Origin: Paenibacillus sp. FSL M7-0420
GTDB taxonomy: Bacteria; Bacillota; Bacilli; Paenibacillales; Paenibacillaceae
NCBI RefSeq assembly: GCF_038002345.1
Contig: NZ_JBBOCJ010000001.1
Coordinates: 2,542,001 to 2,606,000, forward strand
Length of the DNA stretch: 64,000 nucleotides
Direction: 5' to 3'
The notes under the pieces are model-generated. The model did not search any database, was not told the origin of the DNA, and worked only from the letters and a program-made list of their open reading frames with translations. The translations under genes were made by a program, and so were the position numbers. This document shows positions 1-64,000 of the stretch, one piece after another (position 1 is the first letter of the stretch; each line of letters opens with the position of its first letter).

Positions 1-405
1 GGGGGAGTGGGCGGCATCTGCAGCAGATAACAGAGCGGGAAGCCGGACCTTCCCTTGCAGGACGGGGTCCAGGAACAGCTCCTGCACCCTGTCGGGCTGA
101 GGCGAAGACAGCCAGGAGCCTTTGAACACGATGGAATAATAACAGGTGCCGCCCATGGCGGTGTCCATGCCTGAATGAAGCTCGCCGGGATGAACAATCA
201 GGGCATCTCCTGCTTGAATGGCGAACTCGCGGCTCTCAATATAGAAGGTAGCGCGGCCTTCCGCCAGATAGATTATCTCCATCTCGTTATGCCAGTGCAC
301 GGGAAGAATGGAATGCACGCGGGCCTGATGCTCCACCCGGTAGATATGCAGCGGGAATTCCGGCTGGCCGTGCAGCTTGTTCTCCCGGTAACGGTGTTCG
401 TACAT
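1..405 (-). CDS. AraC-family transcriptional regulator, N-terminal part (cut by window edge)
   Basis: The reverse strand is open from an ATG at 405 to the window edge, giving 135 residues. An AGGAGGG ribosome site lies about 5 nt before the ATG. The visible part is a cupin-like sugar-sensing domain of the AraC type: it starts MYEHRYRENK, has the His-rich strand HWHNEMEIIYLAEG, then AGDALIVHPGELHSG. The C-terminal helix-turn-helix would lie outside the window, so the AraC assignment rests on the N-terminal half only. It is divergent from the GH31 gene that starts at 525, which is the usual place for a regulator of that gene. Confidence 0.8.
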   Translation of the reverse strand, partial: MYEHRYRENKLHGQPEFPLHIYRVEHQARVHSILPVHWHNEMEIIYLAEGRATFYIESREFAIQAGDALIVHPGELHSGMDTAMGGTCYYSIVFKGSWLSSPQPDRVQELFLDPVLQGKVRLPALLSAADAAHSP

Positions 406-524
406 GATGCCCTCCTCTGAATCGCTATATTGTGATGATATCGCGCAAATATATGGTAGATGAACCGCTATCAATAATAATATCATTATCATCAGAGGAA
501 GTCATAAGGAAGGGTGAAACCATA

Positions 525-2951
525 ATGAAACTGATAGCTGTTCAATCCGGCGAGGCTGGCGTAAGGCTGGAGACTAGTGAGGGAATGATGCATATTGGCT
601 GGTGTACGCCGGGGATTGCCAGAATCCGCTATACGCTGAATGCTGAACTGAGCGGTAAAGAAAGTCTGATGGTGGTACGCCGGACAGAAGCAGAGAATGT
701 AGCTTGCACTATTACAGAACTGCCCGGCCATCTGGAGATCTCAACGGCGCAGCTAACGATTGAAGTGGATAAAGAGACCTGTGCGTTCAGCTATAGAGCT
801 GCGGACGGCACACTGCTGACACGGGAGCCGGCCAGAGGCGGCAAAACCCTGGAGCGCACAGAGGTCTATCATACGGTATTCGATGCTTCGGCAGACACGG
901 TAGAGACCGGACAGGGTGCGGATGGGCTGCGTGCCAGAGCGGAGGGCGTCAACCGGAGGCTGGACCGGGAGGCTTTTCACACGAAGCTGGAATTCGAATG
1001 GCAGGAAGGCGAAGCTCTGTACGGACTTGGCTCCCATGAAGAGGGGATGATGAACCTCCGGGGACGGCAGCAATACTTGTACCAGCAGAATATGAAGGCG
1101 GTTGTACCGGTACTGGTGTCTACACGCGGGTACGGGATTCTGGTAGATTCGGGGTCTTATATGACTTTTCATGACGATGCCTTTGGCTCGTACCTCTGGA
1201 GCGATGCGGATGAAGAGATGGATTACTGTTTCATTTATGGTCCGGAATTCGATCAGATTACGGCGGGAATCCGCTACCTGACCGGAGATGCGCCAATGCT
1301 GCCGAAGTGGTCCTTCGGGTATGTGCAGTCCAAGGAAAGATACGTCTCCCAGGCAGAACTTCTTGCCACTGTGCAAGAGTATCGTGAACGTTCGCTTCCC
1401 CTCGACTGTATCGTGCTCGACTGGCAGTCCTGGACGGGTAATCTGTGGGGGCAAAAGACTTTTGATCCTGAGCGCTTCCCCGATCCCTCGCAGATGATGG
1501 ACAGCCTGCACGCTATGAACGCCAAGCTGATGGTATCCATCTGGCCGATTATGGGCGCGGGCGGGGAGAATCATGAAGAGATGAAGGCACGCGGCTTCCT
1601 GCTCGGCAATCAGGCGACGTATGACGCCTTCTCGGAGGAGGCTCGTGCGCTGTACTGGAAGCAGGCCAATGAAGGACTGTTCGCCCACGGCATTGATGCC
1701 TGGTGGTGCGATTGCACCGAGCCGTTCGAAGCGGACTGGAAGGGCGCGGTGAAGCCGGAGCCGGAGCAGCGGCTGCTGATTAATACGGCAGAATCGAAGC
1801 GGTATCTCGATCCGGGCTTGATCAATGCCTATTCTATGCAGCACTCCAAAGGGATCTATGAAGGCCAGCGTGCAGCGACCTCAGCGAAAAGGGTAATCAA
1901 TCTGACACGCTCCGCGTTTGCAGGGCAGCACCGTTACGGCACGATTACATGGTCTGGTGATATAGCCGCTAACTGGGAGACGTTGAGGAAGCAGATTGCA
2001 GACGGCCTTAACTTTTGCCTGACCGGTTCGCCATACTGGACGCTGGATATCGGGGCGTTCTTCGTGAAGAATTCCAAGGAGCAGTGGTTCTGGAGCGGGG
2101 ATTATAACGAAGGTGTTGCGGATCTGGGCTATCGGGAGCTGTATGTCCGCTGGTTCCAGCTCGGGGCCTTCCTGCCGATGTTCCGTTCGCATGGCACGGA
2201 TACGCCGAGAGAGATATGGCAGTTCGGCCAGGAGGGGGAGCAGATGTATGACACGCTGGTGAATTATCTGAAGCTCCGTTACAGGCTGATGCCATACATC
2301 TACTCCCTGGCCGGAGCTGTGGCACACCGCAGCTATACTATGTTCCGTGCGCTGGCCTTCGATTACCGGGAGGATGTGCAGGTCCATGCCATCGGCGACC
2401 AGTTCATGTTCGGTCCGGCCTTCATGGTGGCTCCTGTCACAGAGGCCATGTATTACGGTCCCGGCTCCCGCGAGCTTGAGGGGGTTCTTAAGCAGCGCCG
2501 GGTCTACCTCCCTGAAGGCGAATGGTATGATTATTGGAGCGATGAACGGCTGGAGGGCAGCGTGACGATTGAAGCCAAGGCGGATCTGGAGACGCTTCCC
2601 CTGTATGTCCGCGCCGGGTCCATTGTTCCGCTCGGCCCCGACGTTCAATATACGGATGAACAGCCGGAGGCGGTGACGAGGCTCAAGGTATACGGCGGCA
2701 AGGATGCAGCCTTCACCCTGTATGAAGATGAAGGCGATAATTATAATTATGAGACCGGCGCCTATGCCATGATTGAGCTGAGCTGGTGTGAAGCGGACCG
2801 CAGCCTGACGATCGGGAAGCGGGCCGGAGACTATGCCGGAATGCAGGCGGTAAGGCAATTTGCCGTAGAGCTGGCCGGTTATGCGGGAAGCCGCATTGTC
2901 AGTTATGAAGGGGAAGCTGTAACCGTCCGCGAAGCGGATCTTCAGAGCTAA
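525..2951 (+). CDS. GH31 family alpha-glycosidase (alpha-xylosidase/alpha-glucosidase type)
   Basis: An 808-residue GH31 enzyme that would remove terminal alpha-linked xylose or glucose from oligosaccharides. The catalytic nucleophile is predicted as D396 in WWCDCTEPF, and the acid/base as D479 in TWSGDI. The later motifs WTLDIGAFF and FRSHGTD are typical of the (beta/alpha)8 barrel. The C-terminus carries the beta-sandwich strings YVRAGSIVPLGP and LYEDEGDNYNYE. There is no signal peptide, so it should be cytoplasmic. I chose ATG 525, preceded by GGAAGGG, over an upstream in-frame ATG at 432 that adds 31 low-complexity residues. The xylosidase/glucosidase choice is not settled; the neighbours suggest xylo-oligosaccharides. 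Confidence 0.9.
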   Translation: MKLIAVQSGEAGVRLETSEGMMHIGWCTPGIARIRYTLNAELSGKESLMVVRRTEAENVACTITELPGHLEISTAQLTIEVDKETCAFSYRAADGTLLTREPARGGKTLERTEVYHTVFDASADTVETGQGADGLRARAEGVNRRLDREAFHTKLEFEWQEGEALYGLGSHEEGMMNLRGRQQYLYQQNMKAVVPVLVSTRGYGILVDSGSYMTFHDDAFGSYLWSDADEEMDYCFIYGPEFDQITAGIRYLTGDAPMLPKWSFGYVQSKERYVSQAELLATVQEYRERSLPLDCIVLDWQSWTGNLWGQKTFDPERFPDPSQMMDSLHAMNAKLMVSIWPIMGAGGENHEEMKARGFLLGNQATYDAFSEEARALYWKQANEGLFAHGIDAWWCDCTEPFEADWKGAVKPEPEQRLLINTAESKRYLDPGLINAYSMQHSKGIYEGQRAATSAKRVINLTRSAFAGQHRYGTITWSGDIAANWETLRKQIADGLNFCLTGSPYWTLDIGAFFVKNSKEQWFWSGDYNEGVADLGYRELYVRWFQLGAFLPMFRSHGTDTPREIWQFGQEGEQMYDTLVNYLKLRYRLMPYIYSLAGAVAHRSYTMFRALAFDYREDVQVHAIGDQFMFGPAFMVAPVTEAMYYGPGSRELEGVLKQRRVYLPEGEWYDYWSDERLEGSVTIEAKADLETLPLYVRAGSIVPLGPDVQYTDEQPEAVTRLKVYGGKDAAFTLYEDEGDNYNYETGAYAMIELSWCEADRSLTIGKRAGDYAGMQAVRQFAVELAGYAGSRIVSYEGEAVTVREADLQS

Positions 2952-3014
2952 GGCTGAGGTTCATTGTAACTAATTTGAGCATTTTGTGCATTTCTTAAGC
3001 GAATTGGAGAAGCT

Positions 3015-3884
3015 CTAGTAAGCTCTGTTACTCTTGCGGTAGGCGGCGGGTGTCATGCTGGTGATTCTTTTGAATGTACGGTAGAAATGGGGCAGGCTCT
3101 CGAAGCCGCAGGCCATGGCGATCTGCTCAATGGTGCCGCTTGATTGCAGCAGGCTGTCTTTGGCGGCAAAAATCCGCTTGGTCGCAATATAATCCGTCAC
3201 ATTCATGCCCAGACGCTGCTTGAAGACCCGGCTGAAATGGGCCGGTGAGATATTCGCCCGCGCAGCCAGAGAGCTTAGCTCCAGCGGCTGATCCAGATGA
3301 TCGTTGATATCCCTGAGCGCCTCACGGAACCACTCCGGCAGCAAGGGATTGGAAGCAACCGGCTCGGCGGCTTGCGGCAGGCAGTAGCGGTTCAGATGCA
3401 GCAGTGTAAGATGAAGCAGCAGCGTAAGCGCCTGCCCGCCGTCCGGCTGATTCTGCTCGCGTTCCCGGTGGATCGCATCGATATCATTTTGCAGAATTTC
3501 AGCATGCTCTGGAGACAGGGTATACTTGTACTGCTTGTTTGTCTTGGCAGCGTCGAACAGCTTCAGATAGGGATAAGACTCACTGTAGGTATGGTTATGA
3601 ATCAGAGCCGGGCTGAAAAAAAGGGCGGAGGAGGTCACCGGCTCCTCATTGTCGGGAAATCCCCGGTGTACCGTGTTTCCGGGAACGACAATAATGTCAC
3701 CCGGATGCATCTCATAAAAGGTCTGATCGATGAAAAAGCTTCCTTTGCCGCCGTATACGTAAATGAATTCGTACCAGTCATGCTGGTGGTCGGGCAGCTC
3801 GCGCTGCGGACTTTTCGTTTCCTTATAGTCCAGCAGCAGCGTAACCGGTAATTGATGGTCAAAATGCCTGCGGATCGGTTCCAT
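3015..3884 (-). CDS. AraC-family transcriptional regulator
   Basis: A 289-residue one-component regulator. The N-terminal cupin domain (about residues 15-110) contains HQHDWYEFIYVYGGKG and PGDIIVVPGNTVHRG. Two helix-turn-helix motifs occupy about residues 185-285, with LSSLAARANISPAHFSRVFKQ and IEQIAMACGFESLPHFYRTFK. A GGGGGG ribosome site precedes the ATG. It converges on the upstream GH31 gene and diverges from the fuconolactonase-like operon at 4017, across a 132-bp AT-rich gap. The likely target is therefore the 4017-9120 operon (inference). Confidence 0.92.
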   Translation of the reverse strand: MEPIRRHFDHQLPVTLLLDYKETKSPQRELPDHQHDWYEFIYVYGGKGSFFIDQTFYEMHPGDIIVVPGNTVHRGFPDNEEPVTSSALFFSPALIHNHTYSESYPYLKLFDAAKTNKQYKYTLSPEHAEILQNDIDAIHREREQNQPDGGQALTLLLHLTLLHLNRYCLPQAAEPVASNPLLPEWFREALRDINDHLDQPLELSSLAARANISPAHFSRVFKQRLGMNVTDYIATKRIFAAKDSLLQSSGTIEQIAMACGFESLPHFYRTFKRITSMTPAAYRKSNRAY

Positions 3885-4016
3885 GAAGTCGCCCCCCTGT
3901 GCTACATCTCTGCATTCTTACCCACATCATATCAAAATAAGGTATAGATTTGTTTGTTTTAGCTATTTTTATTCCTTTATCGGATGTTTACAATAAGGTG
4001 GAATGGAGGCGTTATC

Positions 4017-4853
4017 ATGTATATTGATGCTCACCAGCATTATTGGAAGATGGACAGGGATGATTATGGCTGGATTACGCCGGAGATTCCGGTGCTGTTC
4101 CGGGATTATCTGCCCGCTGATCTGGAGCCGGAGTTAACGAAGCACGGGATCAGCCGCACGATTGTTGTACAGGCTGCGCCTACGGTGGAGGAGACGGAAT
4201 ATATTCTGGGACTCAGCGGGCAGGCGGAGTCTGTCGCGGGCGTGATTGGCTGGCTGGATCTGGCAAGCCCTTCCTTCCAGGCCGAATTCGAGCGTCTCAG
4301 CAGACATCCGAAGTTCACCGGGCTGCGGGTGATGATTCAGGAGATGGCGGACCCCGGGGTGCTTTTGACCCGGCCTTATATAGAAGCGCTCTCATATCTT
4401 GCGGAGCGGGATGTGCCGGTGGACCTCCTGGTGCTGGCCGATCAGCTTCCGCAGCTCATTGCGATGCTGGAACAGGTTCCGGGACTGCGGGGAGTCATTG
4501 ATCACCTGGCCAAGCCGCCGATTGCATCGGGTAGCCTGGAGCCGTGGAGAAGCCAAATGGCAGAGGTTGCGGGGCATCCGGGAATTTACTGCAAGCTGTC
4601 CGGGATGGTCACTGAAGCAGATCCCCAAGGCTGGACGCAGGAGGATTTCACGGCTTACGTACATGCTGTGCTGGAGCTGTTCGGACCGGAGCGGGTGATG
4701 TTCGGCAGTGACTGGCCTGTGTGCCTGATGGCGGCAACCTATGAGGAGGTTGTGGGGATTCTGCGCACAGCACTGCAAGGCCGCTTGTCTGCGGAAGAGA
4801 TGGAGCCGGTGTTTGGAGCGAATGCTGTTAGATTTTATAAGCTGGATTTATAA
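4017..4853 (+). CDS. Amidohydrolase-family lactonase, L-fuconolactonase type
   Basis: A 278-residue metal-dependent hydrolase of the COG3618-type amidohydrolases. It starts MYIDAHQHYWKM, giving the metal-binding HxH pair H6/H8. Later ligands are visible in GVIDHLAKP and in the terminal FGSDWPV. Members open sugar lactones such as L-fucono-1,5-lactone or L-rhamnono-lactone. The start at 4017 has GGAGG 7 nt upstream; an upstream in-frame ATG at 3984 lacks this. It is the first gene of an operon with an aldo/keto reductase, a zinc dehydrogenase and a GH95 alpha-L-fucosidase. That context makes fuconolactone the best-guess substrate (inference). Confidence 0.85.
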   Translation: MYIDAHQHYWKMDRDDYGWITPEIPVLFRDYLPADLEPELTKHGISRTIVVQAAPTVEETEYILGLSGQAESVAGVIGWLDLASPSFQAEFERLSRHPKFTGLRVMIQEMADPGVLLTRPYIEALSYLAERDVPVDLLVLADQLPQLIAMLEQVPGLRGVIDHLAKPPIASGSLEPWRSQMAEVAGHPGIYCKLSGMVTEADPQGWTQEDFTAYVHAVLELFGPERVMFGSDWPVCLMAATYEEVVGILRTALQGRLSAEEMEPVFGANAVRFYKLDL

Positions 4854-4873
4854 ACCATAGGAGGTAGTGCAAG

Positions 4874-5833
4874 ATGAAATACAGAAAGCTGGGCAATACG
4901 GGACTGGATGTCTCCGCATTAAGCTTCGGTGCCTCTTCGCTGGGCAGTGTATTCCGGGAGGTTCCGAAGGATGAGGCTATCCTCACGGTTCATACGGCGA
5001 TTGATCTGGGGATTAACCTCATTGACGTCTCCCCTTACTACGGTCTGATGAAGGCGGAGACCGTGCTGGGTGAGGCACTCCGGACGGTACCGCGCGACAA
5101 GTATATCCTGAGCACGAAGGCCGGACGTTACGGCGAGGGGGAATTCGATTTTTCCAGAGAGCGGATCATCCGCAGCGCGGAAGAGAGTATGGGCAGACTG
5201 GGCACAGATTACCTGGATATTCTGCTGCTGCATGATGTTGAATTCGGCTCGCTTACACAGGTGATGGAGGAGGGGATTCCGGCGCTGGAAGAGCTGAAGC
5301 AGGCGGGCAAAATCCGTTACTTCGGCGTCAGCGGCCTGCCGCTGAGTGTGTTCGAGAAGGTGCTGCCGCAGACCAAGCTGGATGTCATTCTGTCCTATTG
5401 CCATTATTCGCTCAACGATACCACACTGCTCCGGCTCCTTCCGCTGCTGGAGGAGAGCGGCACGGGGCTGATGAATGCGTCGCCCATCTCGATGGGGCTG
5501 CTCAGCAACCGCAAGGTGCCGGACTGGCATCCGGCAGGTGCGGAGATTCAAGCCGCATGCCAGCGCGCCGCTGAGTATTGCAGGGACAAGGGAGAAGACA
5601 TCGCCAAGCTGGCGGTCCAGTTCTCCACCGCGAACGAGCAGATTCCTACGACCTTGGTCAGCACGGCGACACCAGCCAATATCCGCAACAATATTAAGTG
5701 GACTGAAGAGCCGATCAATGAACAATTACTGGAAGATGTACGCGATATTCTGAAGCCGATCGACGGGGCGACCTGGCCGAGCGGCCGGGCAGAATGGAAC
5801 GAAGCACCAAGCCGGAACGGGGAGCGCTTATAA
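4874..5833 (+). CDS. Aldo/keto reductase, candidate L-fucose (aldose) 1-dehydrogenase
   Basis: A 319-residue aldo/keto reductase. The catalytic tetrad is readable as D51, Y56 (in DVSPYYG), K82 (STKAG) and H120 (LLLHD). The N-terminal MKYRKLGNTGLDVSALSFG is typical, and the length fits the D-threo-aldose 1-dehydrogenase group. That group oxidises L-fucose to its lactone. The gene lies 20 bp after the lactonase, with AGGAGG 9 nt before its ATG. Its stop codon overlaps the next gene's start (TAATG), so the two are translationally coupled. Pairing with a lactonase and a fucosidase supports a sugar dehydrogenase role, but the reaction is inferred, not shown. Confidence 0.88.
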   Translation: MKYRKLGNTGLDVSALSFGASSLGSVFREVPKDEAILTVHTAIDLGINLIDVSPYYGLMKAETVLGEALRTVPRDKYILSTKAGRYGEGEFDFSRERIIRSAEESMGRLGTDYLDILLLHDVEFGSLTQVMEEGIPALEELKQAGKIRYFGVSGLPLSVFEKVLPQTKLDVILSYCHYSLNDTTLLRLLPLLEESGTGLMNASPISMGLLSNRKVPDWHPAGAEIQAACQRAAEYCRDKGEDIAKLAVQFSTANEQIPTTLVSTATPANIRNNIKWTEEPINEQLLEDVRDILKPIDGATWPSGRAEWNEAPSRNGERL

Positions 5834-6852
5834 TGAAGGGAATTATTTGTGAGGAAATCGGAAAGTTCGTCTACAGGGAAGATCTGCCGGAGCCGGAGCT
5901 GCTGGATGGAGAGGCGGTTGTAAGCATCCGCCGGATCGGCATCTGCGGGACGGACCTCCACGCTTACCGGGGCAACCAGCCTTATTTCACTTATCCGCGT
6001 GTGTTGGGGCATGAGCTCGCAGGGATTATTGAGCATATTGGCGATAACCCGCAAGGGCTGCGGGCCGGTGATCAGGTCAGTGTCATTCCGTATCTGCATT
6101 GCGGAGAGTGCCGGGCCTGTCTGAGCGGTAAAACGAATTGCTGTAAGCAAATGAGAGTGTTCGGTGTTCACCTGGATGGCGGAATGCGGGAACGGGTAAG
6201 TCTGCCTGTAGGCAATCTGCTGAAGACAGACGGGCTGACGCTGGATCAGGCGGCCATGCTGGAGCCGCTGGCGATCGGTGCCCATGCGGTGCGGCGCTCC
6301 GGTGTCGGCACGGGGGAGCAGGTACTGGTAATCGGCGCAGGCCCGATCGGACTGGGCGTAATGGCCATGGCCCGGTACGCTGGGGCGAAGGTCATTGCGA
6401 TGGATGTCAATGACGAACGTCTGGCCTTCTGCAAAGGCTGGGCGCAGGCGGAGCATACGGTAAGCGCCTTGCAGGAGCCGAAGGAGCAGCTATCGGCGCT
6501 GACGGACGGCAACTTCCTGCCGCATGTCATTGATTCCACCGGCAACATCTCATCTATGGAAGGTGCTTTCGGACTGGTCGGCCATGGGGGCACACTGACT
6601 TATGTCGGCCTAGTCAAAGGGAACATTACTTTTAGTGACCCTGATTTCCATGCCCGCGAGATGACGGTGCAGGGCAGCAGAAATGCGACCCGTGAGGATT
6701 TTGAACGGGTGATTAGCGCCATTAGGGACGGTTATATTGATGTGGACCGCTATATTTCCCACCGCTGCTCCTTCGGGGAGATGACCGGGCAGTTCGAGAG
6801 CTGGCTGAATCCGGAAACCAAGGTGATCAAGGCGCTGGTGGAACTGAATTAA
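5833..6852 (+). CDS. Zinc-binding medium-chain alcohol dehydrogenase
   Basis: A 339-residue medium-chain dehydrogenase. Catalytic zinc ligands are C38 (GICGTD) and H60/E61 (LGHELAG). The structural zinc lobe is Cys-rich at about residues 90-104 (CGECRACLSGKTNCC). The Rossmann fold has GAGPIGLG. Relatives include sorbitol, threonine and L-galactonate/L-fuconate dehydrogenases. The chosen ATG overlaps the preceding stop codon; an in-frame start 13 codons earlier would lie inside the aldo/keto reductase. Its place in the operon suggests oxidation of a fucose-derived acid, such as a 2-keto-3-deoxy intermediate, but the substrate cannot be read from the sequence. No sugar-acid dehydratase is encoded in this window. 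Confidence 0.9.
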   Translation: MKGIICEEIGKFVYREDLPEPELLDGEAVVSIRRIGICGTDLHAYRGNQPYFTYPRVLGHELAGIIEHIGDNPQGLRAGDQVSVIPYLHCGECRACLSGKTNCCKQMRVFGVHLDGGMRERVSLPVGNLLKTDGLTLDQAAMLEPLAIGAHAVRRSGVGTGEQVLVIGAGPIGLGVMAMARYAGAKVIAMDVNDERLAFCKGWAQAEHTVSALQEPKEQLSALTDGNFLPHVIDSTGNISSMEGAFGLVGHGGTLTYVGLVKGNITFSDPDFHAREMTVQGSRNATREDFERVISAIRDGYIDVDRYISHRCSFGEMTGQFESWLNPETKVIKALVELN

Positions 6853-6873
6853 CTGCTAAGGAGCGAAGCAACG

Positions 6874-9120
6874 ATGACAAGCAAGGAACATAGCCAGCGG
6901 TTATGGTATAGTGAACCGGCACAGGAATGGAATGAGGCGCTGCCGATCGGCAACGGCCGGCTCGGGGCGATGATCTTTGGCAGGGTGGCTGAGGAGAAGC
7001 TGCAGCTCAATGAGGATTCTGTATGGTACGGAGGTCCGCGTGACCGCAACAATGAAGATGCGCTGCCCCACTTGCCGAAGCTCCGCCAGCTGATTCTGGA
7101 AGGCAAGCTGAGTGAGGCGGAGGAGCTGGCGGCCATGACGATGGTGGGGCTGCCGGAAGCACAGCGCCATTATTTGCCGCTTGGCGACCTGCTGCTGTCG
7201 TTCGGCGGACATGAGCAGCCTGCTCAGGACTATCAGCGGGAGCTGAATCTCGAATCCGGTGTATCCCAGGTGAGTTATTCCACCGGCGGAGTGCGGTATA
7301 CCCGTGAGCTGTTCGCCAGCTTCCCGGATCAAGCCATCGTGGTGCGGATTACCGCTGACCGGAAGAACGCAATCTCCCTGAAGGCCAGATTCAACCGCCA
7401 GAACTGGAGAATGCTGGAGAAGACCGAGAAATGGAATGACAGCGGGCTGGTGATGGGCGGAGAATGCGGCGGGCGCGGGGGCAGCTCCTTCGCTGCCGTA
7501 CTCAAGGCCGTCACAGAAGACGGAACCTGCCGCAACATCGGCGAATATGTGCTGGTGGAGGGGGCGAGCTCGGTTACGCTGCTGCTTGCCGCAGGCACCA
7601 CGTTCCGCCATCCTGATCCGGCGCTGCATGCCAAGCGGCAGCTGGAAGCGTTGAGTGTGGTTCCTTATGAGGAGCTGCTGGCCCGCCACATTGCAGATTA
7701 CAGCAGCCTGTACGGGCGAGTTGCGCTGACGCTGCCGGAGAACGCGGAACTGAGCGGAATGCCGACAAGTGAACGGCTGGACCGGTTCCGGCAGGGGGAA
7801 GAGGATCACGGGCTGATCTCGACTTATTTCCAATATGGCCGTTATCTGCTGATCGCCTCCAGCCGCCCAGGCTCCTTGCCTGCGAATCTGCAGGGTATCT
7901 GGAACGACAGCTTCACCCCGGCCTGGGACAGCAAATTCACGATTAACATTAACGCGCAAATGAATTACTGGCCGGCTGAACCCTGCAATCTGGCGGAATG
8001 CCATGAGCCGCTGTTCGATCTGATCGAGCGGATGCGGGAACCGGGACGGGTGACCGCCAAGGTGATGTACGGCTGTGGCGGATTCACAGCACACCACAAT
8101 ACGGATATTTGGGCAGATACTGCTCCGCAGGATACGTACCTGCCAGCATCGTTCTGGCCGCTGGGAGCCGCTTGGCTGTGTCTGCATATGTGGGAGCATT
8201 ACCGGTTCAGCCAGGACCGCCAGTATCTGGCGAATACCTACGATACAATGAAGGAATCTGCACAATTCCTGCTGGATTACCTGATAGAGGATGAATCGGG
8301 CCGGCTGATTACCTGCCCGTCCGTCTCGCCGGAGAACACGTATCAGCTGCCCGGCGGGGAATCGGGCGTGCTGTGTGCCGGAGCTTCTATGGACTTCCAG
8401 ATCATTGAAGCTCTGTTCAAGGCCTGCATCCAGAGCGCGGAAATCATCGGACGGGACGAGGCATTCCGCGAAGAGCTCCGCTCAGCACTGGACCGTTTGC
8501 CGGGGCCGCAGATCGGTAAATACGGCCAGATTCAGGAATGGATGGAGGATTATGAAGAGGTAGAGCCGGGGCACCGTCATATCTCGCATCTGTTTGCACT
8601 ATATCCGGGGGATGCCTTCACAGTGGAGCATACGCCGGAGCTGGCGGCAGCGGCCCGTACGACGCTGGAACGCAGACTTGCCAGCGGCGGCGGACATACC
8701 GGCTGGAGCCGGGCCTGGATCATTAATTTCTGGGCGCGGCTCCAGGATGAAGGCAAGGCTTATACGAATGTACGGGCGCTGCTGGAGCACTCCACCCTGC
8801 CTAACCTGTTCGACAACCATCCGCCGTTCCAGATCGACGGGAACTTCGGAGGAACAGCGGGCATTGCGGAGATGCTGCTGCAGAGTCATACAGATAGGAT
8901 CAGACTGCTGCCCGCATTGCCTGCCGACTGGAGTGAGGGCAGTGTCAAGGGTCTGCGGGCAAGAGGCGGCTATACTGTCGATTTCACCTGGACCGGTGGA
9001 CTCGTTACGGAAGCAGTGGTAACATGTACCGTATCCGGCCCTTGCCGGCTCGAAGGTCCAGGACTTGATTCCGTATCGTTCACAGGAGAAGCGGGCAGCT
9101 CGTATACATTCACCCGCTGA
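6874..9120 (+). CDS. GH95 alpha-L-fucosidase
   Basis: A 748-residue GH95 inverting alpha-1,2-L-fucosidase. The N-terminal beta domain has the family signature [20 protein letters not shown] followed by [13 protein letters not shown]. The (alpha/alpha)6 barrel shows the conserved Asn pair N358/N360 in [10 protein letters not shown]. The predicted acid E487 lies in VSPEN, and D655 in [16 protein letters not shown] is also present. There is no signal peptide, so it should act on imported fucosylated oligosaccharides such as xyloglucan fragments (inference). It is the last gene of the lactonase-reductase-dehydrogenase operon and is followed by a terminator at 9170. GH95 also contains alpha-galactosidases, so the fucose assignment leans on its neighbours. 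Confidence 0.92.
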
Positions 9121-9169
9121 GGCTGAATAGCAGGCTGTGCGGGTGACGAATACTATACGATAGTACACT

Positions 9170-9199
9170 GGGATTGGCGCATTTGCGTCAATCCCTTTC
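9170..9199 (+). terminator. Rho-independent terminator after the GH95 operon
   Basis: An 11-bp stem (GGGATTGGCGC at 9170-9180 with GCGTCAATCCC at 9185-9195, one G-U pair), a 4-nt loop and a TTTCT tail. It lies 50 bp after the GH95 stop codon and just before the first repeat array. Confidence 0.75.
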
Positions 9200-9230
9200 T
9201 GCTGTGGTTGGCTAGAACGTCGAGCGGAGC

Positions 9231-9675
9231 AAATGTAATCGAAAAACCGACTACAATTGGACGGAGGAGGCGCGTAAGCCAAATGTAATCGAAAAACCGA
9301 TCACATTACGCAGCGCGGAGGCGCGCGGGCCAAATGTAATCGAAAAACCGATCACAATGCGCAGCGCGGAGGCGAGCGGGCCAAATGTAATCGAAAAACC
9401 GATCACATCTGGCAGTGCGGAGGCGAGCGGGCCAAATGTAATCGAAAAACCAATTACATTGCGCAGCGCGATAGCGAGCGGGCCGAATGTAATCGAAAAA
9501 CCGATCACAATGCGCAGCGCGGGGGCGAGCGGACCGAATGTAATCGAAAAACCGATCACATTACGCAGCGCGGAGGCGCGCGGGCCGAATGTAATCGAAA
9601 AACCGATCACATTTGGCAGCGCGGAGGCGAGCGGGCCGAATGTAATCGGAAAACCGATCACATTTGGCAGTGGCG
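9231..9675. repeat. 51-bp-period tandem array 1 (nine units with hairpin core)
   Basis: The core TGTAATCG starts at 9234, 9284, 9335, 9386, 9437, 9488, 9539, 9590 and 9641. All spacings are 51 bp except the first (50). Each unit has arms TGTAATCG and CGATCACA around AAAAAC, followed by a GC-rich spacer of the type GCAGCGCGGAGGCGAGCGGGCC. The inverted repeat is imperfect by one base; the change leaves a G-U pair in minus-strand RNA. The units lack stop codons, so long open frames with 17-residue repeats appear on both strands. I regard these as by-products of the period. The array is intergenic, with no unique spacers. Confidence 0.95.
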
Positions 9676-9710
9676 TAGGTGCGGGCGGGTGCGCAAGGGG
9701 CGAGCCTAAT

Positions 9711-9851
9711 GGTGAGGTGCACAAGTGCTCCCGAATCCGCCGAAAGCGAGCTCCAGCGTGAATGAGGCGCACAAGTGCATCAGAATCCGCCGAAAGCAGG
9801 CACTCAGCGCCAATAAGATGCACAAGTGCACCTGAATCCACTGAATAATAC
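9711..9851. repeat. 51-bp-period tandem array 1b (three units, unrelated sequence)
   Basis: A second repeat type follows array 1 directly. ACAAGTGC recurs at 9721, 9771 and 9822 (spacings 50 and 51). Each unit holds the short inverted repeat GCAC-AA-GTGC and then GAATCCGCCGAAAGC, which decays in the third unit. The sequence shares nothing obvious with array 1 except the period. The remaining bases to 9980 show no gene. Confidence 0.8.
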
Positions 9852-9987
9852 CGCGTCCGCAAAGCAGCCAGAAGCCGAACCCCCGCAGGCACCACGCCCC
9901 CACTCACAACGGCAATTCCGCTGCCGCTTTGCAAGCAAGCGTTTTCTTTTTATGAATTTTCAGGGGGGAAGACCTATATTCTATGAA

Positions 9988-10015
9988 TTGTAAGCGCATT
10001 CTGAAAACGTATAAT
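9988..10015 (+). promoter_or_regulatory. Promoter with overlapping cre (CcpA) site for transporter module A
   Basis: A -35 box TTGTAA (9988-9993) and a -10 box TATAAT (10010-10015) are separated by 16 bp. The 15-mer TTGTAAGCGCATTCT at 9988-10002 matches the Bacillus cre consensus WTGNAANCGNWNNCW at every fixed position and covers the -35 box. CcpA binding there would block the promoter, giving catabolite repression. The binding protein gene starts 65 bp after the -10 box. Confidence 0.72.
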
Positions 10016-10079
10016 TAAAGTTGTCACCAGGAGAAATTAGAAGCATAAGCGATTAGCCAAAAAGGGGAGGCATAACAAC

Positions 10080-11762
10080 ATGCACAAAACGGCAAAACGT
10101 TCAGCAGCAGCCGCTGCGGCCGGTGTATTAGCACTCACACTGGCACTGACAGGCTGTGGATCAAGCAATAATACCAGCAGCACAGGTACCAAGGATACCG
10201 CCACTGGAGGAAACGCCAGCCCGGCAGCAGCCGGAGACGACACGGCTCCGGTAACGTTCTCGGTATTCATGAACGGTCCCGGACAACAGCCAACGCCTGA
10301 CAATAAGATTCTGAAGCTGATTAAGGACGAGACTGGAATCAGCTTCAACCAGGAATTCCTGGTCGGCGATCTGCAGCAGAAGCTGGGTGTCATGATTGCC
10401 GGAGGCGACTACCCGGACATCCTGTCGGGTGACGACAAATTAATCAACGCCAAGGCGTACATTCCGCTTGAGGATCTGATTGAGAAATACGCTCCCAACC
10501 TGAAGAAGCATTATGGTGCGGTCTGGAACCAGATCAAGGATGAGAGTGACGGACATATCTATGTACTGCCAAGCTATGGCGTCTATCAAGGTAAAATTAC
10601 CGAGCCTACTTATCAGGGACCAGGCTTCTGGCTGCAAAAAGGTGTGCTTGAGGAAATGGGCTACCCTACTCCCAAGACCCTGGATGAGTATTTCGATATC
10701 ATTGCCAAATATAAAGAAAAACACCCGGACATGATCGGGTTCGAATCACTCAACTTTGACTGGCGCGTGTTCCCGCTGCAGAATCCCCCAGAGCATCTGT
10801 CGGGGCATCCGAATGACGGGGCCGTTATTGTAGATAACAATGTAGCACAGATTTTTGCCGACAAGGATATCTCCAAGACCTATTACAAAAAGCTTAATGA
10901 GATTAACGCTCAAGGCTTGATGGATAAAGAAGCCTTCGTCCAGAACTATGACCAGTATCTGGCCAAAGTAGCAAGCGGTAAGGTCATCGGGATGTTCGAC
11001 CAGCACTGGAACTTCCAGGACGGCGAGAAATCTCTGATCTCCCAAGGCAAGCTGGAAAATACGTATATCGGCTTCCCTCTGCTCTATCCGGGCGCAGAAG
11101 AATGGTATCGTGACCGCGGAGCGGTCGGTACCAACCGCGGATTCGGAATTTCGATCAATGCCAAGGACCCTGTCCGCATTATCAAATTCTGGGATAAGAT
11201 GATTACCGAGGATTGGCAGAAGACGCTTCAATGGGGCGTGAAAGGCGAAGATTATGAAGTGAACGCAGACGGCTCCTTCTACCGTACACCTGAGCAACGG
11301 GCCAATGCAGATCAGACCAGCTGGCAGGTTGCTAACAAAATCTCAGGGATGTTCGGTTACATGCCTAAGATTCAAGGTACGTACAGCGACGGTAACGCAG
11401 CAGATGCCGGTACACAGCCTCAGGAATTCTTCGACAGCCTGAAGCCTTACGACCAGAAGATTCTGAAGGCGTACAACAAGAAATCATGGTCCGAATTCTT
11501 CAAGGAACCAAAAGAAAACAATATCTACTTCCCTGCGTATTCCATCGTGCTTAAGGATGGTTCACCTGCACAGCTCGCACAGTCCAAACTGAATGACCTC
11601 ATGATTAAGTATTTGCCGAAAGCCATTATGGCCAGCCCTGCTGAGTTCGACGGCGTGTGGCAGGATTATGTGGACAGAATCCACAAGCTGGACATCAAGG
11701 CCTATGAAGACCGGATGAATGAAGGCATTCAGCAGCGTATCGAAAAATGGAGCGTTAAATAA
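10080..11762 (+). CDS. Extracellular sugar-binding lipoprotein of an LplA-type ABC importer (module A)
   Basis: A 560-residue substrate-binding protein. The signal peptide ends in the lipobox LTGC at about residue 24, followed by a Ser/Thr/Gly-rich linker. The mature part has LKLIKDETGISF and VMIAGGDYPDIL, both typical of the LplA/YtcQ group. These capture oligosaccharides outside the membrane for paired LplB/YtcP permeases. AGGGGAGG lies 9 nt before the ATG. Two permease genes follow after a stem-loop. The GH10/GH43 genes downstream suggest a xylo-oligosaccharide or aldouronate ligand (inference). It is more diverged from the module B and C binding proteins than those two are from each other. 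Confidence 0.93.
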   Translation: MHKTAKRSAAAAAAGVLALTLALTGCGSSNNTSSTGTKDTATGGNASPAAAGDDTAPVTFSVFMNGPGQQPTPDNKILKLIKDETGISFNQEFLVGDLQQKLGVMIAGGDYPDILSGDDKLINAKAYIPLEDLIEKYAPNLKKHYGAVWNQIKDESDGHIYVLPSYGVYQGKITEPTYQGPGFWLQKGVLEEMGYPTPKTLDEYFDIIAKYKEKHPDMIGFESLNFDWRVFPLQNPPEHLSGHPNDGAVIVDNNVAQIFADKDISKTYYKKLNEINAQGLMDKEAFVQNYDQYLAKVASGKVIGMFDQHWNFQDGEKSLISQGKLENTYIGFPLLYPGAEEWYRDRGAVGTNRGFGISINAKDPVRIIKFWDKMITEDWQKTLQWGVKGEDYEVNADGSFYRTPEQRANADQTSWQVANKISGMFGYMPKIQGTYSDGNAADAGTQPQEFFDSLKPYDQKILKAYNKKSWSEFFKEPKENNIYFPAYSIVLKDGSPAQLAQSKLNDLMIKYLPKAIMASPAEFDGVWQDYVDRIHKLDIKAYEDRMNEGIQQRIEKWSVK

Positions 11763-11782
11763 ACCATTCAATACAGAAGTAG

Positions 11783-11811
11783 GAGCGGGAAATGCTGTTT
11801 CCCGCTCTTCC
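11783..11811 (+). terminator. Stem-loop between binding protein and permease genes (module A)
   Basis: A 10-bp perfect stem (GAGCGGGAAA at 11783-11792 with TTTCCCGCTC at 11798-11807), a 5-nt loop and then TTCCTAAA. It sits 20 bp after the binding protein stop codon. It could be a partial terminator or an mRNA 3'-end stabiliser that makes the binding protein more abundant than the permeases. Confidence 0.7.
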
Positions 11812-11873
11812 TAAATAGGACTGCGTGAATAGGACAACGTGGAGAGAATGATTTTTACAGGAGGGAATACAAC

Positions 11874-12860
11874 ATGTCTGATGCCGTACTGGACAAACAG
11901 GTCAAAAAACAGAAGACCCGAAAAAGCAAAATCGATCCGGAAATCGGTGTGGAACTCAGCTGGAAAACACTGAAAACACAGAAACAGCTTATTTTTATGT
12001 CCGTGCCCATTGCACTCTATCTGATAATCTTCAACTATGTTCCCATCTGGGGCTGGCTTATGGCCTTTCAGAATTACCGCCCGGCGGTGTCCTTCGGCCA
12101 GCAGGAATGGGTAGGCTTGCAGCAGTTCAAGTTTTTATTCTCTGATGATACCTTTATGCTGGTGCTTCGCAATACCATTGCGATGAGTTTTATCAACCTT
12201 GTACTGGGTACGGTTACGGCTATCGGTTTGGCTCTGCTGCTGAATGAGATCAAGCTCAAGTTCTTCAAGCGCGCGGTTCAGTCGATTTCTTATTTGCCGC
12301 ACTTTCTGTCCATGGTTATCGCTGCGGGGATTGTGTCCACTTCACTCTCCATCGATGGCGGGATTGTCAATGTCGTTCTAATGAAGCTTCACCTGATTAA
12401 AGATCCGATTATGTGGCTGAGTGAAGGGAAATACTTCTGGGGCATTATCGGGGCATCGAACGTGTGGAAAGAGGTGGGCTGGGGGACGATTATCTATCTG
12501 GCTGCTATTACCTCCATCGATCCTTCCCTGTACGAGGCAGCTTCCATTGACGGCGCGAAACGTTTTCAAAAGATGCGTTATATCACGCTTCCGGGAATTA
12601 AGGCTACATTCGTTATTTTGCTGATTATGAACATTGGACATATTCTCGATGCCGGCTTCGAGCTTCAATATCTGCTGGGCAACGGACTTACGGTGGACTA
12701 TTCGCAAACCATTGATATCTTTGTAGTGAAGTATGGTCTGGCTATGGGGAACTACTCGCTGGCTACGGCGGCAGGGATCTTCAAAACGATTGTCAGTGTC
12801 ATTCTCGTATTCATCGCAAACAATGTCGCAAAACGCCTCGGCGAAGAGCGATTACTATAG
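11874..12860 (+). CDS. ABC sugar importer permease, LplB type (module A)
   Basis: A 328-residue inner-membrane permease, first of the pair. A cytoplasmic Lys-rich N-terminus is followed by six predicted membrane segments, the first around VPIALYLIIFNYVPIWGW. The EAA loop that docks on the ATPase reads EAASIDGAKRFQKMRYITLPG. AGGAGGG precedes the ATG. It is followed 14 bp later by its partner permease. No ATPase gene is linked. Confidence 0.94.
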   Translation: MSDAVLDKQVKKQKTRKSKIDPEIGVELSWKTLKTQKQLIFMSVPIALYLIIFNYVPIWGWLMAFQNYRPAVSFGQQEWVGLQQFKFLFSDDTFMLVLRNTIAMSFINLVLGTVTAIGLALLLNEIKLKFFKRAVQSISYLPHFLSMVIAAGIVSTSLSIDGGIVNVVLMKLHLIKDPIMWLSEGKYFWGIIGASNVWKEVGWGTIIYLAAITSIDPSLYEAASIDGAKRFQKMRYITLPGIKATFVILLIMNIGHILDAGFELQYLLGNGLTVDYSQTIDIFVVKYGLAMGNYSLATAAGIFKTIVSVILVFIANNVAKRLGEERLL

Positions 12861-12874
12861 AGGAGGAAGCCCAT

Positions 12875-13786
12875 ATGAAAGCCGGGACCAAAGGTTCAAG
12901 CCGGATTGAGCCGGTTGTATTTCATACATTCAACACGATATTTATGCTCTTTGTGGTTACTGTCACGCTCTATCCGTTCCTCCAGACGCTGGCGGTATCT
13001 TTCAATGACGGCAGTGACACGCTTACCGGGGGAATCTACCTCTGGCCCCGTGTATGGACGCTGGAGAATTACCGGGCGGTCTTTATATCAGGAACGATCT
13101 ATCATGCCGCATTTATCTCGGTCTCCCGTACGATTATCTCAACGGTGCTCGGTGTATTCCTTACAACAATGCTCGCTTATGCACTGGCGCAGCCGCAATA
13201 TATTTTCCGCAAAAAGATCGGCCTGCTGTTCATCCTGACCATGTACTTCAACGCCGGGCTGATTCCGAACTACTTCCTGATCAAGAATATGGGCCTGCTG
13301 CATAACTTCATGGTCTATATCCTGCCGAGTCTGGTGAGTGCGTTCAACCTGATTATCATGCGGACGTATATCCGCGGGCTTCCGTTCAGCCTTACCGAAT
13401 CGGCGAAGATTGACGGGGCGGGAGAATTCAGGATTTTCTGGAAAATCATCTTCCCGCTCTGTACGCCTGTACTGGCAACTGTCGCACTGTTCATTGCGGT
13501 AGGCTCATGGAATTCCTGGTTTGACACATTCCTGTATGCCTCCTCGGATATCAAGCTCAGCACGCTGCAATACGAAATGATGAAGATGCTCGGCTCCATT
13601 ATGAGTGCGAACAATGATCCGTCGATGCTGGCGGGAGGCCAGAACAATCAGGTCCAGTCGCTGGTTACGCCAGCCTCCATGCGTTCAGCCATTACGATCG
13701 TTACAGCAGTTCCGATTCTGTTCGTCTACCCTTTCTTGCAGAAGTATTTCGTGGTAGGATTGAACCTGGGTAGCGTAAAAGAGTAA
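12875..13786 (+). CDS. ABC sugar importer permease, YtcP/AraQ type (module A)
   Basis: A 303-residue second permease. Hydrophobic segments begin at FNTIFMLFVVTVTLYPF, and the EAA-type loop is ESAKIDGAGEFRIFWKIIFP. The C-terminus IPILFVYPFLQKYFVVGLNLGSVKE is typical of the YtcP/LplC group. GAGGAGG lies before the ATG, and the gene follows its partner after 14 bp. A terminator-like hairpin at 13826 separates it from the regulator genes. Confidence 0.94.
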   Translation: MKAGTKGSSRIEPVVFHTFNTIFMLFVVTVTLYPFLQTLAVSFNDGSDTLTGGIYLWPRVWTLENYRAVFISGTIYHAAFISVSRTIISTVLGVFLTTMLAYALAQPQYIFRKKIGLLFILTMYFNAGLIPNYFLIKNMGLLHNFMVYILPSLVSAFNLIIMRTYIRGLPFSLTESAKIDGAGEFRIFWKIIFPLCTPVLATVALFIAVGSWNSWFDTFLYASSDIKLSTLQYEMMKMLGSIMSANNDPSMLAGGQNNQVQSLVTPASMRSAITIVTAVPILFVYPFLQKYFVVGLNLGSVKE

Positions 13787-13825
13787 TTGTCACTACGTAT
13801 TATATAAGGAAAATATGTATACTAT

Positions 13826-13857
13826 AACCGTTTCGGGTACAGCCGAAGCGGTTTCTC
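13826..13857 (+). terminator. Stem-loop after module A permeases
   Basis: An 11-bp stem (AACCGTTTCGG at 13826-13836 with CCGAAGCGGTT at 13843-13853, one G-U pair) with a 6-nt loop and only a short T run (TTTC). It lies inside the region an upstream ORF start (13815) would use, which argues for the later response regulator start at 13917. Confidence 0.6.
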
Positions 13858-13916
13858 CTGTTCCATCACGGGGAGTCCTGCCGGGCTCCAACTACTTATA
13901 TAAAGATGGTGATTCC

Positions 13917-15449
13917 ATGCTTAAGGTACTGTTTGCCGACGATGAGCCGATTATGCTGGAGGGGCTGCGCTTTCTGGTCGACTGGAAGGCACTCAACTAT
14001 GAAGTATGCGGCGAGGCGCTGGACGGGGAGGATGCGCTGCAGCTGATTCACAACACCCGTCCTGATCTGGTCATCACCGATGTGCGCATGCCGGTCATTG
14101 ACGGCCTTGAGCTCATTCGAAGAGCCTCTGAAGGCGATTGCCGTCCGAAGTTTATTATTTTTAGCGGCTATGCTGACTTTGAGTATGCCAAGCGGGCTCT
14201 GAAATACGGAGTCTCCAACTATTTGACCAAGCCTCTGGATGAAAAGGAGCTGACGGAGGCGCTCCATACAGTAACCGAACAGATTCTTAAAGAACACAAG
14301 GCCTCCTCGCGGCGTGACGCGCTCTCGGCTCTGATGCAGGAGGATACGGTATCCCGGCTCCTGATGCGGGAGAATTCGCAGGAGGAGCAGGAGAAGGGCC
14401 TGAATATGCTGGGGATCGGCCCTGCCTTCCGGCTATGCTGTGTCCTGGTCCATGGAGCCGCGCCGGACAGCCTGCAAATGCGTAAGCAGGTCGCCGCCAT
14501 GAGCGGCAAGGAGCCGCTGCGCGGCATTTCAGTCTATCCGTTCACCGCAGGCAGCGGGAAGCACGGGTATCTGCTGGTGTCACCCCAGGAAGGGCCGGGG
14601 CTTGACCGGACACTGCTTACCCGGTGGATGGAGGAGATGCGGCCGCTGTACACCACGCCGGTCTTTTTCGCGGCAAGTCTCCAGCATCAGGGCAAGGAGG
14701 CTCTGAATACGGCATACCGTGAGGCGCTGGCTGCTGAGCTGTGCAGGCACGATACCACGGGCGGCGAGGCCGCCGGCTTCTTCGAGAAGCAGGATAAGAC
14801 GCAGATGGCCATGCTTCCGGCAGAGCTGAGACGTTCGCTGCTGCAATCTGTCACCGAAGGGAAGGCTGAACATCTTACTGCGCAGCTTGGCGAGGTGTTC
14901 AAGATTTTCTCGGCGGAGGTGGCTTCGAGCTCCTGGATCGATGCTTTTCTGGCCAATATCAAAGCAGAGCTGCTACGTGAAATTACCGCCAGAGGGGGAG
15001 ACTATGCACAGTGGGTGCAGAAATGGTTCCCGTCACGGCATACGGCCAATTGTCTGCCGCTGCTTGAGCGTCAGATCGAGGAGGAGCTGTGTGAGGCTGC
15101 CGAGTGGTTCGCAGCGGCTGCGGACGGCAGGGCGGAGGATCAGATCGTGGCCGCAGCGATCGAGTATGTCCGCGGGCATTATCAGGAGAAGCTGAAGCTG
15201 CAGGATATTGCGAAGCATCTGCATGTGAATTCCGCCTACCTGGGGCAACGGTTCAAGAAACACTACGGCAGCTCTTTTAACGACTATCTTCATGAATTCC
15301 GCATTGAAGAAGCCAAGAAGCTGCTGCGCCGGACCGATATGGGGATTTCCGATATCTCAAGCAGAGTGGGCTATTCAGACGCTGATGTGTTCGCCGCCAA
15401 GTTCAAGGCGCTTAACGGAGTTACACCTTCCGTGTACAAGAAGAGTTGA
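13917..15449 (+). CDS. YesN-type response regulator with AraC-like DNA-binding domain (module A, first)
   Basis: A 510-residue regulator. The receiver domain (residues 1-120) has the acidic pair in FADDEP, the phospho-acceptor D55 in LVITDVRMP and K105 in YLTKPLD. The central region is unassigned. The C-terminal AraC helix-turn-helix pair (about 410-510) includes LQDIAKHLHVNSAYLGQRFKK and ISDISSRVGYSDADVFAAKF. It should be phosphorylated by the kinase at 15474 and act on the transporter and hydrolase genes. The start is ATG 13917, with only a weak GGTGAT ribosome site; the in-frame ATG at 13815 precedes a terminator-like hairpin. Confidence 0.9.
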   Translation: MLKVLFADDEPIMLEGLRFLVDWKALNYEVCGEALDGEDALQLIHNTRPDLVITDVRMPVIDGLELIRRASEGDCRPKFIIFSGYADFEYAKRALKYGVSNYLTKPLDEKELTEALHTVTEQILKEHKASSRRDALSALMQEDTVSRLLMRENSQEEQEKGLNMLGIGPAFRLCCVLVHGAAPDSLQMRKQVAAMSGKEPLRGISVYPFTAGSGKHGYLLVSPQEGPGLDRTLLTRWMEEMRPLYTTPVFFAASLQHQGKEALNTAYREALAAELCRHDTTGGEAAGFFEKQDKTQMAMLPAELRRSLLQSVTEGKAEHLTAQLGEVFKIFSAEVASSSWIDAFLANIKAELLREITARGGDYAQWVQKWFPSRHTANCLPLLERQIEEELCEAAEWFAAAADGRAEDQIVAAAIEYVRGHYQEKLKLQDIAKHLHVNSAYLGQRFKKHYGSSFNDYLHEFRIEEAKKLLRRTDMGISDISSRVGYSDADVFAAKFKALNGVTPSVYKKS

Positions 15450-15473
15450 TTCAGGAGGAAGGAGGGGGCGTGC

Positions 15474-17282
15474 ATGAAGAATAACCGGAAGCCATCTGCC
15501 TTCATCAATGATATTCCGCTTAAATACAAGTTTTTGTTTATCTACTTACTGTGTGTGCTCGTCCCTATACTTAGCATCAATGCCCTCTTTTATGTGCAGA
15601 TCAGCCGTAATGTGGAGGCACGGGAGAGGGAGAATCTGGAGATATCAGTAGACCGGGTGGCCTATGACCTGATGCAGATCGTGAACGAATGCGTGGCGAT
15701 CAGCAACACGGTGGCTGCGGACCGGCCCTATATGGAAATGATGGATTACGCCTACCCGGATAATGAGGCATATTATGATGCCTATAATGATTCACTGAAG
15801 GATAAGCTGCGGCAGTACAGCACGCTCCACTCCTATATTTCCTGGATGGGGATATACACCTCTAATCCGACGATCCAGAATGGCAACAGCTACTTCATTC
15901 TATCGTACGCGGATAAGCAGAGTGAATGGTACCGCAAAATCTCAAGCAGTACAGGTAAGGTGCTGCTGACTTCTTATCAGGGAACCAACCCGCTGAATCC
16001 GCCGCAGCAGGAGGTGCTGGTCAGCCTGATCCGCAAGCTGGATAACTTCACGGGCCAGCCCTACACGAAATATCTGAGGATTGATCTGCGGCTGAGCAAT
16101 GTACAGGAGCTGTTCCAGAAGGAGCGTGACTATCTGGATTTCAAGCTGCTGGACGAGAAGAACCGGGTTGTGCTGGACTCGAACCGTTCCTTCTCCTCGC
16201 TGGATGCGAGTGCCCTGCTGAATGTGGACACCAGCCTTGACCAGCCGCCCAAGCAGATTGTCCGGGCGCTGAGCAGTGCGGCCTACACCAAGGGCTGGCG
16301 GCTGGTCGGAACGCCGGAAGGGCGCAAGATCAACCATGAGATGGAACGCGCGCTCAGGAACTCGCTGATTCTGGTGCTGCTGACGATCATCATTCCCACT
16401 CTGCTCATGATCGTGATTATACGCTCCTACAATCTGCGGGTACGGCTGCTCTACAAGCATATGAAGCTGGTCAAATATGAACAATTCGAGAGCATTGATA
16501 TGTATGAGGGGAAGGATGAGATCGGCGGTCTGATCCGCAGCTTCAATCTGATGACCGGCAAAATCCGCAATCTGATCAATGATGTCTACAAGCTGGAGAT
16601 CCAGAAGAAGGATCTGGAGCTGGAGCGGGTACGGGCGGAGCTGAAATATCTGGAGAGTCAGGTAGACCCTCATTTCCTTTTTAATACGCTTAATGCGATC
16701 CTGGTCATCTGTAAGAAGTATAAATATGAACAGGTTACCGATGTCATCCGCAATCTGGCCCTGATTATGCGCAGGCTGCTGAGCTGGAAGGATGATCTGA
16801 TTACGGTGGAGGAGGAGGTATCCTTCATCGAGATGTATCTGCAGATTGAGAAGTTCCGCTTCCAGAACCGGTTCTCTTATGTGCTGGATATTGCGCCTGA
16901 GGTGCTGAACTGCCGGATTCCCAAGATGAGTATACAGGCTCTGGTGGAGAATTCCTGCAAGCATGGCCTGCAATCGGTCAAATGGGCCAGGGAAATTCAC
17001 GTGTCCGCTTCGCGCAATGAGACAGGTCTGCTGATTGTGGTGACTGATAACGGCAAAGGAATCGAGAAGGAGAAGCTGGAATGGATCAAGTCCCATCTGG
17101 AGACAGAGGAGGATACAGGACAGAATGTTGGCCTCCGCAATGTGTATAAACGCCTCATGCTGTACTATAACGGCAGAGCCGAGTTCAGTATTGAGAGCAC
17201 CGAATACGAACGGACGGTCATCACCATCCAGATTCCGGGGGACCTGAGTCTGGTTCCGGGAGAGGAGGGTGCTCATGTATAA
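15474..17282 (+). CDS. YesM-type sensor histidine kinase (module A)
   Basis: A 602-residue membrane kinase. The first membrane segment is around YKFLFIYLLCVLVPILSINA. An extracellular sensor domain of about 250 residues follows, then a second membrane segment (SLILVLLTIIIPTLLMIVII). Next come a HAMP-like linker and the His_kinase motif with phospho-acceptor H400 in QVDPHFLFN. The ATPase domain has LVENSCKHG and VTDNGKGIEKE. A GGAGG site precedes ATG 15474. Its end overlaps the next response regulator by 8 nt. The kinase thus sits between two response regulators. Confidence 0.94.
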   Translation: MKNNRKPSAFINDIPLKYKFLFIYLLCVLVPILSINALFYVQISRNVEARERENLEISVDRVAYDLMQIVNECVAISNTVAADRPYMEMMDYAYPDNEAYYDAYNDSLKDKLRQYSTLHSYISWMGIYTSNPTIQNGNSYFILSYADKQSEWYRKISSSTGKVLLTSYQGTNPLNPPQQEVLVSLIRKLDNFTGQPYTKYLRIDLRLSNVQELFQKERDYLDFKLLDEKNRVVLDSNRSFSSLDASALLNVDTSLDQPPKQIVRALSSAAYTKGWRLVGTPEGRKINHEMERALRNSLILVLLTIIIPTLLMIVIIRSYNLRVRLLYKHMKLVKYEQFESIDMYEGKDEIGGLIRSFNLMTGKIRNLINDVYKLEIQKKDLELERVRAELKYLESQVDPHFLFNTLNAILVICKKYKYEQVTDVIRNLALIMRRLLSWKDDLITVEEEVSFIEMYLQIEKFRFQNRFSYVLDIAPEVLNCRIPKMSIQALVENSCKHGLQSVKWAREIHVSASRNETGLLIVVTDNGKGIEKEKLEWIKSHLETEEDTGQNVGLRNVYKRLMLYYNGRAEFSIESTEYERTVITIQIPGDLSLVPGEEGAHV

Positions 17283-18795
17283 AGTAGTGCTTGCAGATGA
17301 TGAGACGATTGCCTTAGAGGGGCTGCAGACACTGACCGACTGGGAGGAGCTGGGCTTCGAGGTATGCGGCGCCTGTGAGAACGGGGAGGAAGCGCTGGCT
17401 GCCATTATACGAAGCTCGCCCGATCTTGTGATTACGGATATCCGCATGCCCGAGATTGACGGGCTTGAGCTGATCCGGCGCGTACGCAGCCTTGATATGG
17501 AGCAGCCGGTCTTCATCGTGCTCAGCGGCTACGGCGAATTTGAATATGCCAGAACAGCCATCCGTTACGGGGTAAGGCATTACCTGCTGAAGCCGGTTAT
17601 GGATGCGGAATGGGATAAGCTGCTTACAGACATTACGGATGAGCTGGAGCTGCGCCTTAAGCAGACCATGCAGCAGAGTATGCTGTCCAGCCGTCTGCTG
17701 CCGCTTGCCATTGCGCGCATGCTTGAGGGACACTGGGCAGAGCCGGATGAGGAAGCTGCTGAGCAGATGGACCGCCTGGATGAGGCGGCTTCGGGGTGGA
17801 CGTATGTGCATGTGGAGGGCAACAGCAGCCGGATTACGGAGCTGTGCCGGGAGCTGGCCGGACCGGCCGGTGCGTTGCTCATTGATCTGCCCGGGGATCA
17901 GGCCGGGCTGGTCGTGGAGAGCTCGGGGGCGGCGGCAGGGCTGGCGGAGCAGCTATACGCCGGGCTGACCCATAGCGGAGTAAAGGGTTCGGTCAGCATC
18001 GGGCCAAGTGTGCGGTCTCTCCGCGAGCTGCCGGTCTCCTACCGCGAAGCGGCAGACGCTGCGGCCCGCCACTACTTCTATTCGGACGGGTGCGGTCCGG
18101 TGGATTCGGCCAGTGAAGCCGAGGGACACGTGAATTACACGCTTCCTTCCGCAGAGCTGATTGAAGAGATCATCAGCGCAGTGGAGCGGCTGCAGGAGCA
18201 TAAGGCTGCGGAGAAGCTGGGCGAATTGTTCCGCAGGTTCAAGGAGAACCGGACAGATCCGGGAGTCGTCCAGATGACGGGCATGGATATCATGCTGCGG
18301 AGCATGGAGCTGCTGAAAGAATTCGGGGGCGCGGACGATCAGTGGATCGGCACGCTTGATTTTTTCAGAACCGAGCCGAGGTCCCTGGAAGCTCTGCAGG
18401 TCACCCTGGAGACGGCGCTCTCCACCAGTATGAACTATATCCGCCAGCACAAGGAGCGTAACTCCGAGCATCCGCTGACCCGCGTGGAATGCTTCCTGCG
18501 GGATCATTATTCGGAGCATCTGACGGTGAAAGAGATTGCAGAGCATTTCTATATCAATCCGGTGTATCTGGGCCAGGCCTTCATCAAAAAGCACGGCATC
18601 AGCATTCTGGAGTACATTCATAATTTGCGGATCGAAGCAGCCAAGAAGCGGCTGATTGACACTCACGATACGGTCAGAAGCATTGTGGAGAGCGTCGGTT
18701 ACGTGCACTATCATCACTTCTTAAGAGAGTTCGAGAAACGGACCGCACTCAAGCCGGTGGCCTTCCGGGAACAGGCCCAGTCCGGACAAGGATAG
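17275..18795 (+). CDS. YesN-type response regulator with AraC-like domain (module A, second)
   Basis: A 506-residue regulator. The receiver has LADDET, D55 in LVITDIRMP and K106 in YLLKPV. The C-terminal AraC domain has VKEIAEHFYINPVYLGQAFIKK and VRSIVESVGYVHYHHFLREF. ATG 17275 lies about 5 nt after GAGGAGGGT; a GTG two codons earlier is less well placed. It overlaps the kinase gene by 8 nt, so the two are coupled. It differs clearly from the first regulator outside the receiver core, so the two probably have different targets (inference). Confidence 0.92.
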   Translation: MYKVVLADDETIALEGLQTLTDWEELGFEVCGACENGEEALAAIIRSSPDLVITDIRMPEIDGLELIRRVRSLDMEQPVFIVLSGYGEFEYARTAIRYGVRHYLLKPVMDAEWDKLLTDITDELELRLKQTMQQSMLSSRLLPLAIARMLEGHWAEPDEEAAEQMDRLDEAASGWTYVHVEGNSSRITELCRELAGPAGALLIDLPGDQAGLVVESSGAAAGLAEQLYAGLTHSGVKGSVSIGPSVRSLRELPVSYREAADAAARHYFYSDGCGPVDSASEAEGHVNYTLPSAELIEEIISAVERLQEHKAAEKLGELFRRFKENRTDPGVVQMTGMDIMLRSMELLKEFGGADDQWIGTLDFFRTEPRSLEALQVTLETALSTSMNYIRQHKERNSEHPLTRVECFLRDHYSEHLTVKEIAEHFYINPVYLGQAFIKKHGISILEYIHNLRIEAAKKRLIDTHDTVRSIVESVGYVHYHHFLREFEKRTALKPVAFREQAQSGQG

Positions 18796-18838
18796 GGTAT
18801 CCATTTATTTATTAGGGTCCAAGTCTTTACTATGGTGA

Positions 18839-18866
18839 TGGAAAACGCATACAAATGCGTTATGAT
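18839..18866 (+). promoter_or_regulatory. Promoter/operator region of the GH10 xylanase gene
   Basis: The inverted repeat AACGCAT-ACAA-ATGCGTT (18844-18861) directly abuts a -10-like TATGAT (18861-18866). The 15-mer TGGAAAACGCATACA (18839-18853) matches the cre consensus with one mismatch, so CcpA control is possible. No clear -35 box is seen. Confidence 0.45.
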
Positions 18867-18913
18867 AGAGAGAGTTGTCCAAAAATGTTATCAACTACAG
18901 GAGGTTAGCAAAG

Positions 18914-19933
18914 ATGAAGCAAGCGAGCAGCGAAATTCCTGCATTACATGAGATGTTCCGGGAGGCCTTCAAGATAGGGGCTGCCGTCAGTACTGGCATT
19001 ATAGCTGCCCAGGGTCCTTTCATTGCCAAGCATTACAACAGCATTACCGCCGAGAATGAGATGAAGCCGGCTCTGGTTCAGCCGCAGGAAGGGGAGTTCA
19101 CCTTCGAGGCTGCGGACGGTATCTTCGAATTCGCAGAGACACACGGGATCGGTGTCCGGGGGCATACGCTTCTGTGGCATAACCAGACCGGAGACTGGAT
19201 GTTCAAGGATGCGGAAGGCGGAGCCTGCAGCAGAGAGCAATTGCTTGCCCGCCTGCAAACCCACATTAACACGGTAGTGGGCCGTTACCGGGGACGGGCC
19301 TATGCCTGGGATGTAGTGAATGAAGCGATTGAGGATAAAACAGACCAGTACCTGCGGGATACGCGGTGGCTTGAGATCATCGGCGAGGATTATCTCCGTC
19401 AGGCCTTTGAAATGGCACATCAGGCAGATCCTGACGCGCTGCTGTTCTACAACGACTATAATGAGACCGATCCTGTCAAAAGCGGAAAAATCTACAAGCT
19501 CGTGCGCAGCCTGCTGGACCAGAATACGCCGATTCACGGGATCGGAATGCAGGGACATTGGAATATCTACGGCCCTTCCATTGAGGAAATTCGTAGTGCC
19601 CTTAAGCTCTACGCATCGCTGGGGCTTAAGATCCACATTACCGAGCTGGATCTCTCCGTGTTCCGTCATGACGACAAGCGCACGGATTTGAAAGCGCCAA
19701 CAGCTGAAATGCTGAAGCTTCAGGAGGAGCGGTATGCCGAGATCTTTGCCCTGCTGCTGGAATTCAAGGACTCTATTGATTCGGTAACCTTCTGGGGCGT
19801 GGCTGACGATTATACCTGGCTGGACGGCTTCCCCGTCCGGGGACGCAAGAACTGGCCGTTCCTGTTCGATGAGCAGAAGCAGCCGAAGGCTTCATTCGCC
19901 CGGCTGGCTGAGCTGGCTGCGCCGCAATCCTAA
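18914..19933 (+). CDS. GH10 endo-1,4-beta-xylanase, intracellular type
   Basis: A 339-residue single-domain GH10 enzyme. The acid/base is E137 in DVVNEAIE and the nucleophile is E244 in ITELDLS. HTLLWHNQ and FWGVADDYTWLDGF are the usual GH10 subsite motifs. There is no signal peptide and no carbohydrate-binding module, so it should cut short imported xylo-oligosaccharides or aldouronates in the cytoplasm. ATG 18914 follows AGGAGG by 9 nt; an in-frame TTG 13 codons earlier is rejected. Two GH43 genes follow at short spacing and probably form an operon with it. Confidence 0.95.
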   Translation: MKQASSEIPALHEMFREAFKIGAAVSTGIIAAQGPFIAKHYNSITAENEMKPALVQPQEGEFTFEAADGIFEFAETHGIGVRGHTLLWHNQTGDWMFKDAEGGACSREQLLARLQTHINTVVGRYRGRAYAWDVVNEAIEDKTDQYLRDTRWLEIIGEDYLRQAFEMAHQADPDALLFYNDYNETDPVKSGKIYKLVRSLLDQNTPIHGIGMQGHWNIYGPSIEEIRSALKLYASLGLKIHITELDLSVFRHDDKRTDLKAPTAEMLKLQEERYAEIFALLLEFKDSIDSVTFWGVADDYTWLDGFPVRGRKNWPFLFDEQKQPKASFARLAELAAPQS

Positions 19934-19977
19934 TACTATCTGAAGCTGGACATCTTACTAAATCTGGAGGGAATCAT

Positions 19978-21411
19978 ATGACTATTCAACTGAAGCAGGC
20001 TACCGGCAAGGTACCGCCAAGCGGCAATCCGCTGGTGGCACACAGGTACGGAGCCGATCCTTATGCCCTGGTATTCGGAGACAGAGTCTATCTGTACATG
20101 ACCAATGACGCGCTGGAATATGATGAGAACGGTGTGGTGAAGGAGAACTCCTACAGCAGCATTAATACGATTACTGTAATCTCGTCCGCTGACCTGGTGA
20201 ACTGGACCGATCATGGTCCGATAGCCGTAGCCGGACCGGAGGGTGCAGCGAAGTGGGCAACCCAGTCCTGGGCACCGGCAGCACTTCATACCGTAATTAA
20301 CGGTAAGGACAAGTTCTTCCTCTACTTCGCCAATAATGCCAGCGGCATCGGCGTTCTGTCGGGTGACAGTCCGGTGGGTCCATGGGTGGACCCGATCGGG
20401 GAGGCACTGATTCTGCGCTCCACGCCTGGGGTAGAGGATGTGACCTGGCTATTCGACCCGGCAGTGCTGTTGGACGACGACGGCAAGGGGTATATCTACT
20501 TCGGAGGCGGCGTCCCGGAAGGACAGTTCGCCGAGCCGGGCACAGCACGGGTGATGCCGCTGGGTGAGGACATGACCAGTGTGGTCGGGACAGCCAAAGT
20601 GATTCCGGCCCCGTTCATGTTCGAGGATGCCGGAATCCATAAGTGGAACGGAGTCTACTATTATACCTACTGCTCGAACTTCTATGACGGGCAGCGGCCG
20701 GAAGGCAGCCCTCCTGCGGGAGAGATCGCTTATATGACGAGTGACAGTCCAATGGGCCCATGGAGTTATCAGGGGACGATTCTGAAGAATCCGGGACATT
20801 TCTTCGGCGTCTCCGGGAATAACCATCATGCGGTCTTCCAGTTCCATGACAGCTGGTATATTGCTTATCACGCCCAGACCTTGTCCAAGGCCCAAGGGAT
20901 TGCGAACGGCTACCGCTCCACCCATCTTAACCGCCTGACTCATCATGAGGACAGGTCCATTCCCGAGATTCATGCGGATTACGAAGGCGTGCAGCAGCTT
21001 GCAACGTTGAACCCGTATGAACGGATTCCGGCGGCAACGATGGGCTGGAGCGCGGGAGTGAAGACGGAATTCCTTACTGCCGGAGGCGTGCAGGCGGTTA
21101 CGGATATTGAGCAAGGCGGCTGGATCGGACTATCCGGGGTAGACTTCGGCAGCGGAGCTGAGTCGTTCCAAGTCTCGGTCCTGAGCCTGGAAGCGGGCGG
21201 CGTGCTGGAGCTGCATTTGGATGAGCCAGCGGGTCCGGTTATCGGCAGACTGACGGTTCCGGCGGCGGACGGCTCGCAGGAATGGGTGGAATTGAAGACA
21301 GAGGTCCAGGGAGCGGAGGGAGTTCACAACCTCTATCTGGTGTTCACAGGAGAGAGCGATAAGGGCTTGTTCAAGCTGGCTGCCTGGCAGTTCACACCAC
21401 AGCATAACTAA
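19978..21411 (+). CDS. GH43 arabinofuranosidase/xylosidase with C-terminal beta-sandwich (XynD-like)
   Basis: A 477-residue GH43 enzyme. The five-bladed propeller spans about residues 15-330. The predicted base D27 lies in HRYGADPYALV, and later blades carry WLFDPAVLLDDDGKGYIYFGGG and GIHKWNGVYYYTYCSN. The last 120 residues look like a CBM6-type carbohydrate-binding sandwich (SFQVSVLSLEAGGVLELHLD, HNLYLVFTGESDKGLFKLAAW). Related enzymes remove arabinose from arabinoxylan or cut xylo-oligosaccharides. GGAGGG precedes ATG 19978. It sits 44 bp after the GH10 gene and 19 bp before another GH43 gene. It has no signal peptide. Confidence 0.88.
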   Translation: MTIQLKQATGKVPPSGNPLVAHRYGADPYALVFGDRVYLYMTNDALEYDENGVVKENSYSSINTITVISSADLVNWTDHGPIAVAGPEGAAKWATQSWAPAALHTVINGKDKFFLYFANNASGIGVLSGDSPVGPWVDPIGEALILRSTPGVEDVTWLFDPAVLLDDDGKGYIYFGGGVPEGQFAEPGTARVMPLGEDMTSVVGTAKVIPAPFMFEDAGIHKWNGVYYYTYCSNFYDGQRPEGSPPAGEIAYMTSDSPMGPWSYQGTILKNPGHFFGVSGNNHHAVFQFHDSWYIAYHAQTLSKAQGIANGYRSTHLNRLTHHEDRSIPEIHADYEGVQQLATLNPYERIPAATMGWSAGVKTEFLTAGGVQAVTDIEQGGWIGLSGVDFGSGAESFQVSVLSLEAGGVLELHLDEPAGPVIGRLTVPAADGSQEWVELKTEVQGAEGVHNLYLVFTGESDKGLFKLAAWQFTPQHN

Positions 21412-21430
21412 CATCAAGGGGGCGGGCAAT

Positions 21431-22942
21431 TTGAATACAGCCAGAATTACCAATCCAGTGATATGGGCAGATGTCCCGGATGTGGATGTCATCCGGGTCG
21501 GCCCGGTGTTCTATATGGTCAGTACCAGCATGCACTCCATGCCGGGCTGCCCGATTATGAAATCGGTGAATCTGAAGGACTGGGAGATAGTGGCTTACGT
21601 CTATGACACCTTCGAGGACAACGAGGCCCACCGGCTGGAGGACGGCAAAGGCATCTATGCCAGCGGCTCGTGGGCGGCATCGTTGCGTCACAAGAACGGG
21701 ACCTTCTATGTATGCTTCTCCTCCAATGACATGGATCAGTTCTATATCTACCAGACCCGGAATATTGAGCATGGGCCATGGGAGCGTTCGGTTATTCCGG
21801 GGCTGTACCATGACCCGGCGCTGCTGCTGGATGATGACGGCCGCAATTACGTGATCTACGGGAACGGGGATATCCGGGTCCGGGAGCTGACAGCGGATCT
21901 GACGGCTGTGAAGCCCGGCGGAACGGATCAGCTGCTGCTGGAAGGCGAGCGGAAGGACATCATGCTGCGGATGGAAGGCTGTCACGCCCATAAGCGGGAC
22001 GGCTACTACTTCCTCTTTTTCATTGAATGGCCGTCGGCGGGGAATCAGCGCAGGCGCCAGCTATGCTACCGCTCCCGGGAGCTGCTGGGTCCATATGAGC
22101 ACAGGGTTGTTCTGGATGATGATCTGGGCTACCGCAATAACGGGGTGGCGCAAGGCGGGCTGGTGGATACAGAGGAAGGAGACTGGTACGCTGTACTGTT
22201 CCAGGATCACGGGGCGGTTGGACGTATTCCCTGCGTGTTCCCTGTGACCTGGGAGAACGACTGGCCGGTGATCGGGGATGGCGGCAAGGCTCCGGTGTCC
22301 TTCGGGACGAAGCTTCCCGCCGGGGAGCCGAAGGCGCTTGTGATCAGCGATGAGTTCGAGTATGCGGAGAACCGGCTGGCGCTTCAGTGGCAATGGAACC
22401 ATAATCCCGATAACGGGCTATGGTCGGTTAACGAGCGGCCGGGCTGTCTGCGTCTGCGTACAGGCCGGACGGCAGACAGTGTCCTGACGGCGCGCAATAC
22501 GCTGACCCAGCGGACGGAGGGTCCGGCTTGCAGTGCCGAGACGCTGCTGTATCTGGGCGGCATGAACGAAGGGGACCGGGCCGGCATGGTTGCTCTCCAG
22601 TCCGGGTACGGCACGGTTGAGGTTGCCGCCGGAGAGCAGGGACAGTTCACCGTGGAGATGTGTATCCAGGGTGACGATGGCGTTGAAGTGGTGGAGAGTA
22701 TCCCATTCGCAGGGGAGCGCATCTCCCTCAGGATTGATTTCAACTTCAAGGATGGTGTGGATGAAGCCAGGTTCTTCTATTCAGGGGATGGTGAGGTGTG
22801 GCATTCCATTGGTCAGACCCTGCATATGAAATACACACTGGATCATTTCATGGGCTACCGGATTGGCTTGTTCAATTATGCGACCCGGCAGACGGGCGGC
22901 TATGCCGATTTCGGTTATTTCCGTTATCACAGAGAGGATTAA
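21431..22942 (+). CDS. GH43 beta-xylosidase/alpha-arabinofuranosidase with C-terminal sandwich domain
   Basis: A 503-residue GH43 enzyme of the two-domain xylosidase type. The N-terminal propeller starts with NPVIWADVPDVDVIRVG and has MHSMPGCPIMKSVNLKDWEI, HDPALLLDDDGRNYVIYGNG and GCHAHKRDGYYFLFFIEWP. A C-terminal concanavalin-like domain (about 310-500) ends GGYADFGYFRYHRED. Members release xylose or arabinose from xylo-oligosaccharide ends. The start is TTG 21431. The decayed paralogue at 51684 begins with an aligned ATG-AAC-ACC-GCC, which supports this start. The gene overlaps the convergent AraC gene by 4 nt at the stop codons. Confidence 0.9.
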   Translation: MNTARITNPVIWADVPDVDVIRVGPVFYMVSTSMHSMPGCPIMKSVNLKDWEIVAYVYDTFEDNEAHRLEDGKGIYASGSWAASLRHKNGTFYVCFSSNDMDQFYIYQTRNIEHGPWERSVIPGLYHDPALLLDDDGRNYVIYGNGDIRVRELTADLTAVKPGGTDQLLLEGERKDIMLRMEGCHAHKRDGYYFLFFIEWPSAGNQRRRQLCYRSRELLGPYEHRVVLDDDLGYRNNGVAQGGLVDTEEGDWYAVLFQDHGAVGRIPCVFPVTWENDWPVIGDGGKAPVSFGTKLPAGEPKALVISDEFEYAENRLALQWQWNHNPDNGLWSVNERPGCLRLRTGRTADSVLTARNTLTQRTEGPACSAETLLYLGGMNEGDRAGMVALQSGYGTVEVAAGEQGQFTVEMCIQGDDGVEVVESIPFAGERISLRIDFNFKDGVDEARFFYSGDGEVWHSIGQTLHMKYTLDHFMGYRIGLFNYATRQTGGYADFGYFRYHRED

Positions 22943-23829
22943 GCCCGGGTCTGGAAATGGGAAGCATATTCGCTGGGTGTCATCGATGTATGCTGCTTGA
23001 ATATTCTTCCAAAATACGTCAGGCCCGTGAACCCGACTCTGAAGGCAACCTCCTGAATTGAATACCGGCGAAGCTGGAGCAGGCGGCTGGCCTCATGCAC
23101 CCGCAGCATGTTCACATATTCGATTAAGGTCTTGCCGGTATTCTTTTTGAACAGATGACAAAAGTAGTTGGGGGTCACACAGCAGATCCGTGCGGCCTCC
23201 TCCACAGTCAGCGGTTCATGGAAATGGTTGCTAAGGTGAATCAGCAGGGGCTGGATGCCCGTCTCCTGCCGGTCTTTTTTGGAAGGCGGTACTGTGAACT
23301 CTGCCAGGGGATAAGCTAGACCCAGGGAAGAGAACAGGCCGCCTTTGATACATAATTCGAACCCGGGGCTCTTGCTCTGGTAGCTGTAGATAATCTGTTC
23401 AACGCATCCTCTGATCTGGCGGGTAATCGGCTGATCCCTCCCATAGAAGGAGGGCAGCCGGATCTCACCGGAGAGCAGCGGCCGGATATGCTGAAGCTCA
23501 GTCAGGTCCCGCATGCCGTTCAGCAGCGCTTCGTTGTAGACAACCGCATATAGCTCACTGCCATCCTCTGTCGGGTAGGCCGCATGAATCTGCGGACGGC
23601 TGACGAAGGCAAGCTCGCCCTGCACCAGCTCTCTGGAGTGGGGGCCGACCTGGACGCGGAAGCGGCCCTTGGTCACGAGAATCCATTCGAGATGGTCATG
23701 CCAATGAGGCGGAATAATACTGCGGTCCGGAAAGCAGATATGAAATACATTGATGGGAAACAGGCCCTCGGGAATTTCCGTGTGCTCTTTTTTCCATGGA
23801 TAAGGCTTGTCCTCGAACGCTTCACTCAT
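22939..23829 (-). CDS. AraC-family transcriptional regulator
   Basis: A 296-residue regulator. The N-terminal cupin domain contains PPHWHDHLEWILVTKGRFRV and QGELAFVSRPQIHAAYP. The C-terminal helix-turn-helix pair contains VEEAARICCVTPNYFCHLFKK and IQEVAFRVGFTGLTYFGRIFK. The start at 23829 has GGAGGG 7 nt upstream; six extra residues from a TTG at 23847 are rejected because they include the ribosome site. It is divergent from the GH31 gene at 23955 across 125 bp that include a 10-bp palindrome, GGTTGCAACC (23915-23924). It probably controls that gene. Confidence 0.92.
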   Translation of the reverse strand: MSEAFEDKPYPWKKEHTEIPEGLFPINVFHICFPDRSIIPPHWHDHLEWILVTKGRFRVQVGPHSRELVQGELAFVSRPQIHAAYPTEDGSELYAVVYNEALLNGMRDLTELQHIRPLLSGEIRLPSFYGRDQPITRQIRGCVEQIIYSYQSKSPGFELCIKGGLFSSLGLAYPLAEFTVPPSKKDRQETGIQPLLIHLSNHFHEPLTVEEAARICCVTPNYFCHLFKKNTGKTLIEYVNMLRVHEASRLLQLRRYSIQEVAFRVGFTGLTYFGRIFKQHTSMTPSEYASHFQTRA

Positions 23830-23954
23830 CTTATTCCCTCCACACAATCGTAATATCGTATGATAGATGCGTACTTTTATGTATAGTATAGCGGCTTTGC
23901 ACTATTTATAATGTGGTTGCAACCTTATTATAGAACTGTTGGAGGGATCGCGCT

Positions 23955-25937
23955 ATGTTTCGTGAAGAGAATGGCAGACTGATCAGAGAATATGACCATG
24001 AGAGAGTCTGGATAGAGCCTTGGGGAGAGCATTCGCTGCGTATCCGGGCTTCGTATGCGGAGATTACCGATGAGCAGTGGGCGCTTCTGCCTGCTGTGCA
24101 GACGCTGAGTCATATATCGATTACCCCAGAGCGTGCGAGCATTATGAACGGGAATATCCGGGCGGAAATAACGGACAAGGGTCAGATCTTCTTCTATAAC
24201 CAGCACGGCAAGCTGCTCCTTAACGAGACGGAGGATACGTATCAGTTAAAATATGGCGGGAGAGAACTGGCGGCGGTTCCGGGGAGCAGTGATTTCTCCG
24301 TGAAGCTCCGGCTGGAGGCGGACCCGCAAGAGAAGCTGTACGGCATGGGGCAATACCAGCATTCTTTTCTGAATCTGAAGGGCTGCTCGCTGGAGCTGAC
24401 GCACCGCAACAGCCAGATCAGCATTCCGTTCGTGCTGTCCAGCGCTGGTTACGGGTTCCTGTGGCATAATCCGGCGATCGGACAGGCGCATTTCAGCCTG
24501 AATGTGACCGAATGGACAGCCCCGTCGACCAAGCAGCTGGATTATTGGATCACCGCCGGTGACTCGCCTGCCGAGATCGAGGAGGCTTATGCCAAGGCTA
24601 CGGGAACTGTGCCGATGATGCCGGAGTATGGTATGGGGTTCTGGCAATGCAAGCTCCGCTACCGTACGCAGGAGGAATTGCTGGATGTGGCGAGGGAGCA
24701 TAAACGGCGCGGGCTGCCAATCGACGTCATCGTCATTGATTTCTTCCACTGGACGAATCAGGGGGACTGGCGGTTTGACCCGGAATATTGGCCCGATCCT
24801 GAGGCGATGGTGCAGGAGCTGCAGGAGCTGGGCATTGAGCTGATGGTCTCGGTCTGGCCGACTGTCCAGACGGAGAGCGAGAATTATAAGGAGATGCTGG
24901 AAAAAGGATACCTGCTGCGCTCAGACCGCGGCGTGCGGACGCAATTCCAGTTCCTCGGCCAGAACGCCATCTTCGATGCGACGAATCCGGAGGCCCGCAA
25001 GTTCCTGTGGGGACTGATTAAGCAGAATTATTATGATAAAGGAATCAAGGTCTTCTGGCTCGATGAGGCGGAGCCGGAGCTGACGGTCTATGACCATGAT
25101 ATCTATCGTTATCATATCGGCTCCAGCAAGCAGATCGGCAATATCTACCCCATGAAATACAGCCAGACCTTCTATGACGGTATGGCGGCTGAAGGCCAGG
25201 AGAATATTATCAATCTGGTCCGTACCGCCTGGGCGGGCAGCCAGCGCTACGGGGCGCTCGTATGGTCCGGAGATATTCACTCCAGCTTCAAGGTGCTCAG
25301 CATCCAGGTGCGGGCCGGACTGAATATGGCCGTGGCCGGGATTCCATGGTGGACCACCGATATCGGCGGCTTCCACGGCGGTAATTCGGCAGACGCTTCC
25401 TTCCGGGAGCTGATGGTCCGCTGGTTCCAGTACGGCGCGTTCTCTCCGGTGTTCAGGCTGCACGGGGACCGTTCCCCTTTTGTTCAGCCCACCGGAACGC
25501 GGGGCGGGGGCGTATGCGGAAGCGGCTCGGATAATGAAGTGTGGAGCTACGGGGATGAGGCGTATGTCATCTTCAAGGAGTTCATGCAGATGCGGGAGCG
25601 GCTGAAGCCGTATATCCGCGGGCTGATGCAGGCGGCACATGAGAAGGGCACGCCGCCTATGCGTCCATTGTTCTATGATTTCCCACAGGACCCGGCGGCC
25701 TGGGATATCGAGGACCAGTATATGTTCGGTCCCGATCTGCTGGTTGCCCCGGTGCTGGGCGAGGGTGAACGGGCTCGCAACGTGTACCTGCCGTCCGGCT
25801 CAGAGTGGACCCATGTCTATACCGGCACTGCCTATGCCGGCGGACAGGCTATTACGGTCGATGCGCCGCTTACGCAGATTCCGCTGTTTGTGCGGGACGG
25901 TGCCGTGCTGCCGGTGCTTGGCGGGGCGGAGGAGTAA
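23955..25937 (+). CDS. GH31 alpha-xylosidase-like glycosidase
   Basis: A 660-residue GH31 enzyme, shorter than the one at 525 and not its close paralogue. The nucleophile is D370 in KVFWLDEAEPE and the acid/base D440 in VWSGDI. PWWTTDIGGFHGG and FRLHGDR follow. The FWLDEAEPE context resembles alpha-xylosidases that remove xylose from xyloglucan oligosaccharides or isoprimeverose, though alpha-glucosidase activity cannot be excluded. No signal peptide is present. GGAGGG lies before ATG 23955. The gene stands alone between a divergent AraC regulator and a large hairpin at 25974. Confidence 0.9.
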   Translation: MFREENGRLIREYDHERVWIEPWGEHSLRIRASYAEITDEQWALLPAVQTLSHISITPERASIMNGNIRAEITDKGQIFFYNQHGKLLLNETEDTYQLKYGGRELAAVPGSSDFSVKLRLEADPQEKLYGMGQYQHSFLNLKGCSLELTHRNSQISIPFVLSSAGYGFLWHNPAIGQAHFSLNVTEWTAPSTKQLDYWITAGDSPAEIEEAYAKATGTVPMMPEYGMGFWQCKLRYRTQEELLDVAREHKRRGLPIDVIVIDFFHWTNQGDWRFDPEYWPDPEAMVQELQELGIELMVSVWPTVQTESENYKEMLEKGYLLRSDRGVRTQFQFLGQNAIFDATNPEARKFLWGLIKQNYYDKGIKVFWLDEAEPELTVYDHDIYRYHIGSSKQIGNIYPMKYSQTFYDGMAAEGQENIINLVRTAWAGSQRYGALVWSGDIHSSFKVLSIQVRAGLNMAVAGIPWWTTDIGGFHGGNSADASFRELMVRWFQYGAFSPVFRLHGDRSPFVQPTGTRGGGVCGSGSDNEVWSYGDEAYVIFKEFMQMRERLKPYIRGLMQAAHEKGTPPMRPLFYDFPQDPAAWDIEDQYMFGPDLLVAPVLGEGERARNVYLPSGSEWTHVYTGTAYAGGQAITVDAPLTQIPLFVRDGAVLPVLGGAEE

Positions 25938-25973
25938 GTAACTCCTCACAGGCTCACAACGGAATAAATTAAA

Positions 25974-26014
25974 CAGAGCAGCGATTCTCCTGATAGTGGA
26001 GGGTCGCTGCTCTG
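25974..26014. terminator. Large 17-bp stem-loop between convergent genes
   Basis: CAGAGCAGCGA (25974-25984) pairs perfectly with TCGCTGCTCTG (26004-26014). The inner TTCTCC/GGAGGG pairs with G-U wobbles, giving a stem of about 17 bp and a 7-nt loop. On the minus strand it is followed by a T-rich TTTAATTTATT; on the plus strand there is no T run. It separates GH31 from the convergent AraC gene and abuts repeat array 2. Confidence 0.65.
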
Positions 26015-26024
26015 CTATGTGGAC

Positions 26025-26414
26025 CAAATGTATGCTAAAAACCGAACACATTGGGCCGGCGTGGGGCGTGAGAGCGGAATGTAATCGGAAAACCGATTAC
26101 ATTTGGCTAGGCGGAGGCGCGAGGATGGAATGTAATCGAAAAACCGATTACATTTGGCTAGGCGGAGGCGCGAGGATGGAATGTAGTCGAAAAACCGATT
26201 ACATTTGGTTTGGCGGAGGCGCGAGGATGGAATGTAGTCGAAAAACCGATTACATTTGGCGTGGCAGAGGCGCGAGGATGGAATGTAATCGAAAAACCGA
26301 TTACATTTGGCGTGGCAGAGGCGCGAGGATGGAATGTAGTCGAAAAACCGATTACATTGGGCGTGGCAGAGGCGCGAGGATGGAATGTAATCGAAAAACC
26401 GATTACATTGGGCG
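26025..26414. repeat. 51-bp-period tandem array 2 (seven units plus one degenerate)
   Basis: The core TGTAATCG/TGTAGTCG starts at 26080, 26131, 26182, 26233, 26284, 26335 and 26386, exactly 51 bp apart. A degenerate copy at 26029 keeps the phase. Arms TGTAATCG and CGATTACA around AAAAAC form a perfect 8-bp inverted repeat; the three TGTAGTCG units keep a G-U pair in plus-strand RNA. The spacer GGCGGAGGCGCGAGGATGGAA differs from array 1, while the core is shared. Open reading frames through the array (17-residue repeats in three frames) look like by-products. The rest of the gap from 25938 to 26534 shows no gene. Confidence 0.95.
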
Positions 26415-26534
26415 GCGGCGAGAGAGTGTCCATAGTTGGAGCAACGATGTATTCACATTTCCACATACCCTTTGCCATACTCCTAACTAACTCCCACCTT
26501 AGCCTCATCTAACTCCGACCCTATTACACTCCCG

Positions 26535-27326
26535 CTATTCCCCCTTCCGAATCAGCGGTTGCTTGGAAGCCAGACGCTCCCGGTAGGCGCGGGGGGAGAA
26601 GCCGGTCAGCTGGCGGAACTGGCGGCAGAAATGCTCGACATTGGCGTAGCCGCAGAGAGCGGCGATCTCGGCGATTTTGTGCTGGCCGAAGCCCAGCTTC
26701 TCCTTGGCCAGCCGGATCCGGCATTGAATGACATCCTCCATGCAGGAGATGCCGAAGGCGGATTTGTAGATGGTCTGGAGGTAGCCGGTGCTGATGTGCA
26801 GATACCCGGCCATCGAGGATACAGTCCAAGGGTGGCCCGGATTGCTGTACAGCGTCTTGCGCAGCTCCAGCAGATTATAATACTGCGGTGTCAGCTTGTC
26901 CTGGGACGCTTCGGACAGCTTGTTGAACAAGAGACGGAACAGGTAGTCAATGGACAGCTCTCGGTAATCGTTCTGGAACGAGTTCTCCAGCGTCAGCAGC
27001 TGGAACAGCTGATGGCAATACCCGGGATCGGGCAGGGAGAACGGGCTGCCCAGCGGCAGGACGCTTTCGGTGATATACGATTCATCCGCATCGAAACGGA
27101 CCCAGTCGTTGACATACCTCCGGGAGCAGGCGCGGTAATAGATATTGTGCCCTGGAGGATACAAAGCGACAGAGTGAGCGGGAAACTCCTTCAATTCACC
27201 GCCCACTTCAAACACCGCCGGAGTCTGGGTCAGGACAAGAAGCCAGGCGTCCAGTCCTTCGGGGATACTGTAGACGAAATTGGCCGGATGTGCGGCATCG
27301 TATTCCACGTAGTGAATTGTGGGCAT
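26535..27326 (-). CDS. AraC-family transcriptional regulator
   Basis: A 263-residue regulator. The N-terminal sensing half (PTIHYVEYDAAHPANFVYSIPEGL, EFPAHSVALYPPGHNIYYR) differs from the other AraC proteins here. The helix-turn-helix pair is VSSMAGYLHISTGYLQTIYKS and IAEIAALCGYANVEHFCRQFRQ at about residues 160-255. AAAGGAG lies 6 nt before the ATG. It is divergent from the GH43 gene at 27498, whose promoter lies between them, so control of that gene is likely. Confidence 0.91.
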   Translation of the reverse strand: MPTIHYVEYDAAHPANFVYSIPEGLDAWLLVLTQTPAVFEVGGELKEFPAHSVALYPPGHNIYYRACSRRYVNDWVRFDADESYITESVLPLGSPFSLPDPGYCHQLFQLLTLENSFQNDYRELSIDYLFRLLFNKLSEASQDKLTPQYYNLLELRKTLYSNPGHPWTVSSMAGYLHISTGYLQTIYKSAFGISCMEDVIQCRIRLAKEKLGFGQHKIAEIAALCGYANVEHFCRQFRQLTGFSPRAYRERLASKQPLIRKGE

Positions 27327-27374
27327 GGGCTTCTCCTTTCTGCGGATAGATCAATTAATGGTCAGTAAATATCA

Positions 27375-27403
27375 TTGTTAGTAGATTAGTGAATCTCTAT
27401 AAT
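27375..27403 (+). promoter_or_regulatory. SigA-type promoter of the GH43 gene
   Basis: TTGTTA (27375-27380) and TATAAT (27398-27403) are separated by exactly 17 bp. They lie about 95 bp before the chosen GH43 start. A small inverted repeat, GATT-AGTG-AATC, lies in the spacer and could be an operator. Confidence 0.65.
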
Positions 27404-27497
27404 TTGTAGTGGATATAAGAGTGAATTCGAAGATTAACCGAACAGTGCGTGATTATTGTTATTAGTAATTATCAATATGAAGGAAGGTTATGGAACA

Positions 27498-29312
27498 ATG
27501 ATACCACAACAAAACGAAGATCGGAAAGATATCCTTTGCTATACAAGACAGCCGCAGGAGGATATCGTGTATGCATCGAAGCTGGCTTATAGTATGCACC
27601 TGGCTTACAAGACGGAGAGGGGCCAGTATCAGGCATTGAATCATAACTCGGGTGTTCTGTTCGCCAAGGCGACGGAGAATGAGGATGGGACACTCCGGGC
27701 CAAAAGCCTGAAGCAGCCGTATCTCTTCTACCTGGCAGACGGTAATTTCGGCGTCCTTGCCGTGCGCACCGAGGCAGACGGTGAAGCGGATGACCAAAGC
27801 AAGGGGAAGGTACTGCTATTCTCTTCGGCCGATCTGCTGCAATACAGTGAGATTGGACTGCTGGAGCTTAAGGCAGACACTCATGTAAGCGATGTCTCCT
27901 GCACCTATGACCCGCAGCGCAGCGGTTACCTGATCCGCTGGATCGACGGGCAGGGTCAGGGCTACGAGAATTTCACTGCCGACATCATGAGTCTTACGAA
28001 TGTCTCAGCACCGGTGGAGGCGGAGCCGTTCACGCTGGAAGCGGTGCAGGCGGAGATCGAGGGAATCCAGCCGCGTAATGTGATCGCTGTCTCCGCCGGG
28101 ATCGCCCGCAGACTCTTCTGCAAGCTTACGGTGCCGGAGAACATTGCTGTCGTGGTACCGGACCGTGTGAATGCGGCATCGGTGGAGGATGTGAAGGCAG
28201 TCCGGGCAACGGCCCTTTACAGTGATGGGACGCAGGCTGCCAAAAGAGTCCATTGGAACACGGATGCCATTAACTGGGACGAGGCCGGAACCTACAGCAT
28301 CTCCGGTGAGATCCATCAGGATCATTTTCCATTCCCGATTGCACTTAACCGTGCGGACCCTTGCATTACACGGTGGAAGGGAAAATATTATTTCATTGCG
28401 ACTAATGATGCGGATAAGGAACATACGTTGTATATGAGGGAAGCCGATACGATTCCCGGGCTGGTAACAGCCGGGGAAGCCCTGATCCTCGATTCCTCCA
28501 CATATGAAGAGATTGGCGGCCTGCTGTGGGCGCCGGAATTTCATATCATTGAAGACGAGCTGTATATTTTCCATGCCGCAACACCCGGCGAGTTCTTCCA
28601 CGAGGAATCGCATGTGATGAAGCTGAGCCCGGGCGGGAATCCCATGAATGCTGCGGACTGGTCCAAGCCCTGCCGGGTAGTGAAGAAGGACGGCAGTTAT
28701 CTGTGCGAGGCAGGCAAGACGATCTCTCTGGATATGACGGTCATCCGCTGGAACGGCCAGCTCTATGCCGCATGGTCGGAGCGCCAATTCCTGCCGGTGG
28801 ATCTGGGAGCCTGGGTCTATATCGCTACCATAGACCCCCAGGAGCCGTGGAAGCTGACCAGTGATCCGGTGCTGCTGACCCGGCCGGATTACGGCTGGGC
28901 CAATAACCATACGTTCGTGGATGAAGGTCCGTTCGCGCTGTACACCGATGATAAGCTGTATGTGACTTTTGCCAGCGCAGCGGTGGATGCTACTTATGTT
29001 GTCGGTCTGCTGACCGCAGACAAGGGGGCTGATCTGCTGGATATCAAGAGCTGGACCAAGGGCAATTATCCGCTGCTGACCTCCAGAAGCGTGCCGGGGG
29101 AATACGGGCCGGGTCATAATTCCTACGTGACGGACGAGGACGGGCTGATCTGGAACGCCTACCACGCCAGACCGGGAATCGAGGGACCGCGATGCTCCGG
29201 CCTGCGCCGCGTGCATTTTGACATTGATGGTGCTCCCGTTCTGGATCTTACCGAGGAGAAGGACCTGAATCCGGGGCTGAAGCACGTATCCATGGAAGTC
29301 ATCGTAGGCTAG
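27498..29312 (+). CDS. GH43 family glycosidase with N-terminal Ig-like region
   Basis: A 604-residue enzyme. An N-terminal region of about 200 residues is not assigned. A bacterial Ig-like segment follows (RATALYSDGTQAAKRVHWN to GTYSISGEI), then a C-terminal GH43 propeller. Its catalytic triad is predicted as D287 (NRADPCI), D412 (ISLDMTVIRWNG) and E476 (VDEGPFALY). The likely role is removal of arabinose or xylose from oligosaccharides; the specificity is unknown. There is no signal peptide. ATG 27498 is preceded by AAGGAAGG; in-frame starts at 27456 and 27477 are less well placed. A decayed paralogue lies at 50329-51624. A terminator follows at 29353. Confidence 0.87.
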   Translation: MIPQQNEDRKDILCYTRQPQEDIVYASKLAYSMHLAYKTERGQYQALNHNSGVLFAKATENEDGTLRAKSLKQPYLFYLADGNFGVLAVRTEADGEADDQSKGKVLLFSSADLLQYSEIGLLELKADTHVSDVSCTYDPQRSGYLIRWIDGQGQGYENFTADIMSLTNVSAPVEAEPFTLEAVQAEIEGIQPRNVIAVSAGIARRLFCKLTVPENIAVVVPDRVNAASVEDVKAVRATALYSDGTQAAKRVHWNTDAINWDEAGTYSISGEIHQDHFPFPIALNRADPCITRWKGKYYFIATNDADKEHTLYMREADTIPGLVTAGEALILDSSTYEEIGGLLWAPEFHIIEDELYIFHAATPGEFFHEESHVMKLSPGGNPMNAADWSKPCRVVKKDGSYLCEAGKTISLDMTVIRWNGQLYAAWSERQFLPVDLGAWVYIATIDPQEPWKLTSDPVLLTRPDYGWANNHTFVDEGPFALYTDDKLYVTFASAAVDATYVVGLLTADKGADLLDIKSWTKGNYPLLTSRSVPGEYGPGHNSYVTDEDGLIWNAYHARPGIEGPRCSGLRRVHFDIDGAPVLDLTEEKDLNPGLKHVSMEVIVG

Positions 29313-29352
29313 ACGCCTGGCCCGACTAACCCTATAATATTCCTTGTCATCC

Positions 29353-29396
29353 GGGAACCCTTGACCATTCACTTAGGCCGGGGGTTCCCCTTTGTT
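29353..29396 (+). terminator. Terminator between GH43 and module B regulators
   Basis: The stem GGGAACCC (29353-29360) with GGGTTCCC (29382-29389) is followed by CTTTGTTT. The loop is about 21 nt long. It separates the GH43 gene from the response regulator at 29428. Confidence 0.6.
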
Positions 29397-29427
29397 TCAC
29401 GATCTTACCGGAGGAGTGGATGCCGAT

Positions 29428-30993
29428 ATGTACGGGATCATTATTGTCGATGATGAGCTGTTTGTCCGCAAGGGCCTGATCGGAATGATTGACTGGGCGG
29501 GCAGCGGGTTCCAGATTGTGGATGAGGCGGACAACGGGGAGGATGCGCTGGAGCTGATCCGGGCCAAGCGGCCGCAGCTGGTGATCACCGATATCCGCAT
29601 GCCGGTTCTGGATGGCATCGGGCTGATTGAGGCTGTGACGGAGGAGCAGCTTGGAACGGAATTTATCATTATCAGCGGATATAACGACTTCCGGTATGCG
29701 CAGCAGGCTGTCCGGTATGGCGTGCTGGACTATGTCTTGAAGCCGATTAATGAGCACGAAATTGTGAAAGCGCTTCATAAGTTCCGCGACAAATTCGCTG
29801 CGCGCAAGCAGCTCCAGGACCGGCTCAGCATTCATGAGGGGGAGAAGCGGGTGGAGGCGCTGATCCGTGGGGAAGCGGCGGATGACACCCTTGACGCCTG
29901 GGAGCAGCAGTGGACAGAGGCGGGAGCCCGCCAGTTCACCTATGTGCTGCTGGAGGTGAACAATGTGTTTCCCTGGAGCGGGCAGGCCTTGCCCGGGAAG
30001 GCGGAGCTGAAGGAGGCAATCCGGCAGGCGGTACAGCAGTTCACAGCAGAGACTCCTATTATCTATGAGCACCGGAGATTCTTCGGCTTCATTGTGCCGG
30101 AGCATTATCTGGCGAGTCATGCAGGCGAGCTGCGCAGCTTCGTGGCGGATTGTCTAAGCAAGCTCTGCGAGCGTTATCCCTTGCAGGTTCAGGCGTATGC
30201 GGGCAGGCCGGTAAGCACGCTCCAGGAGCTGAAGCATTCGTATAACTCGGCCAAGGAGACGGTGGAGTACAAATATGTCCGGCCTGCCCAGCCGATTCTG
30301 CTGTCCTCTGATATTGCCGGTCTGTCCCTGAACTATATCCATGCCAGTGGTAGGGTGTTTCAGGCGCTGATTGAAGCGATTGAGGAGAATCAGCACGCGG
30401 AGATCATGGGCGGGATCGGTAAGCTGTTCGCAGAATTTCAGGAGAAGCTGGTCTCGCGGGAAGCGATGAAGGCCGTAGCCATTCAATGCGTCCATAGTGT
30501 GCTGCATACTATACGGAGCATGGAGGGGGATGAGAAGCAGCTGGCGACCCTTGTCCCGATGATGAATTGGCCGGATCATAACATCACCCTGGCGGAGCTG
30601 AGGTCCTTGTTCGAAGCCTTTGCGCTGGAAGCGGCGGAGCGGATTCAAGAGCTATACCAGAGCTACGGCAGCAGCGGGCTGTATAGAATCAAGTCTTATG
30701 TGGACCGGAACTTCCATGAGAACCTGAACCTCAAGCAGATCGCAGGCCAGTTCTATATGAACTCGGCCTATCTTGGCCAGGTGTTCAAGAAGAATTATGG
30801 CATGTACTTCAATGACTATCTGCTCCAGCTGCGTATCACCGAGGCCAAGAAGCTGCTGCGGCAGACCGATCTGCGGATCTATGAAATTGCCGAGCAGGTC
30901 GGATTCAAGAATGCCGATTATTTCGTCACCCAGTTCGAGAAGCTGGAGCAGAGAACGCCTACAGAATATAGAAACCGGACGGGCAACCGTTAA
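29428..30993 (+). CDS. YesN-type response regulator with AraC-like domain (module B)
   Basis: A 521-residue regulator. The receiver domain has IVDDEL, D55 in LVITDIRMP and the Lys of YVLKPIN. The C-terminal AraC domain includes LKQIAGQFYMNSAYLGQVFKK and IYEIAEQVGFKNADYFVTQF. ATG 29428 lies 11 nt after GGAGGAG; an in-frame ATG at 29392 overlaps the terminator tail. The kinase gene follows after 19 bp. It resembles the module C regulator closely, including the FVRKGL start and the EKLEQRTPTEYRN end, so B and C look like a duplicated pair. Confidence 0.93.
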   Translation: MYGIIIVDDELFVRKGLIGMIDWAGSGFQIVDEADNGEDALELIRAKRPQLVITDIRMPVLDGIGLIEAVTEEQLGTEFIIISGYNDFRYAQQAVRYGVLDYVLKPINEHEIVKALHKFRDKFAARKQLQDRLSIHEGEKRVEALIRGEAADDTLDAWEQQWTEAGARQFTYVLLEVNNVFPWSGQALPGKAELKEAIRQAVQQFTAETPIIYEHRRFFGFIVPEHYLASHAGELRSFVADCLSKLCERYPLQVQAYAGRPVSTLQELKHSYNSAKETVEYKYVRPAQPILLSSDIAGLSLNYIHASGRVFQALIEAIEENQHAEIMGGIGKLFAEFQEKLVSREAMKAVAIQCVHSVLHTIRSMEGDEKQLATLVPMMNWPDHNITLAELRSLFEAFALEAAERIQELYQSYGSSGLYRIKSYVDRNFHENLNLKQIAGQFYMNSAYLGQVFKKNYGMYFNDYLLQLRITEAKKLLRQTDLRIYEIAEQVGFKNADYFVTQFEKLEQRTPTEYRNRTGNR

Positions 30994-31012
30994 TGCCAGG
31001 AGGGGGCGCTGC

Positions 31013-32755
31013 ATGAAGCTGCTGAATAATATCCGGCTCAGGAATAAAATGTTCCTCGTCTATTTCCTCGGGGTCATCGCTCCGATCATTCTTACGAATG
31101 TGATCTTCTACAACACGATTACCGGAAATGTGAAGGCGCAGCGGATCAAGGACATCGATCTGGCAGTGGAACAGATTAAGAATGAGTTCCGGCTGATGGT
31201 GGATCAGGCCGTGGGCTTATCCTCTTTTTTCTATGCGGATTACAAGACCAATGAGGTGCTGGACCGTAACTTCACACAGACTGAAGACTATGTTGAGGCG
31301 TACGACCTCTATCTCAGGTCCACCCTGAACAACTATTCCCCGTTCTCTTCCTCGCTGCAAAATAAGACCATCTATGTGGATAACCCCACGTTGCTGAATT
31401 CAGGGAATATCGGGATTCTGTCCGGGGAGGTCCGGGAGAGTGTCTGGTATAAGGAGTGGATGCAGGAGGCCTCCTCCCAGCCGATATTTGTGCGGATTAA
31501 TGAAGCAGACGGCCGCTTCCAGTCCTTCTCCGTGCTAAGGCGGATGGATTACTTCGCGGACCGGATGGACAAGGAGAAGCTGGTGAAGATTGATTTTAAG
31601 ACGATTGATCTGATGGAGGTCTTCGCCAATCTGAACGTGCAGGGGGATGTGTATCTGCTGGGGCCGGAGGGCCGGATTGAGTATACGACTAACCGGGCCA
31701 TAGACTGGCAGGGGAAGGACCGGCAGCTGTATGCCTCCCTGAAGCAGGAGCAACTTATTGATTTCGAGAAGGAATACGGCAGTATCAGCTATCTGTCCGG
31801 CTGGCGGATTGTCGGCACAGTGAATGAGAAGGAGATTATCAAGGAGGTGCTGAAATCCCGCTATTTCATCCTCTGGTCGGCGTGCCTGATGATGATTGTC
31901 CCCACCGTTATTATTCTGATCATTACCCGTTCGATCAACCTCCGGATTATTGAGATTCTGAAGCATATGAAAAAGGTGAAGACGCAGCAGTTCCAGACGA
32001 TCATGCACGGGGAATCGCGCGATGAGATTGGCCAGCTGACCCTGGAGTTCAACAGTATGATTATGCAGATTAAGGCTCTGATTAACGATGTGTATCTTAC
32101 AGAGATTCAGAAGAAGTCGCTGGAGCTGGAGCGGCGGAAGGCGCAGCTTAATGCTCTGCAAAGCCAGATTAACCCGCACTTCCTGTTCAATGCGCTGGAG
32201 ACGATTCGGATGCGGAGCCTGCTGAAGCAGGAGCACGAGACGGCCAAAATCATCCAGAGCATGGCGATGATCCTGCGCAGCTCGCTGACCTGGAATAAGG
32301 AGTGGGTGAGCGTGGAGGAGGAGCTGGGCTTCATTCTCTGTTTTCTGGATATCCAGAAATACCGGTTCGAGGATAAGCTGAGCTATCATATCGAGGTGCA
32401 GCCTGAGGCCTACGCCTGCGTAGTCCCCAAAATGGTGTTCCTGCCCTTCGTGGAGAACGCCAGTATTCATGGCATCGAGCCGCTCAAAAAAGGCGGAAGC
32501 ATTGAGATCCGCATCAGCGTGGAGGGGGATGAGGTGGTCTTCCAAGTGGCGGACAACGGGATTGGCATGAGCAGTGAGCAGGTTGACACTCTGTACGGTT
32601 ACCTCGACATGGAAGGGATTATCGGCGAGCGGATCGGAATACAGAATGTAATCTACAGAGTAACCATGCTGTATGGCAGACGCGCAATCTTCCAGGTGGA
32701 CAGCAGACCGGGTGAAGGGACACGGATTGAGCTGAGAATTCCAGTTCATCCATAG
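31013..32755 (+). CDS. YesM-type sensor histidine kinase (module B)
   Basis: A 580-residue kinase. An N-terminal membrane segment (MFLVYFLGVIAPIILTNVIF) is followed by an extracellular sensor of about 240 residues. A second membrane segment (YFILWSACLMMIVPTVIILI) precedes the HAMP-like linker. The phospho-acceptor is H389 in QINPHFLFN; ATP-binding motifs are FVENASIHG and VADNGIGMSSEQ. AGGAGGGGG lies before ATG 31013. A longer in-frame ORF from 30773 runs through the upstream regulator gene and is rejected. The matching regulator is the preceding gene. Confidence 0.94.
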   Translation: MKLLNNIRLRNKMFLVYFLGVIAPIILTNVIFYNTITGNVKAQRIKDIDLAVEQIKNEFRLMVDQAVGLSSFFYADYKTNEVLDRNFTQTEDYVEAYDLYLRSTLNNYSPFSSSLQNKTIYVDNPTLLNSGNIGILSGEVRESVWYKEWMQEASSQPIFVRINEADGRFQSFSVLRRMDYFADRMDKEKLVKIDFKTIDLMEVFANLNVQGDVYLLGPEGRIEYTTNRAIDWQGKDRQLYASLKQEQLIDFEKEYGSISYLSGWRIVGTVNEKEIIKEVLKSRYFILWSACLMMIVPTVIILIITRSINLRIIEILKHMKKVKTQQFQTIMHGESRDEIGQLTLEFNSMIMQIKALINDVYLTEIQKKSLELERRKAQLNALQSQINPHFLFNALETIRMRSLLKQEHETAKIIQSMAMILRSSLTWNKEWVSVEEELGFILCFLDIQKYRFEDKLSYHIEVQPEAYACVVPKMVFLPFVENASIHGIEPLKKGGSIEIRISVEGDEVVFQVADNGIGMSSEQVDTLYGYLDMEGIIGERIGIQNVIYRVTMLYGRRAIFQVDSRPGEGTRIELRIPVHP

Positions 32756-32795
32756 TTTTCAAAGGAGAAGCCATAATTTCACGGGTAACGGAGAA

Positions 32796-32810
32796 ATGTA
32801 AACGCTTTTA
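32796..32810 (+). promoter_or_regulatory. cre-like (CcpA) site before module B binding protein
   Basis: ATGTAAACGCTTTTA matches the cre consensus WTGNAANCGNWNNCW at all fixed positions except one (T for C near the end). It lies in the 102-bp gap between kinase and binding protein genes, suggesting an internal, catabolite-repressed promoter. Confidence 0.5.
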
Positions 32811-32857
32811 TACTAAAGGAGCACTAAACCATGAATATACAAGGGGGAGTACAGGCA

Positions 32858-34570
32858 ATGGGGAAAAGCAAGAGAATGTGGCTTCTCGCTCTGACGGCAG
32901 TCGTCTCGTTATCCGTGGTGACGGCTTGCTCGGGGCCGAATAACACCAAGAAGAATACGGGAACGACGGAGCCGACAAACGCCGCCGCTACTGCTGAGAC
33001 TGAGCCTAAGCAGGACAAGGTAACGTTCAAAATCTTCAACGGGGTAGCCGGATCGAAGGACGGAAATACCAATGAGACGACCATCGGCAAGCTGCTGGAG
33101 GATCAGACCGGTGTCAATTTCAAGCTGGAATTCGTCGTGGGTGACCTCAATACCAAGATCGGAACCATGATTGCGGCCAACGATTACCCGGATGTGCTGA
33201 TTCCCGATGCCGCTATAGAGGAAGTGCTGAATGCCGGCGCATTCATCCCGCTTGACGAGCTGATTGAGAAGTACGGGCCGAACATCCAGCGTGTGTATGG
33301 CAAGTCGCTGAATCAGATGCGCTCCAAGGATGGTAAAATCTATTTCCTGCCGATTGCCGCCCAGGTGAACGATTTCATTCCTGAGCCGGAAGCGGGTGCG
33401 GGGTTCTGGGTTCAGCGCCGCGTGCTGGAGGAAGCGGGTTATCCGAAGATCAAGACGCTGGATCAATATATAGAGCTGATTAAGAATTACCGTGACAAGC
33501 ACAAGGATGAGAATCTGACGGGCATGGTCTCCCTTACGCATGACTGGAGATTCTTCGCCACCTCCAACCCGCCGATGCATCTGATGGGCTATCCGAATGA
33601 CGGCAACGTTACGGTGGATACCAATACCTGGGAAGCCAAGACCTATGCCGGTGCAGAGTCCACCAAAAAGTGGCTGAAGGCGCTGAATGACCTCAATGCC
33701 GCCGGGCTGTTCGATAAAGCCTCCTTCGTCGATAACTATGACCAGTATATCGCCAAATTAACCTCCCACAAGGTGCTCGGCTTCTTCGACTACCGCTGGC
33801 AGGTGGATAATGCGCTGAATGTGCTGAAGGATGCCGCCCGTAAAGACCCTTCCCTGGACGGCTTCAAGTATTTCCCGCTGCCGGTAACCTTTGAGGAGGG
33901 CACGCCGGATGCCTATCTTGATCCGCCTGGGGGTCTGGTAACGAACCGCGGAATCGGGATTACAGTCAGTGCCAAAGACCCGGTCCGCATCATCCAGTTC
34001 TTCGACAACATGCTGACCGAAGAGAACCAGACCCTGATGTCCTGGGGCATCAAGGGCGAGACGTATGAAGTGAATGAACAGGGCCGCTACTTCCGTACGC
34101 AGGAGCAGATCGACAAGATTGACGAGCCGTTCAGAGAGAGCTTCGGCTTCAAGTACTTCAGCTGGAACTGGCCGATGTATAATGCCACCTCTACACTGGC
34201 TGACGGAAATGCCAAGAATGTTGCCAGCCAGCCGGAGGTGTTCCAGATGACGCTGACCGACAAGGATAAGGCGATCTTAGAGAAATACGGCGTACAGACC
34301 TACAGCCAGCTGTTTGCTGAACCGGTTCCGCGTCCATACTTCCCGGCATGGGGCTTCGCGAAGGAGCAGAATTCCCCGGAACAGCTCTGGGAAGCCAGCA
34401 AGGATGAAATGACGAAGAAGTATTTCCCTAAGCTGGTGCTGACGACTCCGGATAAGTTCGATGCGGTCTGGGAGGAGTATATGAAGGAATTCGGCAAGCT
34501 CGATACTGCGGGTTACGAGAAATGGACCACCGAGCAAGTCAAAGCGAAGGTCGAACTGGCGAACCAATAG
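32858..34570 (+). CDS. Extracellular sugar-binding lipoprotein of an LplA-type ABC importer (module B)
   Basis: A 570-residue binding lipoprotein. The signal peptide MGKSKRMWLLALTAVV ends at the lipobox VTAC. The mature protein has IGKLLEDQTGVNF, MIAANDYPDVL and AFIPLDELIEKYGPNIQRVYG, which are closely matched in the module C protein. ATG 32858 has GGGGGAG 8 nt upstream and gives the more normal signal peptide. ATG 32831, with AAAGGAG upstream, is also possible and adds nine residues. A stem-loop and two permease genes follow. The ligand is unknown; adjacency to GH43 and GH120 suggests a xylo-oligosaccharide (inference). Confidence 0.92.
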   Translation: MGKSKRMWLLALTAVVSLSVVTACSGPNNTKKNTGTTEPTNAAATAETEPKQDKVTFKIFNGVAGSKDGNTNETTIGKLLEDQTGVNFKLEFVVGDLNTKIGTMIAANDYPDVLIPDAAIEEVLNAGAFIPLDELIEKYGPNIQRVYGKSLNQMRSKDGKIYFLPIAAQVNDFIPEPEAGAGFWVQRRVLEEAGYPKIKTLDQYIELIKNYRDKHKDENLTGMVSLTHDWRFFATSNPPMHLMGYPNDGNVTVDTNTWEAKTYAGAESTKKWLKALNDLNAAGLFDKASFVDNYDQYIAKLTSHKVLGFFDYRWQVDNALNVLKDAARKDPSLDGFKYFPLPVTFEEGTPDAYLDPPGGLVTNRGIGITVSAKDPVRIIQFFDNMLTEENQTLMSWGIKGETYEVNEQGRYFRTQEQIDKIDEPFRESFGFKYFSWNWPMYNATSTLADGNAKNVASQPEVFQMTLTDKDKAILEKYGVQTYSQLFAEPVPRPYFPAWGFAKEQNSPEQLWEASKDEMTKKYFPKLVLTTPDKFDAVWEEYMKEFGKLDTAGYEKWTTEQVKAKVELANQ

Positions 34571-34582
34571 CCGCCGGAATCG

Positions 34583-34625
34583 GCGGGAAAGACCAGGGCT
34601 GTACCGAGATGCTGGTCTTTCCTGC
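34583..34625 (+). terminator. Stem-loop between binding protein and permease genes (module B)
   Basis: A 14-bp stem (GCGGGAAAGACCAG at 34583-34596 with CTGGTCTTTCCTGC at 34612-34625, one G-U pair) with a 15-nt loop and no clear T run. It has the same position as the hairpins in modules A and C but an unrelated sequence. Confidence 0.7.
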
Positions 34626-34668
34626 TTGCCGCTTAGACACCCCGGTGCGCTGAAGGAGAGAGATACGG

Positions 34669-35643
34669 ATGGATAAAAATACGGTACCCGCGTTATCCCG
34701 GCCAGCGGCGGATAAGGAGCCGGGCCGGATGAGGCTGTTCTTCAAAAAGCTGGGCCAGCAGCGGGCCTTGGCAGTGATGTCAGTCCCTTTTCTAATCTGG
34801 CTATTTGTATTCAAATACTTGCCGCTGTGGGGCTGGAGCATTGCCTTCCAGGATTATAAGCCGGCCAGGAAGTTCATGGAGCAGACCTGGATTGGCTTCG
34901 AGCATTTCAAATTTCTGTTCGGGGATGACCGCTTCCTCCGGGTGCTCCGCAATACGCTGGCGATGAGCTCGATTAACCTGTTCTTCGGCTTCGTCACCGC
35001 GATCACCCTTGCGTTGCTGCTTAATGAAATACGCAATATTGCCTTCAAGCGTGTAGTGCAGACTGTCAGTTATTTGCCGCATTTTATCTCCTGGGTCGTG
35101 GCAGCGAGCATCATTCAGACGACGCTATCCCCGGATGGTACGATTAACCAGCTGCTGGTGGGTCTGGGCTTCCTGGACCGCGGCAATGAAATCCTGTTCC
35201 TGGGTATCCCGGAATACTTCTGGACCATCTTCGGAGCCAGCTCCGTCTGGAAGGATATCGGCTGGAACACCATCGTCTACCTGGCCGCTATGACGACGAT
35301 TGATCCCACACAGTATGAAGCAGCGGAGATCGACGGTGCGAACCGGTTCAAGAAAATGATCTATGTCACGCTTCCGGGCATCAAGTCTGTTGTGATTGTC
35401 CTGCTCATTATGAATATCGGCTATCTGCTGGAATCGGGATTCGAGCCGCAGTACCTGCTGGGCAACGGCATGAATGTGGACTATTCCGAGAACATTGATA
35501 TATTCGTACTGAAATACGGAATTGCCCAGAGTAATTTCTCCCTGTCCATCGCAGCGGGAATGTTCAAGACGGTCGTCAGCTTCATCCTGCTGTTCATGGC
35601 GAATAATGCCGCGAAGCGCATGGGCGAAGCCAGGCTGTATTAA
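34669..35643 (+). CDS. ABC sugar importer permease, LplB type (module B)
   Basis: A 324-residue permease with six predicted membrane segments, starting at ALAVMSVPFLIWLFVFKYLP. The EAA loop is EAAEIDGANRFKKMIYVTLPG. AAGGAGAG precedes the ATG. It is very similar to the module C permease (QTVSYLPHFISWVVA and LGNGMNVDYSENIDIFVLKYG are near-identical in both), supporting module duplication. The partner permease starts 17 bp later. Confidence 0.94.
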   Translation: MDKNTVPALSRPAADKEPGRMRLFFKKLGQQRALAVMSVPFLIWLFVFKYLPLWGWSIAFQDYKPARKFMEQTWIGFEHFKFLFGDDRFLRVLRNTLAMSSINLFFGFVTAITLALLLNEIRNIAFKRVVQTVSYLPHFISWVVAASIIQTTLSPDGTINQLLVGLGFLDRGNEILFLGIPEYFWTIFGASSVWKDIGWNTIVYLAAMTTIDPTQYEAAEIDGANRFKKMIYVTLPGIKSVVIVLLIMNIGYLLESGFEPQYLLGNGMNVDYSENIDIFVLKYGIAQSNFSLSIAAGMFKTVVSFILLFMANNAAKRMGEARLY

Positions 35644-35659
35644 TAAAGGAGGCGCAGGC

Positions 35660-36601
35660 ATGGAAACCGCAGCTGTCCCTAAGAAAAAACGCAAGCCCCC
35701 GATAAGCTCTTCCACCGGCGACCGCTTGTTTGTCATTTGCAACTACTGCTTCATGATCGCACTAATGATTGTTACCCTGTATCCGTTCGTGAATGTCCTT
35801 GCCGTATCGCTTAACAATGCGCAAGATTCCATTAAAGGCGGGATCTACCTGCTGCCCAGAGAATGGACGCTGGCGAATTACAATTATATTCTGAGAGAGG
35901 CCACGATTTTTCATGCGACCTTCATCTCGGTGCTGCGCACCGTGATCGGAACGGTAGTCACGGTCTTCTGCTCGGCTATGCTGGCCTACACGCTTAGCAG
36001 ACAGGATTATGTGCTGCGCAAATTCATCACCGTAGCTTTTATTATGACGATGTACTTCAACGGCGGTCTGATTCCCAATTACCTGCTGATCCGGGATATG
36101 GGGCTGGTCGGCAGCTTCTGGGTCTACATTCTCCCGGGAATCATCGGGGTGTTCAACCTGATTATTATCCGTTCCTTCATTGAAAATCTGCCGGAGAGCA
36201 TTATTGAATCGGCGAAGATTGACGGGGCGGGGGATTACCGGACCTTCTTCAGCCTCATCCTGCCGCTTACGGTGCCCGTGCTGGCTACGGTGGCGCTGTT
36301 CTCGGGAGTGTTCCAGTGGAATTCGTGGTTCGATGTGTTCCTCTACAACTCTTCGGATGAGAAGCTGAGTACCCTGCAATATGAGCTGCAGAAGATTCTG
36401 CAGAACTCTAATACCACTACCGGCACCTCATCGCTGGACGGGATGATCCAGGGGGCAACAGGAGGCCAGCAGAATGCGGTCACTCCGATGTCCGTGCGGG
36501 CAACGATGACGATAGTAGCTTCCGTGCCGATTATTATGGTCTATCCGTTCCTGCAGAAGTATTTTGTCAAAGGCATGATGGTCGGCGGGGTAAAAGGTTA
36601 G
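35660..36601 (+). CDS. ABC sugar importer permease, YtcP/AraQ type (module B)
   Basis: A 313-residue permease. A basic N-terminus (KKKRKPP) precedes the membrane segments. The EAA-like loop is ESAKIDGAGDYRTFFSLILP, and the C-terminus VPIIMVYPFLQKYFVKGMMVGGVKG is typical. ATG 35660 follows AAAGGAGG; a longer in-frame ORF from 35522 overlaps the previous permease gene and is rejected. It is the last gene of module B before the GH120 gene. Confidence 0.94.
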   Translation: METAAVPKKKRKPPISSSTGDRLFVICNYCFMIALMIVTLYPFVNVLAVSLNNAQDSIKGGIYLLPREWTLANYNYILREATIFHATFISVLRTVIGTVVTVFCSAMLAYTLSRQDYVLRKFITVAFIMTMYFNGGLIPNYLLIRDMGLVGSFWVYILPGIIGVFNLIIIRSFIENLPESIIESAKIDGAGDYRTFFSLILPLTVPVLATVALFSGVFQWNSWFDVFLYNSSDEKLSTLQYELQKILQNSNTTTGTSSLDGMIQGATGGQQNAVTPMSVRATMTIVASVPIIMVYPFLQKYFVKGMMVGGVKG

Positions 36602-36610
36602 GTTGTCTAA

Positions 36611-36707
36611 TTGTATACAAGAGTTCATCCTTACGGGGAATTATCTTAGAAGGATCGTATGCCGGATGTACAAGGCCTGCGGTCTTTTCTATTAGGATTG
36701 TATACAT
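36611..36707. promoter_or_regulatory. Two TTGTATACA palindromic elements upstream of GH120
   Basis: TTGTATACAA (36611-36620) is a perfect 10-bp palindrome. TTGTATACAT (36698-36707) repeats nine of its ten bases 87 bp later. Both lie in the 176-bp gap before the GH120 gene. Symmetric TTGT-N-ACAA sites are of the kind bound by GntR-type regulators, but no GntR gene is visible in the window. Confidence 0.4.
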
Positions 36708-36777
36708 GGTTATAGCAATATACAGGATATTCATTTAAAATGTCCATATGACATACAAGAAAGAGGAGGATTCTCAT

Positions 36778-38802
36778 ATGGAATATCATGTTGCATTGCA
36801 AGGGAGTGATCAGGCTCCAGGCACGGTGGAACAGCCTTTCCGCTCCATCTCCCGCGCTGCGGCGCTGGCGGAGCCCGGGGATACAGTTACTGTTCATGCG
36901 GGTACATACAGGGAATGGGTGAGCCCGGCTAACGGAGGAACAGAGGAACAGCGGATTGTCTATCAGGCTGCCGGGGACGGGGAAGTCATCATCACAGGGG
37001 CTGAACCTGTTGCGGATTGGCAGGACGAAGGAGATGGTGTCTGGAGTACAGTGGTGCCGAACAGCCTGTTTGCTGTGCGCAATCCTTTTGCGGAGAAATT
37101 GTATGGCGACTGGCTGTTCGAAGGGGCGTTCGAGCCGCATCTGGGGGAGGTCTATCTGGACGGCAAATCGCTGTATGAATGTGATAGCGTTACCAAGCTG
37201 CGCGATCCTCAGGTATGGCCGCAGGCCAAGTACGCAGCGGACTCTCTGCTGCAGTGGTATGCGGAAGCAGGCTCGGCCGCCACTAAGATCTGGGCGAGCT
37301 TCGGGGGCAAGGACCCGCGCCGGGAGAATGTGGAGATCAGCGTTCGACCTTATTGCTTCTGGCCGGAGCAGACCGGACGGGGCTACATTACGGTCAGAGG
37401 CTTCACGCTCCGCCAGGCGGCTCCGCAGTGGGCTCCGCCCACCGCGCTACAGGAAGGGCTGATCGGCCCCCACTGGAGCAAAGGCTGGATCATTGAAGAC
37501 AACCATATCTGCGAGTCCAAATGCACAGGGGTGAGCCTGGGCAAAGAAATCTCAACCGGGCATAACGAGTGGTCGAAAGGCCGGATGAAGGGCGGGACGC
37601 AGCGGGAGCAGGAGGTTATTTTCCGCGCACTCCGCCAGGATTGGCATAAGGACAACATTGGAAGCCATATCGTCCGCAATAATGTGATTCATGACTGTGA
37701 ACAGGCTGGAGTCGTGGGGCATTTAGGGGCTGCTTTTAGCCGGATTGAACAGAACCGCATTTATAATATTCATCATAAACGGATTTTCCACGGGGCAGAG
37801 GTAGGCGGAATCAAGCTCCATGCTTCACTGGATACCCAGATTTGCGAAAATGTCATTTACAGCTCCTACCGGGCGTTATGGCTGGACTGGCAGGCACAGG
37901 GCACCCGGATCAGCCGGAATGTGTTCCGCGACAACCTGTCCGAGGATTTCTTCATGGAGGTGTGCCACGGTCCTTATATGGTGGATCACAACCTGTTCCT
38001 GTCGCCGATGAACTTCCGCAATATGGCCCAGGGCGGCGCGTTCGTCCATAACCTGTTCGCCGGAAGATTCGTTGTGCGTCCCGAGCTTACCCGATATACA
38101 CCGTACCATATGCCGCATGAGACAGCGGTTGCGGGCTACAGCAATATCGCGGGCGGGGATGACCGCTATTATAACAATATCTTCCTGCGTGATGAGGATA
38201 CAGATAATGAGGTAGTGCCGATGACCTTCTTCGAGCATCTGCCGCTGGCCCCGAGAGAGCAGCTTAACGATAACGGTGAGCGGGTGATGGACGGTATCCC
38301 GGATAATTCCCGCTGTTATCTGCATCCTGTCGGATTAGGCGGCTACGATGAGCACCCGAATGCGCTGGACAAGCAGTGGTGGGAATACACCAGGGAAGAG
38401 ATCAAGGCGCTGATCGATTCCGGGAAGCCGTTCCATCCTGAACAGATGGCCCTCCCTGTAGCCATTCAAGGCAATCTGTATCTAAAAGATGCGGTGCCGG
38501 GTACACATGAGCCGAACGCGAAGGTCTATGCCGATAAGGGTCTTGAGATCGAGATTGATCCGGCTTCCGGCAAGGTGCAGGTGCATATCGTGAACCCTGA
38601 GCTGCTGCGTGCAGCGGCGCCGACTGTGGTCACCACCAATCTGCTGGGCCGAAGCTATCACGCCGAGATGCGTTACGAGGAGCCGGACGGCTCGCCGTAC
38701 CGGTTCGACCGCGACTTCTTCGGTAAGCAGCGCCCGGACTCGAATGTGACGCCTGGACCGTTTGAGCTAACGGATGATAGTCCGGTAAAGATTGTGCTGT
38801 AA
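36778..38802 (+). CDS. GH120 beta-xylosidase (right-handed beta-helix)
   Basis: A 674-residue protein that aligns by eye with the GH120 beta-xylosidase XylC of Thermoanaerobacterium. Shared strings include the start MEYHVALQGSD, YREWV, SKGWIIEDN, IGSHIIRNN-like SHIVRNNVIHDC and WLDWQAQGTR. By that comparison the nucleophile is D370 (LWLDWQ) and the acid/base E394 (MEVCHGP). The fold is a right-handed parallel beta-helix with an inserted sandwich. It should release xylose from short xylo-oligosaccharides. It has no signal peptide. ATG 36778 is preceded by GAGGAGG; an upstream ATG at 36748 lacks a site. A strong terminator follows at 38824. Confidence 0.87.
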   Translation: MEYHVALQGSDQAPGTVEQPFRSISRAAALAEPGDTVTVHAGTYREWVSPANGGTEEQRIVYQAAGDGEVIITGAEPVADWQDEGDGVWSTVVPNSLFAVRNPFAEKLYGDWLFEGAFEPHLGEVYLDGKSLYECDSVTKLRDPQVWPQAKYAADSLLQWYAEAGSAATKIWASFGGKDPRRENVEISVRPYCFWPEQTGRGYITVRGFTLRQAAPQWAPPTALQEGLIGPHWSKGWIIEDNHICESKCTGVSLGKEISTGHNEWSKGRMKGGTQREQEVIFRALRQDWHKDNIGSHIVRNNVIHDCEQAGVVGHLGAAFSRIEQNRIYNIHHKRIFHGAEVGGIKLHASLDTQICENVIYSSYRALWLDWQAQGTRISRNVFRDNLSEDFFMEVCHGPYMVDHNLFLSPMNFRNMAQGGAFVHNLFAGRFVVRPELTRYTPYHMPHETAVAGYSNIAGGDDRYYNNIFLRDEDTDNEVVPMTFFEHLPLAPREQLNDNGERVMDGIPDNSRCYLHPVGLGGYDEHPNALDKQWWEYTREEIKALIDSGKPFHPEQMALPVAIQGNLYLKDAVPGTHEPNAKVYADKGLEIEIDPASGKVQVHIVNPELLRAAAPTVVTTNLLGRSYHAEMRYEEPDGSPYRFDRDFFGKQRPDSNVTPGPFELTDDSPVKIVL

Positions 38803-38823
38803 CGCAGAATGCTGGAAAGCTGG

Positions 38824-38853
38824 AAAGCCTGTCCCTTGGGGACAGGCTTTTTG
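38824..38853 (+). terminator. Rho-independent terminator after GH120
   Basis: A 12-bp perfect stem (AAAGCCTGTCCC at 38824-38835 with GGGACAGGCTTT at 38839-38850), a 3-nt loop, and a tail that brings the T run to TTTTT. It separates GH120 from the convergent AraC gene. Confidence 0.88.
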
Positions 38854-38878
38854 CTCGCCATAGATTGGTGATGCAGTG

Positions 38879-39739
38879 TTAACCAGCTCCCGGCTGCTGT
38901 TTACTTTTGGCGAATTTGCCCGGTGATATTCCTGTGATCTTGGTGAAGCTGCGGATGAAATTCGCATAATCGTTGAACCCGGATTGGTAGCAGGCCTCTG
39001 TAATGCTCAATCCCTCAGAAAGAAGCGATTTAGCGAATAAGATCCGGCGGTCTACGATATACGCCCGGAGCGTTAACCCGGTGTGTTTCTTGAATTGGCG
39101 GCTGATATAAGTACTGTTCAAATGAAAAATGCCTGCCAACTGTTCAAGGGTGATCTCTTGGCCAAGGTTCATTTCAATATAATCCATAGTTGCACGGACC
39201 AGTTCAGGCATAATATCGGCGGGGGTAAAGCTCGTATTCTGAAAAATCGTATTGGTCAGGACTAATAATTGGGCGATACAGCAGTGTGCCTTAATATCTG
39301 CTCCATAAGCATCAGAAGCGAGCGCTTCCTCAAGCTCCCCTGTCCATAACAGAAATTGCTCCAGCTCCGCTTCTTTTAAATGTACGATATTCCCTTTTCC
39401 CTTGGGACGGTAATCGAAGCATTCAGATAAGTGGGTAGCCGGAGAGGAGAGCCGCTGCAGCAAAGACTTCTGGAGATTAATCGTAATTCGTTCATATTCC
39501 ATTTCATCCAGGCTAAAGGAACGGTGCATCTCCTCCGGATGGATTACAAGTAAATCTCCCGGTGCCAAACGGTAACAGCTATTCTCAATATAAAAGTTAA
39601 CGTTGCCGCGCAGGAATAAGTATAGCTCATAGGCTTCATGCCGGTGATAGAAGCTGCCAAGATTGTAGGTTGTCGTTCTGTGCAGGTACAGGAAATCTTG
39701 CTGGATGGGATCATACACAAGCTCAAAGGGCTCGTTCAT
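38879..39739 (-). CDS. AraC-family transcriptional regulator
   Basis: A 286-residue regulator. The cupin-like N-terminus has SFYHRHEAYELYLFLRGNVNF and APGDLLVIHPEEMHRSF. The helix-turn-helix pair is LEQLAGIFHLNSTYISRQFKK and ITEACYQSGFNDYANFIRSFTK. The start at 39739 has GGGAGG 7 nt upstream; a 16-residue longer version from 39787 is rejected. It diverges from the GH115 gene, its probable target. Confidence 0.92.
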   Translation of the reverse strand: MNEPFELVYDPIQQDFLYLHRTTTYNLGSFYHRHEAYELYLFLRGNVNFYIENSCYRLAPGDLLVIHPEEMHRSFSLDEMEYERITINLQKSLLQRLSSPATHLSECFDYRPKGKGNIVHLKEAELEQFLLWTGELEEALASDAYGADIKAHCCIAQLLVLTNTIFQNTSFTPADIMPELVRATMDYIEMNLGQEITLEQLAGIFHLNSTYISRQFKKHTGLTLRAYIVDRRILFAKSLLSEGLSITEACYQSGFNDYANFIRSFTKITGISPGKFAKSKQQPGAG

Positions 39740-39911
39740 CTGTAACCTCCCGGTCTGTTCGCGCAATGAATTAGGCGGAATTTGCAATGATTATTATCTG
39801 AAGCTACTTTAAAATGTCACTATCCTAGCATGTAAAATTGAGCATTGCAAGCATAATTTGTTAACATCAGATGGGAGTAAAACCACACACAACCATGGAT
39901 GCAGAGAAGGA

Positions 39912-42803
39912 GTGAGAACGCTGCAAAATCGAGATAAAGAAATAATATGCAAATGGACAGCCGGAGCTGGACTCATGTTTTACAAAGAAGAGGAAGCGTT
40001 TACAGGTACAGTTAAGGTTGCGGACAAAGTCCGGGAAGATATTGCTCTTGTTACGGGTGAATTGCCTGAGGTTACTACGGATATCACCCGCCTGGGAGAG
40101 TACTCTGTCATTTACGGTACGGTTGGGCGAAGTCCCGTCCTGGAGAAGCTTGAGGCCAGCGGGCATATCGACCTTTCTTTGATTGAAGGGAAGAGGGAGG
40201 TATACCTGTTTCAGGTGGTGGCAGCCCCTTTTCCGGGAGTGTCCAGCGCACTTGTGATCGCCGGCAGTGATAAACGCGGGACGGTCTATGGCCTGTTCCA
40301 TCTCTCCGAATGTCTTGGGGTCTCGCCATTAGTGAACTGGTCCGGGGTGAGGCCTGTAAGACAATCCCGCGTTGTATTAACGGAGAAGAGCAATAGGATA
40401 TCCAAAGAGCCGTCGGTGAAATACCGCGGAATCTTCATCAATGATGAGTGGCCGGCCTTTGGGACATGGGCAGAGCATCATTTTGGCGGCCTCAACGCGG
40501 AGATGTATGAGCATGTATTTGAATTGCTTCTGCGGCTGAAGGGCAATTATCTGTGGCCGGCGATGTGGAAATCCAATTTCAACTGTGACGGCCCGGGCCT
40601 GCTGAATGCGGAGCTGGCCGATGAATACGGAATTGTGATGGGAACCTCGCATCATGAGCCCTGCATGCGGAACGGCGAAGAATACAGCCAGGTACGCGGC
40701 ACAGATTCTATATACGGGGATGCGTGGGATTTCCGTGCCAACCGGGAGGGGATCTCGCGTTTTTGGGAGGATGGCCTGAAGCGCAATGGAGGATTTGAGA
40801 ATATTATTACACTCGGTATGCGCGGTGAGCAGGATACAACGATCCTTGGCGAATCCGCGACACTTGCTGACAACATCAACCTGCTGCGGGAGGTCATTCG
40901 TGAACAGAACAGGCTGATCCGGGAACAGGTGAATGAAGACTTGACGGCGGTTCCGCGTGACCTGGTGCTGTTCACGGAAGTGGAGGCATTTTTCTATGGG
41001 GATGAAGAAACGCCGGGTCTGATGGGTGATCCGGAATTAGAAGGCGTAACGCTGATGCTCAGTGATGATAATTTCGGTAATCTCCGCAGTGTACCTACGG
41101 AGGAGATGCGGGGGCACAGCGGCGGCTTTGGACTGTATTATCATTTCGATTTCCACGGGGGCGCCCATGCTTATGATTGGATGAATACCAATTATCTGCC
41201 GAAGGTGTGGGAGCAGCTTACAATGGCCTATGATTATGGCATCCGTGAGATCTGGGTGGTCAATATTGGAGATATTTGTCTGCTGGAATATCCGCTGTCT
41301 TATTTCCTGGAGCTGGCCTACGATATGGAGGCCTGGGGCTCCTCACAACCCAATACAACCGGTACATTCACGCAAGGCTGGATCAGGCAGCAGTTCGGCG
41401 GTGCGTTCAGTGACGATGACAGACTGGCTATACAGGATATCCTCGAAGGATATACCCGGATCAACCATAACCGCAAACCGGAAGTGATGAACTCGGAAAT
41501 CTATCATCCTGTGCATTATTCGGAAGCGGAGAACTTGCTCAAGCAGGCGGATTATATCACAGGCCTCGCCGAAGAGCTGAGGGCGAAGTGCCCGGACTGG
41601 ATGTTGCCAGCCTATTATGAACTGGTCTATTTCCCGGCTGTCGCATCGATGAATCTTCAGCTGATGCAGATTACTGCGGGCAGGAATGAGTGGTATGCAC
41701 GGCAGAACCGCATAGAGGCCAACCGACTTGCGGACGATATTGCTGGATATATCCGCAAGGACAGGGAGTTAACGGAAGAGCTCCATTGGATAAGCAACGG
41801 CAAATGGTACGGCATGGGACTGTCCGAGCATGTCGGCTTTGTCCACTGGAATGAGGAGGGCAACCGCTATCCGCTGATGATCCAGATCGAACCCGCCAAC
41901 AAGCCGCGGATCATTGTGGCGAAATCAGATTCCTCCACATTCACCGAAGGCTATCACTGGACAGGCAAGCCCCTCCACATCTATGATTTCCTACGCCCGG
42001 ATGTGGAGGAAGTATCCATTGATATTGCCTGCGGCAGCCGGATGCCGGTGCCCTATAAGGTTACAACCGATTGCCCGTGGCTGTCTTGTTCAAGGTCGGA
42101 AGGACTGGTTATCAGCCAAGATATTCTTGTGATCACCGTTAACCGGAGCCTGCTTCAGGAGCGGGAGCAGGGAGTAGTCTGTATCGAAGCTCCGGGTAGC
42201 AGAGTCCGGCTTCATGTATGGGGGGAGCCTGCCGATATTACAGACGTTGAGCCGATGACCTTCCTGGAGCGTGACGGCTATATTGCGATAGAAGCGGAGC
42301 ATTATGCAGACAAGCAGGATGTGGGTGGATTCGCGTTCACGAAGCTTGAGAAGTACGGGCGGACTCTGTCGGGAATGAAGGTGCTGCCTCCTCTTCATGA
42401 TTTCAGCGGGACGGAGGACCGGCCTTATCTGGAATACCGTTTCATGGCTGAGCAGGAAGCGCCTTATCAGGTGGAGTACTATCTTGCACCTTCCAATACA
42501 GCCTATATGGATCATAAGCTGTACTACGGCGTGCAGATGAATGGCGGGGAAGTACACCTGGAGAACGCTGTCAGTGAGGGGTTCCGTTCTCTGGACACCA
42601 GCTGTCCGGAATGGGTCAGTGCGGTGAAGGACAATATCCGTATCCGCCGCAGTGAGCTTTGTTGCAGGCGCGGCTTGAATATCCTAAGGATCTACGCTGT
42701 AAGTCCTTCACTGGTGCTTGAGCGGATTGTCCTGTATCCACAGGGCAGTGAGCTGCCCCAGTCCTATCTTGGACCGGCAGAGAGCTATTACGTGAAGGGT
42801 TAG
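39912..42803 (+). CDS. GH115 xylan alpha-1,2-glucuronidase
   Basis: A 963-residue GH115 enzyme. Family strings are clear: KYRGIFINDEWP, NYLWPAMWKSNF, MGTSHHEPCMR, TLGMRGEQD, LSDDNFGNLR, FGLYYHFDFHGG and WVVNIGDICLLEYPLSYFL. The family removes (4-O-methyl)glucuronic acid from xylan or aldouronates. The domain order is an N-terminal alpha/beta domain, a central barrel, a helical region and a C-terminal sandwich (about residue 780 on). I do not assign catalytic residues. The start is uncertain. GTG 39912 is used; a TTG at 39858 (longer) and ATG 39975 (which would cut into the first domain) are alternatives. AAGGAG at 39907 would best fit a CTG at 39921. There is no signal peptide. Confidence 0.9.
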   Translation: MRTLQNRDKEIICKWTAGAGLMFYKEEEAFTGTVKVADKVREDIALVTGELPEVTTDITRLGEYSVIYGTVGRSPVLEKLEASGHIDLSLIEGKREVYLFQVVAAPFPGVSSALVIAGSDKRGTVYGLFHLSECLGVSPLVNWSGVRPVRQSRVVLTEKSNRISKEPSVKYRGIFINDEWPAFGTWAEHHFGGLNAEMYEHVFELLLRLKGNYLWPAMWKSNFNCDGPGLLNAELADEYGIVMGTSHHEPCMRNGEEYSQVRGTDSIYGDAWDFRANREGISRFWEDGLKRNGGFENIITLGMRGEQDTTILGESATLADNINLLREVIREQNRLIREQVNEDLTAVPRDLVLFTEVEAFFYGDEETPGLMGDPELEGVTLMLSDDNFGNLRSVPTEEMRGHSGGFGLYYHFDFHGGAHAYDWMNTNYLPKVWEQLTMAYDYGIREIWVVNIGDICLLEYPLSYFLELAYDMEAWGSSQPNTTGTFTQGWIRQQFGGAFSDDDRLAIQDILEGYTRINHNRKPEVMNSEIYHPVHYSEAENLLKQADYITGLAEELRAKCPDWMLPAYYELVYFPAVASMNLQLMQITAGRNEWYARQNRIEANRLADDIAGYIRKDRELTEELHWISNGKWYGMGLSEHVGFVHWNEEGNRYPLMIQIEPANKPRIIVAKSDSSTFTEGYHWTGKPLHIYDFLRPDVEEVSIDIACGSRMPVPYKVTTDCPWLSCSRSEGLVISQDILVITVNRSLLQEREQGVVCIEAPGSRVRLHVWGEPADITDVEPMTFLERDGYIAIEAEHYADKQDVGGFAFTKLEKYGRTLSGMKVLPPLHDFSGTEDRPYLEYRFMAEQEAPYQVEYYLAPSNTAYMDHKLYYGVQMNGGEVHLENAVSEGFRSLDTSCPEWVSAVKDNIRIRRSELCCRRGLNILRIYAVSPSLVLERIVLYPQGSELPQSYLGPAESYYVKG

Positions 42804-42836
42804 CAATGATAGAAAACCTTAGAGGAACGAATCAGG

Positions 42837-42873
42837 TTCCGCCGGCGGGAAACCGACGGCGGAATATTTTTTT
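42837..42873 (+). terminator. Rho-independent terminator after GH115
   Basis: TTCCGCCG (42837-42844) pairs with CGGCGGAA (42857-42864), followed by TATTTTTTTG. It lies 33 bp after the GH115 stop and before the module C regulator. Confidence 0.88.
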
Positions 42874-42918
42874 GAAAGCCGTTAGTTATGTAGCCATGTT
42901 CACTTGTGGGAGGTCTAA

Positions 42919-44478
42919 ATGATGTTCAAAATATTGCTGGTAGACGATGAGGTATTTGTCCGCAAGGGATTGCTGGAGATCATTCCGTGGGAATCGCTCA
43001 ATTTCAGCATCGCCGGAGAAGCGAACAATGGGGCAGAGGCGCTGGATATGATCCGGCAGCTCAAGCCTGATCTGGTCATTACGGACATACGGATGCCTAT
43101 TCTGGACGGACTGGAGCTTATCAGCACCGTGGCCGAGAATAATGCTCAGGATGTGGTTTTCATCGTAATCAGCGGCTTCAATGATTTCAAGTATGCACAG
43201 CAGGCACTCCGCTACGGGGTGCATGACTATATTCTGAAGCCGATTGATGATGAGGAGATGACCGCCACACTGCGCAAGCTGTCCTATACGATGGGCAGGA
43301 AGAGAATCACCACACTGACTAATGTTGATCACACCGCCAGTGTAATTCTGGAGACGCTGGTGCAAGGGAAGCTGCCGGATACAGAAGCGGAGCCCCTCGC
43401 CGCAGCGCTGGGCATGGAACAGAAGCATGGCTTCCTGTATTGTCTGGCTGAAGTGTATTCGGGCCAGGGCGACCAGCAGCTCACGCTGAAGCAATTTCAG
43501 AGCGGGCTGCAATTCATTGAAGAGGACGGTAACCGCATACCTGTGTTTGAGCAGCAGCAGGGAAGCTTTGGAATGCTGCTCTGTACAGAAGCAGTAACGG
43601 GCGGAGCCGGCGGTCTTGCGAACCGTCTGGAATGCCTACGGTCAGCATTGGAGGACAGGCTTGGTTGCAGGCTCAATCTCTACGCAGGTGATCCGGCCCA
43701 GGCACTTATGGATGTTCACCGTTCGTATGCGGAGGCGAATGAAGCGGCAAGACATAAATATGCCGAGCCCGCCGGACTCATTATGTACTCGCTGATTAAG
43801 GACAGGCCTCTGTACGTTTTTGATATGAGTCCGGCGGTCATAAGCAAGCTTATCGTCCAACTGGAGGAGGGGGACAGGTGCGGCTACCTGGACACTGTGG
43901 AGAGTATCTTTCAACTGTTCCATAAGCAGCGGTTCACACCACATGCGGTATCAGGCTCTCTCGCCCGGTGTATGACGGGGATCATTGCTGTCATTAAGGA
44001 AATGGACGGCAGTGAAGAGCAGATTCTGAGGCTGAAGGGGCTGACCGAACGGGAGCATGTGAATTGGAGTCTGCAGATGCTGAAGGAGAATTTCACACTG
44101 GCAGTGCAGGAAGCAACTGACTATATTGCCCTTCTCCGCAAAGAACATTCTGCAGGGGGCATTGTGTTCATTAAACGGTATATCGATACCCACTACAGTG
44201 AGAATATCAACCTGAAAAGTATAGCGGCCCAATTCTATATGAATGCAGTATATCTGGGACGCCTGTTCCGCAAGACATACGGTGTTTATTTTAACGATTA
44301 TTTGCTGGAGCTCAGGATACAGGAGGCCAAAAAGCTGCTTCGGAAAAGTGATTTCAGAATATATGAGATCGCCGGGAAGGTCGGTTTTCAGAGTGTAGAT
44401 TATTTTGTGACCCAATTCGAGAAGCTGGAGCAAGTGTCGCCGACAGAATACCGGAACATATTGATAGAAAAAGAATAA
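42919..44478 (+). CDS. YesN-type response regulator with AraC-like domain (module C)
   Basis: A 519-residue regulator. The receiver has LVDDEV, D56 in LVITDIRMP and the Lys of YILKPID. The C-terminal AraC domain has LKSIAAQFYMNAVYLGRLFRK and IYEIAGKVGFQSVDYFVTQF. Two ATGs follow GGGAGG (42908-42913) at 5 and 8 nt; the first is used here, and the second is equally good. The kinase follows after 12 bp. It is the closest paralogue of the module B regulator. Confidence 0.93.
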   Translation: MMFKILLVDDEVFVRKGLLEIIPWESLNFSIAGEANNGAEALDMIRQLKPDLVITDIRMPILDGLELISTVAENNAQDVVFIVISGFNDFKYAQQALRYGVHDYILKPIDDEEMTATLRKLSYTMGRKRITTLTNVDHTASVILETLVQGKLPDTEAEPLAAALGMEQKHGFLYCLAEVYSGQGDQQLTLKQFQSGLQFIEEDGNRIPVFEQQQGSFGMLLCTEAVTGGAGGLANRLECLRSALEDRLGCRLNLYAGDPAQALMDVHRSYAEANEAARHKYAEPAGLIMYSLIKDRPLYVFDMSPAVISKLIVQLEEGDRCGYLDTVESIFQLFHKQRFTPHAVSGSLARCMTGIIAVIKEMDGSEEQILRLKGLTEREHVNWSLQMLKENFTLAVQEATDYIALLRKEHSAGGIVFIKRYIDTHYSENINLKSIAAQFYMNAVYLGRLFRKTYGVYFNDYLLELRIQEAKKLLRKSDFRIYEIAGKVGFQSVDYFVTQFEKLEQVSPTEYRNILIEKE

Positions 44479-44490
44479 CGGGGCGATCCA

Positions 44491-46215
44491 ATGAAGAAGC
44501 TGTTAAATTACATGAAGCTGCGGGAGAAGCTGCTGCTCATGTACGTGCTGTCCGTATTTATTCCCATTGTCCTCACCAATATCGTGTTCTATCACGTCAC
44601 AACCACCAATATCCGCAATCAAAAAATCCGTGATGCCGACATGGCACTGAACAATTTGAGAGCCGAACTGCAGGTGGCAATCGACCAGGGAGTAGGCTTA
44701 TCGTATTCGCTGTATGCGGATCCCATCTTCAATAAAACCATTTCCCGCAAATTCACCAGTGAGATGGATTATGTACAGACATTCAACAGCTACCTGGAAG
44801 GAGCCTTGTCCAATCAAGGCGTACAGGGTGTCCGTTGGTATCAGGTGTACACCGATAATCCTACAGTGCTGACCTCCGGCTACCTTGACCGTCTAACCGA
44901 TAAAATTCGCCAATCGGACTGGTATACCCAGTCCAAAGCTTTGTCGGCGCCCTATCCGACCTTTGTCTATTCTGAGCAGAAGTTCAGTCTGATTCAAAAA
45001 TTAAATAATTATTACACCAGCGGAATGGAGCAGCTTGTCAAAATTGATTTGAACATGGAGCGGATTCAGCAGATTTTTAACGGCAGCACCTTCAATGGCG
45101 CTGTGTATCTGTTAGATCCCCAAGGCCGGGTCAAGTATGCGAATGATGAGGCGGCGAGTCCGGGGCTGATCCCTTTCAGGAACTTTCTCCAGCCTAAGAA
45201 TTCCCTTGAATTCAGGGCTGCATATACCGGGATTAATTATCTGGAAGGGTGGACACTTGCGGGCGTGATGAATGAGGAGCTTGTGCTGAACGAAGTCAGG
45301 AAATCGCGTTCTTTTGTCATTTGGTTTGCCTGCATCAACTTTATATTGCCCACAATTATCATTGCGGTTATGTCCAGATCGATTCATGTACGGCTGGTCC
45401 GGATTCTCAAATATATGAAGAAGGTTAAGGCGCAGAACTTCCAGACCATTCCCTATGAAGAGGCCAGAGATGAGATCGGCCAGTTAACCATGGAGTTCAA
45501 CCGCATGACCGAAACGATCAACAGCCTGATTAACGAGGTCTACGTTGCCGATATCCAGAAGAAGAACCTGGAGCTTAGGGAGCAGCAAGCGCAGCTGCAT
45601 GCCCTGCTTAGCCAGATTAACCCCCATTTCCTATTCAACTCGCTCGAATCCGTACGCATGCGCAGCATCATCAAGGGTGAGAAGGAGACGGCAAAGATCA
45701 TTCAACATATGGCAAAAATGTTCCGGAAATCCATATCCTGGAGTCAGAACTATGTTACCGTCAGCGAAGAGCTGGAACTGATTGAGAGCTTCCTGGAGAT
45801 TCAGCAGTACCGCTTCGGCGACAAGCTGGAGTATAGCATTGTGGCAGACCTTGAAGCCCTGAGGCAGCGGATTCCCAAAATGGTACTGTTGCCGTTCGTA
45901 GAGAATGCCAGTATTCATGGGGTCGAGTCTATCGCAGACAGCGGGATCATCTCCATCTCAGTGACTGTGCAAGCTGAACGGCTGATTCTCAGGCTGGAGG
46001 ATAACGGAATGGGGCTGTCACCGGAGAAGCTGGAGGAGCTGCTGCTCTATCTGCAGGAGGATGGCGGCATTGGTGAGCGGGTTGGGATGAAGAATGCATA
46101 CTACCGCCTGAAGCTGATCTTCCAGGACCAGTTTGAATTTGCAGTTGAGACCCGGGAAGGGGAAGGGATGGTTATCCTCATCTCCCTGCCGCTGATGGAT
46201 AACAACACCGCATGA
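44491..46215 (+). CDS. YesM-type sensor histidine kinase (module C)
   Basis: A 574-residue kinase. Membrane segments are LLLMYVLSVFIPIVLTNIVF and SFVIWFACINFILPTIIIAV, flanking an extracellular sensor of about 240 residues. The linker reads DEIGQLTMEFNRM. The phospho-acceptor is H379 in QINPHFLFN. ATP-binding motifs are FVENASIHG and LEDNGMGLSPE. It is closest to the module B kinase (INPHFLFN and FVENASIHG are shared, whereas module A has VDPHFLFN and LVENSCKHG). The ribosome site is weak (GGGGCG). The binding protein gene follows after 135 bp. Confidence 0.94.
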   Translation: MKKLLNYMKLREKLLLMYVLSVFIPIVLTNIVFYHVTTTNIRNQKIRDADMALNNLRAELQVAIDQGVGLSYSLYADPIFNKTISRKFTSEMDYVQTFNSYLEGALSNQGVQGVRWYQVYTDNPTVLTSGYLDRLTDKIRQSDWYTQSKALSAPYPTFVYSEQKFSLIQKLNNYYTSGMEQLVKIDLNMERIQQIFNGSTFNGAVYLLDPQGRVKYANDEAASPGLIPFRNFLQPKNSLEFRAAYTGINYLEGWTLAGVMNEELVLNEVRKSRSFVIWFACINFILPTIIIAVMSRSIHVRLVRILKYMKKVKAQNFQTIPYEEARDEIGQLTMEFNRMTETINSLINEVYVADIQKKNLELREQQAQLHALLSQINPHFLFNSLESVRMRSIIKGEKETAKIIQHMAKMFRKSISWSQNYVTVSEELELIESFLEIQQYRFGDKLEYSIVADLEALRQRIPKMVLLPFVENASIHGVESIADSGIISISVTVQAERLILRLEDNGMGLSPEKLEELLLYLQEDGGIGERVGMKNAYYRLKLIFQDQFEFAVETREGEGMVILISLPLMDNNTA

Positions 46216-46269
46216 CATCGCAATATGGGTATACATTTTGAAGCACAAGGTATGGTTTGTCGGGTAAAA

Positions 46270-46284
46270 AAGTAAGCGGTTTCT
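46270..46284 (+). promoter_or_regulatory. cre-like (CcpA) site before module C binding protein
   Basis: AAGTAAGCGGTTTCT matches the cre consensus with one mismatch (A for T at position 2). A TATATT at 46288 could be a -10 box, but no convincing -35 is present. The position, in the kinase to binding-protein gap, matches module B. Confidence 0.4.
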
Positions 46285-46350
46285 TGTTATATTGAAAGAG
46301 CTTACATGATTTATGGAATTACAAGAACAGTTAAGGGGGATTTAGTCAAA

Positions 46351-48039
46351 ATGTTAAAAAACAAGCTTTTGACCACCAGTCTGGTACTCATTCTGGCGGC
46401 GGCATTGGGAGGCTGCGGCGGAGGTAGCAGCAACAATGCGCCGGACACCTCAGCACAGAGCACGAATGCGGGAGGCAATGAGGAGGCTCCGGCAGTAACC
46501 TACAAGTATTTCAGCTTCGGGGCACCCAAGAAACAAATCCTGGGAAGCGAAACAACAATCGGCAAAGAGCTGCAGGCTCAGACCGGAGTGGACTGGAATA
46601 TTGAATATCTGGTCGGCGATGGAGATACCAAGGCGGGCGTGATGATTGCCAGCGGAGACTATCCGGACATCATTGACTCCAGTGGTCAGATGGCTAAGCT
46701 TATGGACGCAGGGGCATTTATTCCGCTTGATGATCTTATTGAACAATACGGCCCCAATATTAAACGGGTATACGGACCCTATTTTGATAAATTCAGGCAG
46801 GAAGACGGCAAGCTCTACTTCTTCCCTTACGGTGCCAACATCGGCTACATCTCTGAGCCTAACTTTCAGACCGGCTTCTACATTCAGCGGTCTGTGCTGA
46901 AGGAATTCAATTATCCGAAGATTAAGACGCTTGATGAATATTTTGACTTGCTGAAGCAATACAAAGAGAAGCATCCTCAGGTGGGCGGACAGGAGACGAT
47001 TGGCTTCGCTACCCTTGCCGGTGAACAGGGAAGCTTCTTCACCCTTCAGAATCCGGCCAATCACTTGGCAGGCTATCCGAATGACGGCAGCACCATTGTC
47101 GATATGAAGACCCATGAGGCCAAGCTGGTCGGGGGCTCCGATTATCAGAAGAGATGGATTAAGAAGCTGAATGAAGCTAACGCCGAGGGATTGGTTGACC
47201 CTGAATCCTTCACGATGAACAGAGACCAGTATCTGGCTAAGCTGACCTCGGGACGCGTACTCGGTTACTTCAGCTATTCCTGGCAGGTTGGGGATGCGAC
47301 GAATAACCTCAAGAAAGCCGGTAATGACGACATGCGTTATGTTGCGCTTCCGATTGTATTTGATAAAGAGATCAAAGATCAATATATTGATCCTCCCGGC
47401 TTCGTAAACAATTATGGAGTAGGCATTACAGTGAAAGCCAAAGACCCCGTCCGTATTATCCAATACTTCGACAACCTGCTTAAGGAAGAGAATCAAATCC
47501 TGGTTCAATGGGGCATCAAGGATCAGAGCTATGCAGTTGACGCGAACGGAAGGTTCACTTATGCCAACGACGCGCAGCGCCAGCTGCACGAAGACCCTGA
47601 GCAGAGCCTGAAATTCGGGTTTGACTATTTCAACTACAGCTGGCCGCGTTATGGCAATAACTCTGTTCTGCAGGATGGCAATGCCTATGGTCCGGGTAAC
47701 CAGCCTGAGGTAGCCTCTTACGGTTATACGGATGGCGACAAGAAGCTGCTCGAAGCTTACGGAGTGAAGACCTTCAGCGAGCTGTTCAGCGATCCGGATG
47801 AGCGCCCTTGGTCCCCTGCCTGGTCCATTGCTCTGGAACAAGGTTCTCCTGAACAGATGTTCATTACCAAGGCTGACGATTTGCAGCGCAAACATCTGCC
47901 TGCTATGGTTCTGGACACACCGGCCAACTTCGACAAGAATTGGGGAGATTACATGGCCCAGTTCAACAAGCTGGATAAGAAAACCTATGAAGATTTCATC
48001 ACCAAGAAGGTTCAGGAACGTGTAGCAGGCAAATGGTAA
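46351..48039 (+). CDS. Extracellular sugar-binding lipoprotein of an LplA-type ABC importer (module C)
   Basis: A 562-residue binding lipoprotein. The signal peptide MLKNKLLTTSLVLILAAA ends at the lipobox LGGC, followed by GGGSSNN. The mature part has IGKELQAQTGVDW, MIASGDYPDII and AFIPLDDLIEQYGPNIKRVYG, aligned throughout with the module B protein. AAGGGGGA lies about 10 nt before ATG 46351; an in-frame ATG at 46306 adds 15 residues that do not fit a signal peptide. The nearby GH115 suggests a glucuronic-acid-bearing ligand (inference). Confidence 0.93.
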   Translation: MLKNKLLTTSLVLILAAALGGCGGGSSNNAPDTSAQSTNAGGNEEAPAVTYKYFSFGAPKKQILGSETTIGKELQAQTGVDWNIEYLVGDGDTKAGVMIASGDYPDIIDSSGQMAKLMDAGAFIPLDDLIEQYGPNIKRVYGPYFDKFRQEDGKLYFFPYGANIGYISEPNFQTGFYIQRSVLKEFNYPKIKTLDEYFDLLKQYKEKHPQVGGQETIGFATLAGEQGSFFTLQNPANHLAGYPNDGSTIVDMKTHEAKLVGGSDYQKRWIKKLNEANAEGLVDPESFTMNRDQYLAKLTSGRVLGYFSYSWQVGDATNNLKKAGNDDMRYVALPIVFDKEIKDQYIDPPGFVNNYGVGITVKAKDPVRIIQYFDNLLKEENQILVQWGIKDQSYAVDANGRFTYANDAQRQLHEDPEQSLKFGFDYFNYSWPRYGNNSVLQDGNAYGPGNQPEVASYGYTDGDKKLLEAYGVKTFSELFSDPDERPWSPAWSIALEQGSPEQMFITKADDLQRKHLPAMVLDTPANFDKNWGDYMAQFNKLDKKTYEDFITKKVQERVAGKW

Positions 48040-48061
48040 TCTAGAGACAGAATCAGCTATA

Positions 48062-48102
48062 AGCTGCGGGCTGGAAGGGGGAAGCTGCTCCGTCCCGCAG
48101 CT
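48062..48102 (+). terminator. Stem-loop between binding protein and permease genes (module C)
   Basis: A 9-bp perfect stem (AGCTGCGGG at 48062-48070 with CCCGCAGCT at 48094-48102) closes a loop of about 23 nt. There is no T run, so it looks more like an RNA stabiliser or attenuator than a full terminator. Confidence 0.65.
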
Positions 48103-48136
48103 GTAATCAGCAAGGTGTTAGAAGGGAGAAGAACCA

Positions 48137-49105
48137 GTGGAGAAACCAGTACATGCTGTACCCCCTCTCAACAACAAGGGAATTCAATTAAATAGAAACC
48201 ATTCATTCTTCAAGCGTCTTATTCAGCAGAGGACGCTGGCCTTCATGTGTATTCCTTTTGTTCTTTGGGCGTTTGTATTCAAGTACCTCCCGCTCTGGGG
48301 CTGGACTATGGCTTTTCAGAATTACAAGCCGGCCAAGAGCTTCTCAGAGCAGCAGTGGGCAGGGTTAAAGCACTTTAGGATACTGTTTGAGGACAGCACC
48401 TTTTATCGTGTGCTGCGGAATACACTTGTCATGAGTGGTATTCAATTAGCATTAGGGTTTGTTACGGCAATTACGCTTGCGCTTCTGTTAAATGAGCTGA
48501 AGAATATTATCTTTAAACGTGTAGTGCAAACCGTCAGCTACTTGCCGCATTTCATCTCCTGGGTAGTGGCGTCGAGTATTGTGCTGACGGTATTATCGCC
48601 TGACGGGATTGTCAATGTTCTGCTTACCAAGCTTCAGCTCCTGGACAAACCTGTACTCTGGATGGGCAAAGGGAGTTATTTCTGGGGAATTCTCGGGGCA
48701 ACGCAGGTATGGAAGGATGTGGGCTGGAACACCATCATCTACTTGGCAGCCATCACTTCCATCGACCCCTCTCAATATGAGGCGGCTGAAATCGACGGAG
48801 CCAGCCGTTTTCAGCGGATGCTTAATATCACGCTTCCCGGACTCAAGCCGGTTATCATCATTCTCCTAATTATGAATATGGGTAATATTCTTGAGTCCGG
48901 ATTTGAGGCGCAATATTTGCTAGGTAACGGGATGAACATTGATTTCTCGGAGAACCTGGATATATTCGTGCTGAAATATGGACTTGGAATGGGGAATTTC
49001 TCGTTGGGTACCGCTGCAGGGATATTCAAAACATTGGTCAGCTTCATCTTCCTGTTCTCAGCCAATAGCATCGCCAAAAAAATGGGAGAAAGCAGATTAT
49101 TCTAA
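48137..49105 (+). CDS. ABC sugar importer permease, LplB type (module C)
   Basis: A 322-residue permease starting with GTG 48137, which is preceded by GAAGGGAG. Six membrane segments are predicted, beginning TLAFMCIPFVLWAFVFKYLP. The EAA loop is EAAEIDGASRFQRMLNITLPG. It is closest to the module B LplB-type permease. The partner permease starts 15 bp later. Confidence 0.94.
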   Translation: MEKPVHAVPPLNNKGIQLNRNHSFFKRLIQQRTLAFMCIPFVLWAFVFKYLPLWGWTMAFQNYKPAKSFSEQQWAGLKHFRILFEDSTFYRVLRNTLVMSGIQLALGFVTAITLALLLNELKNIIFKRVVQTVSYLPHFISWVVASSIVLTVLSPDGIVNVLLTKLQLLDKPVLWMGKGSYFWGILGATQVWKDVGWNTIIYLAAITSIDPSQYEAAEIDGASRFQRMLNITLPGLKPVIIILLIMNMGNILESGFEAQYLLGNGMNIDFSENLDIFVLKYGLGMGNFSLGTAAGIFKTLVSFIFLFSANSIAKKMGESRLF

Positions 49106-49120
49106 AAGGAGGTATATGTC

Positions 49121-50038
49121 ATGCAAGCAGCAAGAAAATCGCGTTTGCGTAATTCCAGTCTGGGAGACCGTGTATTTGATATATGCAACATCATTTTTAT
49201 GCTATGTCTGATGGTTGTTACGATGTATCCCTTCGTTAATATGATCGCCATATCCCTTAACGATGCTAATGATGCTGTCAGAGGCGGGATTTATTTGTGG
49301 CCGCGGATGTGGACCTTTAGCAATTACAAGTATATCTTCGGGGAATCGGACATCTATCATGCCACGCTGATCTCCCTTCTGCGTACAGTGATCGGAACGG
49401 CAGTCTCAGTCTTCTGTACCGCAATGCTGGCCTTTACCTTGAGCCGCCAGGAATTCGTACTCCGCAAGTTCGTCACAATGTTCTTCGTATTCACCATGTA
49501 TTTCAGCGGCGGCCTGATTCCCGGCTACCTGCTGATCCGGAATGTGGGTCTGACGGATTCTTTCTGGGTCTATATTGTTCCGGGGATTATCGGTGTGTTC
49601 AATATGATTGTCATCCGATCTTTCATTGAAGGCCTGCCCGAAGGGATTCTGGAGTCGGCCCGGATCGACGGGGCCGGGGAATTCACAACCTTTGTCCGTG
49701 TAGTACTGCCGTTGACGATTCCTGCGATGGCTACTGTATCTCTGTTTGTAGCTGTGGGACAGTGGAACTCCTGGTTTGATGTATTTCTGTACAACTCCTC
49801 CAATATCAAGCTGAGCACACTTCAGTACGAGCTGATGAAAATTCTGCAGACAACCAATACGTCTGCGACTGCCGGAGCAGTGGATGCATATCAATCTGCA
49901 GATAATGCAGTAAGGGTAACGCCAACCTCGTTGCGTGCTACGATGACAATCGTTGCAAGTGTGCCCATTCTGATGGTCTATCCTTTCCTGCAGAAGTATT
50001 TTGTTCAGGGGATGACGGTTGGAGGCGTTAAGGGTTGA
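49121..50038 (+). CDS. ABC sugar importer permease, YtcP/AraQ type (module C)
   Basis: A 305-residue permease. The EAA-like loop is ESARIDGAGEFTTFVRVVLP, and the C-terminus VPILMVYPFLQKYFVQGMTVGGVKG is typical. AAGGAGG precedes ATG 49121. It ends module C and is followed by a terminator at 50102. Confidence 0.94.
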   Translation: MQAARKSRLRNSSLGDRVFDICNIIFMLCLMVVTMYPFVNMIAISLNDANDAVRGGIYLWPRMWTFSNYKYIFGESDIYHATLISLLRTVIGTAVSVFCTAMLAFTLSRQEFVLRKFVTMFFVFTMYFSGGLIPGYLLIRNVGLTDSFWVYIVPGIIGVFNMIVIRSFIEGLPEGILESARIDGAGEFTTFVRVVLPLTIPAMATVSLFVAVGQWNSWFDVFLYNSSNIKLSTLQYELMKILQTTNTSATAGAVDAYQSADNAVRVTPTSLRATMTIVASVPILMVYPFLQKYFVQGMTVGGVKG

Positions 50039-50101
50039 TGACAAGGGAGGGGCAGGGAGGCAACCCGCCTTGCGCTCCGCTTGAGGTTATATCTCTCTAA
50101 T

Positions 50102-50136
50102 CAGGCCGGCTGGAACCTTTTAGCCGGCCTGTCTTT
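50102..50136 (+). terminator. Rho-independent terminator after module C
   Basis: A 10-bp perfect stem (CAGGCCGGCT at 50102-50111 with AGCCGGCCTG at 50122-50131), a 10-nt loop, then TCTTT. The stretch from 50137 to 50328 shows no intact gene. Confidence 0.8.
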
Positions 50137-50328
50137 ACGCCCACAAGCTTCGCAGATTGATAATTCCTCATCAATGGATGATGTTCCCAGGATAGAATGA
50201 TGCAAATTCAAGTTAGTATTAGCATAGAACGGAACTCGCGTATACAGAGCCTGGAGCCTGCGGCATTCTGCAGGATGACCTGTGGAGGCTCTCAAGCAAT
50301 CATACTGTTTAGTGGGGGGATACTCATT

Positions 50329-51624
50329 AATTATTCAGACCCAAAATACCGGATTCTGTCCTACACCCGTGAGCCGGCAGGGATCTATGGATCGAAGCTT
50401 GGCTGCAGTATGCATGGTGCGATGAGTCCAACTGCTCGCCGTAAAATTACTGGAGCGGCTGACTGTATCCTTCGATACCTGCGTACAATTGCCGGAAGCC
50501 CGGACGGTCTCTTCGGAGAAGGAGCTGCAGGAGCTTGGGGCAGAGTATCTTTACAGCGACGGGACAACGGTACGCAAGCCTGTGAACTGGAATTCAGGCG
50601 GGATATCCTGGGATAAGCCAGGCGTGTACACGGTAACCGGCGAAGTGAACCAGTCCGTTTATTACTTTCCGTTCTCGGTGAACCGGGCCGATCCTTCCTT
50701 CTTCCAATGGTAGAATCAATATTATTTCATCGCCAATAACGATGCTGACCGCAAACAACAGCCTCTCTGTGCGCTCAGCGGGTACTATTGGACAACTGGC
50801 GACAGCGGCGGAATATGTAATATTGAATACTAAAATGTACTCCCATATGATCCAATTCCTGTGGGCATCTGAATTTCAAGTAATAGGCGGAGAGGTATAC
50901 ATCTTCCTGGCCAGCAGTTCTGAGGGCTTCGGGCCGATCCGGGCCTATGTGATGAAGCTGAGAAGCGGGGTAGATCTCTGCAACAAGGCGGATTGGGAGC
51001 GGCCGGAGCCGGTTGTGGGCCGTGACGGGAAGGTATTAAGCGAAGTAGGCCTGACACTGGATATGACTGTTGTACAGGCTTCCGGTACAACTTATGCGAT
51101 ATGGGCGCAGCGTGACCTGATTTCGGTGGATCTTGGCTCCTGGATTTACATTGCTGAAATAGATGAGCAGGAGCTGTGGAGAGTTCAGTGAGCCTGTCCT
51201 GCTGTCGAAGCTGGAGTATAGCTGGGAGAATAATTATTTGTTTGTTGACGAGGGACCGTATCCTTTGTTCAGTGGAGATAAGCTGTACATTACGTTCTCC
51301 AGAGCGCTGGTGGACTACACCTATAATGTAGGCTATCTCTCGATTGACCGGAATGCCGACTTGCTGAACATCACCAACTGGACCAAGGGCAATTATCCGC
51401 TGCTGACCAGTTCCTCCGTTCCCGGCCATAATGCTCATGTAACCCAGGAGGGTATGGTGTGGAGCATCTATCATGCACGGATCGGCAAGGAAGGTCCAAG
51501 ATACAGCGGCGTCCGCAGGGTACACTTCCACCAGGACGGCTTCCCTATTCTGGATATGACAGAGAACAAGGATATTCAGTGCAGCAGCCGGAAATTGAGT
51601 TTTACCTTGAAGGTGCATGCCTAA
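50329..51624 (+). pseudogene. Decayed GH43 gene, paralogue of the gene at 27498
   Basis: Conceptual translation in shifting frames follows the intact 604-residue GH43 protein. It begins with ILSYTREPAGIYGSKLGCSMH (intact: ILCYTRQPQEDIVYASKLAYSMH). An internal deletion of roughly 160 codons follows. It resumes with YLYSDGTTVRKPVNWN, then NRADPSFFQW, where an in-frame TAG at about 50711 interrupts the blade. The next part is frameshifted: FLWASEFQVIGGEVYIF to LDMTVVQASGTTYAIWAQRD, with another frame change near 51190. The last part, YLFVDEGPYPLFSGDKLYITF to LKVHA, ends at 51624. All three catalytic acids survive as codons, but no continuous protein can be made. Confidence 0.88.
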
Positions 51625-51683
51625 AGCACAAGTTGCCGTGCACCATGTTACTTATATCCAACGGAATTCACCTGGGGAGGAAA

Positions 51684-52798
51684 ATGATGAACACCGCCAT
51701 AACTAATCCGATGATGTGGTCAGACGTTCCGGATGTTGACGTAATACGGGTATACTCTGCCTTCTATATGGTTAGCACCAGTATGCACTCCATGCCGGGT
51801 TGCCCGATCATGAAGTCGGTTAATTTGAAGGACTGGGAAATCGTAAGTTATGTATACGATACCTTTGAGGATAATGATGCCCACAGGCTGCTGGACGGCA
51901 CTGGTATTTACGGCAAGGGCTCGTGGGCGGCATCGCTTCGCTACAAGGATGGGATCTACTATGTTTGTATGAACCAGTTCTATATCTATCGCACAAACGA
52001 TATTGAACACGGAGTTTGGGAACGCTCGGTGATACCGGGGCTTCACCATGACCCAGCCCTTTTGCTGGATGAGGATGACCGCAATTATATCATCTATGGC
52101 AATGGGGACATTTATATCAAAGAGTTGACCGGCGATGTTACCGCTGTGAAGCCTGGCGGAATTAATCAGCTGCTGCTTGAAGGAGAGCGCACTGGTATGG
52201 GGCTGCGGATTAAAGGATGTCATGCTTATAAACTTCATGGCAATTACTACCTGTTCTTTATCGAATGGCCGAAAACCGGGAACAAGCGGAGACGGCAGGT
52301 GTGTTACCGTTCAAGCGGACTTCGGGGCTTTATGAGCGGAGAATGATCCTTGATGATGATATGGGCTATTTTAACAATGGTGTAGCTTAAGGGGGAATTG
52401 TCGATACACCGGATCAGGAGTGGTATACGGTATTGTTCCAGGACCGTGGTGCCGTGGGACGTGCGCCTCAATCCGTTACTGCTAAGCTTCCTGCTGCAGA
52501 TCCGAAGCCGCTTGTGATCAGCGATGAATTCGACTATGAGAAAGACCGTTTGGCTCTTAACTGGCAGTGTAATCATAATCCTGACAACAGACTGTGGTCT
52601 GTTACAGAACGTCCCGGTTATCTGCGGCTTAGATCAGACACATTAGCATAGGGGATACTTCAGGCCCGCAACACGCTGACACAACAGACGGAAGGACTGG
52701 CTTGCAGTGCAGAGGCAATGCTGGAGCTCTTGGGCATGCAGCCTGGCGGATATGCTGATTTTGATTATTTCCATTATCACCGGTATATAACACAGTAA
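51684..52798 (+). pseudogene. Decayed GH43 xylosidase gene, paralogue of the gene at 21431
   Basis: This copy begins MMNTAITNPMMWSDVPDVDVIRV after GGGGAGG and follows the intact 503-residue enzyme to RRRQVCYRSSG. A frameshift there closes the frame at 52346. In the next frame the copy continues (LDDDMGYFNNGVA), with an in-frame TAA at 52388. A deletion removes the PCVFPVTWENDW segment. Another stop follows RLRSDTLA at about 52649, and most of the C-terminal sandwich is missing before the end GGYADFDYFHYHR. A six-residue in-frame deletion also removes the FSSNDMD segment. It lies directly after the other decayed GH43 gene, so both were probably lost together. Confidence 0.88.
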
Positions 52799-52892
52799 GC
52801 GCAAGCTAACAGATTGTTATGATTGTTCTCTGCCTATAAAAGAAGTGTTAGTTCCTCTTATAATAGAAGCAGAGTACAATTATGAGAGTCGA

Positions 52893-53798
52893 ATGGGGAT
52901 GGAAGCAATGAATGAAGAGTACATGAAGACCCCGGAGAATTTCAACAACGTTCATGCCTTTTTGAGAAAAATGGTAACTTTGACGGGAAAGCTTCAGACC
53001 TGGGAGTTCGTCAGATTCGAGTTTTGGGAGTGTTATGAAGCCGCTAAAAGCCCAGACCCGAGCTTCAAGCAAAATAATGCACACCTATGGAAGAATGAAG
53101 CCGGTGAGATAACAGGCCTTTTCATTTCCGAATCCGGAGGCGGTTTCTTCAGCTTAATCGTTCATCCGGATTACCCGTATCTGGCGGACGAGATGGTCGC
53201 ATGGACCCGGAATGTATGGGGCAAGGGGAGAAAGAAGCTTAACACGGATTGCTATCCCTATGGTCAGGAGGTTCAGGCATTATTGGATCAAGGTTTTGTG
53301 CAAGATTCCCATATCGGGAATACCCGAAGATACGATCTTGCGCATACTGAGTACACTTTTAACCTGGAAGAAGGCTTCTACATCCGGTGCATGGCGGAAG
53401 GGGCAGACGAGGAATCGAAGGGCGAGTTGATTGAACATATCTTCTCTCCGTCTGATTCCGGCCCAGTCAAGGTAGAGTATTGGAGAAAAACTCTGCCGTC
53501 CTATCTTGCGGAGCTTGATTTCTCTGTGGTTGATGATAAGGGCCGGCATATTGCCTTCTGTTTCGGGTTCGTGGATCAGGATAACGGGATCGCGGTTATA
53601 GAGACGATTGGGACCCGCCCGGATTATCGGCAACGCGGCTTCGGCAAGGCGGTTGTTACAGCCTGCTTCTTGCGGCTGAAGGAGCAAGGTGTGACAACGG
53701 CATATATTACAGGGTTCTCTGCTGAGGCTAATGCTCTATATCAATCCCTGCAGCCGGTGGAGATTACTCCGATGCATTCGTATGTATACGAAGATTAA
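52893..53798 (+). CDS. GNAT-family N-acetyltransferase
   Basis: A protein of about 302 residues with two GNAT-like halves. The C-terminal half is the better match, with VIETIGTRPDYRQRGFGKAVV (acetyl-CoA loop RQRGFG) followed by LRLKEQGVTTAYITGFSAEANALYQSL. The N-terminal half has FFSLIVHPDYPYLADEMVAW, a weaker copy. The substrate is unknown. The start is uncertain: ATGs at 52893, 52899 and 52908 are all possible, and the last has GGGGAT upstream. The gene is unrelated to sugar use as far as can be seen. It lies between the decayed GH43 genes and the esterase. Confidence 0.82.
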   Translation: MGMEAMNEEYMKTPENFNNVHAFLRKMVTLTGKLQTWEFVRFEFWECYEAAKSPDPSFKQNNAHLWKNEAGEITGLFISESGGGFFSLIVHPDYPYLADEMVAWTRNVWGKGRKKLNTDCYPYGQEVQALLDQGFVQDSHIGNTRRYDLAHTEYTFNLEEGFYIRCMAEGADEESKGELIEHIFSPSDSGPVKVEYWRKTLPSYLAELDFSVVDDKGRHIAFCFGFVDQDNGIAVIETIGTRPDYRQRGFGKAVVTACFLRLKEQGVTTAYITGFSAEANALYQSLQPVEITPMHSYVYED

Positions 53799-53874
53799 AT
53801 ACAAGCGGGACTGTCCAATGTAGAAGCGTCTATCCTTCATATATATTTTTCCGAAACAGCTTCCTCAGCAGGAT

Positions 53875-53923
53875 TTCACACTTAGTTTATCGAATAAACA
53901 AAGTGTGAAGATATACATATAAT
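53875..53923 (+). promoter_or_regulatory. Operator-like 35-bp inverted repeat and -10 box before the esterase gene
   Basis: TTCACACTTAGTTTAT (53875-53890) and ATAAACAAAGTGTGAA (53894-53909) are 16-nt arms with one mismatch around CGA. A TATAAT (53918-53923) lies 8 bp downstream, so the repeat covers the -35 position. The inner part, TTAGTTT with AAACAAA, resembles the ROK-type XylR operator of Bacillus (TTAGTTTGTT half-sites). That resemblance is inference. No xylR gene is seen in the window. Confidence 0.65.
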
Positions 53924-53938
53924 CTATGAGAGGAATGA

Positions 53939-54727
<789 letters not shown>

Positions 54728-54738
54728 ATGGTGTAGAG

Positions 54739-54763
54739 GGCGTCCTGAGCGGGCGCCTTTTAT
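54739..54763 (+). terminator. Rho-independent terminator after the esterase gene
   Basis: GGCGTCC (54739-54745) pairs with GGGCGCC (54751-54757, one G-U), with a 5-nt loop and a TTTTATT tail. Confidence 0.78.
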
Positions 54764-54887
54764 TCTGGCTGGAAGTTGCCGCTGTATGCCGGGTAATCCT
54801 TAGAAGTCCAAATGTTCACCGCAGTGACGATAATGCTTCCAGTTTTAATTAGTAGTGCGTCAGTGTGTCTTACATTCACTGAAGCGC

Positions 54888-54934
54888 AAAAAAGGCAGCC
54901 CCAAGCCATATCTATGGCTCGGGGGCTGCCTTTT
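54888..54934 (-). terminator. Bidirectional terminator at the end of the minus-strand importer operon
   Basis: AAAAGGCAGCCCC (54890-54902) pairs with GGGGGCTGCCTTTT (54921-54934), and an inner AGCCATA/TATGGCT extends the stem. On the minus strand it is followed by a run of six T. It lies 30 bp beyond the binding protein stop. Confidence 0.88.
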
Positions 54935-54964
54935 CTATCATCTCCGCGCTTTGCAGGTCACCGC

Positions 54965-56761
54965 TTATTTATTAGCAATCGCATCGGCGCGCATTTTAAC
55001 GATTTTGTCTGCTCTTTCCTTGTCTACGGCGAAGACATCGTTCCAGCCGAGTCCTTCGACATCGCTCTTCAGCTTGGTCCAGAGCTGGTCGAATTCGGCC
55101 TGGTCCTTGGCGAAGATCATTTTCCAGGAGGTGTTCTTGACATAATCCGAGATCTGGCTGCGTTTGTTCTTAACGTCAGAGGAATCGGAGCCAAGACTGG
55201 TGTTGATGTTCGGTACGATGTCAATCATGTTGTTCTTCGTATAATACTCAGTCGGAGTAGTGGCGTCATAGGTTTTCTGCCAATCTGTAGTCAGCGCAGT
55301 CTTGTTGGCTTCGATGGTGGACGCCCAGTAGGTGCTGTTGTAGAACTCTTTGGTTTCCGGGTCGGTCACGAAATCACTCATAATCATCGAGTTGACCTTG
55401 CTCTGGCCATCCTGGTAACCGCCGCCGCCGTATTCAGCAGGCACAGGAGTATTTTCCTGGAATGCAGTCTGACCAACTTCGGTCAGCTTGAATTTGCCGT
55501 CCGGTGTTTTTTCATAGTTGAAGCCTTCGAAGCCGTTGGTATAGTAACGCAGGCCTTCCGGAGAGGACATCCAGTCCATCAGTTCCATGATTCTTTCCGG
55601 TTCTTTCGCTTTGGAGCCGATGGCGAACACTCTGCCGTTCCCGAAGTAAGCATCACTGTTCTGGATCAGGTGGGTATCGCCGATCGGAACGGCTACGTTG
55701 CCGTCACCCTGGTTGCCGCGTTCAATCGTGTTGTAGAAGCCTCTCTGCCAGGAGTACCACAGGAGCAGCACCTGCTTGTTGGTCAGCTTCTCAGATACCT
55801 TGTTCCAGTCCTGGGAAGGGGAATCCGGGTCGACGAGACCCATTTTGTTAGCGTCATAATAGAACTGCAGAATCTTCTTGTACATGCTGTTGTCGTCAAC
55901 GATCGGCACGATGTCACCTTTGGCATTCAATTGAATTGTTGTTGTGCCGTTCGGCTGCTCATAGCCATACCAGTTGCTCAGCCACCGGACATTCTCCATG
56001 CTGCCGCCATCCCAGTCCTTCCACAGCGTAATCGGAACAATCGGCTTACCGTCCGGAGTCTTCGGATATTTAGCCTGCATATCCTTCAGGGCGGTCATCA
56101 GGTCGTTCAGATTATTCAGCTTCGGCGCGCCGATTCCCTTGTAATAATCCCAAGGCATAATCGGGCTGGAGTAAGGCAGCTCTTCTGAGAAAGTCGTTGG
56201 CGAGGTGTCGGCGGTGAAGGCCGGGAGAGCATAGATTTTACCATCCGGGTTCTGCTTCTCGAAGGCCACATTGAACGGCTTAAAGTGATTGTCTACATAT
56301 TGGGACAGATGCTCCGTGTTCTTAATCATGTCGGTTAAATCCATAATCATGCCTGCCGGAATCAGTTCCTCAAGCTGGCTGTTCTCAATAATCAGGAGGT
56401 CGCCGAGGTCACCGGATGCAGAGCGGGTCTTGTACAGCTGGTCGCCCGCTACCTGCGGAGCCAGAATGTTCAGTGTGATATTGAATTTGTCTTTCAGCAG
56501 CTTGCCGTACCATCCCGTCTGCTCGCCTTGATAGTTAGCTGCGTTGTCGAATACCGTAATGGTTAGAGGTTTGCTGTGATCGATGCCTGTGCTTGTGCCC
56601 GGATCGGATGACTCAGTAGGTGTTCCGGGTTCGGCCGTCCCCGCAGCAGCTCCTCCATTGTTGGAATTACCGCTGCAACCACTTAACGCCGTTGTTACCA
56701 GCAGGATGGTCGTCCCTAGTAACAGCGCGGACTTTCTGCCCAGCTTAATGTGTGTTTTCAT
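54965..56761 (-). CDS. Extracellular sugar-binding lipoprotein (fourth importer)
   Basis: A 598-residue binding lipoprotein. The signal peptide MKTHIKLGRKSALLLG is followed by TALSGC as lipobox. The mature part starts LTITVFDNAANYQGEQTGW, with GDLGDLLIIENSQLEELIPAG and YALPAFTADTSP. It is only distantly like the three module proteins, so a different ligand is likely. GGGGGG lies 7 nt before the ATG. It is the last gene of a permease-permease-binding protein operon, the reverse order of modules A to C. No regulator or hydrolase gene is directly attached. Confidence 0.92.
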   Translation of the reverse strand: MKTHIKLGRKSALLLGTTILLVTTALSGCSGNSNNGGAAAGTAEPGTPTESSDPGTSTGIDHSKPLTITVFDNAANYQGEQTGWYGKLLKDKFNITLNILAPQVAGDQLYKTRSASGDLGDLLIIENSQLEELIPAGMIMDLTDMIKNTEHLSQYVDNHFKPFNVAFEKQNPDGKIYALPAFTADTSPTTFSEELPYSSPIMPWDYYKGIGAPKLNNLNDLMTALKDMQAKYPKTPDGKPIVPITLWKDWDGGSMENVRWLSNWYGYEQPNGTTTIQLNAKGDIVPIVDDNSMYKKILQFYYDANKMGLVDPDSPSQDWNKVSEKLTNKQVLLLWYSWQRGFYNTIERGNQGDGNVAVPIGDTHLIQNSDAYFGNGRVFAIGSKAKEPERIMELMDWMSSPEGLRYYTNGFEGFNYEKTPDGKFKLTEVGQTAFQENTPVPAEYGGGGYQDGQSKVNSMIMSDFVTDPETKEFYNSTYWASTIEANKTALTTDWQKTYDATTPTEYYTKNNMIDIVPNINTSLGSDSSDVKNKRSQISDYVKNTSWKMIFAKDQAEFDQLWTKLKSDVEGLGWNDVFAVDKERADKIVKMRADAIANK

Positions 56762-56807
56762 GTGTAGCCCCCCGAATGATTAATGTATCATAAATGGCGC
56801 TGTCGGA

Positions 56808-57773
56808 TTAGCCCTTGACGGCACCAATTATAATTCCTTTGACAAAAAATCTCTGGAAGATCGGATATACCAGCAGGATCGGTGCGACTACGATAATGGT
56901 TACAGTCATGCGGATGGAGGTCGAGGTCTGCTTGGTCGCCAGAGTAGCCATCGCCGTGGATCCGGCATTCTGCAGGTTGACCATGGTGGACAAGGAGCTC
57001 GCCTGGTTGATGTAGTTATACAGAATGAACTGCAGGCTGTAGAGCTTGCTGTCCGTCACCAGCAGGAGCGTATCTTGGAAGGAGTTCCACTGGTTGACTG
57101 CCGAGAAAATGGCAACGGTTGCAAGGATCGGCTTGCTGATCGGCAGAATGACTTTGTAGAAAATCGTGAAGATTCCTGCACCGTCAATGCTGGCCGCCTG
57201 CTGAAGCTCCTTCGGTGTTGCCTCCACGAAGGTTTTGACCAGGATAATGAAGAAAGGAGCAACAACGGACGGAAGAATATAAGCCAGGAAGTTGTCCGTC
57301 AGATGCAGCGATCTCATGGTCAGATACCAGGGGATGATCCCGGCGTTGAAGAACATTGTGATGATGGTGAAGCGGTACCAGAATTTCTTGCCCCACATAT
57401 CCTCCTGAGCGAACATGAATCCGAGGAAGGCCGAAGCGCCGACCGTCAGTAACGTACCGATCACGGTTCTGCCGAGGGAAATCATGAACGCATTGCCCAG
57501 ACCCGGGATTTTGAATACATCGACATAGTTCTGGAAATGAATCCCCTTAGGCCAGAAAATAATTTCGCCTTTAGCGCTTAGGTCGTTCGCGCTGATCGTA
57601 TTGATAATGATCGAGTAGAACGGGTAAACGCAGATGAAGGCGAACAGTGAGAACAGGATATAGATAATAGTAGAGATGATTTTATCGGTAGCGCTGACCT
57701 GCATTTTGACCGTTTTTTTGGTGATGTCGATCTCCCGGGTGTTTGGCGTAAGACTGGTCTGGTTGTCACTCAT
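56808..57773 (-). CDS. ABC sugar importer permease, YtcP/AraQ type (fourth importer)
   Basis: A 321-residue permease. Membrane segments begin at IISTIIYILFSLFAFICVYPF; the EAA-like loop is QAASIDGAGIFTIFYKVILP. The C-terminus is APILLVYPIFQRFFVKGIIIGAVKG. AGGAGAGGG precedes the ATG, which overlaps the TGA of the upstream permease (ATGA), so the two are coupled. The binding protein gene follows after 46 bp, without the hairpin found in the other modules. Confidence 0.94.
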   Translation of the reverse strand: MSDNQTSLTPNTREIDITKKTVKMQVSATDKIISTIIYILFSLFAFICVYPFYSIIINTISANDLSAKGEIIFWPKGIHFQNYVDVFKIPGLGNAFMISLGRTVIGTLLTVGASAFLGFMFAQEDMWGKKFWYRFTIITMFFNAGIIPWYLTMRSLHLTDNFLAYILPSVVAPFFIILVKTFVEATPKELQQAASIDGAGIFTIFYKVILPISKPILATVAIFSAVNQWNSFQDTLLLVTDSKLYSLQFILYNYINQASSLSTMVNLQNAGSTAMATLATKQTSTSIRMTVTIIVVAPILLVYPIFQRFFVKGIIIGAVKG

Positions 57774-58684
57774 ACAATGCCCTCTCCTCTCAGCATTTTG
57801 GACAGCCCGTTCACCGAAAAGAGAAGCACCACGCTGATTACACTCTTCAGCATACTGATCGCAACGGAGACGGAATAGCTGCCGCCGCCCATGGCGAGGT
57901 TATACACATATAGATCAAGAACCTGAATAGTGTCCTTGTTAAACGCATTTTGGAAGACGAAATATTGCTCCAATCCGTTATTCAGGAAGCTTGCAATCTG
58001 GAGCATCAGGAGGACGAAGTAGGTTGGCATCATGCTTGGCAATACGACATGGCGGATCACCTGCATCCGGGTAGCCCCATCCACATAAGCCGCTTCATAC
58101 AGCGATTCGTCGATGCCCATGATGGCCGCGATGTACAGAATGGCAGACCAGCCGAGTGTCTTCCAGGTAGCCCAGGCCCACATGGTCCACCAGACATGCT
58201 CTGAGCTCTGCAGGAACATTGTAGGTGAATCGGTCAGCCCGGTCATATGCAGGAAGCCGTTGACCATCCCCTCACTGGAGAACATGGAGAAGGCGAGGGA
58301 GTACACCAGCACCCAACTGATAAAGTTCGGCAGCGTGGTGACCGTCTGGATGAATTTGCGGAAACGTACCGCCTTGATCTCGGTCAGGAAGATGGCGAAG
58401 ATCATCGGGAGCCAGGAAAAGAGGATACCCAGTCCGCTGATGCCGAAGGTATTCCAGATGACCTGCATCAGCTGATCGATCTTGACCTGATTCTCAACCA
58501 GGGAATGGAACCATTTGAAGCCGACAAACTCGGATTGTGACAATGGGATAGGCGGGGTGTAGTCAAAAAATGCATATACCCATCCATAGAGCGGATAGTA
58601 CGCAAAGACAGCGAGTAAAAGCATAAAGGGAGAGATGTACAGGAATTTCCGGAACGAATTGCTTCTCATGCACTGGCTGCGCAT
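57770..58684 (-). CDS. ABC sugar importer permease, LplB type (fourth importer)
   Basis: A permease of about 304 residues. The first segment is FLYISPFMLLLAVFAYYPLYGW, and the EAA loop is EAAYVDGATRMQVIRHVVLPS. Several in-frame ATGs are possible. The one at 58684 has GAGGAG 7 nt upstream; the longest (58774) has its G-rich site almost touching the ATG, and 58702 has only a weak site. It is the first gene of the minus-strand operon. Its promoter and an exact cre site lie about 135-190 bp upstream. Confidence 0.92.
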   Translation of the reverse strand: MRSQCMRSNSFRKFLYISPFMLLLAVFAYYPLYGWVYAFFDYTPPIPLSQSEFVGFKWFHSLVENQVKIDQLMQVIWNTFGISGLGILFSWLPMIFAIFLTEIKAVRFRKFIQTVTTLPNFISWVLVYSLAFSMFSSEGMVNGFLHMTGLTDSPTMFLQSSEHVWWTMWAWATWKTLGWSAILYIAAIMGIDESLYEAAYVDGATRMQVIRHVVLPSMMPTYFVLLMLQIASFLNNGLEQYFVFQNAFNKDTIQVLDLYVYNLAMGGGSYSVSVAISMLKSVISVVLLFSVNGLSKMLRGEGIV

Positions 58685-58817
58685 TGTTTCACTCCTCATC
58701 ATATTCTCTTTGTATGATTGCTTCCTGAAGCTAAGCCGGGGCAAGCAATCCTGAGTAACTTGTCTGGCTGTCATCCCCCTTCATAATAAAAGCAATGAAA
58801 AGCAAATGTGGAGCAAT

Positions 58818-58832
58818 TGATAACGCTTTCAT
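58818..58832 (-). promoter_or_regulatory. Exact cre (CcpA) site downstream of the minus-strand importer promoter
   Basis: Read on the minus strand, ATGAAAGCGTTATCA fits WTGNAANCGNWNNCW at every fixed position. It begins about 10 bp beyond the -10 box at 58843-58848, a typical roadblock position. Confidence 0.68.
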
Positions 58833-58842
58833 GTATGAAACT

Positions 58843-58871
58843 ATAATAAGTTATCGTCTATCTTCCTACAA
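58843..58871 (-). promoter_or_regulatory. SigA-type promoter of the minus-strand importer operon
   Basis: On the minus strand, TTGTAG (58871-58866) and TATTAT (58848-58843) are separated by exactly 17 bp. It points to the LplB-type permease gene. The rest of 58685-59036 shows no gene. Confidence 0.6.
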
Positions 58872-59036
58872 TGACCGATCCTCACCAATTATTGATCTAT
58901 TGTCAGGTGAAGGAGACGCGGACGAGAAGGGAAAGTGCATGGGAGGGGGAGCGAGAGTTGCAAGGGACACGGATGAAACGGGAGTTTATAGGAGCGGGAA
59001 GAAAGGAATACGGGAGGCTAAACGGAAACCCAGAGA

Positions 59037-59311
59037 GTGATGAGGGGTATTAATACACCTGATTTTATCAAAAGAGGGCGGATGAGTCGAATGAAGGGTA
59101 TTAATACACCTGATTTTATCAAAAGCGGGCGGATGAGTCGAATGAGGGGTATGAATACACCTAATTTCATCAAAAGCGGGCGGATGGACCGAATGAGGGG
59201 TATTAATACACCTGATTTCAACAAAAGTGGGCGGATGGACCGAATGAGGGGTATTAATACACCTGATTTCAACAAAAGTGGGCGGATGAGCCGAATGAAG
59301 GGTATTAATAC
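59037..59311. repeat. 51-bp-period tandem array 3, left part (five units plus the left end of a sixth)
   Basis: TATTAATACACC-type cores (one is TATGAATACACC) start at 59048, 59099, 59150, 59201 and 59252, and the sixth at 59303 is cut by the insertion element; all spacings are 51 bp. The unit reads as the core, then TGATTTYAWCAAAAG, then GGGCGGATGRRYCGAATGA. GGTATTAATAC gives a short palindromic centre. Sequence similarity to arrays 1 and 2 is not evident. A 17-residue repeat frame (RMRGINTPDFNKSG) is a consequence of the period. Confidence 0.95.
59302..59311. repeat. Left target-site duplication of the IS4-family element
   Basis: GTATTAATAC directly abuts the left inverted repeat and recurs at 60953-60962. 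It is itself a perfect palindrome and is the centre of the sixth array-3 unit. A 10-bp duplication fits the 10-12 bp known for IS4-family elements. Confidence 0.88.
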
Positions 59312-59354
59312 CAATGTCATTAAGATAAGATATAGAGCCAAAAACAAGAAAAAG

Positions 59355-59389
59355 GCAGGTTATCGAAAAGATAGCCTGCTCTTTTTTTG
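59355..59389 (+). terminator. Terminator inside the left end of the insertion element
   Basis: GCAGGTTATC (59355-59364) pairs with GATAGCCTGC (59370-59379, one G-U pair), with loop GAAAA and tail TCTTTTTTTG. It lies upstream of the transposase start. Confidence 0.82.
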
Positions 59390-59460
59390 CACAAAAAAAT
59401 CTTGACAATCCGTAGAAAACGTGTGGCGAAGCCCCTTGAAAAAACGAGGAGGTTACGCCA

Positions 59461-60783
59461 ATGAATGCTTATGCAAATTCGCTGAAAGACAGACTGACAT
59501 CTCTCATCCGTGAGATGGCGGCTGCCCCCGCGCCTTACGTCAGAAACCCGGGAAAGGATTTTACCCGAACGAAAAAACTACCCTTTGAAATGGTTATGCA
59601 AACCCTGATCTTTATGGGCGGCAACAGCCTCTATAAGGAACTGTTGGAATCGCAGGGCTATGACGTTAACACCGCAACTTCTTCTGCTTTTGTTCAGCAA
59701 AGAAATAAAATTTTGCCGTCTGCGGTCGAATCTTTGTTTCACACCTTTACCGCGTCCCATACGGAATTCAAGGATTATCGAGGCTATCGATTATTGGCCA
59801 TTGACGGTTCCGATCTGCATATTGCAACAGATCCTGCGGACCCGTTGACCTATTCTCAAAGTCAGCCCCACTCGAAAGGCTTTAACCTTCTGCACTTGAA
59901 CGCTGCTTATGACCTCTGTAACCGGCTTTACGTGGACGCCATCCTTCAACCTCGAAAGCTGCGCAACGAAGGAAGGGCGCTGTCCACGATGGTGGATCGG
60001 TCCCCTATTCAGGGGAACGTCATTGTGTTGGCGGATCGAGGATTGGAAAGCTACAATACGTTCGCGCATCTGGAACGGAAAGGATGGAAGTACGTCATAC
60101 GGGTCAAGGATTTGCATTCGAATGGCATTCTTTCGGGCTTGCACTTGACCTTTGAAGGGGCGTTTGATCAGGAGATTCACCTGACGCTGACTAAAAAACG
60201 AACGAAAGCGTTCAGGGATCACCCCGAAATCTATAAAATTCTTCCGGCCACCTCTAGCTTTGATTTTCTGGACATGCAAAAGAACCTGTTTTACCCGATT
60301 TCCTTTCGGGTGGTTCGTTTCCTCCTGCCCAGTGGCGATTATGAAACCGTCATTACCAATCTACCGGCTGCTGAATTCTCACCGGATGAACTCCGGGAAC
60401 TGTATCACCTGCGATGGGGGATTGAGACCTCTTTCCGGGCCTTAAAATACACCATCGGTCTGACCCATTTTCACGCAAAGAAGCAAGAGTCCATTACCCA
60501 AGAGATATTCGCAAGAATGATCCTCTACAATTTCGCTGAAATGATTACCTCGCACGTAGTCATTTCCCAAAAGGATAAACGGCACCTCTACCAAGTCAAC
60601 TTCACGGTGGCCGTTCACGTCTGTAGACATTTCCTGCGCTCCAAGGGCGATGGACCCCCGCCTGATGTGGAAGCTTTGATTCGCAAAAATATGTTGCCGA
60701 TTCGTCTCACCCGTCCTGGGCAAAGGAATACACGCAGAATACGTAGCAAATCCGCCATTAGCTTCGTCTACAGAGTAGCATAA
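59461..60783 (+). CDS. IS4-family DDE transposase
   Basis: A 440-residue transposase. The catalytic triad is D115 (LLAIDGSDLH), D192 (VLADRGLE) and E322. The IS4 signature Y-(2)-R-(3)-E-(6)-K is exact: Y315, R318, E322 and K329 in YHLRWGIETSFRALK. GAGGAGG precedes ATG 59461, and TTGACA at 59402 may be a -35 box, though no good -10 is seen. The frame is intact and ends 169 bp before the right inverted repeat. Confidence 0.95.
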   Translation: MNAYANSLKDRLTSLIREMAAAPAPYVRNPGKDFTRTKKLPFEMVMQTLIFMGGNSLYKELLESQGYDVNTATSSAFVQQRNKILPSAVESLFHTFTASHTEFKDYRGYRLLAIDGSDLHIATDPADPLTYSQSQPHSKGFNLLHLNAAYDLCNRLYVDAILQPRKLRNEGRALSTMVDRSPIQGNVIVLADRGLESYNTFAHLERKGWKYVIRVKDLHSNGILSGLHLTFEGAFDQEIHLTLTKKRTKAFRDHPEIYKILPATSSFDFLDMQKNLFYPISFRVVRFLLPSGDYETVITNLPAAEFSPDELRELYHLRWGIETSFRALKYTIGLTHFHAKKQESITQEIFARMILYNFAEMITSHVVISQKDKRHLYQVNFTVAVHVCRHFLRSKGDGPPPDVEALIRKNMLPIRLTRPGQRNTRRIRSKSAISFVYRVA

Positions 60784-60952
60784 TTCGGTTCGCATGAACA
60801 TTTTTTTAAGTGGATCTTCCATCCGCTTTGTTTGCTATGCGCTTTTTTCCTTCCTTACACCAAAAACAAACGGCATAGGACGTTTCCCCATACCGTTTTG
60901 GATTCTCTTTATTAATTCCAAACTTATCTTTGAACTTATCTTAATGACATTG

Positions 60953-61000
60953 GTATTAATACACCTGATTTCGGAAGAAGTGGGCAGATGAGCGGGCAGG
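60953..61000. repeat. Array 3, right remnant with the right target-site duplication
   Basis: GTATTAATAC (60953-60962) is followed by ACCTGATTTCGGAAGAAGTG and GGCAGATGAGCGGGCAG, the rest of the interrupted sixth unit. No further unit follows. The bases up to 61061 hold no gene. Confidence 0.85.
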
Positions 61001-61061
61001 TGCGAACTGGAACGCAACATTATACATAACGCACAGGCCGCTCACTCCACCCCCCTCCGCC

Positions 61062-61832
61062 TCAGGCAATGACGAAGCATTGCTTGCGGTATTCATTGGC
61101 GCTGGTTCCCGTGTATTCTCTGAATTTCTTGTAGAACCAGTCGATTTCCGAATATCCGACAGCGTCTGCAATCTCATAGATCTTCATGTCGGTCGTTTCC
61201 AGCAGCAGCTTGGCCTTCTCCATCCGCTGGCGCAGAAGATATTCGTTGAAGGACATCTTCTCCTGCTGCTTGAATTTCTGTCCGAGATAGGCGCAGTTGA
61301 AGTTCAGGGAGTCGGAAATCCGCTTGAGTGTAATATTATGATGGAGCTGCTCATCCACGTATTGCTTGATCGTACTGACGATCGGGCACGGGGAGGACGG
61401 CTCTTTTTGAATGGTGAACTGAGCATAATCCCGCTCCGCAGCAGCCGGTCTGCCGGCCGGAGCCAGCACCCGTCGAACCGCCTCCAGACTTCCGCCCAGC
61501 TCAGCCGGATCCACCGGGTCTGTTAAGTAATCGCTTACATTATAGAGTAAGGCTTGGCGCGCCAGCCCGAAATCTCCGCTGCCCCCGAGCAGAATAATCG
61601 GAACGGAGCTTCCCTGCCTGATCTGCTCACAGACTCGCATGCCCGGCGTATGGGCATCCCTGATATTCAGAAGAACCAGTGATATCCCCTCGCTGCGGAT
61701 CAGCCGCAGAACATCGGATGAATAATCAGCATGCGCATGAATGATGAAATTCTTAAGTCTGCTCCCTGCCATATAAGAAGCGATCTCCCGCACTTGGGCG
61801 TTTCGCTCTACACATAAGATTCTGTACAACAT
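61062..61832 (-). CDS. Atypical response regulator with degenerate receiver and AraC-like domain
   Basis: A 256-residue protein, half the length of the other regulators here. The first 115 residues follow the receiver fold (MLYRILCVERNAQ, ISLVLLNIRDA, VPIILLGGSGDFGLARQAL, VSDYLTDPVDPAEL) but the key residues are gone. The acidic pair is VE, the phospho-acceptor is N56, and the conserved Lys is D105. The C-terminal AraC domain is intact (LKRISDSLNFNCAYLGQKFKQ, IYEIADAVGYSEIDWFYKKF). It probably binds DNA without phosphorylation. No kinase gene is adjacent. It is divergent from the binding protein gene at 62086. Confidence 0.9.
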   Translation of the reverse strand: MLYRILCVERNAQVREIASYMAGSRLKNFIIHAHADYSSDVLRLIRSEGISLVLLNIRDAHTPGMRVCEQIRQGSSVPIILLGGSGDFGLARQALLYNVSDYLTDPVDPAELGGSLEAVRRVLAPAGRPAAAERDYAQFTIQKEPSSPCPIVSTIKQYVDEQLHHNITLKRISDSLNFNCAYLGQKFKQQEKMSFNEYLLRQRMEKAKLLLETTDMKIYEIADAVGYSEIDWFYKKFREYTGTSANEYRKQCFVIA

Positions 61833-61990
61833 GAAGACCCCGCTTTCAGAGAGAAGTTAAGCTTCCTTCATTCATTATGTGCAACAGAGCCGGGCGCTAC
61901 AATGTGCAATTCTTGCACCAGGCTCCATTTGTTTACCTGATCGGAATCCGGTTGCCCGGTGGATAAGGACTTGTGGACCCGACCTATAAT

Positions 61991-62048
61991 TTGACAGGTG
62001 AACACCTGAAGTTAGACGGGTTGCTGCCTGAAAATGTAAGCGCTAAAC
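61991..62048 (+). promoter_or_regulatory. Putative operator and cre-like site before the fifth binding protein
   Basis: The palindrome CAGGTG-AA-CACCTG (61995-62008) overlaps a TTGACA (61991-61996). ATGTAAGCGCTAAAC (62034-62048) keeps the cre core but has two mismatches at its 3' end. No convincing -10 box is visible, so the promoter itself is not assigned. Confidence 0.4.
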
Positions 62049-62085
62049 TTTCAAGGTAAGTCATTCATACTTGGGGGGACAGATC

Positions 62086-63474
62086 ATGCGGGCAAAAAAA
62101 GTAATGTCAGTATTCATTAGTATGTTGTTATTAGCGGCAACGACGGCATGTGGAGGAGCGGGGAACGGCGGAAACGCCGGCGGGGGAGCGTCAGCCCAGC
62201 CGGCAGCGGCTACGGAGACTCCGGCAGCTGAAGCCACTGCGGAAGCTACGCCCACTGCGGAGCCGAGCAATGCTACACCAGAAAAAGACTTCGATATGGG
62301 CGGCCGAACGATCAAGATTGTGTCCTGGTGGGATATGACGATTCCTGAGGACAATCCTGACAATATCCAGCGCTCGAAGAATCTGAAGGAATTGATGGCC
62401 AAGCATAATTTCAAGGTTGAATATGTAGCGCTGGACTTCGGTGAATACCAGAAGAAGGTAGTGGCTTCACTGGTCGCCGGTGAACCGCTTGGCGATATTG
62501 TCAGAATGGGCAAGGGCTATATGATTCCGGTGCTGACCAAGCAGGATATGTTCTGGCCGGTTGACGAGTATACCAAGAATGAGAATGCCTTCAATCAGCG
62601 GATGACTACAGAATTCTCACAATATGAGGGCCGGGGCTATGGCTTCTCGGAGAATGCGGGCAACCTGATCAGCGGGATATTCTATAACCGCACCCTGATG
62701 AAGAAGCTGGGCATGAAGCCGCTCCAGGAATATGTGAACGAGGATAACTGGAACTGGGAGACCTTCACCCAAGTCGCCAAAGAAGCGAACAAAGATACAG
62801 ATAACAACGGTAAATTTGATGTTTGGGGCTTGGCCTCCGGGGGGTTCCTGGAAATGGCGCTGGCCTCCAACGAGACCGATCTGACCGTTGACGACAAACA
62901 GAATCTCGATGATCCGAAGCTGCTGGAGGTCTTCAAGTTCATCGCCAAGCTGGGTGCCGAGAAGGTAGCACGGCCGACAGAAGGCGGGGACTGGCAGGAA
63001 CCGGCGCAGTTCTTCCGTCAGGGGAACACGCTGATGTATGCAGGAGCCGATTATGAGGCGAACGGCTTCAAGACGGATATGAAGGATTATGATATCGGCT
63101 TTGTTCCTTTTCCAAAAGGGCCTAATGCTACCGAATACCACAGTGTGGAATCCAATGTCCAGTTCCTGACCATCCCGAAGAAGGCCGAGAATCCGGATCA
63201 GCTGCTGTATATCTGGGAGAAGATCAACGATATCGAGTCGATCTACGATTATCCGAAGCAGGCTTCCCTGGAGAGCACGTATGACAACGAGGACGATATC
63301 AACAACGCCAAGCTGGTCGAAGGCGGCATGCTGCTCACGAACCATAATACCTTCTCGACCATGCCTTACTACGAGATGATTGACGAACTCAAGAAGGGAA
63401 CCTCGGCCTCTACTGTCATTCAGAAGTACAAGGCTAAGGTTCAGGCATCTGTAGACGCAGTTTACAAAAAATAA
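62086..63474 (+). CDS. Extracellular sugar-binding lipoprotein (family 1 type)
   Basis: A 462-residue binding lipoprotein. The signal peptide MRAKKVMSVFISMLLLAA ends at TTAC, followed by a Gly-rich and then an Ala/Thr/Glu-rich linker. The mature protein starts DMGGRTIKIVSWWDMTIPED, typical of family 1 sugar-binding proteins and different from the LplA type. GGGGGG lies 7 nt before ATG 62086; a TTG at 62071 is rejected. The atypical AraC-domain regulator is divergent and may control it. No permease genes follow within the window. Confidence 0.92.
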   Translation: MRAKKVMSVFISMLLLAATTACGGAGNGGNAGGGASAQPAAATETPAAEATAEATPTAEPSNATPEKDFDMGGRTIKIVSWWDMTIPEDNPDNIQRSKNLKELMAKHNFKVEYVALDFGEYQKKVVASLVAGEPLGDIVRMGKGYMIPVLTKQDMFWPVDEYTKNENAFNQRMTTEFSQYEGRGYGFSENAGNLISGIFYNRTLMKKLGMKPLQEYVNEDNWNWETFTQVAKEANKDTDNNGKFDVWGLASGGFLEMALASNETDLTVDDKQNLDDPKLLEVFKFIAKLGAEKVARPTEGGDWQEPAQFFRQGNTLMYAGADYEANGFKTDMKDYDIGFVPFPKGPNATEYHSVESNVQFLTIPKKAENPDQLLYIWEKINDIESIYDYPKQASLESTYDNEDDINNAKLVEGGMLLTNHNTFSTMPYYEMIDELKKGTSASTVIQKYKAKVQASVDAVYKK

Positions 63475-63487
63475 ACGGATACCGCAT

Positions 63488-63518
63488 GGAACAACAGTCC
63501 CCCGCGGACTGTTGTTCC
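63488..63518 (+). terminator. Stem-loop after the fifth binding protein gene
   Basis: A 13-bp perfect stem (GGAACAACAGTCC at 63488-63500 with GGACTGTTGTTCC at 63506-63518) and a 5-nt loop, followed by CATTCTTG without a T run. It again sits just after a binding protein gene. Confidence 0.75.
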
Positions 63519-63566
63519 CATTCTTGCTGAAATTTTATGATCCATCGCTTAAGGGGAGGAGTACGA

Positions 63567-64000
63567 TTGAATATTCGAATCAGGAACATAGCGATTATAT
63601 TGGTTGTTGTCCTGCTGGCCGGGACGATCTGGATATTTAATTCCCCGGGGCAGCCTGTGCATTCCGACTCTCCCGCAGTAGGCAAGTTCACGGCAGCCGC
63701 GCAGGACGCCGCAGAGGGCAGCTATGAAGCCTATCTGAAGCAGCATGCGAACGCCGCACGCCCTGACCGGGAGATCCGCATCGAAGGGGAGAGCTATTCC
63801 CCAGGCAGCGGAGATGTCTTCGAGGTGAAGCAGCAATTCGAGGGGCTTGACGGAGCAGCAGTCATTACCCCGGAATCGGGAACCATCTCCTGGGAGGTGC
63901 CGGTTCCGGAATCCGGGCTGTATAACCTCCGGGTTCATTATTATCCGGTGGAAGGCAAGAGCTCGTCGATTGAGCGTTCCTTATCCATCAACCGGGAGGT
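63567..64000 (+). CDS. Secreted or membrane-anchored protein, N-terminal part (cut by window edge)
   Basis: Opens at TTG 63567, with GGGGAGGAG about 6 nt upstream, and stays open to the window end (144 codons). An N-terminal signal or anchor segment (NIAIILVVVLLAGTIWIF) is followed by YEAYLKQHANAARPDREIRI and a sandwich-like domain (FEGLDGAAVITPESGTISW, SGLYNLRVHYYPVEG) that resembles carbohydrate-binding regions. I do not recognise the full protein. The position after a sugar-binding lipoprotein suggests a role in the same uptake system. Confidence 0.7.
   Translation, partial: MNIRIRNIAIILVVVLLAGTIWIFNSPGQPVHSDSPAVGKFTAAAQDAAEGSYEAYLKQHANAARPDREIRIEGESYSPGSGDVFEVKQQFEGLDGAAVITPESGTISWEVPVPESGLYNLRVHYYPVEGKSSSIERSLSINRE

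Follow-up and report, generated by a model that had tools for sequence, protein, structure and literature searches.

The short tandem repeats of Paenibacillus sp. FSL M7-0420 that share a period of about 51 bp were found to run with the leading strand almost throughout the sampled genome: 61 of 62 repeat clusters had a leading-strand majority, and 350 of 357 units were leading (profile units in the sample). It is well supported that these arrays are members of the published class of 51-53-nt constant-length repeats of Firmicutes, and their replication polarity is, as far as the literature covered here extends, a new addition to that known class.

Repeat Arrays in the Window

The window is the whole 64,000-nucleotide stretch that was analyzed, positions 2,542,001-2,606,000 of the 7.66-Mb contig. 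A sequence-only reading of it had described four unrelated arrays with one 51-bp period. TRF confirmed this period in array 1 (9221-9664, 8.7 copies), array 3 (26037-26414, 7.4 copies) and array 4 (59040-59311, 5.3 copies), and gave 50/51 for array 2 (9713-9839, 2.5 copies). As also claimed, the arrays are intergenic and their units show inverted repeats; whole-unit identity within the three larger arrays was 87-92%. The arrays are, however, not unrelated, and only two families are present. According to TRF and profile matches, array 1 comprises nine family-A units with a 51-bp period in leading-strand orientation (9221-9682, plus strand), and array 3 comprises eight family-A units with the same period in a convergent gap (26027-26421, plus strand); both share the hairpin AATGTAATCG-AAAAAC-CGATTACATT and have related G-rich second halves. 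Array 2, with three family-B units, two whole and one partial, at a spacing of about 50-51 bp (9713-9845, plus strand), and array 4, with five family-B units and a partial one in leading-strand orientation (59040-59310, plus strand), were both matched by the single profile B.

Directly before array 1, after the GH95 gene (6874-9120), stands a terminator-like hairpin with an 11-pair stem and a T-rich tail (9170-9195, plus strand; RNA fold -21.1 kcal/mol, z -5.4). Similarly, a strong hairpin stands directly before array 3, after the GH31 gene (23955-25937) (25974-26014, plus strand; RNA fold -32.9 kcal/mol, z -7.7); it is without a T-run, was not scored as an intrinsic terminator and was missed by the terminator scan. 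The fourth array, previously taken to extend over 59037-61000, proved to be an array of about 272 bp, an insertion sequence within it (59311-60953, plus strand; ends CCAATGTCATTAAGATAAG / CTTATCTTAATGACATTGG) and one leftover family-B unit beyond the insertion (about 60953-61000, plus strand; profile match 60953-60988). The insertion sequence carries a transposase (59461-60783; DDE_Tnp_1, PF01609, E 2.5e-28), is flanked on each side by the 8 bp TATTAATA, and interrupts a family-B unit at its palindrome; insertion sequences of this kind may preferentially target the repeat palindromes. Both chromosomal genes next to array 4 (57770-58774 and 61062-61832) are on the minus strand, so that the array is antisense to them yet leading.

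As 51 equals 3 x 17, long spurious ORFs run through the arrays (9251-9934, minus strand; 9357-9761 and 25996-26490, plus strand), and automatic annotation may call them hypothetical proteins. An origin as cargo of mobile elements was rejected, since array 1 as a query had no match in plasmid or phage collections, from which records very near the window's genome were possibly left out.

A Shared Period Across the Genome

The genome-wide sample consisted of 78 spaced 20-kb stretches, two aimed stretches and the window, in total 1.664 Mb of the 7.67-Mb genome, and yielded 139 merged arrays, 74 of them with a period of at least 20 and a score of at least 100. A period of 50-52 was found in 53 of these 74 arrays (42 of 51, 10 of 52, and 1 of 50), and in 47 of 68 when the window and the two aimed stretches were removed, while none of the 139 merged arrays of the 1.664-Mb sample had a period of 46-49 or 53-61. 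The broad spread of periods that would have made the coincidence in the window a matter of chance was therefore not observed; the shared period is real, genome-wide and far beyond chance. The earlier proposal of a length that is either under selection or fixed by a shared amplification mechanism survives this test and comes near the published view, although its premise of unrelated arrays was overstated, there being two families with a common architecture in the window. Coding repeats were rejected as a cause because 10 of the 53 arrays have a period of 52, and the open frames in 51-bp arrays come from 3 x 17. Separate from the 51-bp arrays, CRISPR-like arrays with a period of 66-69 and the repeat GTCGCACTCCGTATGGAGTGCGTGGATTGAAAT were observed at G000:C1:1059236-1070417 (locus L042).

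Consensus units of the own genome (G000) fell into four families, namely A (TGTAATCG..CGATTACA), A2 (ATGTATGC..GCATACAT, often 52 bp), B (starting with AATGAGGAGCATTAGTGCACCTGA) and C (starting with ATGAAAGGGATAAATCCC). By profiles, neighbors of the same family were spaced by 51 bp in 214 cases, 52 bp in 55 and 50 bp in three, with spacings of 44, 47, 55, and 85 occurring once each. Among the 16 multi-family clusters, 12 had the order C-then-B, and ABC, AB, BCB, and AC were seen once each. C-to-B junctions measured 50-51 bp in 7 of 13 cases, the other six ranging from 32 to 142, and at single-unit ortholog sites the units were exactly 51 apart from A to B (G046) and from C to B (G008). Because of these junctions and ortholog sites, we conclude that the families often, not always, lie on one common 51-bp frame.

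Replication Polarity

GC skew in the sampled stretches flips sign at 3.65-3.74 Mb and at 7.20-7.30 Mb, which we took as the terminus and the origin, respectively. The replichores were placed in this manner because a Firmicutes dif consensus, sought for the terminus, was matched in 0 of 9 genomes. The polarity persisted with the window and the aimed stretches removed (55 of 56 clusters leading), and a separate pattern scan gave 51 multi-unit or array clusters, of which 49 were purely leading and 2 mixed, together with 9 of 9 leading solos; scanning the reversed sequence with the pattern gave no match. The one reversed cluster (G000:C1:5669511-5669931, locus L090) contains seven reversed units and one leading unit at its edge, and at 5,669,511 it looks as after a local inversion. 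An array at 3.786 Mb is on the plus strand where the skew is already negative (6 places among the 100 listed of 402).

All 11 single-unit clusters were leading as well, and single-unit clusters may be collapsed arrays. Since single units are as polar as arrays, orientation-dependent amplification alone is insufficient, and polarity from amplification only was set aside on this ground, with the limit that the 11 clusters are possibly such collapsed arrays. The polarity is compatible with an origin coupled to replication or with a polar function. It is the strongest property of the arrays and was beyond the reach of the sequence-only reading.

Gene Direction and Gap Preference

Genes were called with our own simple caller, and 58 of the 62 clusters were placeable, among 718 gaps. 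As to the position of arrays relative to genes, which the sequence-only reading had proposed to check, they stand behind gene ends, with convergent gaps the commonest location: arrays were present in 32 of the 145 convergent gaps, 22 of the 342 tandem-leading ones, a single one of the 66 tandem-lagging and 2 of the 165 divergent. Tandem-leading versus tandem-lagging occupancy taken alone was not significant (P 0.15).

The repeats might simply share the strand of their neighbors, as 75% of the called genes (1080 of 1445) are leading. Nevertheless, the cluster figure of 61 of 62 greatly exceeds 75%, and convergent gaps, in which half would be expected, had 32 of 32 clusters along the leading gene and 0 along the lagging gene. 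Gene direction is therefore an unlikely cause of the polarity, and as a full explanation we regard it as very improbable. The fork-first gene was leading in 54 of 57 occupied gaps, and the three clusters with a non-leading fork-first gene are still leading; window array 4 is among these three, scored as divergent because the inserted transposase was counted as the next gene.

The preference for gaps with a leading fork-first gene is also expected from a transcription-based cause. Arrays could act at the RNA level as 3' extensions of leading-strand genes, yielding hairpin RNAs with a role in stability, processing or as a sponge, and Bacillus coagulans repeats are described as transcribed in the covered part of PMC8625621. 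Besides these two points, the stems of A-type hairpins speak for such a role: among 169 distinct hairpins, 1130 of 1521 stem cells were Watson-Crick, compared with a shuffle mean of 1038 (sd 9.5), and 0 of 300 shuffles reached 1130. However, covariation was clearly in excess at just 2 of the 9 pairs, where a small number of events among related sequences may account for it; convergent gaps hold clusters with the leading gene in 32 of 32 cases and none with the lagging gene; three leading clusters stand behind a non-leading gene; the terminator-like and strong hairpins precede arrays 1 and 3; and there was no Rfam match in the window at gathering score. An RNA-level role is consequently rather improbable. 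Wobble G.T cells numbered 87 on the forward and 103 on the reverse strand among the 1521, favoring neither strand clearly as the one that folds. In single-stranded DNA folding, one unit of type A and one from G026 were far better than shuffles on both strands, and the tested B and C units were no better than shuffles.

Occurrence and Polarity in Relatives

The families are specific to species or close relatives. Of 100 genomes in the genus, the own genome included, 21 contained A-type hairpins (at most 3 mismatches), with 0 in the reversed-pattern control, and the genome contigs that matched the exact 24-mer were those of P. piscarius and P. silagei only, the own record possibly being left out. 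G077 gave no match with a stricter A-type pattern. Among relatives with no A-type match, in 100 kb each, G017 gave one weak 2.1-copy row, G026 a strong 51-bp array, and G007 and G071 no 51-bp array.

Polarity in relatives was evaluated per cluster, among the clusters listed, by the best two-switch model (one switch as origin and one as terminus) and compared with 400 shuffles. The model fitted 49 of 51 listed clusters in G083 (0 of 400 shuffles), 18 of 19 in G046 (6 of 400), 28 of 29 in G067 (0 of 400), 29 of 34 listed A-type clusters in G086 (1 of 400), there by strand pattern alone, and 23 of 23 in G026 (0 of 400). Skew at sampled points agrees with the cluster strand in G083 and G046, and G067 becomes 27 of 29 by skew because a plus cluster at 1.01 Mb lies between two negative-skew points. 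The five discordant G086 clusters may reflect recent inversion or misassembly. In P. piscarius and P. silagei, the strand equaled the local skew in 33 of 36 loci (38 loci, two short ones left out).

G026, in which no A-type match occurs, carries a different hairpin, CAACGGCA..TGCCGTTG, in 576 copies that often follow each other at 51 bp, and all 100 places listed of the 576 fit the skew of five sampled points. The A-type and G026 families may be non-independent, because the type of G026 itself (period 50) sits behind the gene end of window array 1. Furthermore, the published B. coagulans/B. litoralis hairpin TGTCCTTCAT..ATGAAGGACA was present in 4 of 398 Bacilli genomes (G193, G235, G367, and G435), spanning four GTDB families of Bacilli and spaced by 51 or 52 bp in three of the four genomes. 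Its strand equaled the local skew in 9 of 12 loci from three genomes, and with these 12 loci only, the support for polarity outside the family is weak.

Long-Lived Sites and Turnover

Two of the window sites were surveyed in 14 relatives, read from TRF rows and by eye. At site 1, after the GH95 gene, at least one unit was present in 13 of 14 relatives, and at site 3, after the GH31 gene, in 10 of 11 full-length orthologs, with no or a partial match in 3 of the 14 genomes searched. Copy number, whose variation between strains had been suggested for checking, ranges at both orthologous sites from none or one to about 20 across species, and the unit type varies by species. Thus, both sites remain occupied from species to species, with turnover of copies and sequence. 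Because both studied sites are common to several species, much of the polarity may be inherited rather than remade.

Such long occupancy bears on the possibility that the arrays are polar binding sites, in which a dimeric protein would sit on each dyad, the 51-52 bp would serve its polymerization, and the assembly would work with the fork or a DNA translocase in nucleoid organization or segregation; selection would then keep length and direction. The inverted repeats and constant length are in accordance with this, as are the maintained sites (13 of 14 relatives and 10 of 11 orthologs), and a nucleoid protein is also proposed by the authors of PMC8161180 in the covered part of that paper. On the other hand, the dyad sequence varies by family and species, so that one protein must accept many sites, the candidate protein is hypothetical only, and some orthologous sites retain a single copy or no copy at all. 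We consider protein-binding arrays a real possibility, though an unlikely one.

Comparison With Known Systems

The earlier statement that the arrays match neither CRISPR nor REP/BIME nor known insertion elements stands for CRISPR and for typical REP/BIME but overlooks that constant-size repeats of 51-53 nt are published for Bacillus and Paenibacillus. Constant length with variable sequence has been reported for Firmicutes, with units of 51-53 nt "particularly abundant" in Paenibacillus (Subirana & Messeguer 2021, PMC8161180). As far as that paper was covered, its repeats share with ours the occurrence of multiple families in one genome, the shortness of the arrays, signature words with their reverse in one unit, and turnover between strains. 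For laboratory Bacillus subtilis, Table 4 of that paper gives 0 repeats of 51-53 nt. In contrast to the repeats as described there, those studied here show near-strict leading direction, a position behind gene ends, a lattice between families and the C-before-B order; the terms "orientation," "leading," "palindrom," and "intergenic" occur 0 times in the searched text of PMC8161180. No report on the strand direction of such repeats was found in the literature at abstract level; the J Bacteriol 2020 paper on this class may mention strand.

BOX elements of Streptococcus pneumoniae, according to the covered part of Croucher et al. 2011 (PMC3049150), are likewise modular and intergenic, with a repeated inner module, predicted stem-loops and over-representation in convergent gaps. 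However, 60.8% of BOX elements are on the leading strand, which mirrors gene bias, whereas here 61 of 62 clusters are leading versus 75% of genes. BOX also lacks a constant 51-bp unit across modules, and its boxA and boxC ends surround boxB, while clusters here consist of A units, of B units, or of C followed by B, with no fixed end modules, so that the two are set apart by cluster layout.

REP/BIME elements with their RAYT (TnpA-REP) transposases resemble the present repeats as short palindromic intergenic sequences in many copies. Unlike BIME copies, which alternate in orientation, the units here are head-to-tail, with 350 of 357 one way. CRISPR shares the regular spacing and a partly palindromic unit but has unique spacers; the window arrays are not CRISPR because the stretches separating the hairpins are nearly alike inside any one array, and many arrays occur per genome.

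Non-autonomous single-strand transposition, of the IS200/IS605 or RAYT-like kind, could fix direction by insertion into the lagging-strand template. Replication-directed insertion into that template is described for IS608 and ISDra2 in the covered part of PMC6006769, and the families are scattered over many sites. Y1_Tnp, with RAYT and IS200 pooled, was matched in 9 of 12 A-rich genomes and also in 9 of 15 genomes with few or no A-type matches, the A-rich genomes without a match being G077, G083, and G094. A Y1 transposase as a requirement is disfavored by its absence from these 3 of 12, and G083 is polar even so. In addition, no clean empty site was found, and transposition of this kind appears improbable.

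Possible Origin and Meaning of the Polarity

The class has been called enigmatic for conserving its length but not its sequence. A replication-coupled origin is favored here because length and direction are kept, and sequence and copy number are not. Specifically, we infer that the repeats are generated during replication on the lagging-strand template with a 51-nt step from a protein footprint, an explanation we put somewhat below an even chance. Units would be duplicated and lost on this template, the strand that exposes the written unit as single strand; the dyad on the exposed strand would fold or be bound, and a single-strand-binding or replisome protein with a footprint of fixed size might act as the ruler that sets the 51-nt step. 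Length and direction would then be kept as the sequence drifts, and selection would mainly purge arrays that disturb promoters. A spreading step is also needed because the same families stand at many sites, and none was found for the families. The tested B and C units that fold no better than shuffles, the exceptional clusters in G000 and G086, the sites shared across species and the preference for gaps with a leading fork-first gene also count against this explanation. More tentatively, the constant-length repeats as a class could be replication-polarized satellites, made and remade on the lagging-strand template by a step of constant 51-52-nt size that leaves the sequence free but not length or direction, a view that we hold to be possible but clearly short of probable.

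Near-strict fork-linked direction in more than one sequence family, which neighboring genes do not explain, narrows the cause to something that senses replication direction. The polarity is a simple test applicable to every Firmicute genome with such repeats, and the arrays could serve to mark fork direction and local inversions. If replication-coupled generation is true, the repeats would, independently of their sequence, record fork direction and a 51-nt replisome footprint.
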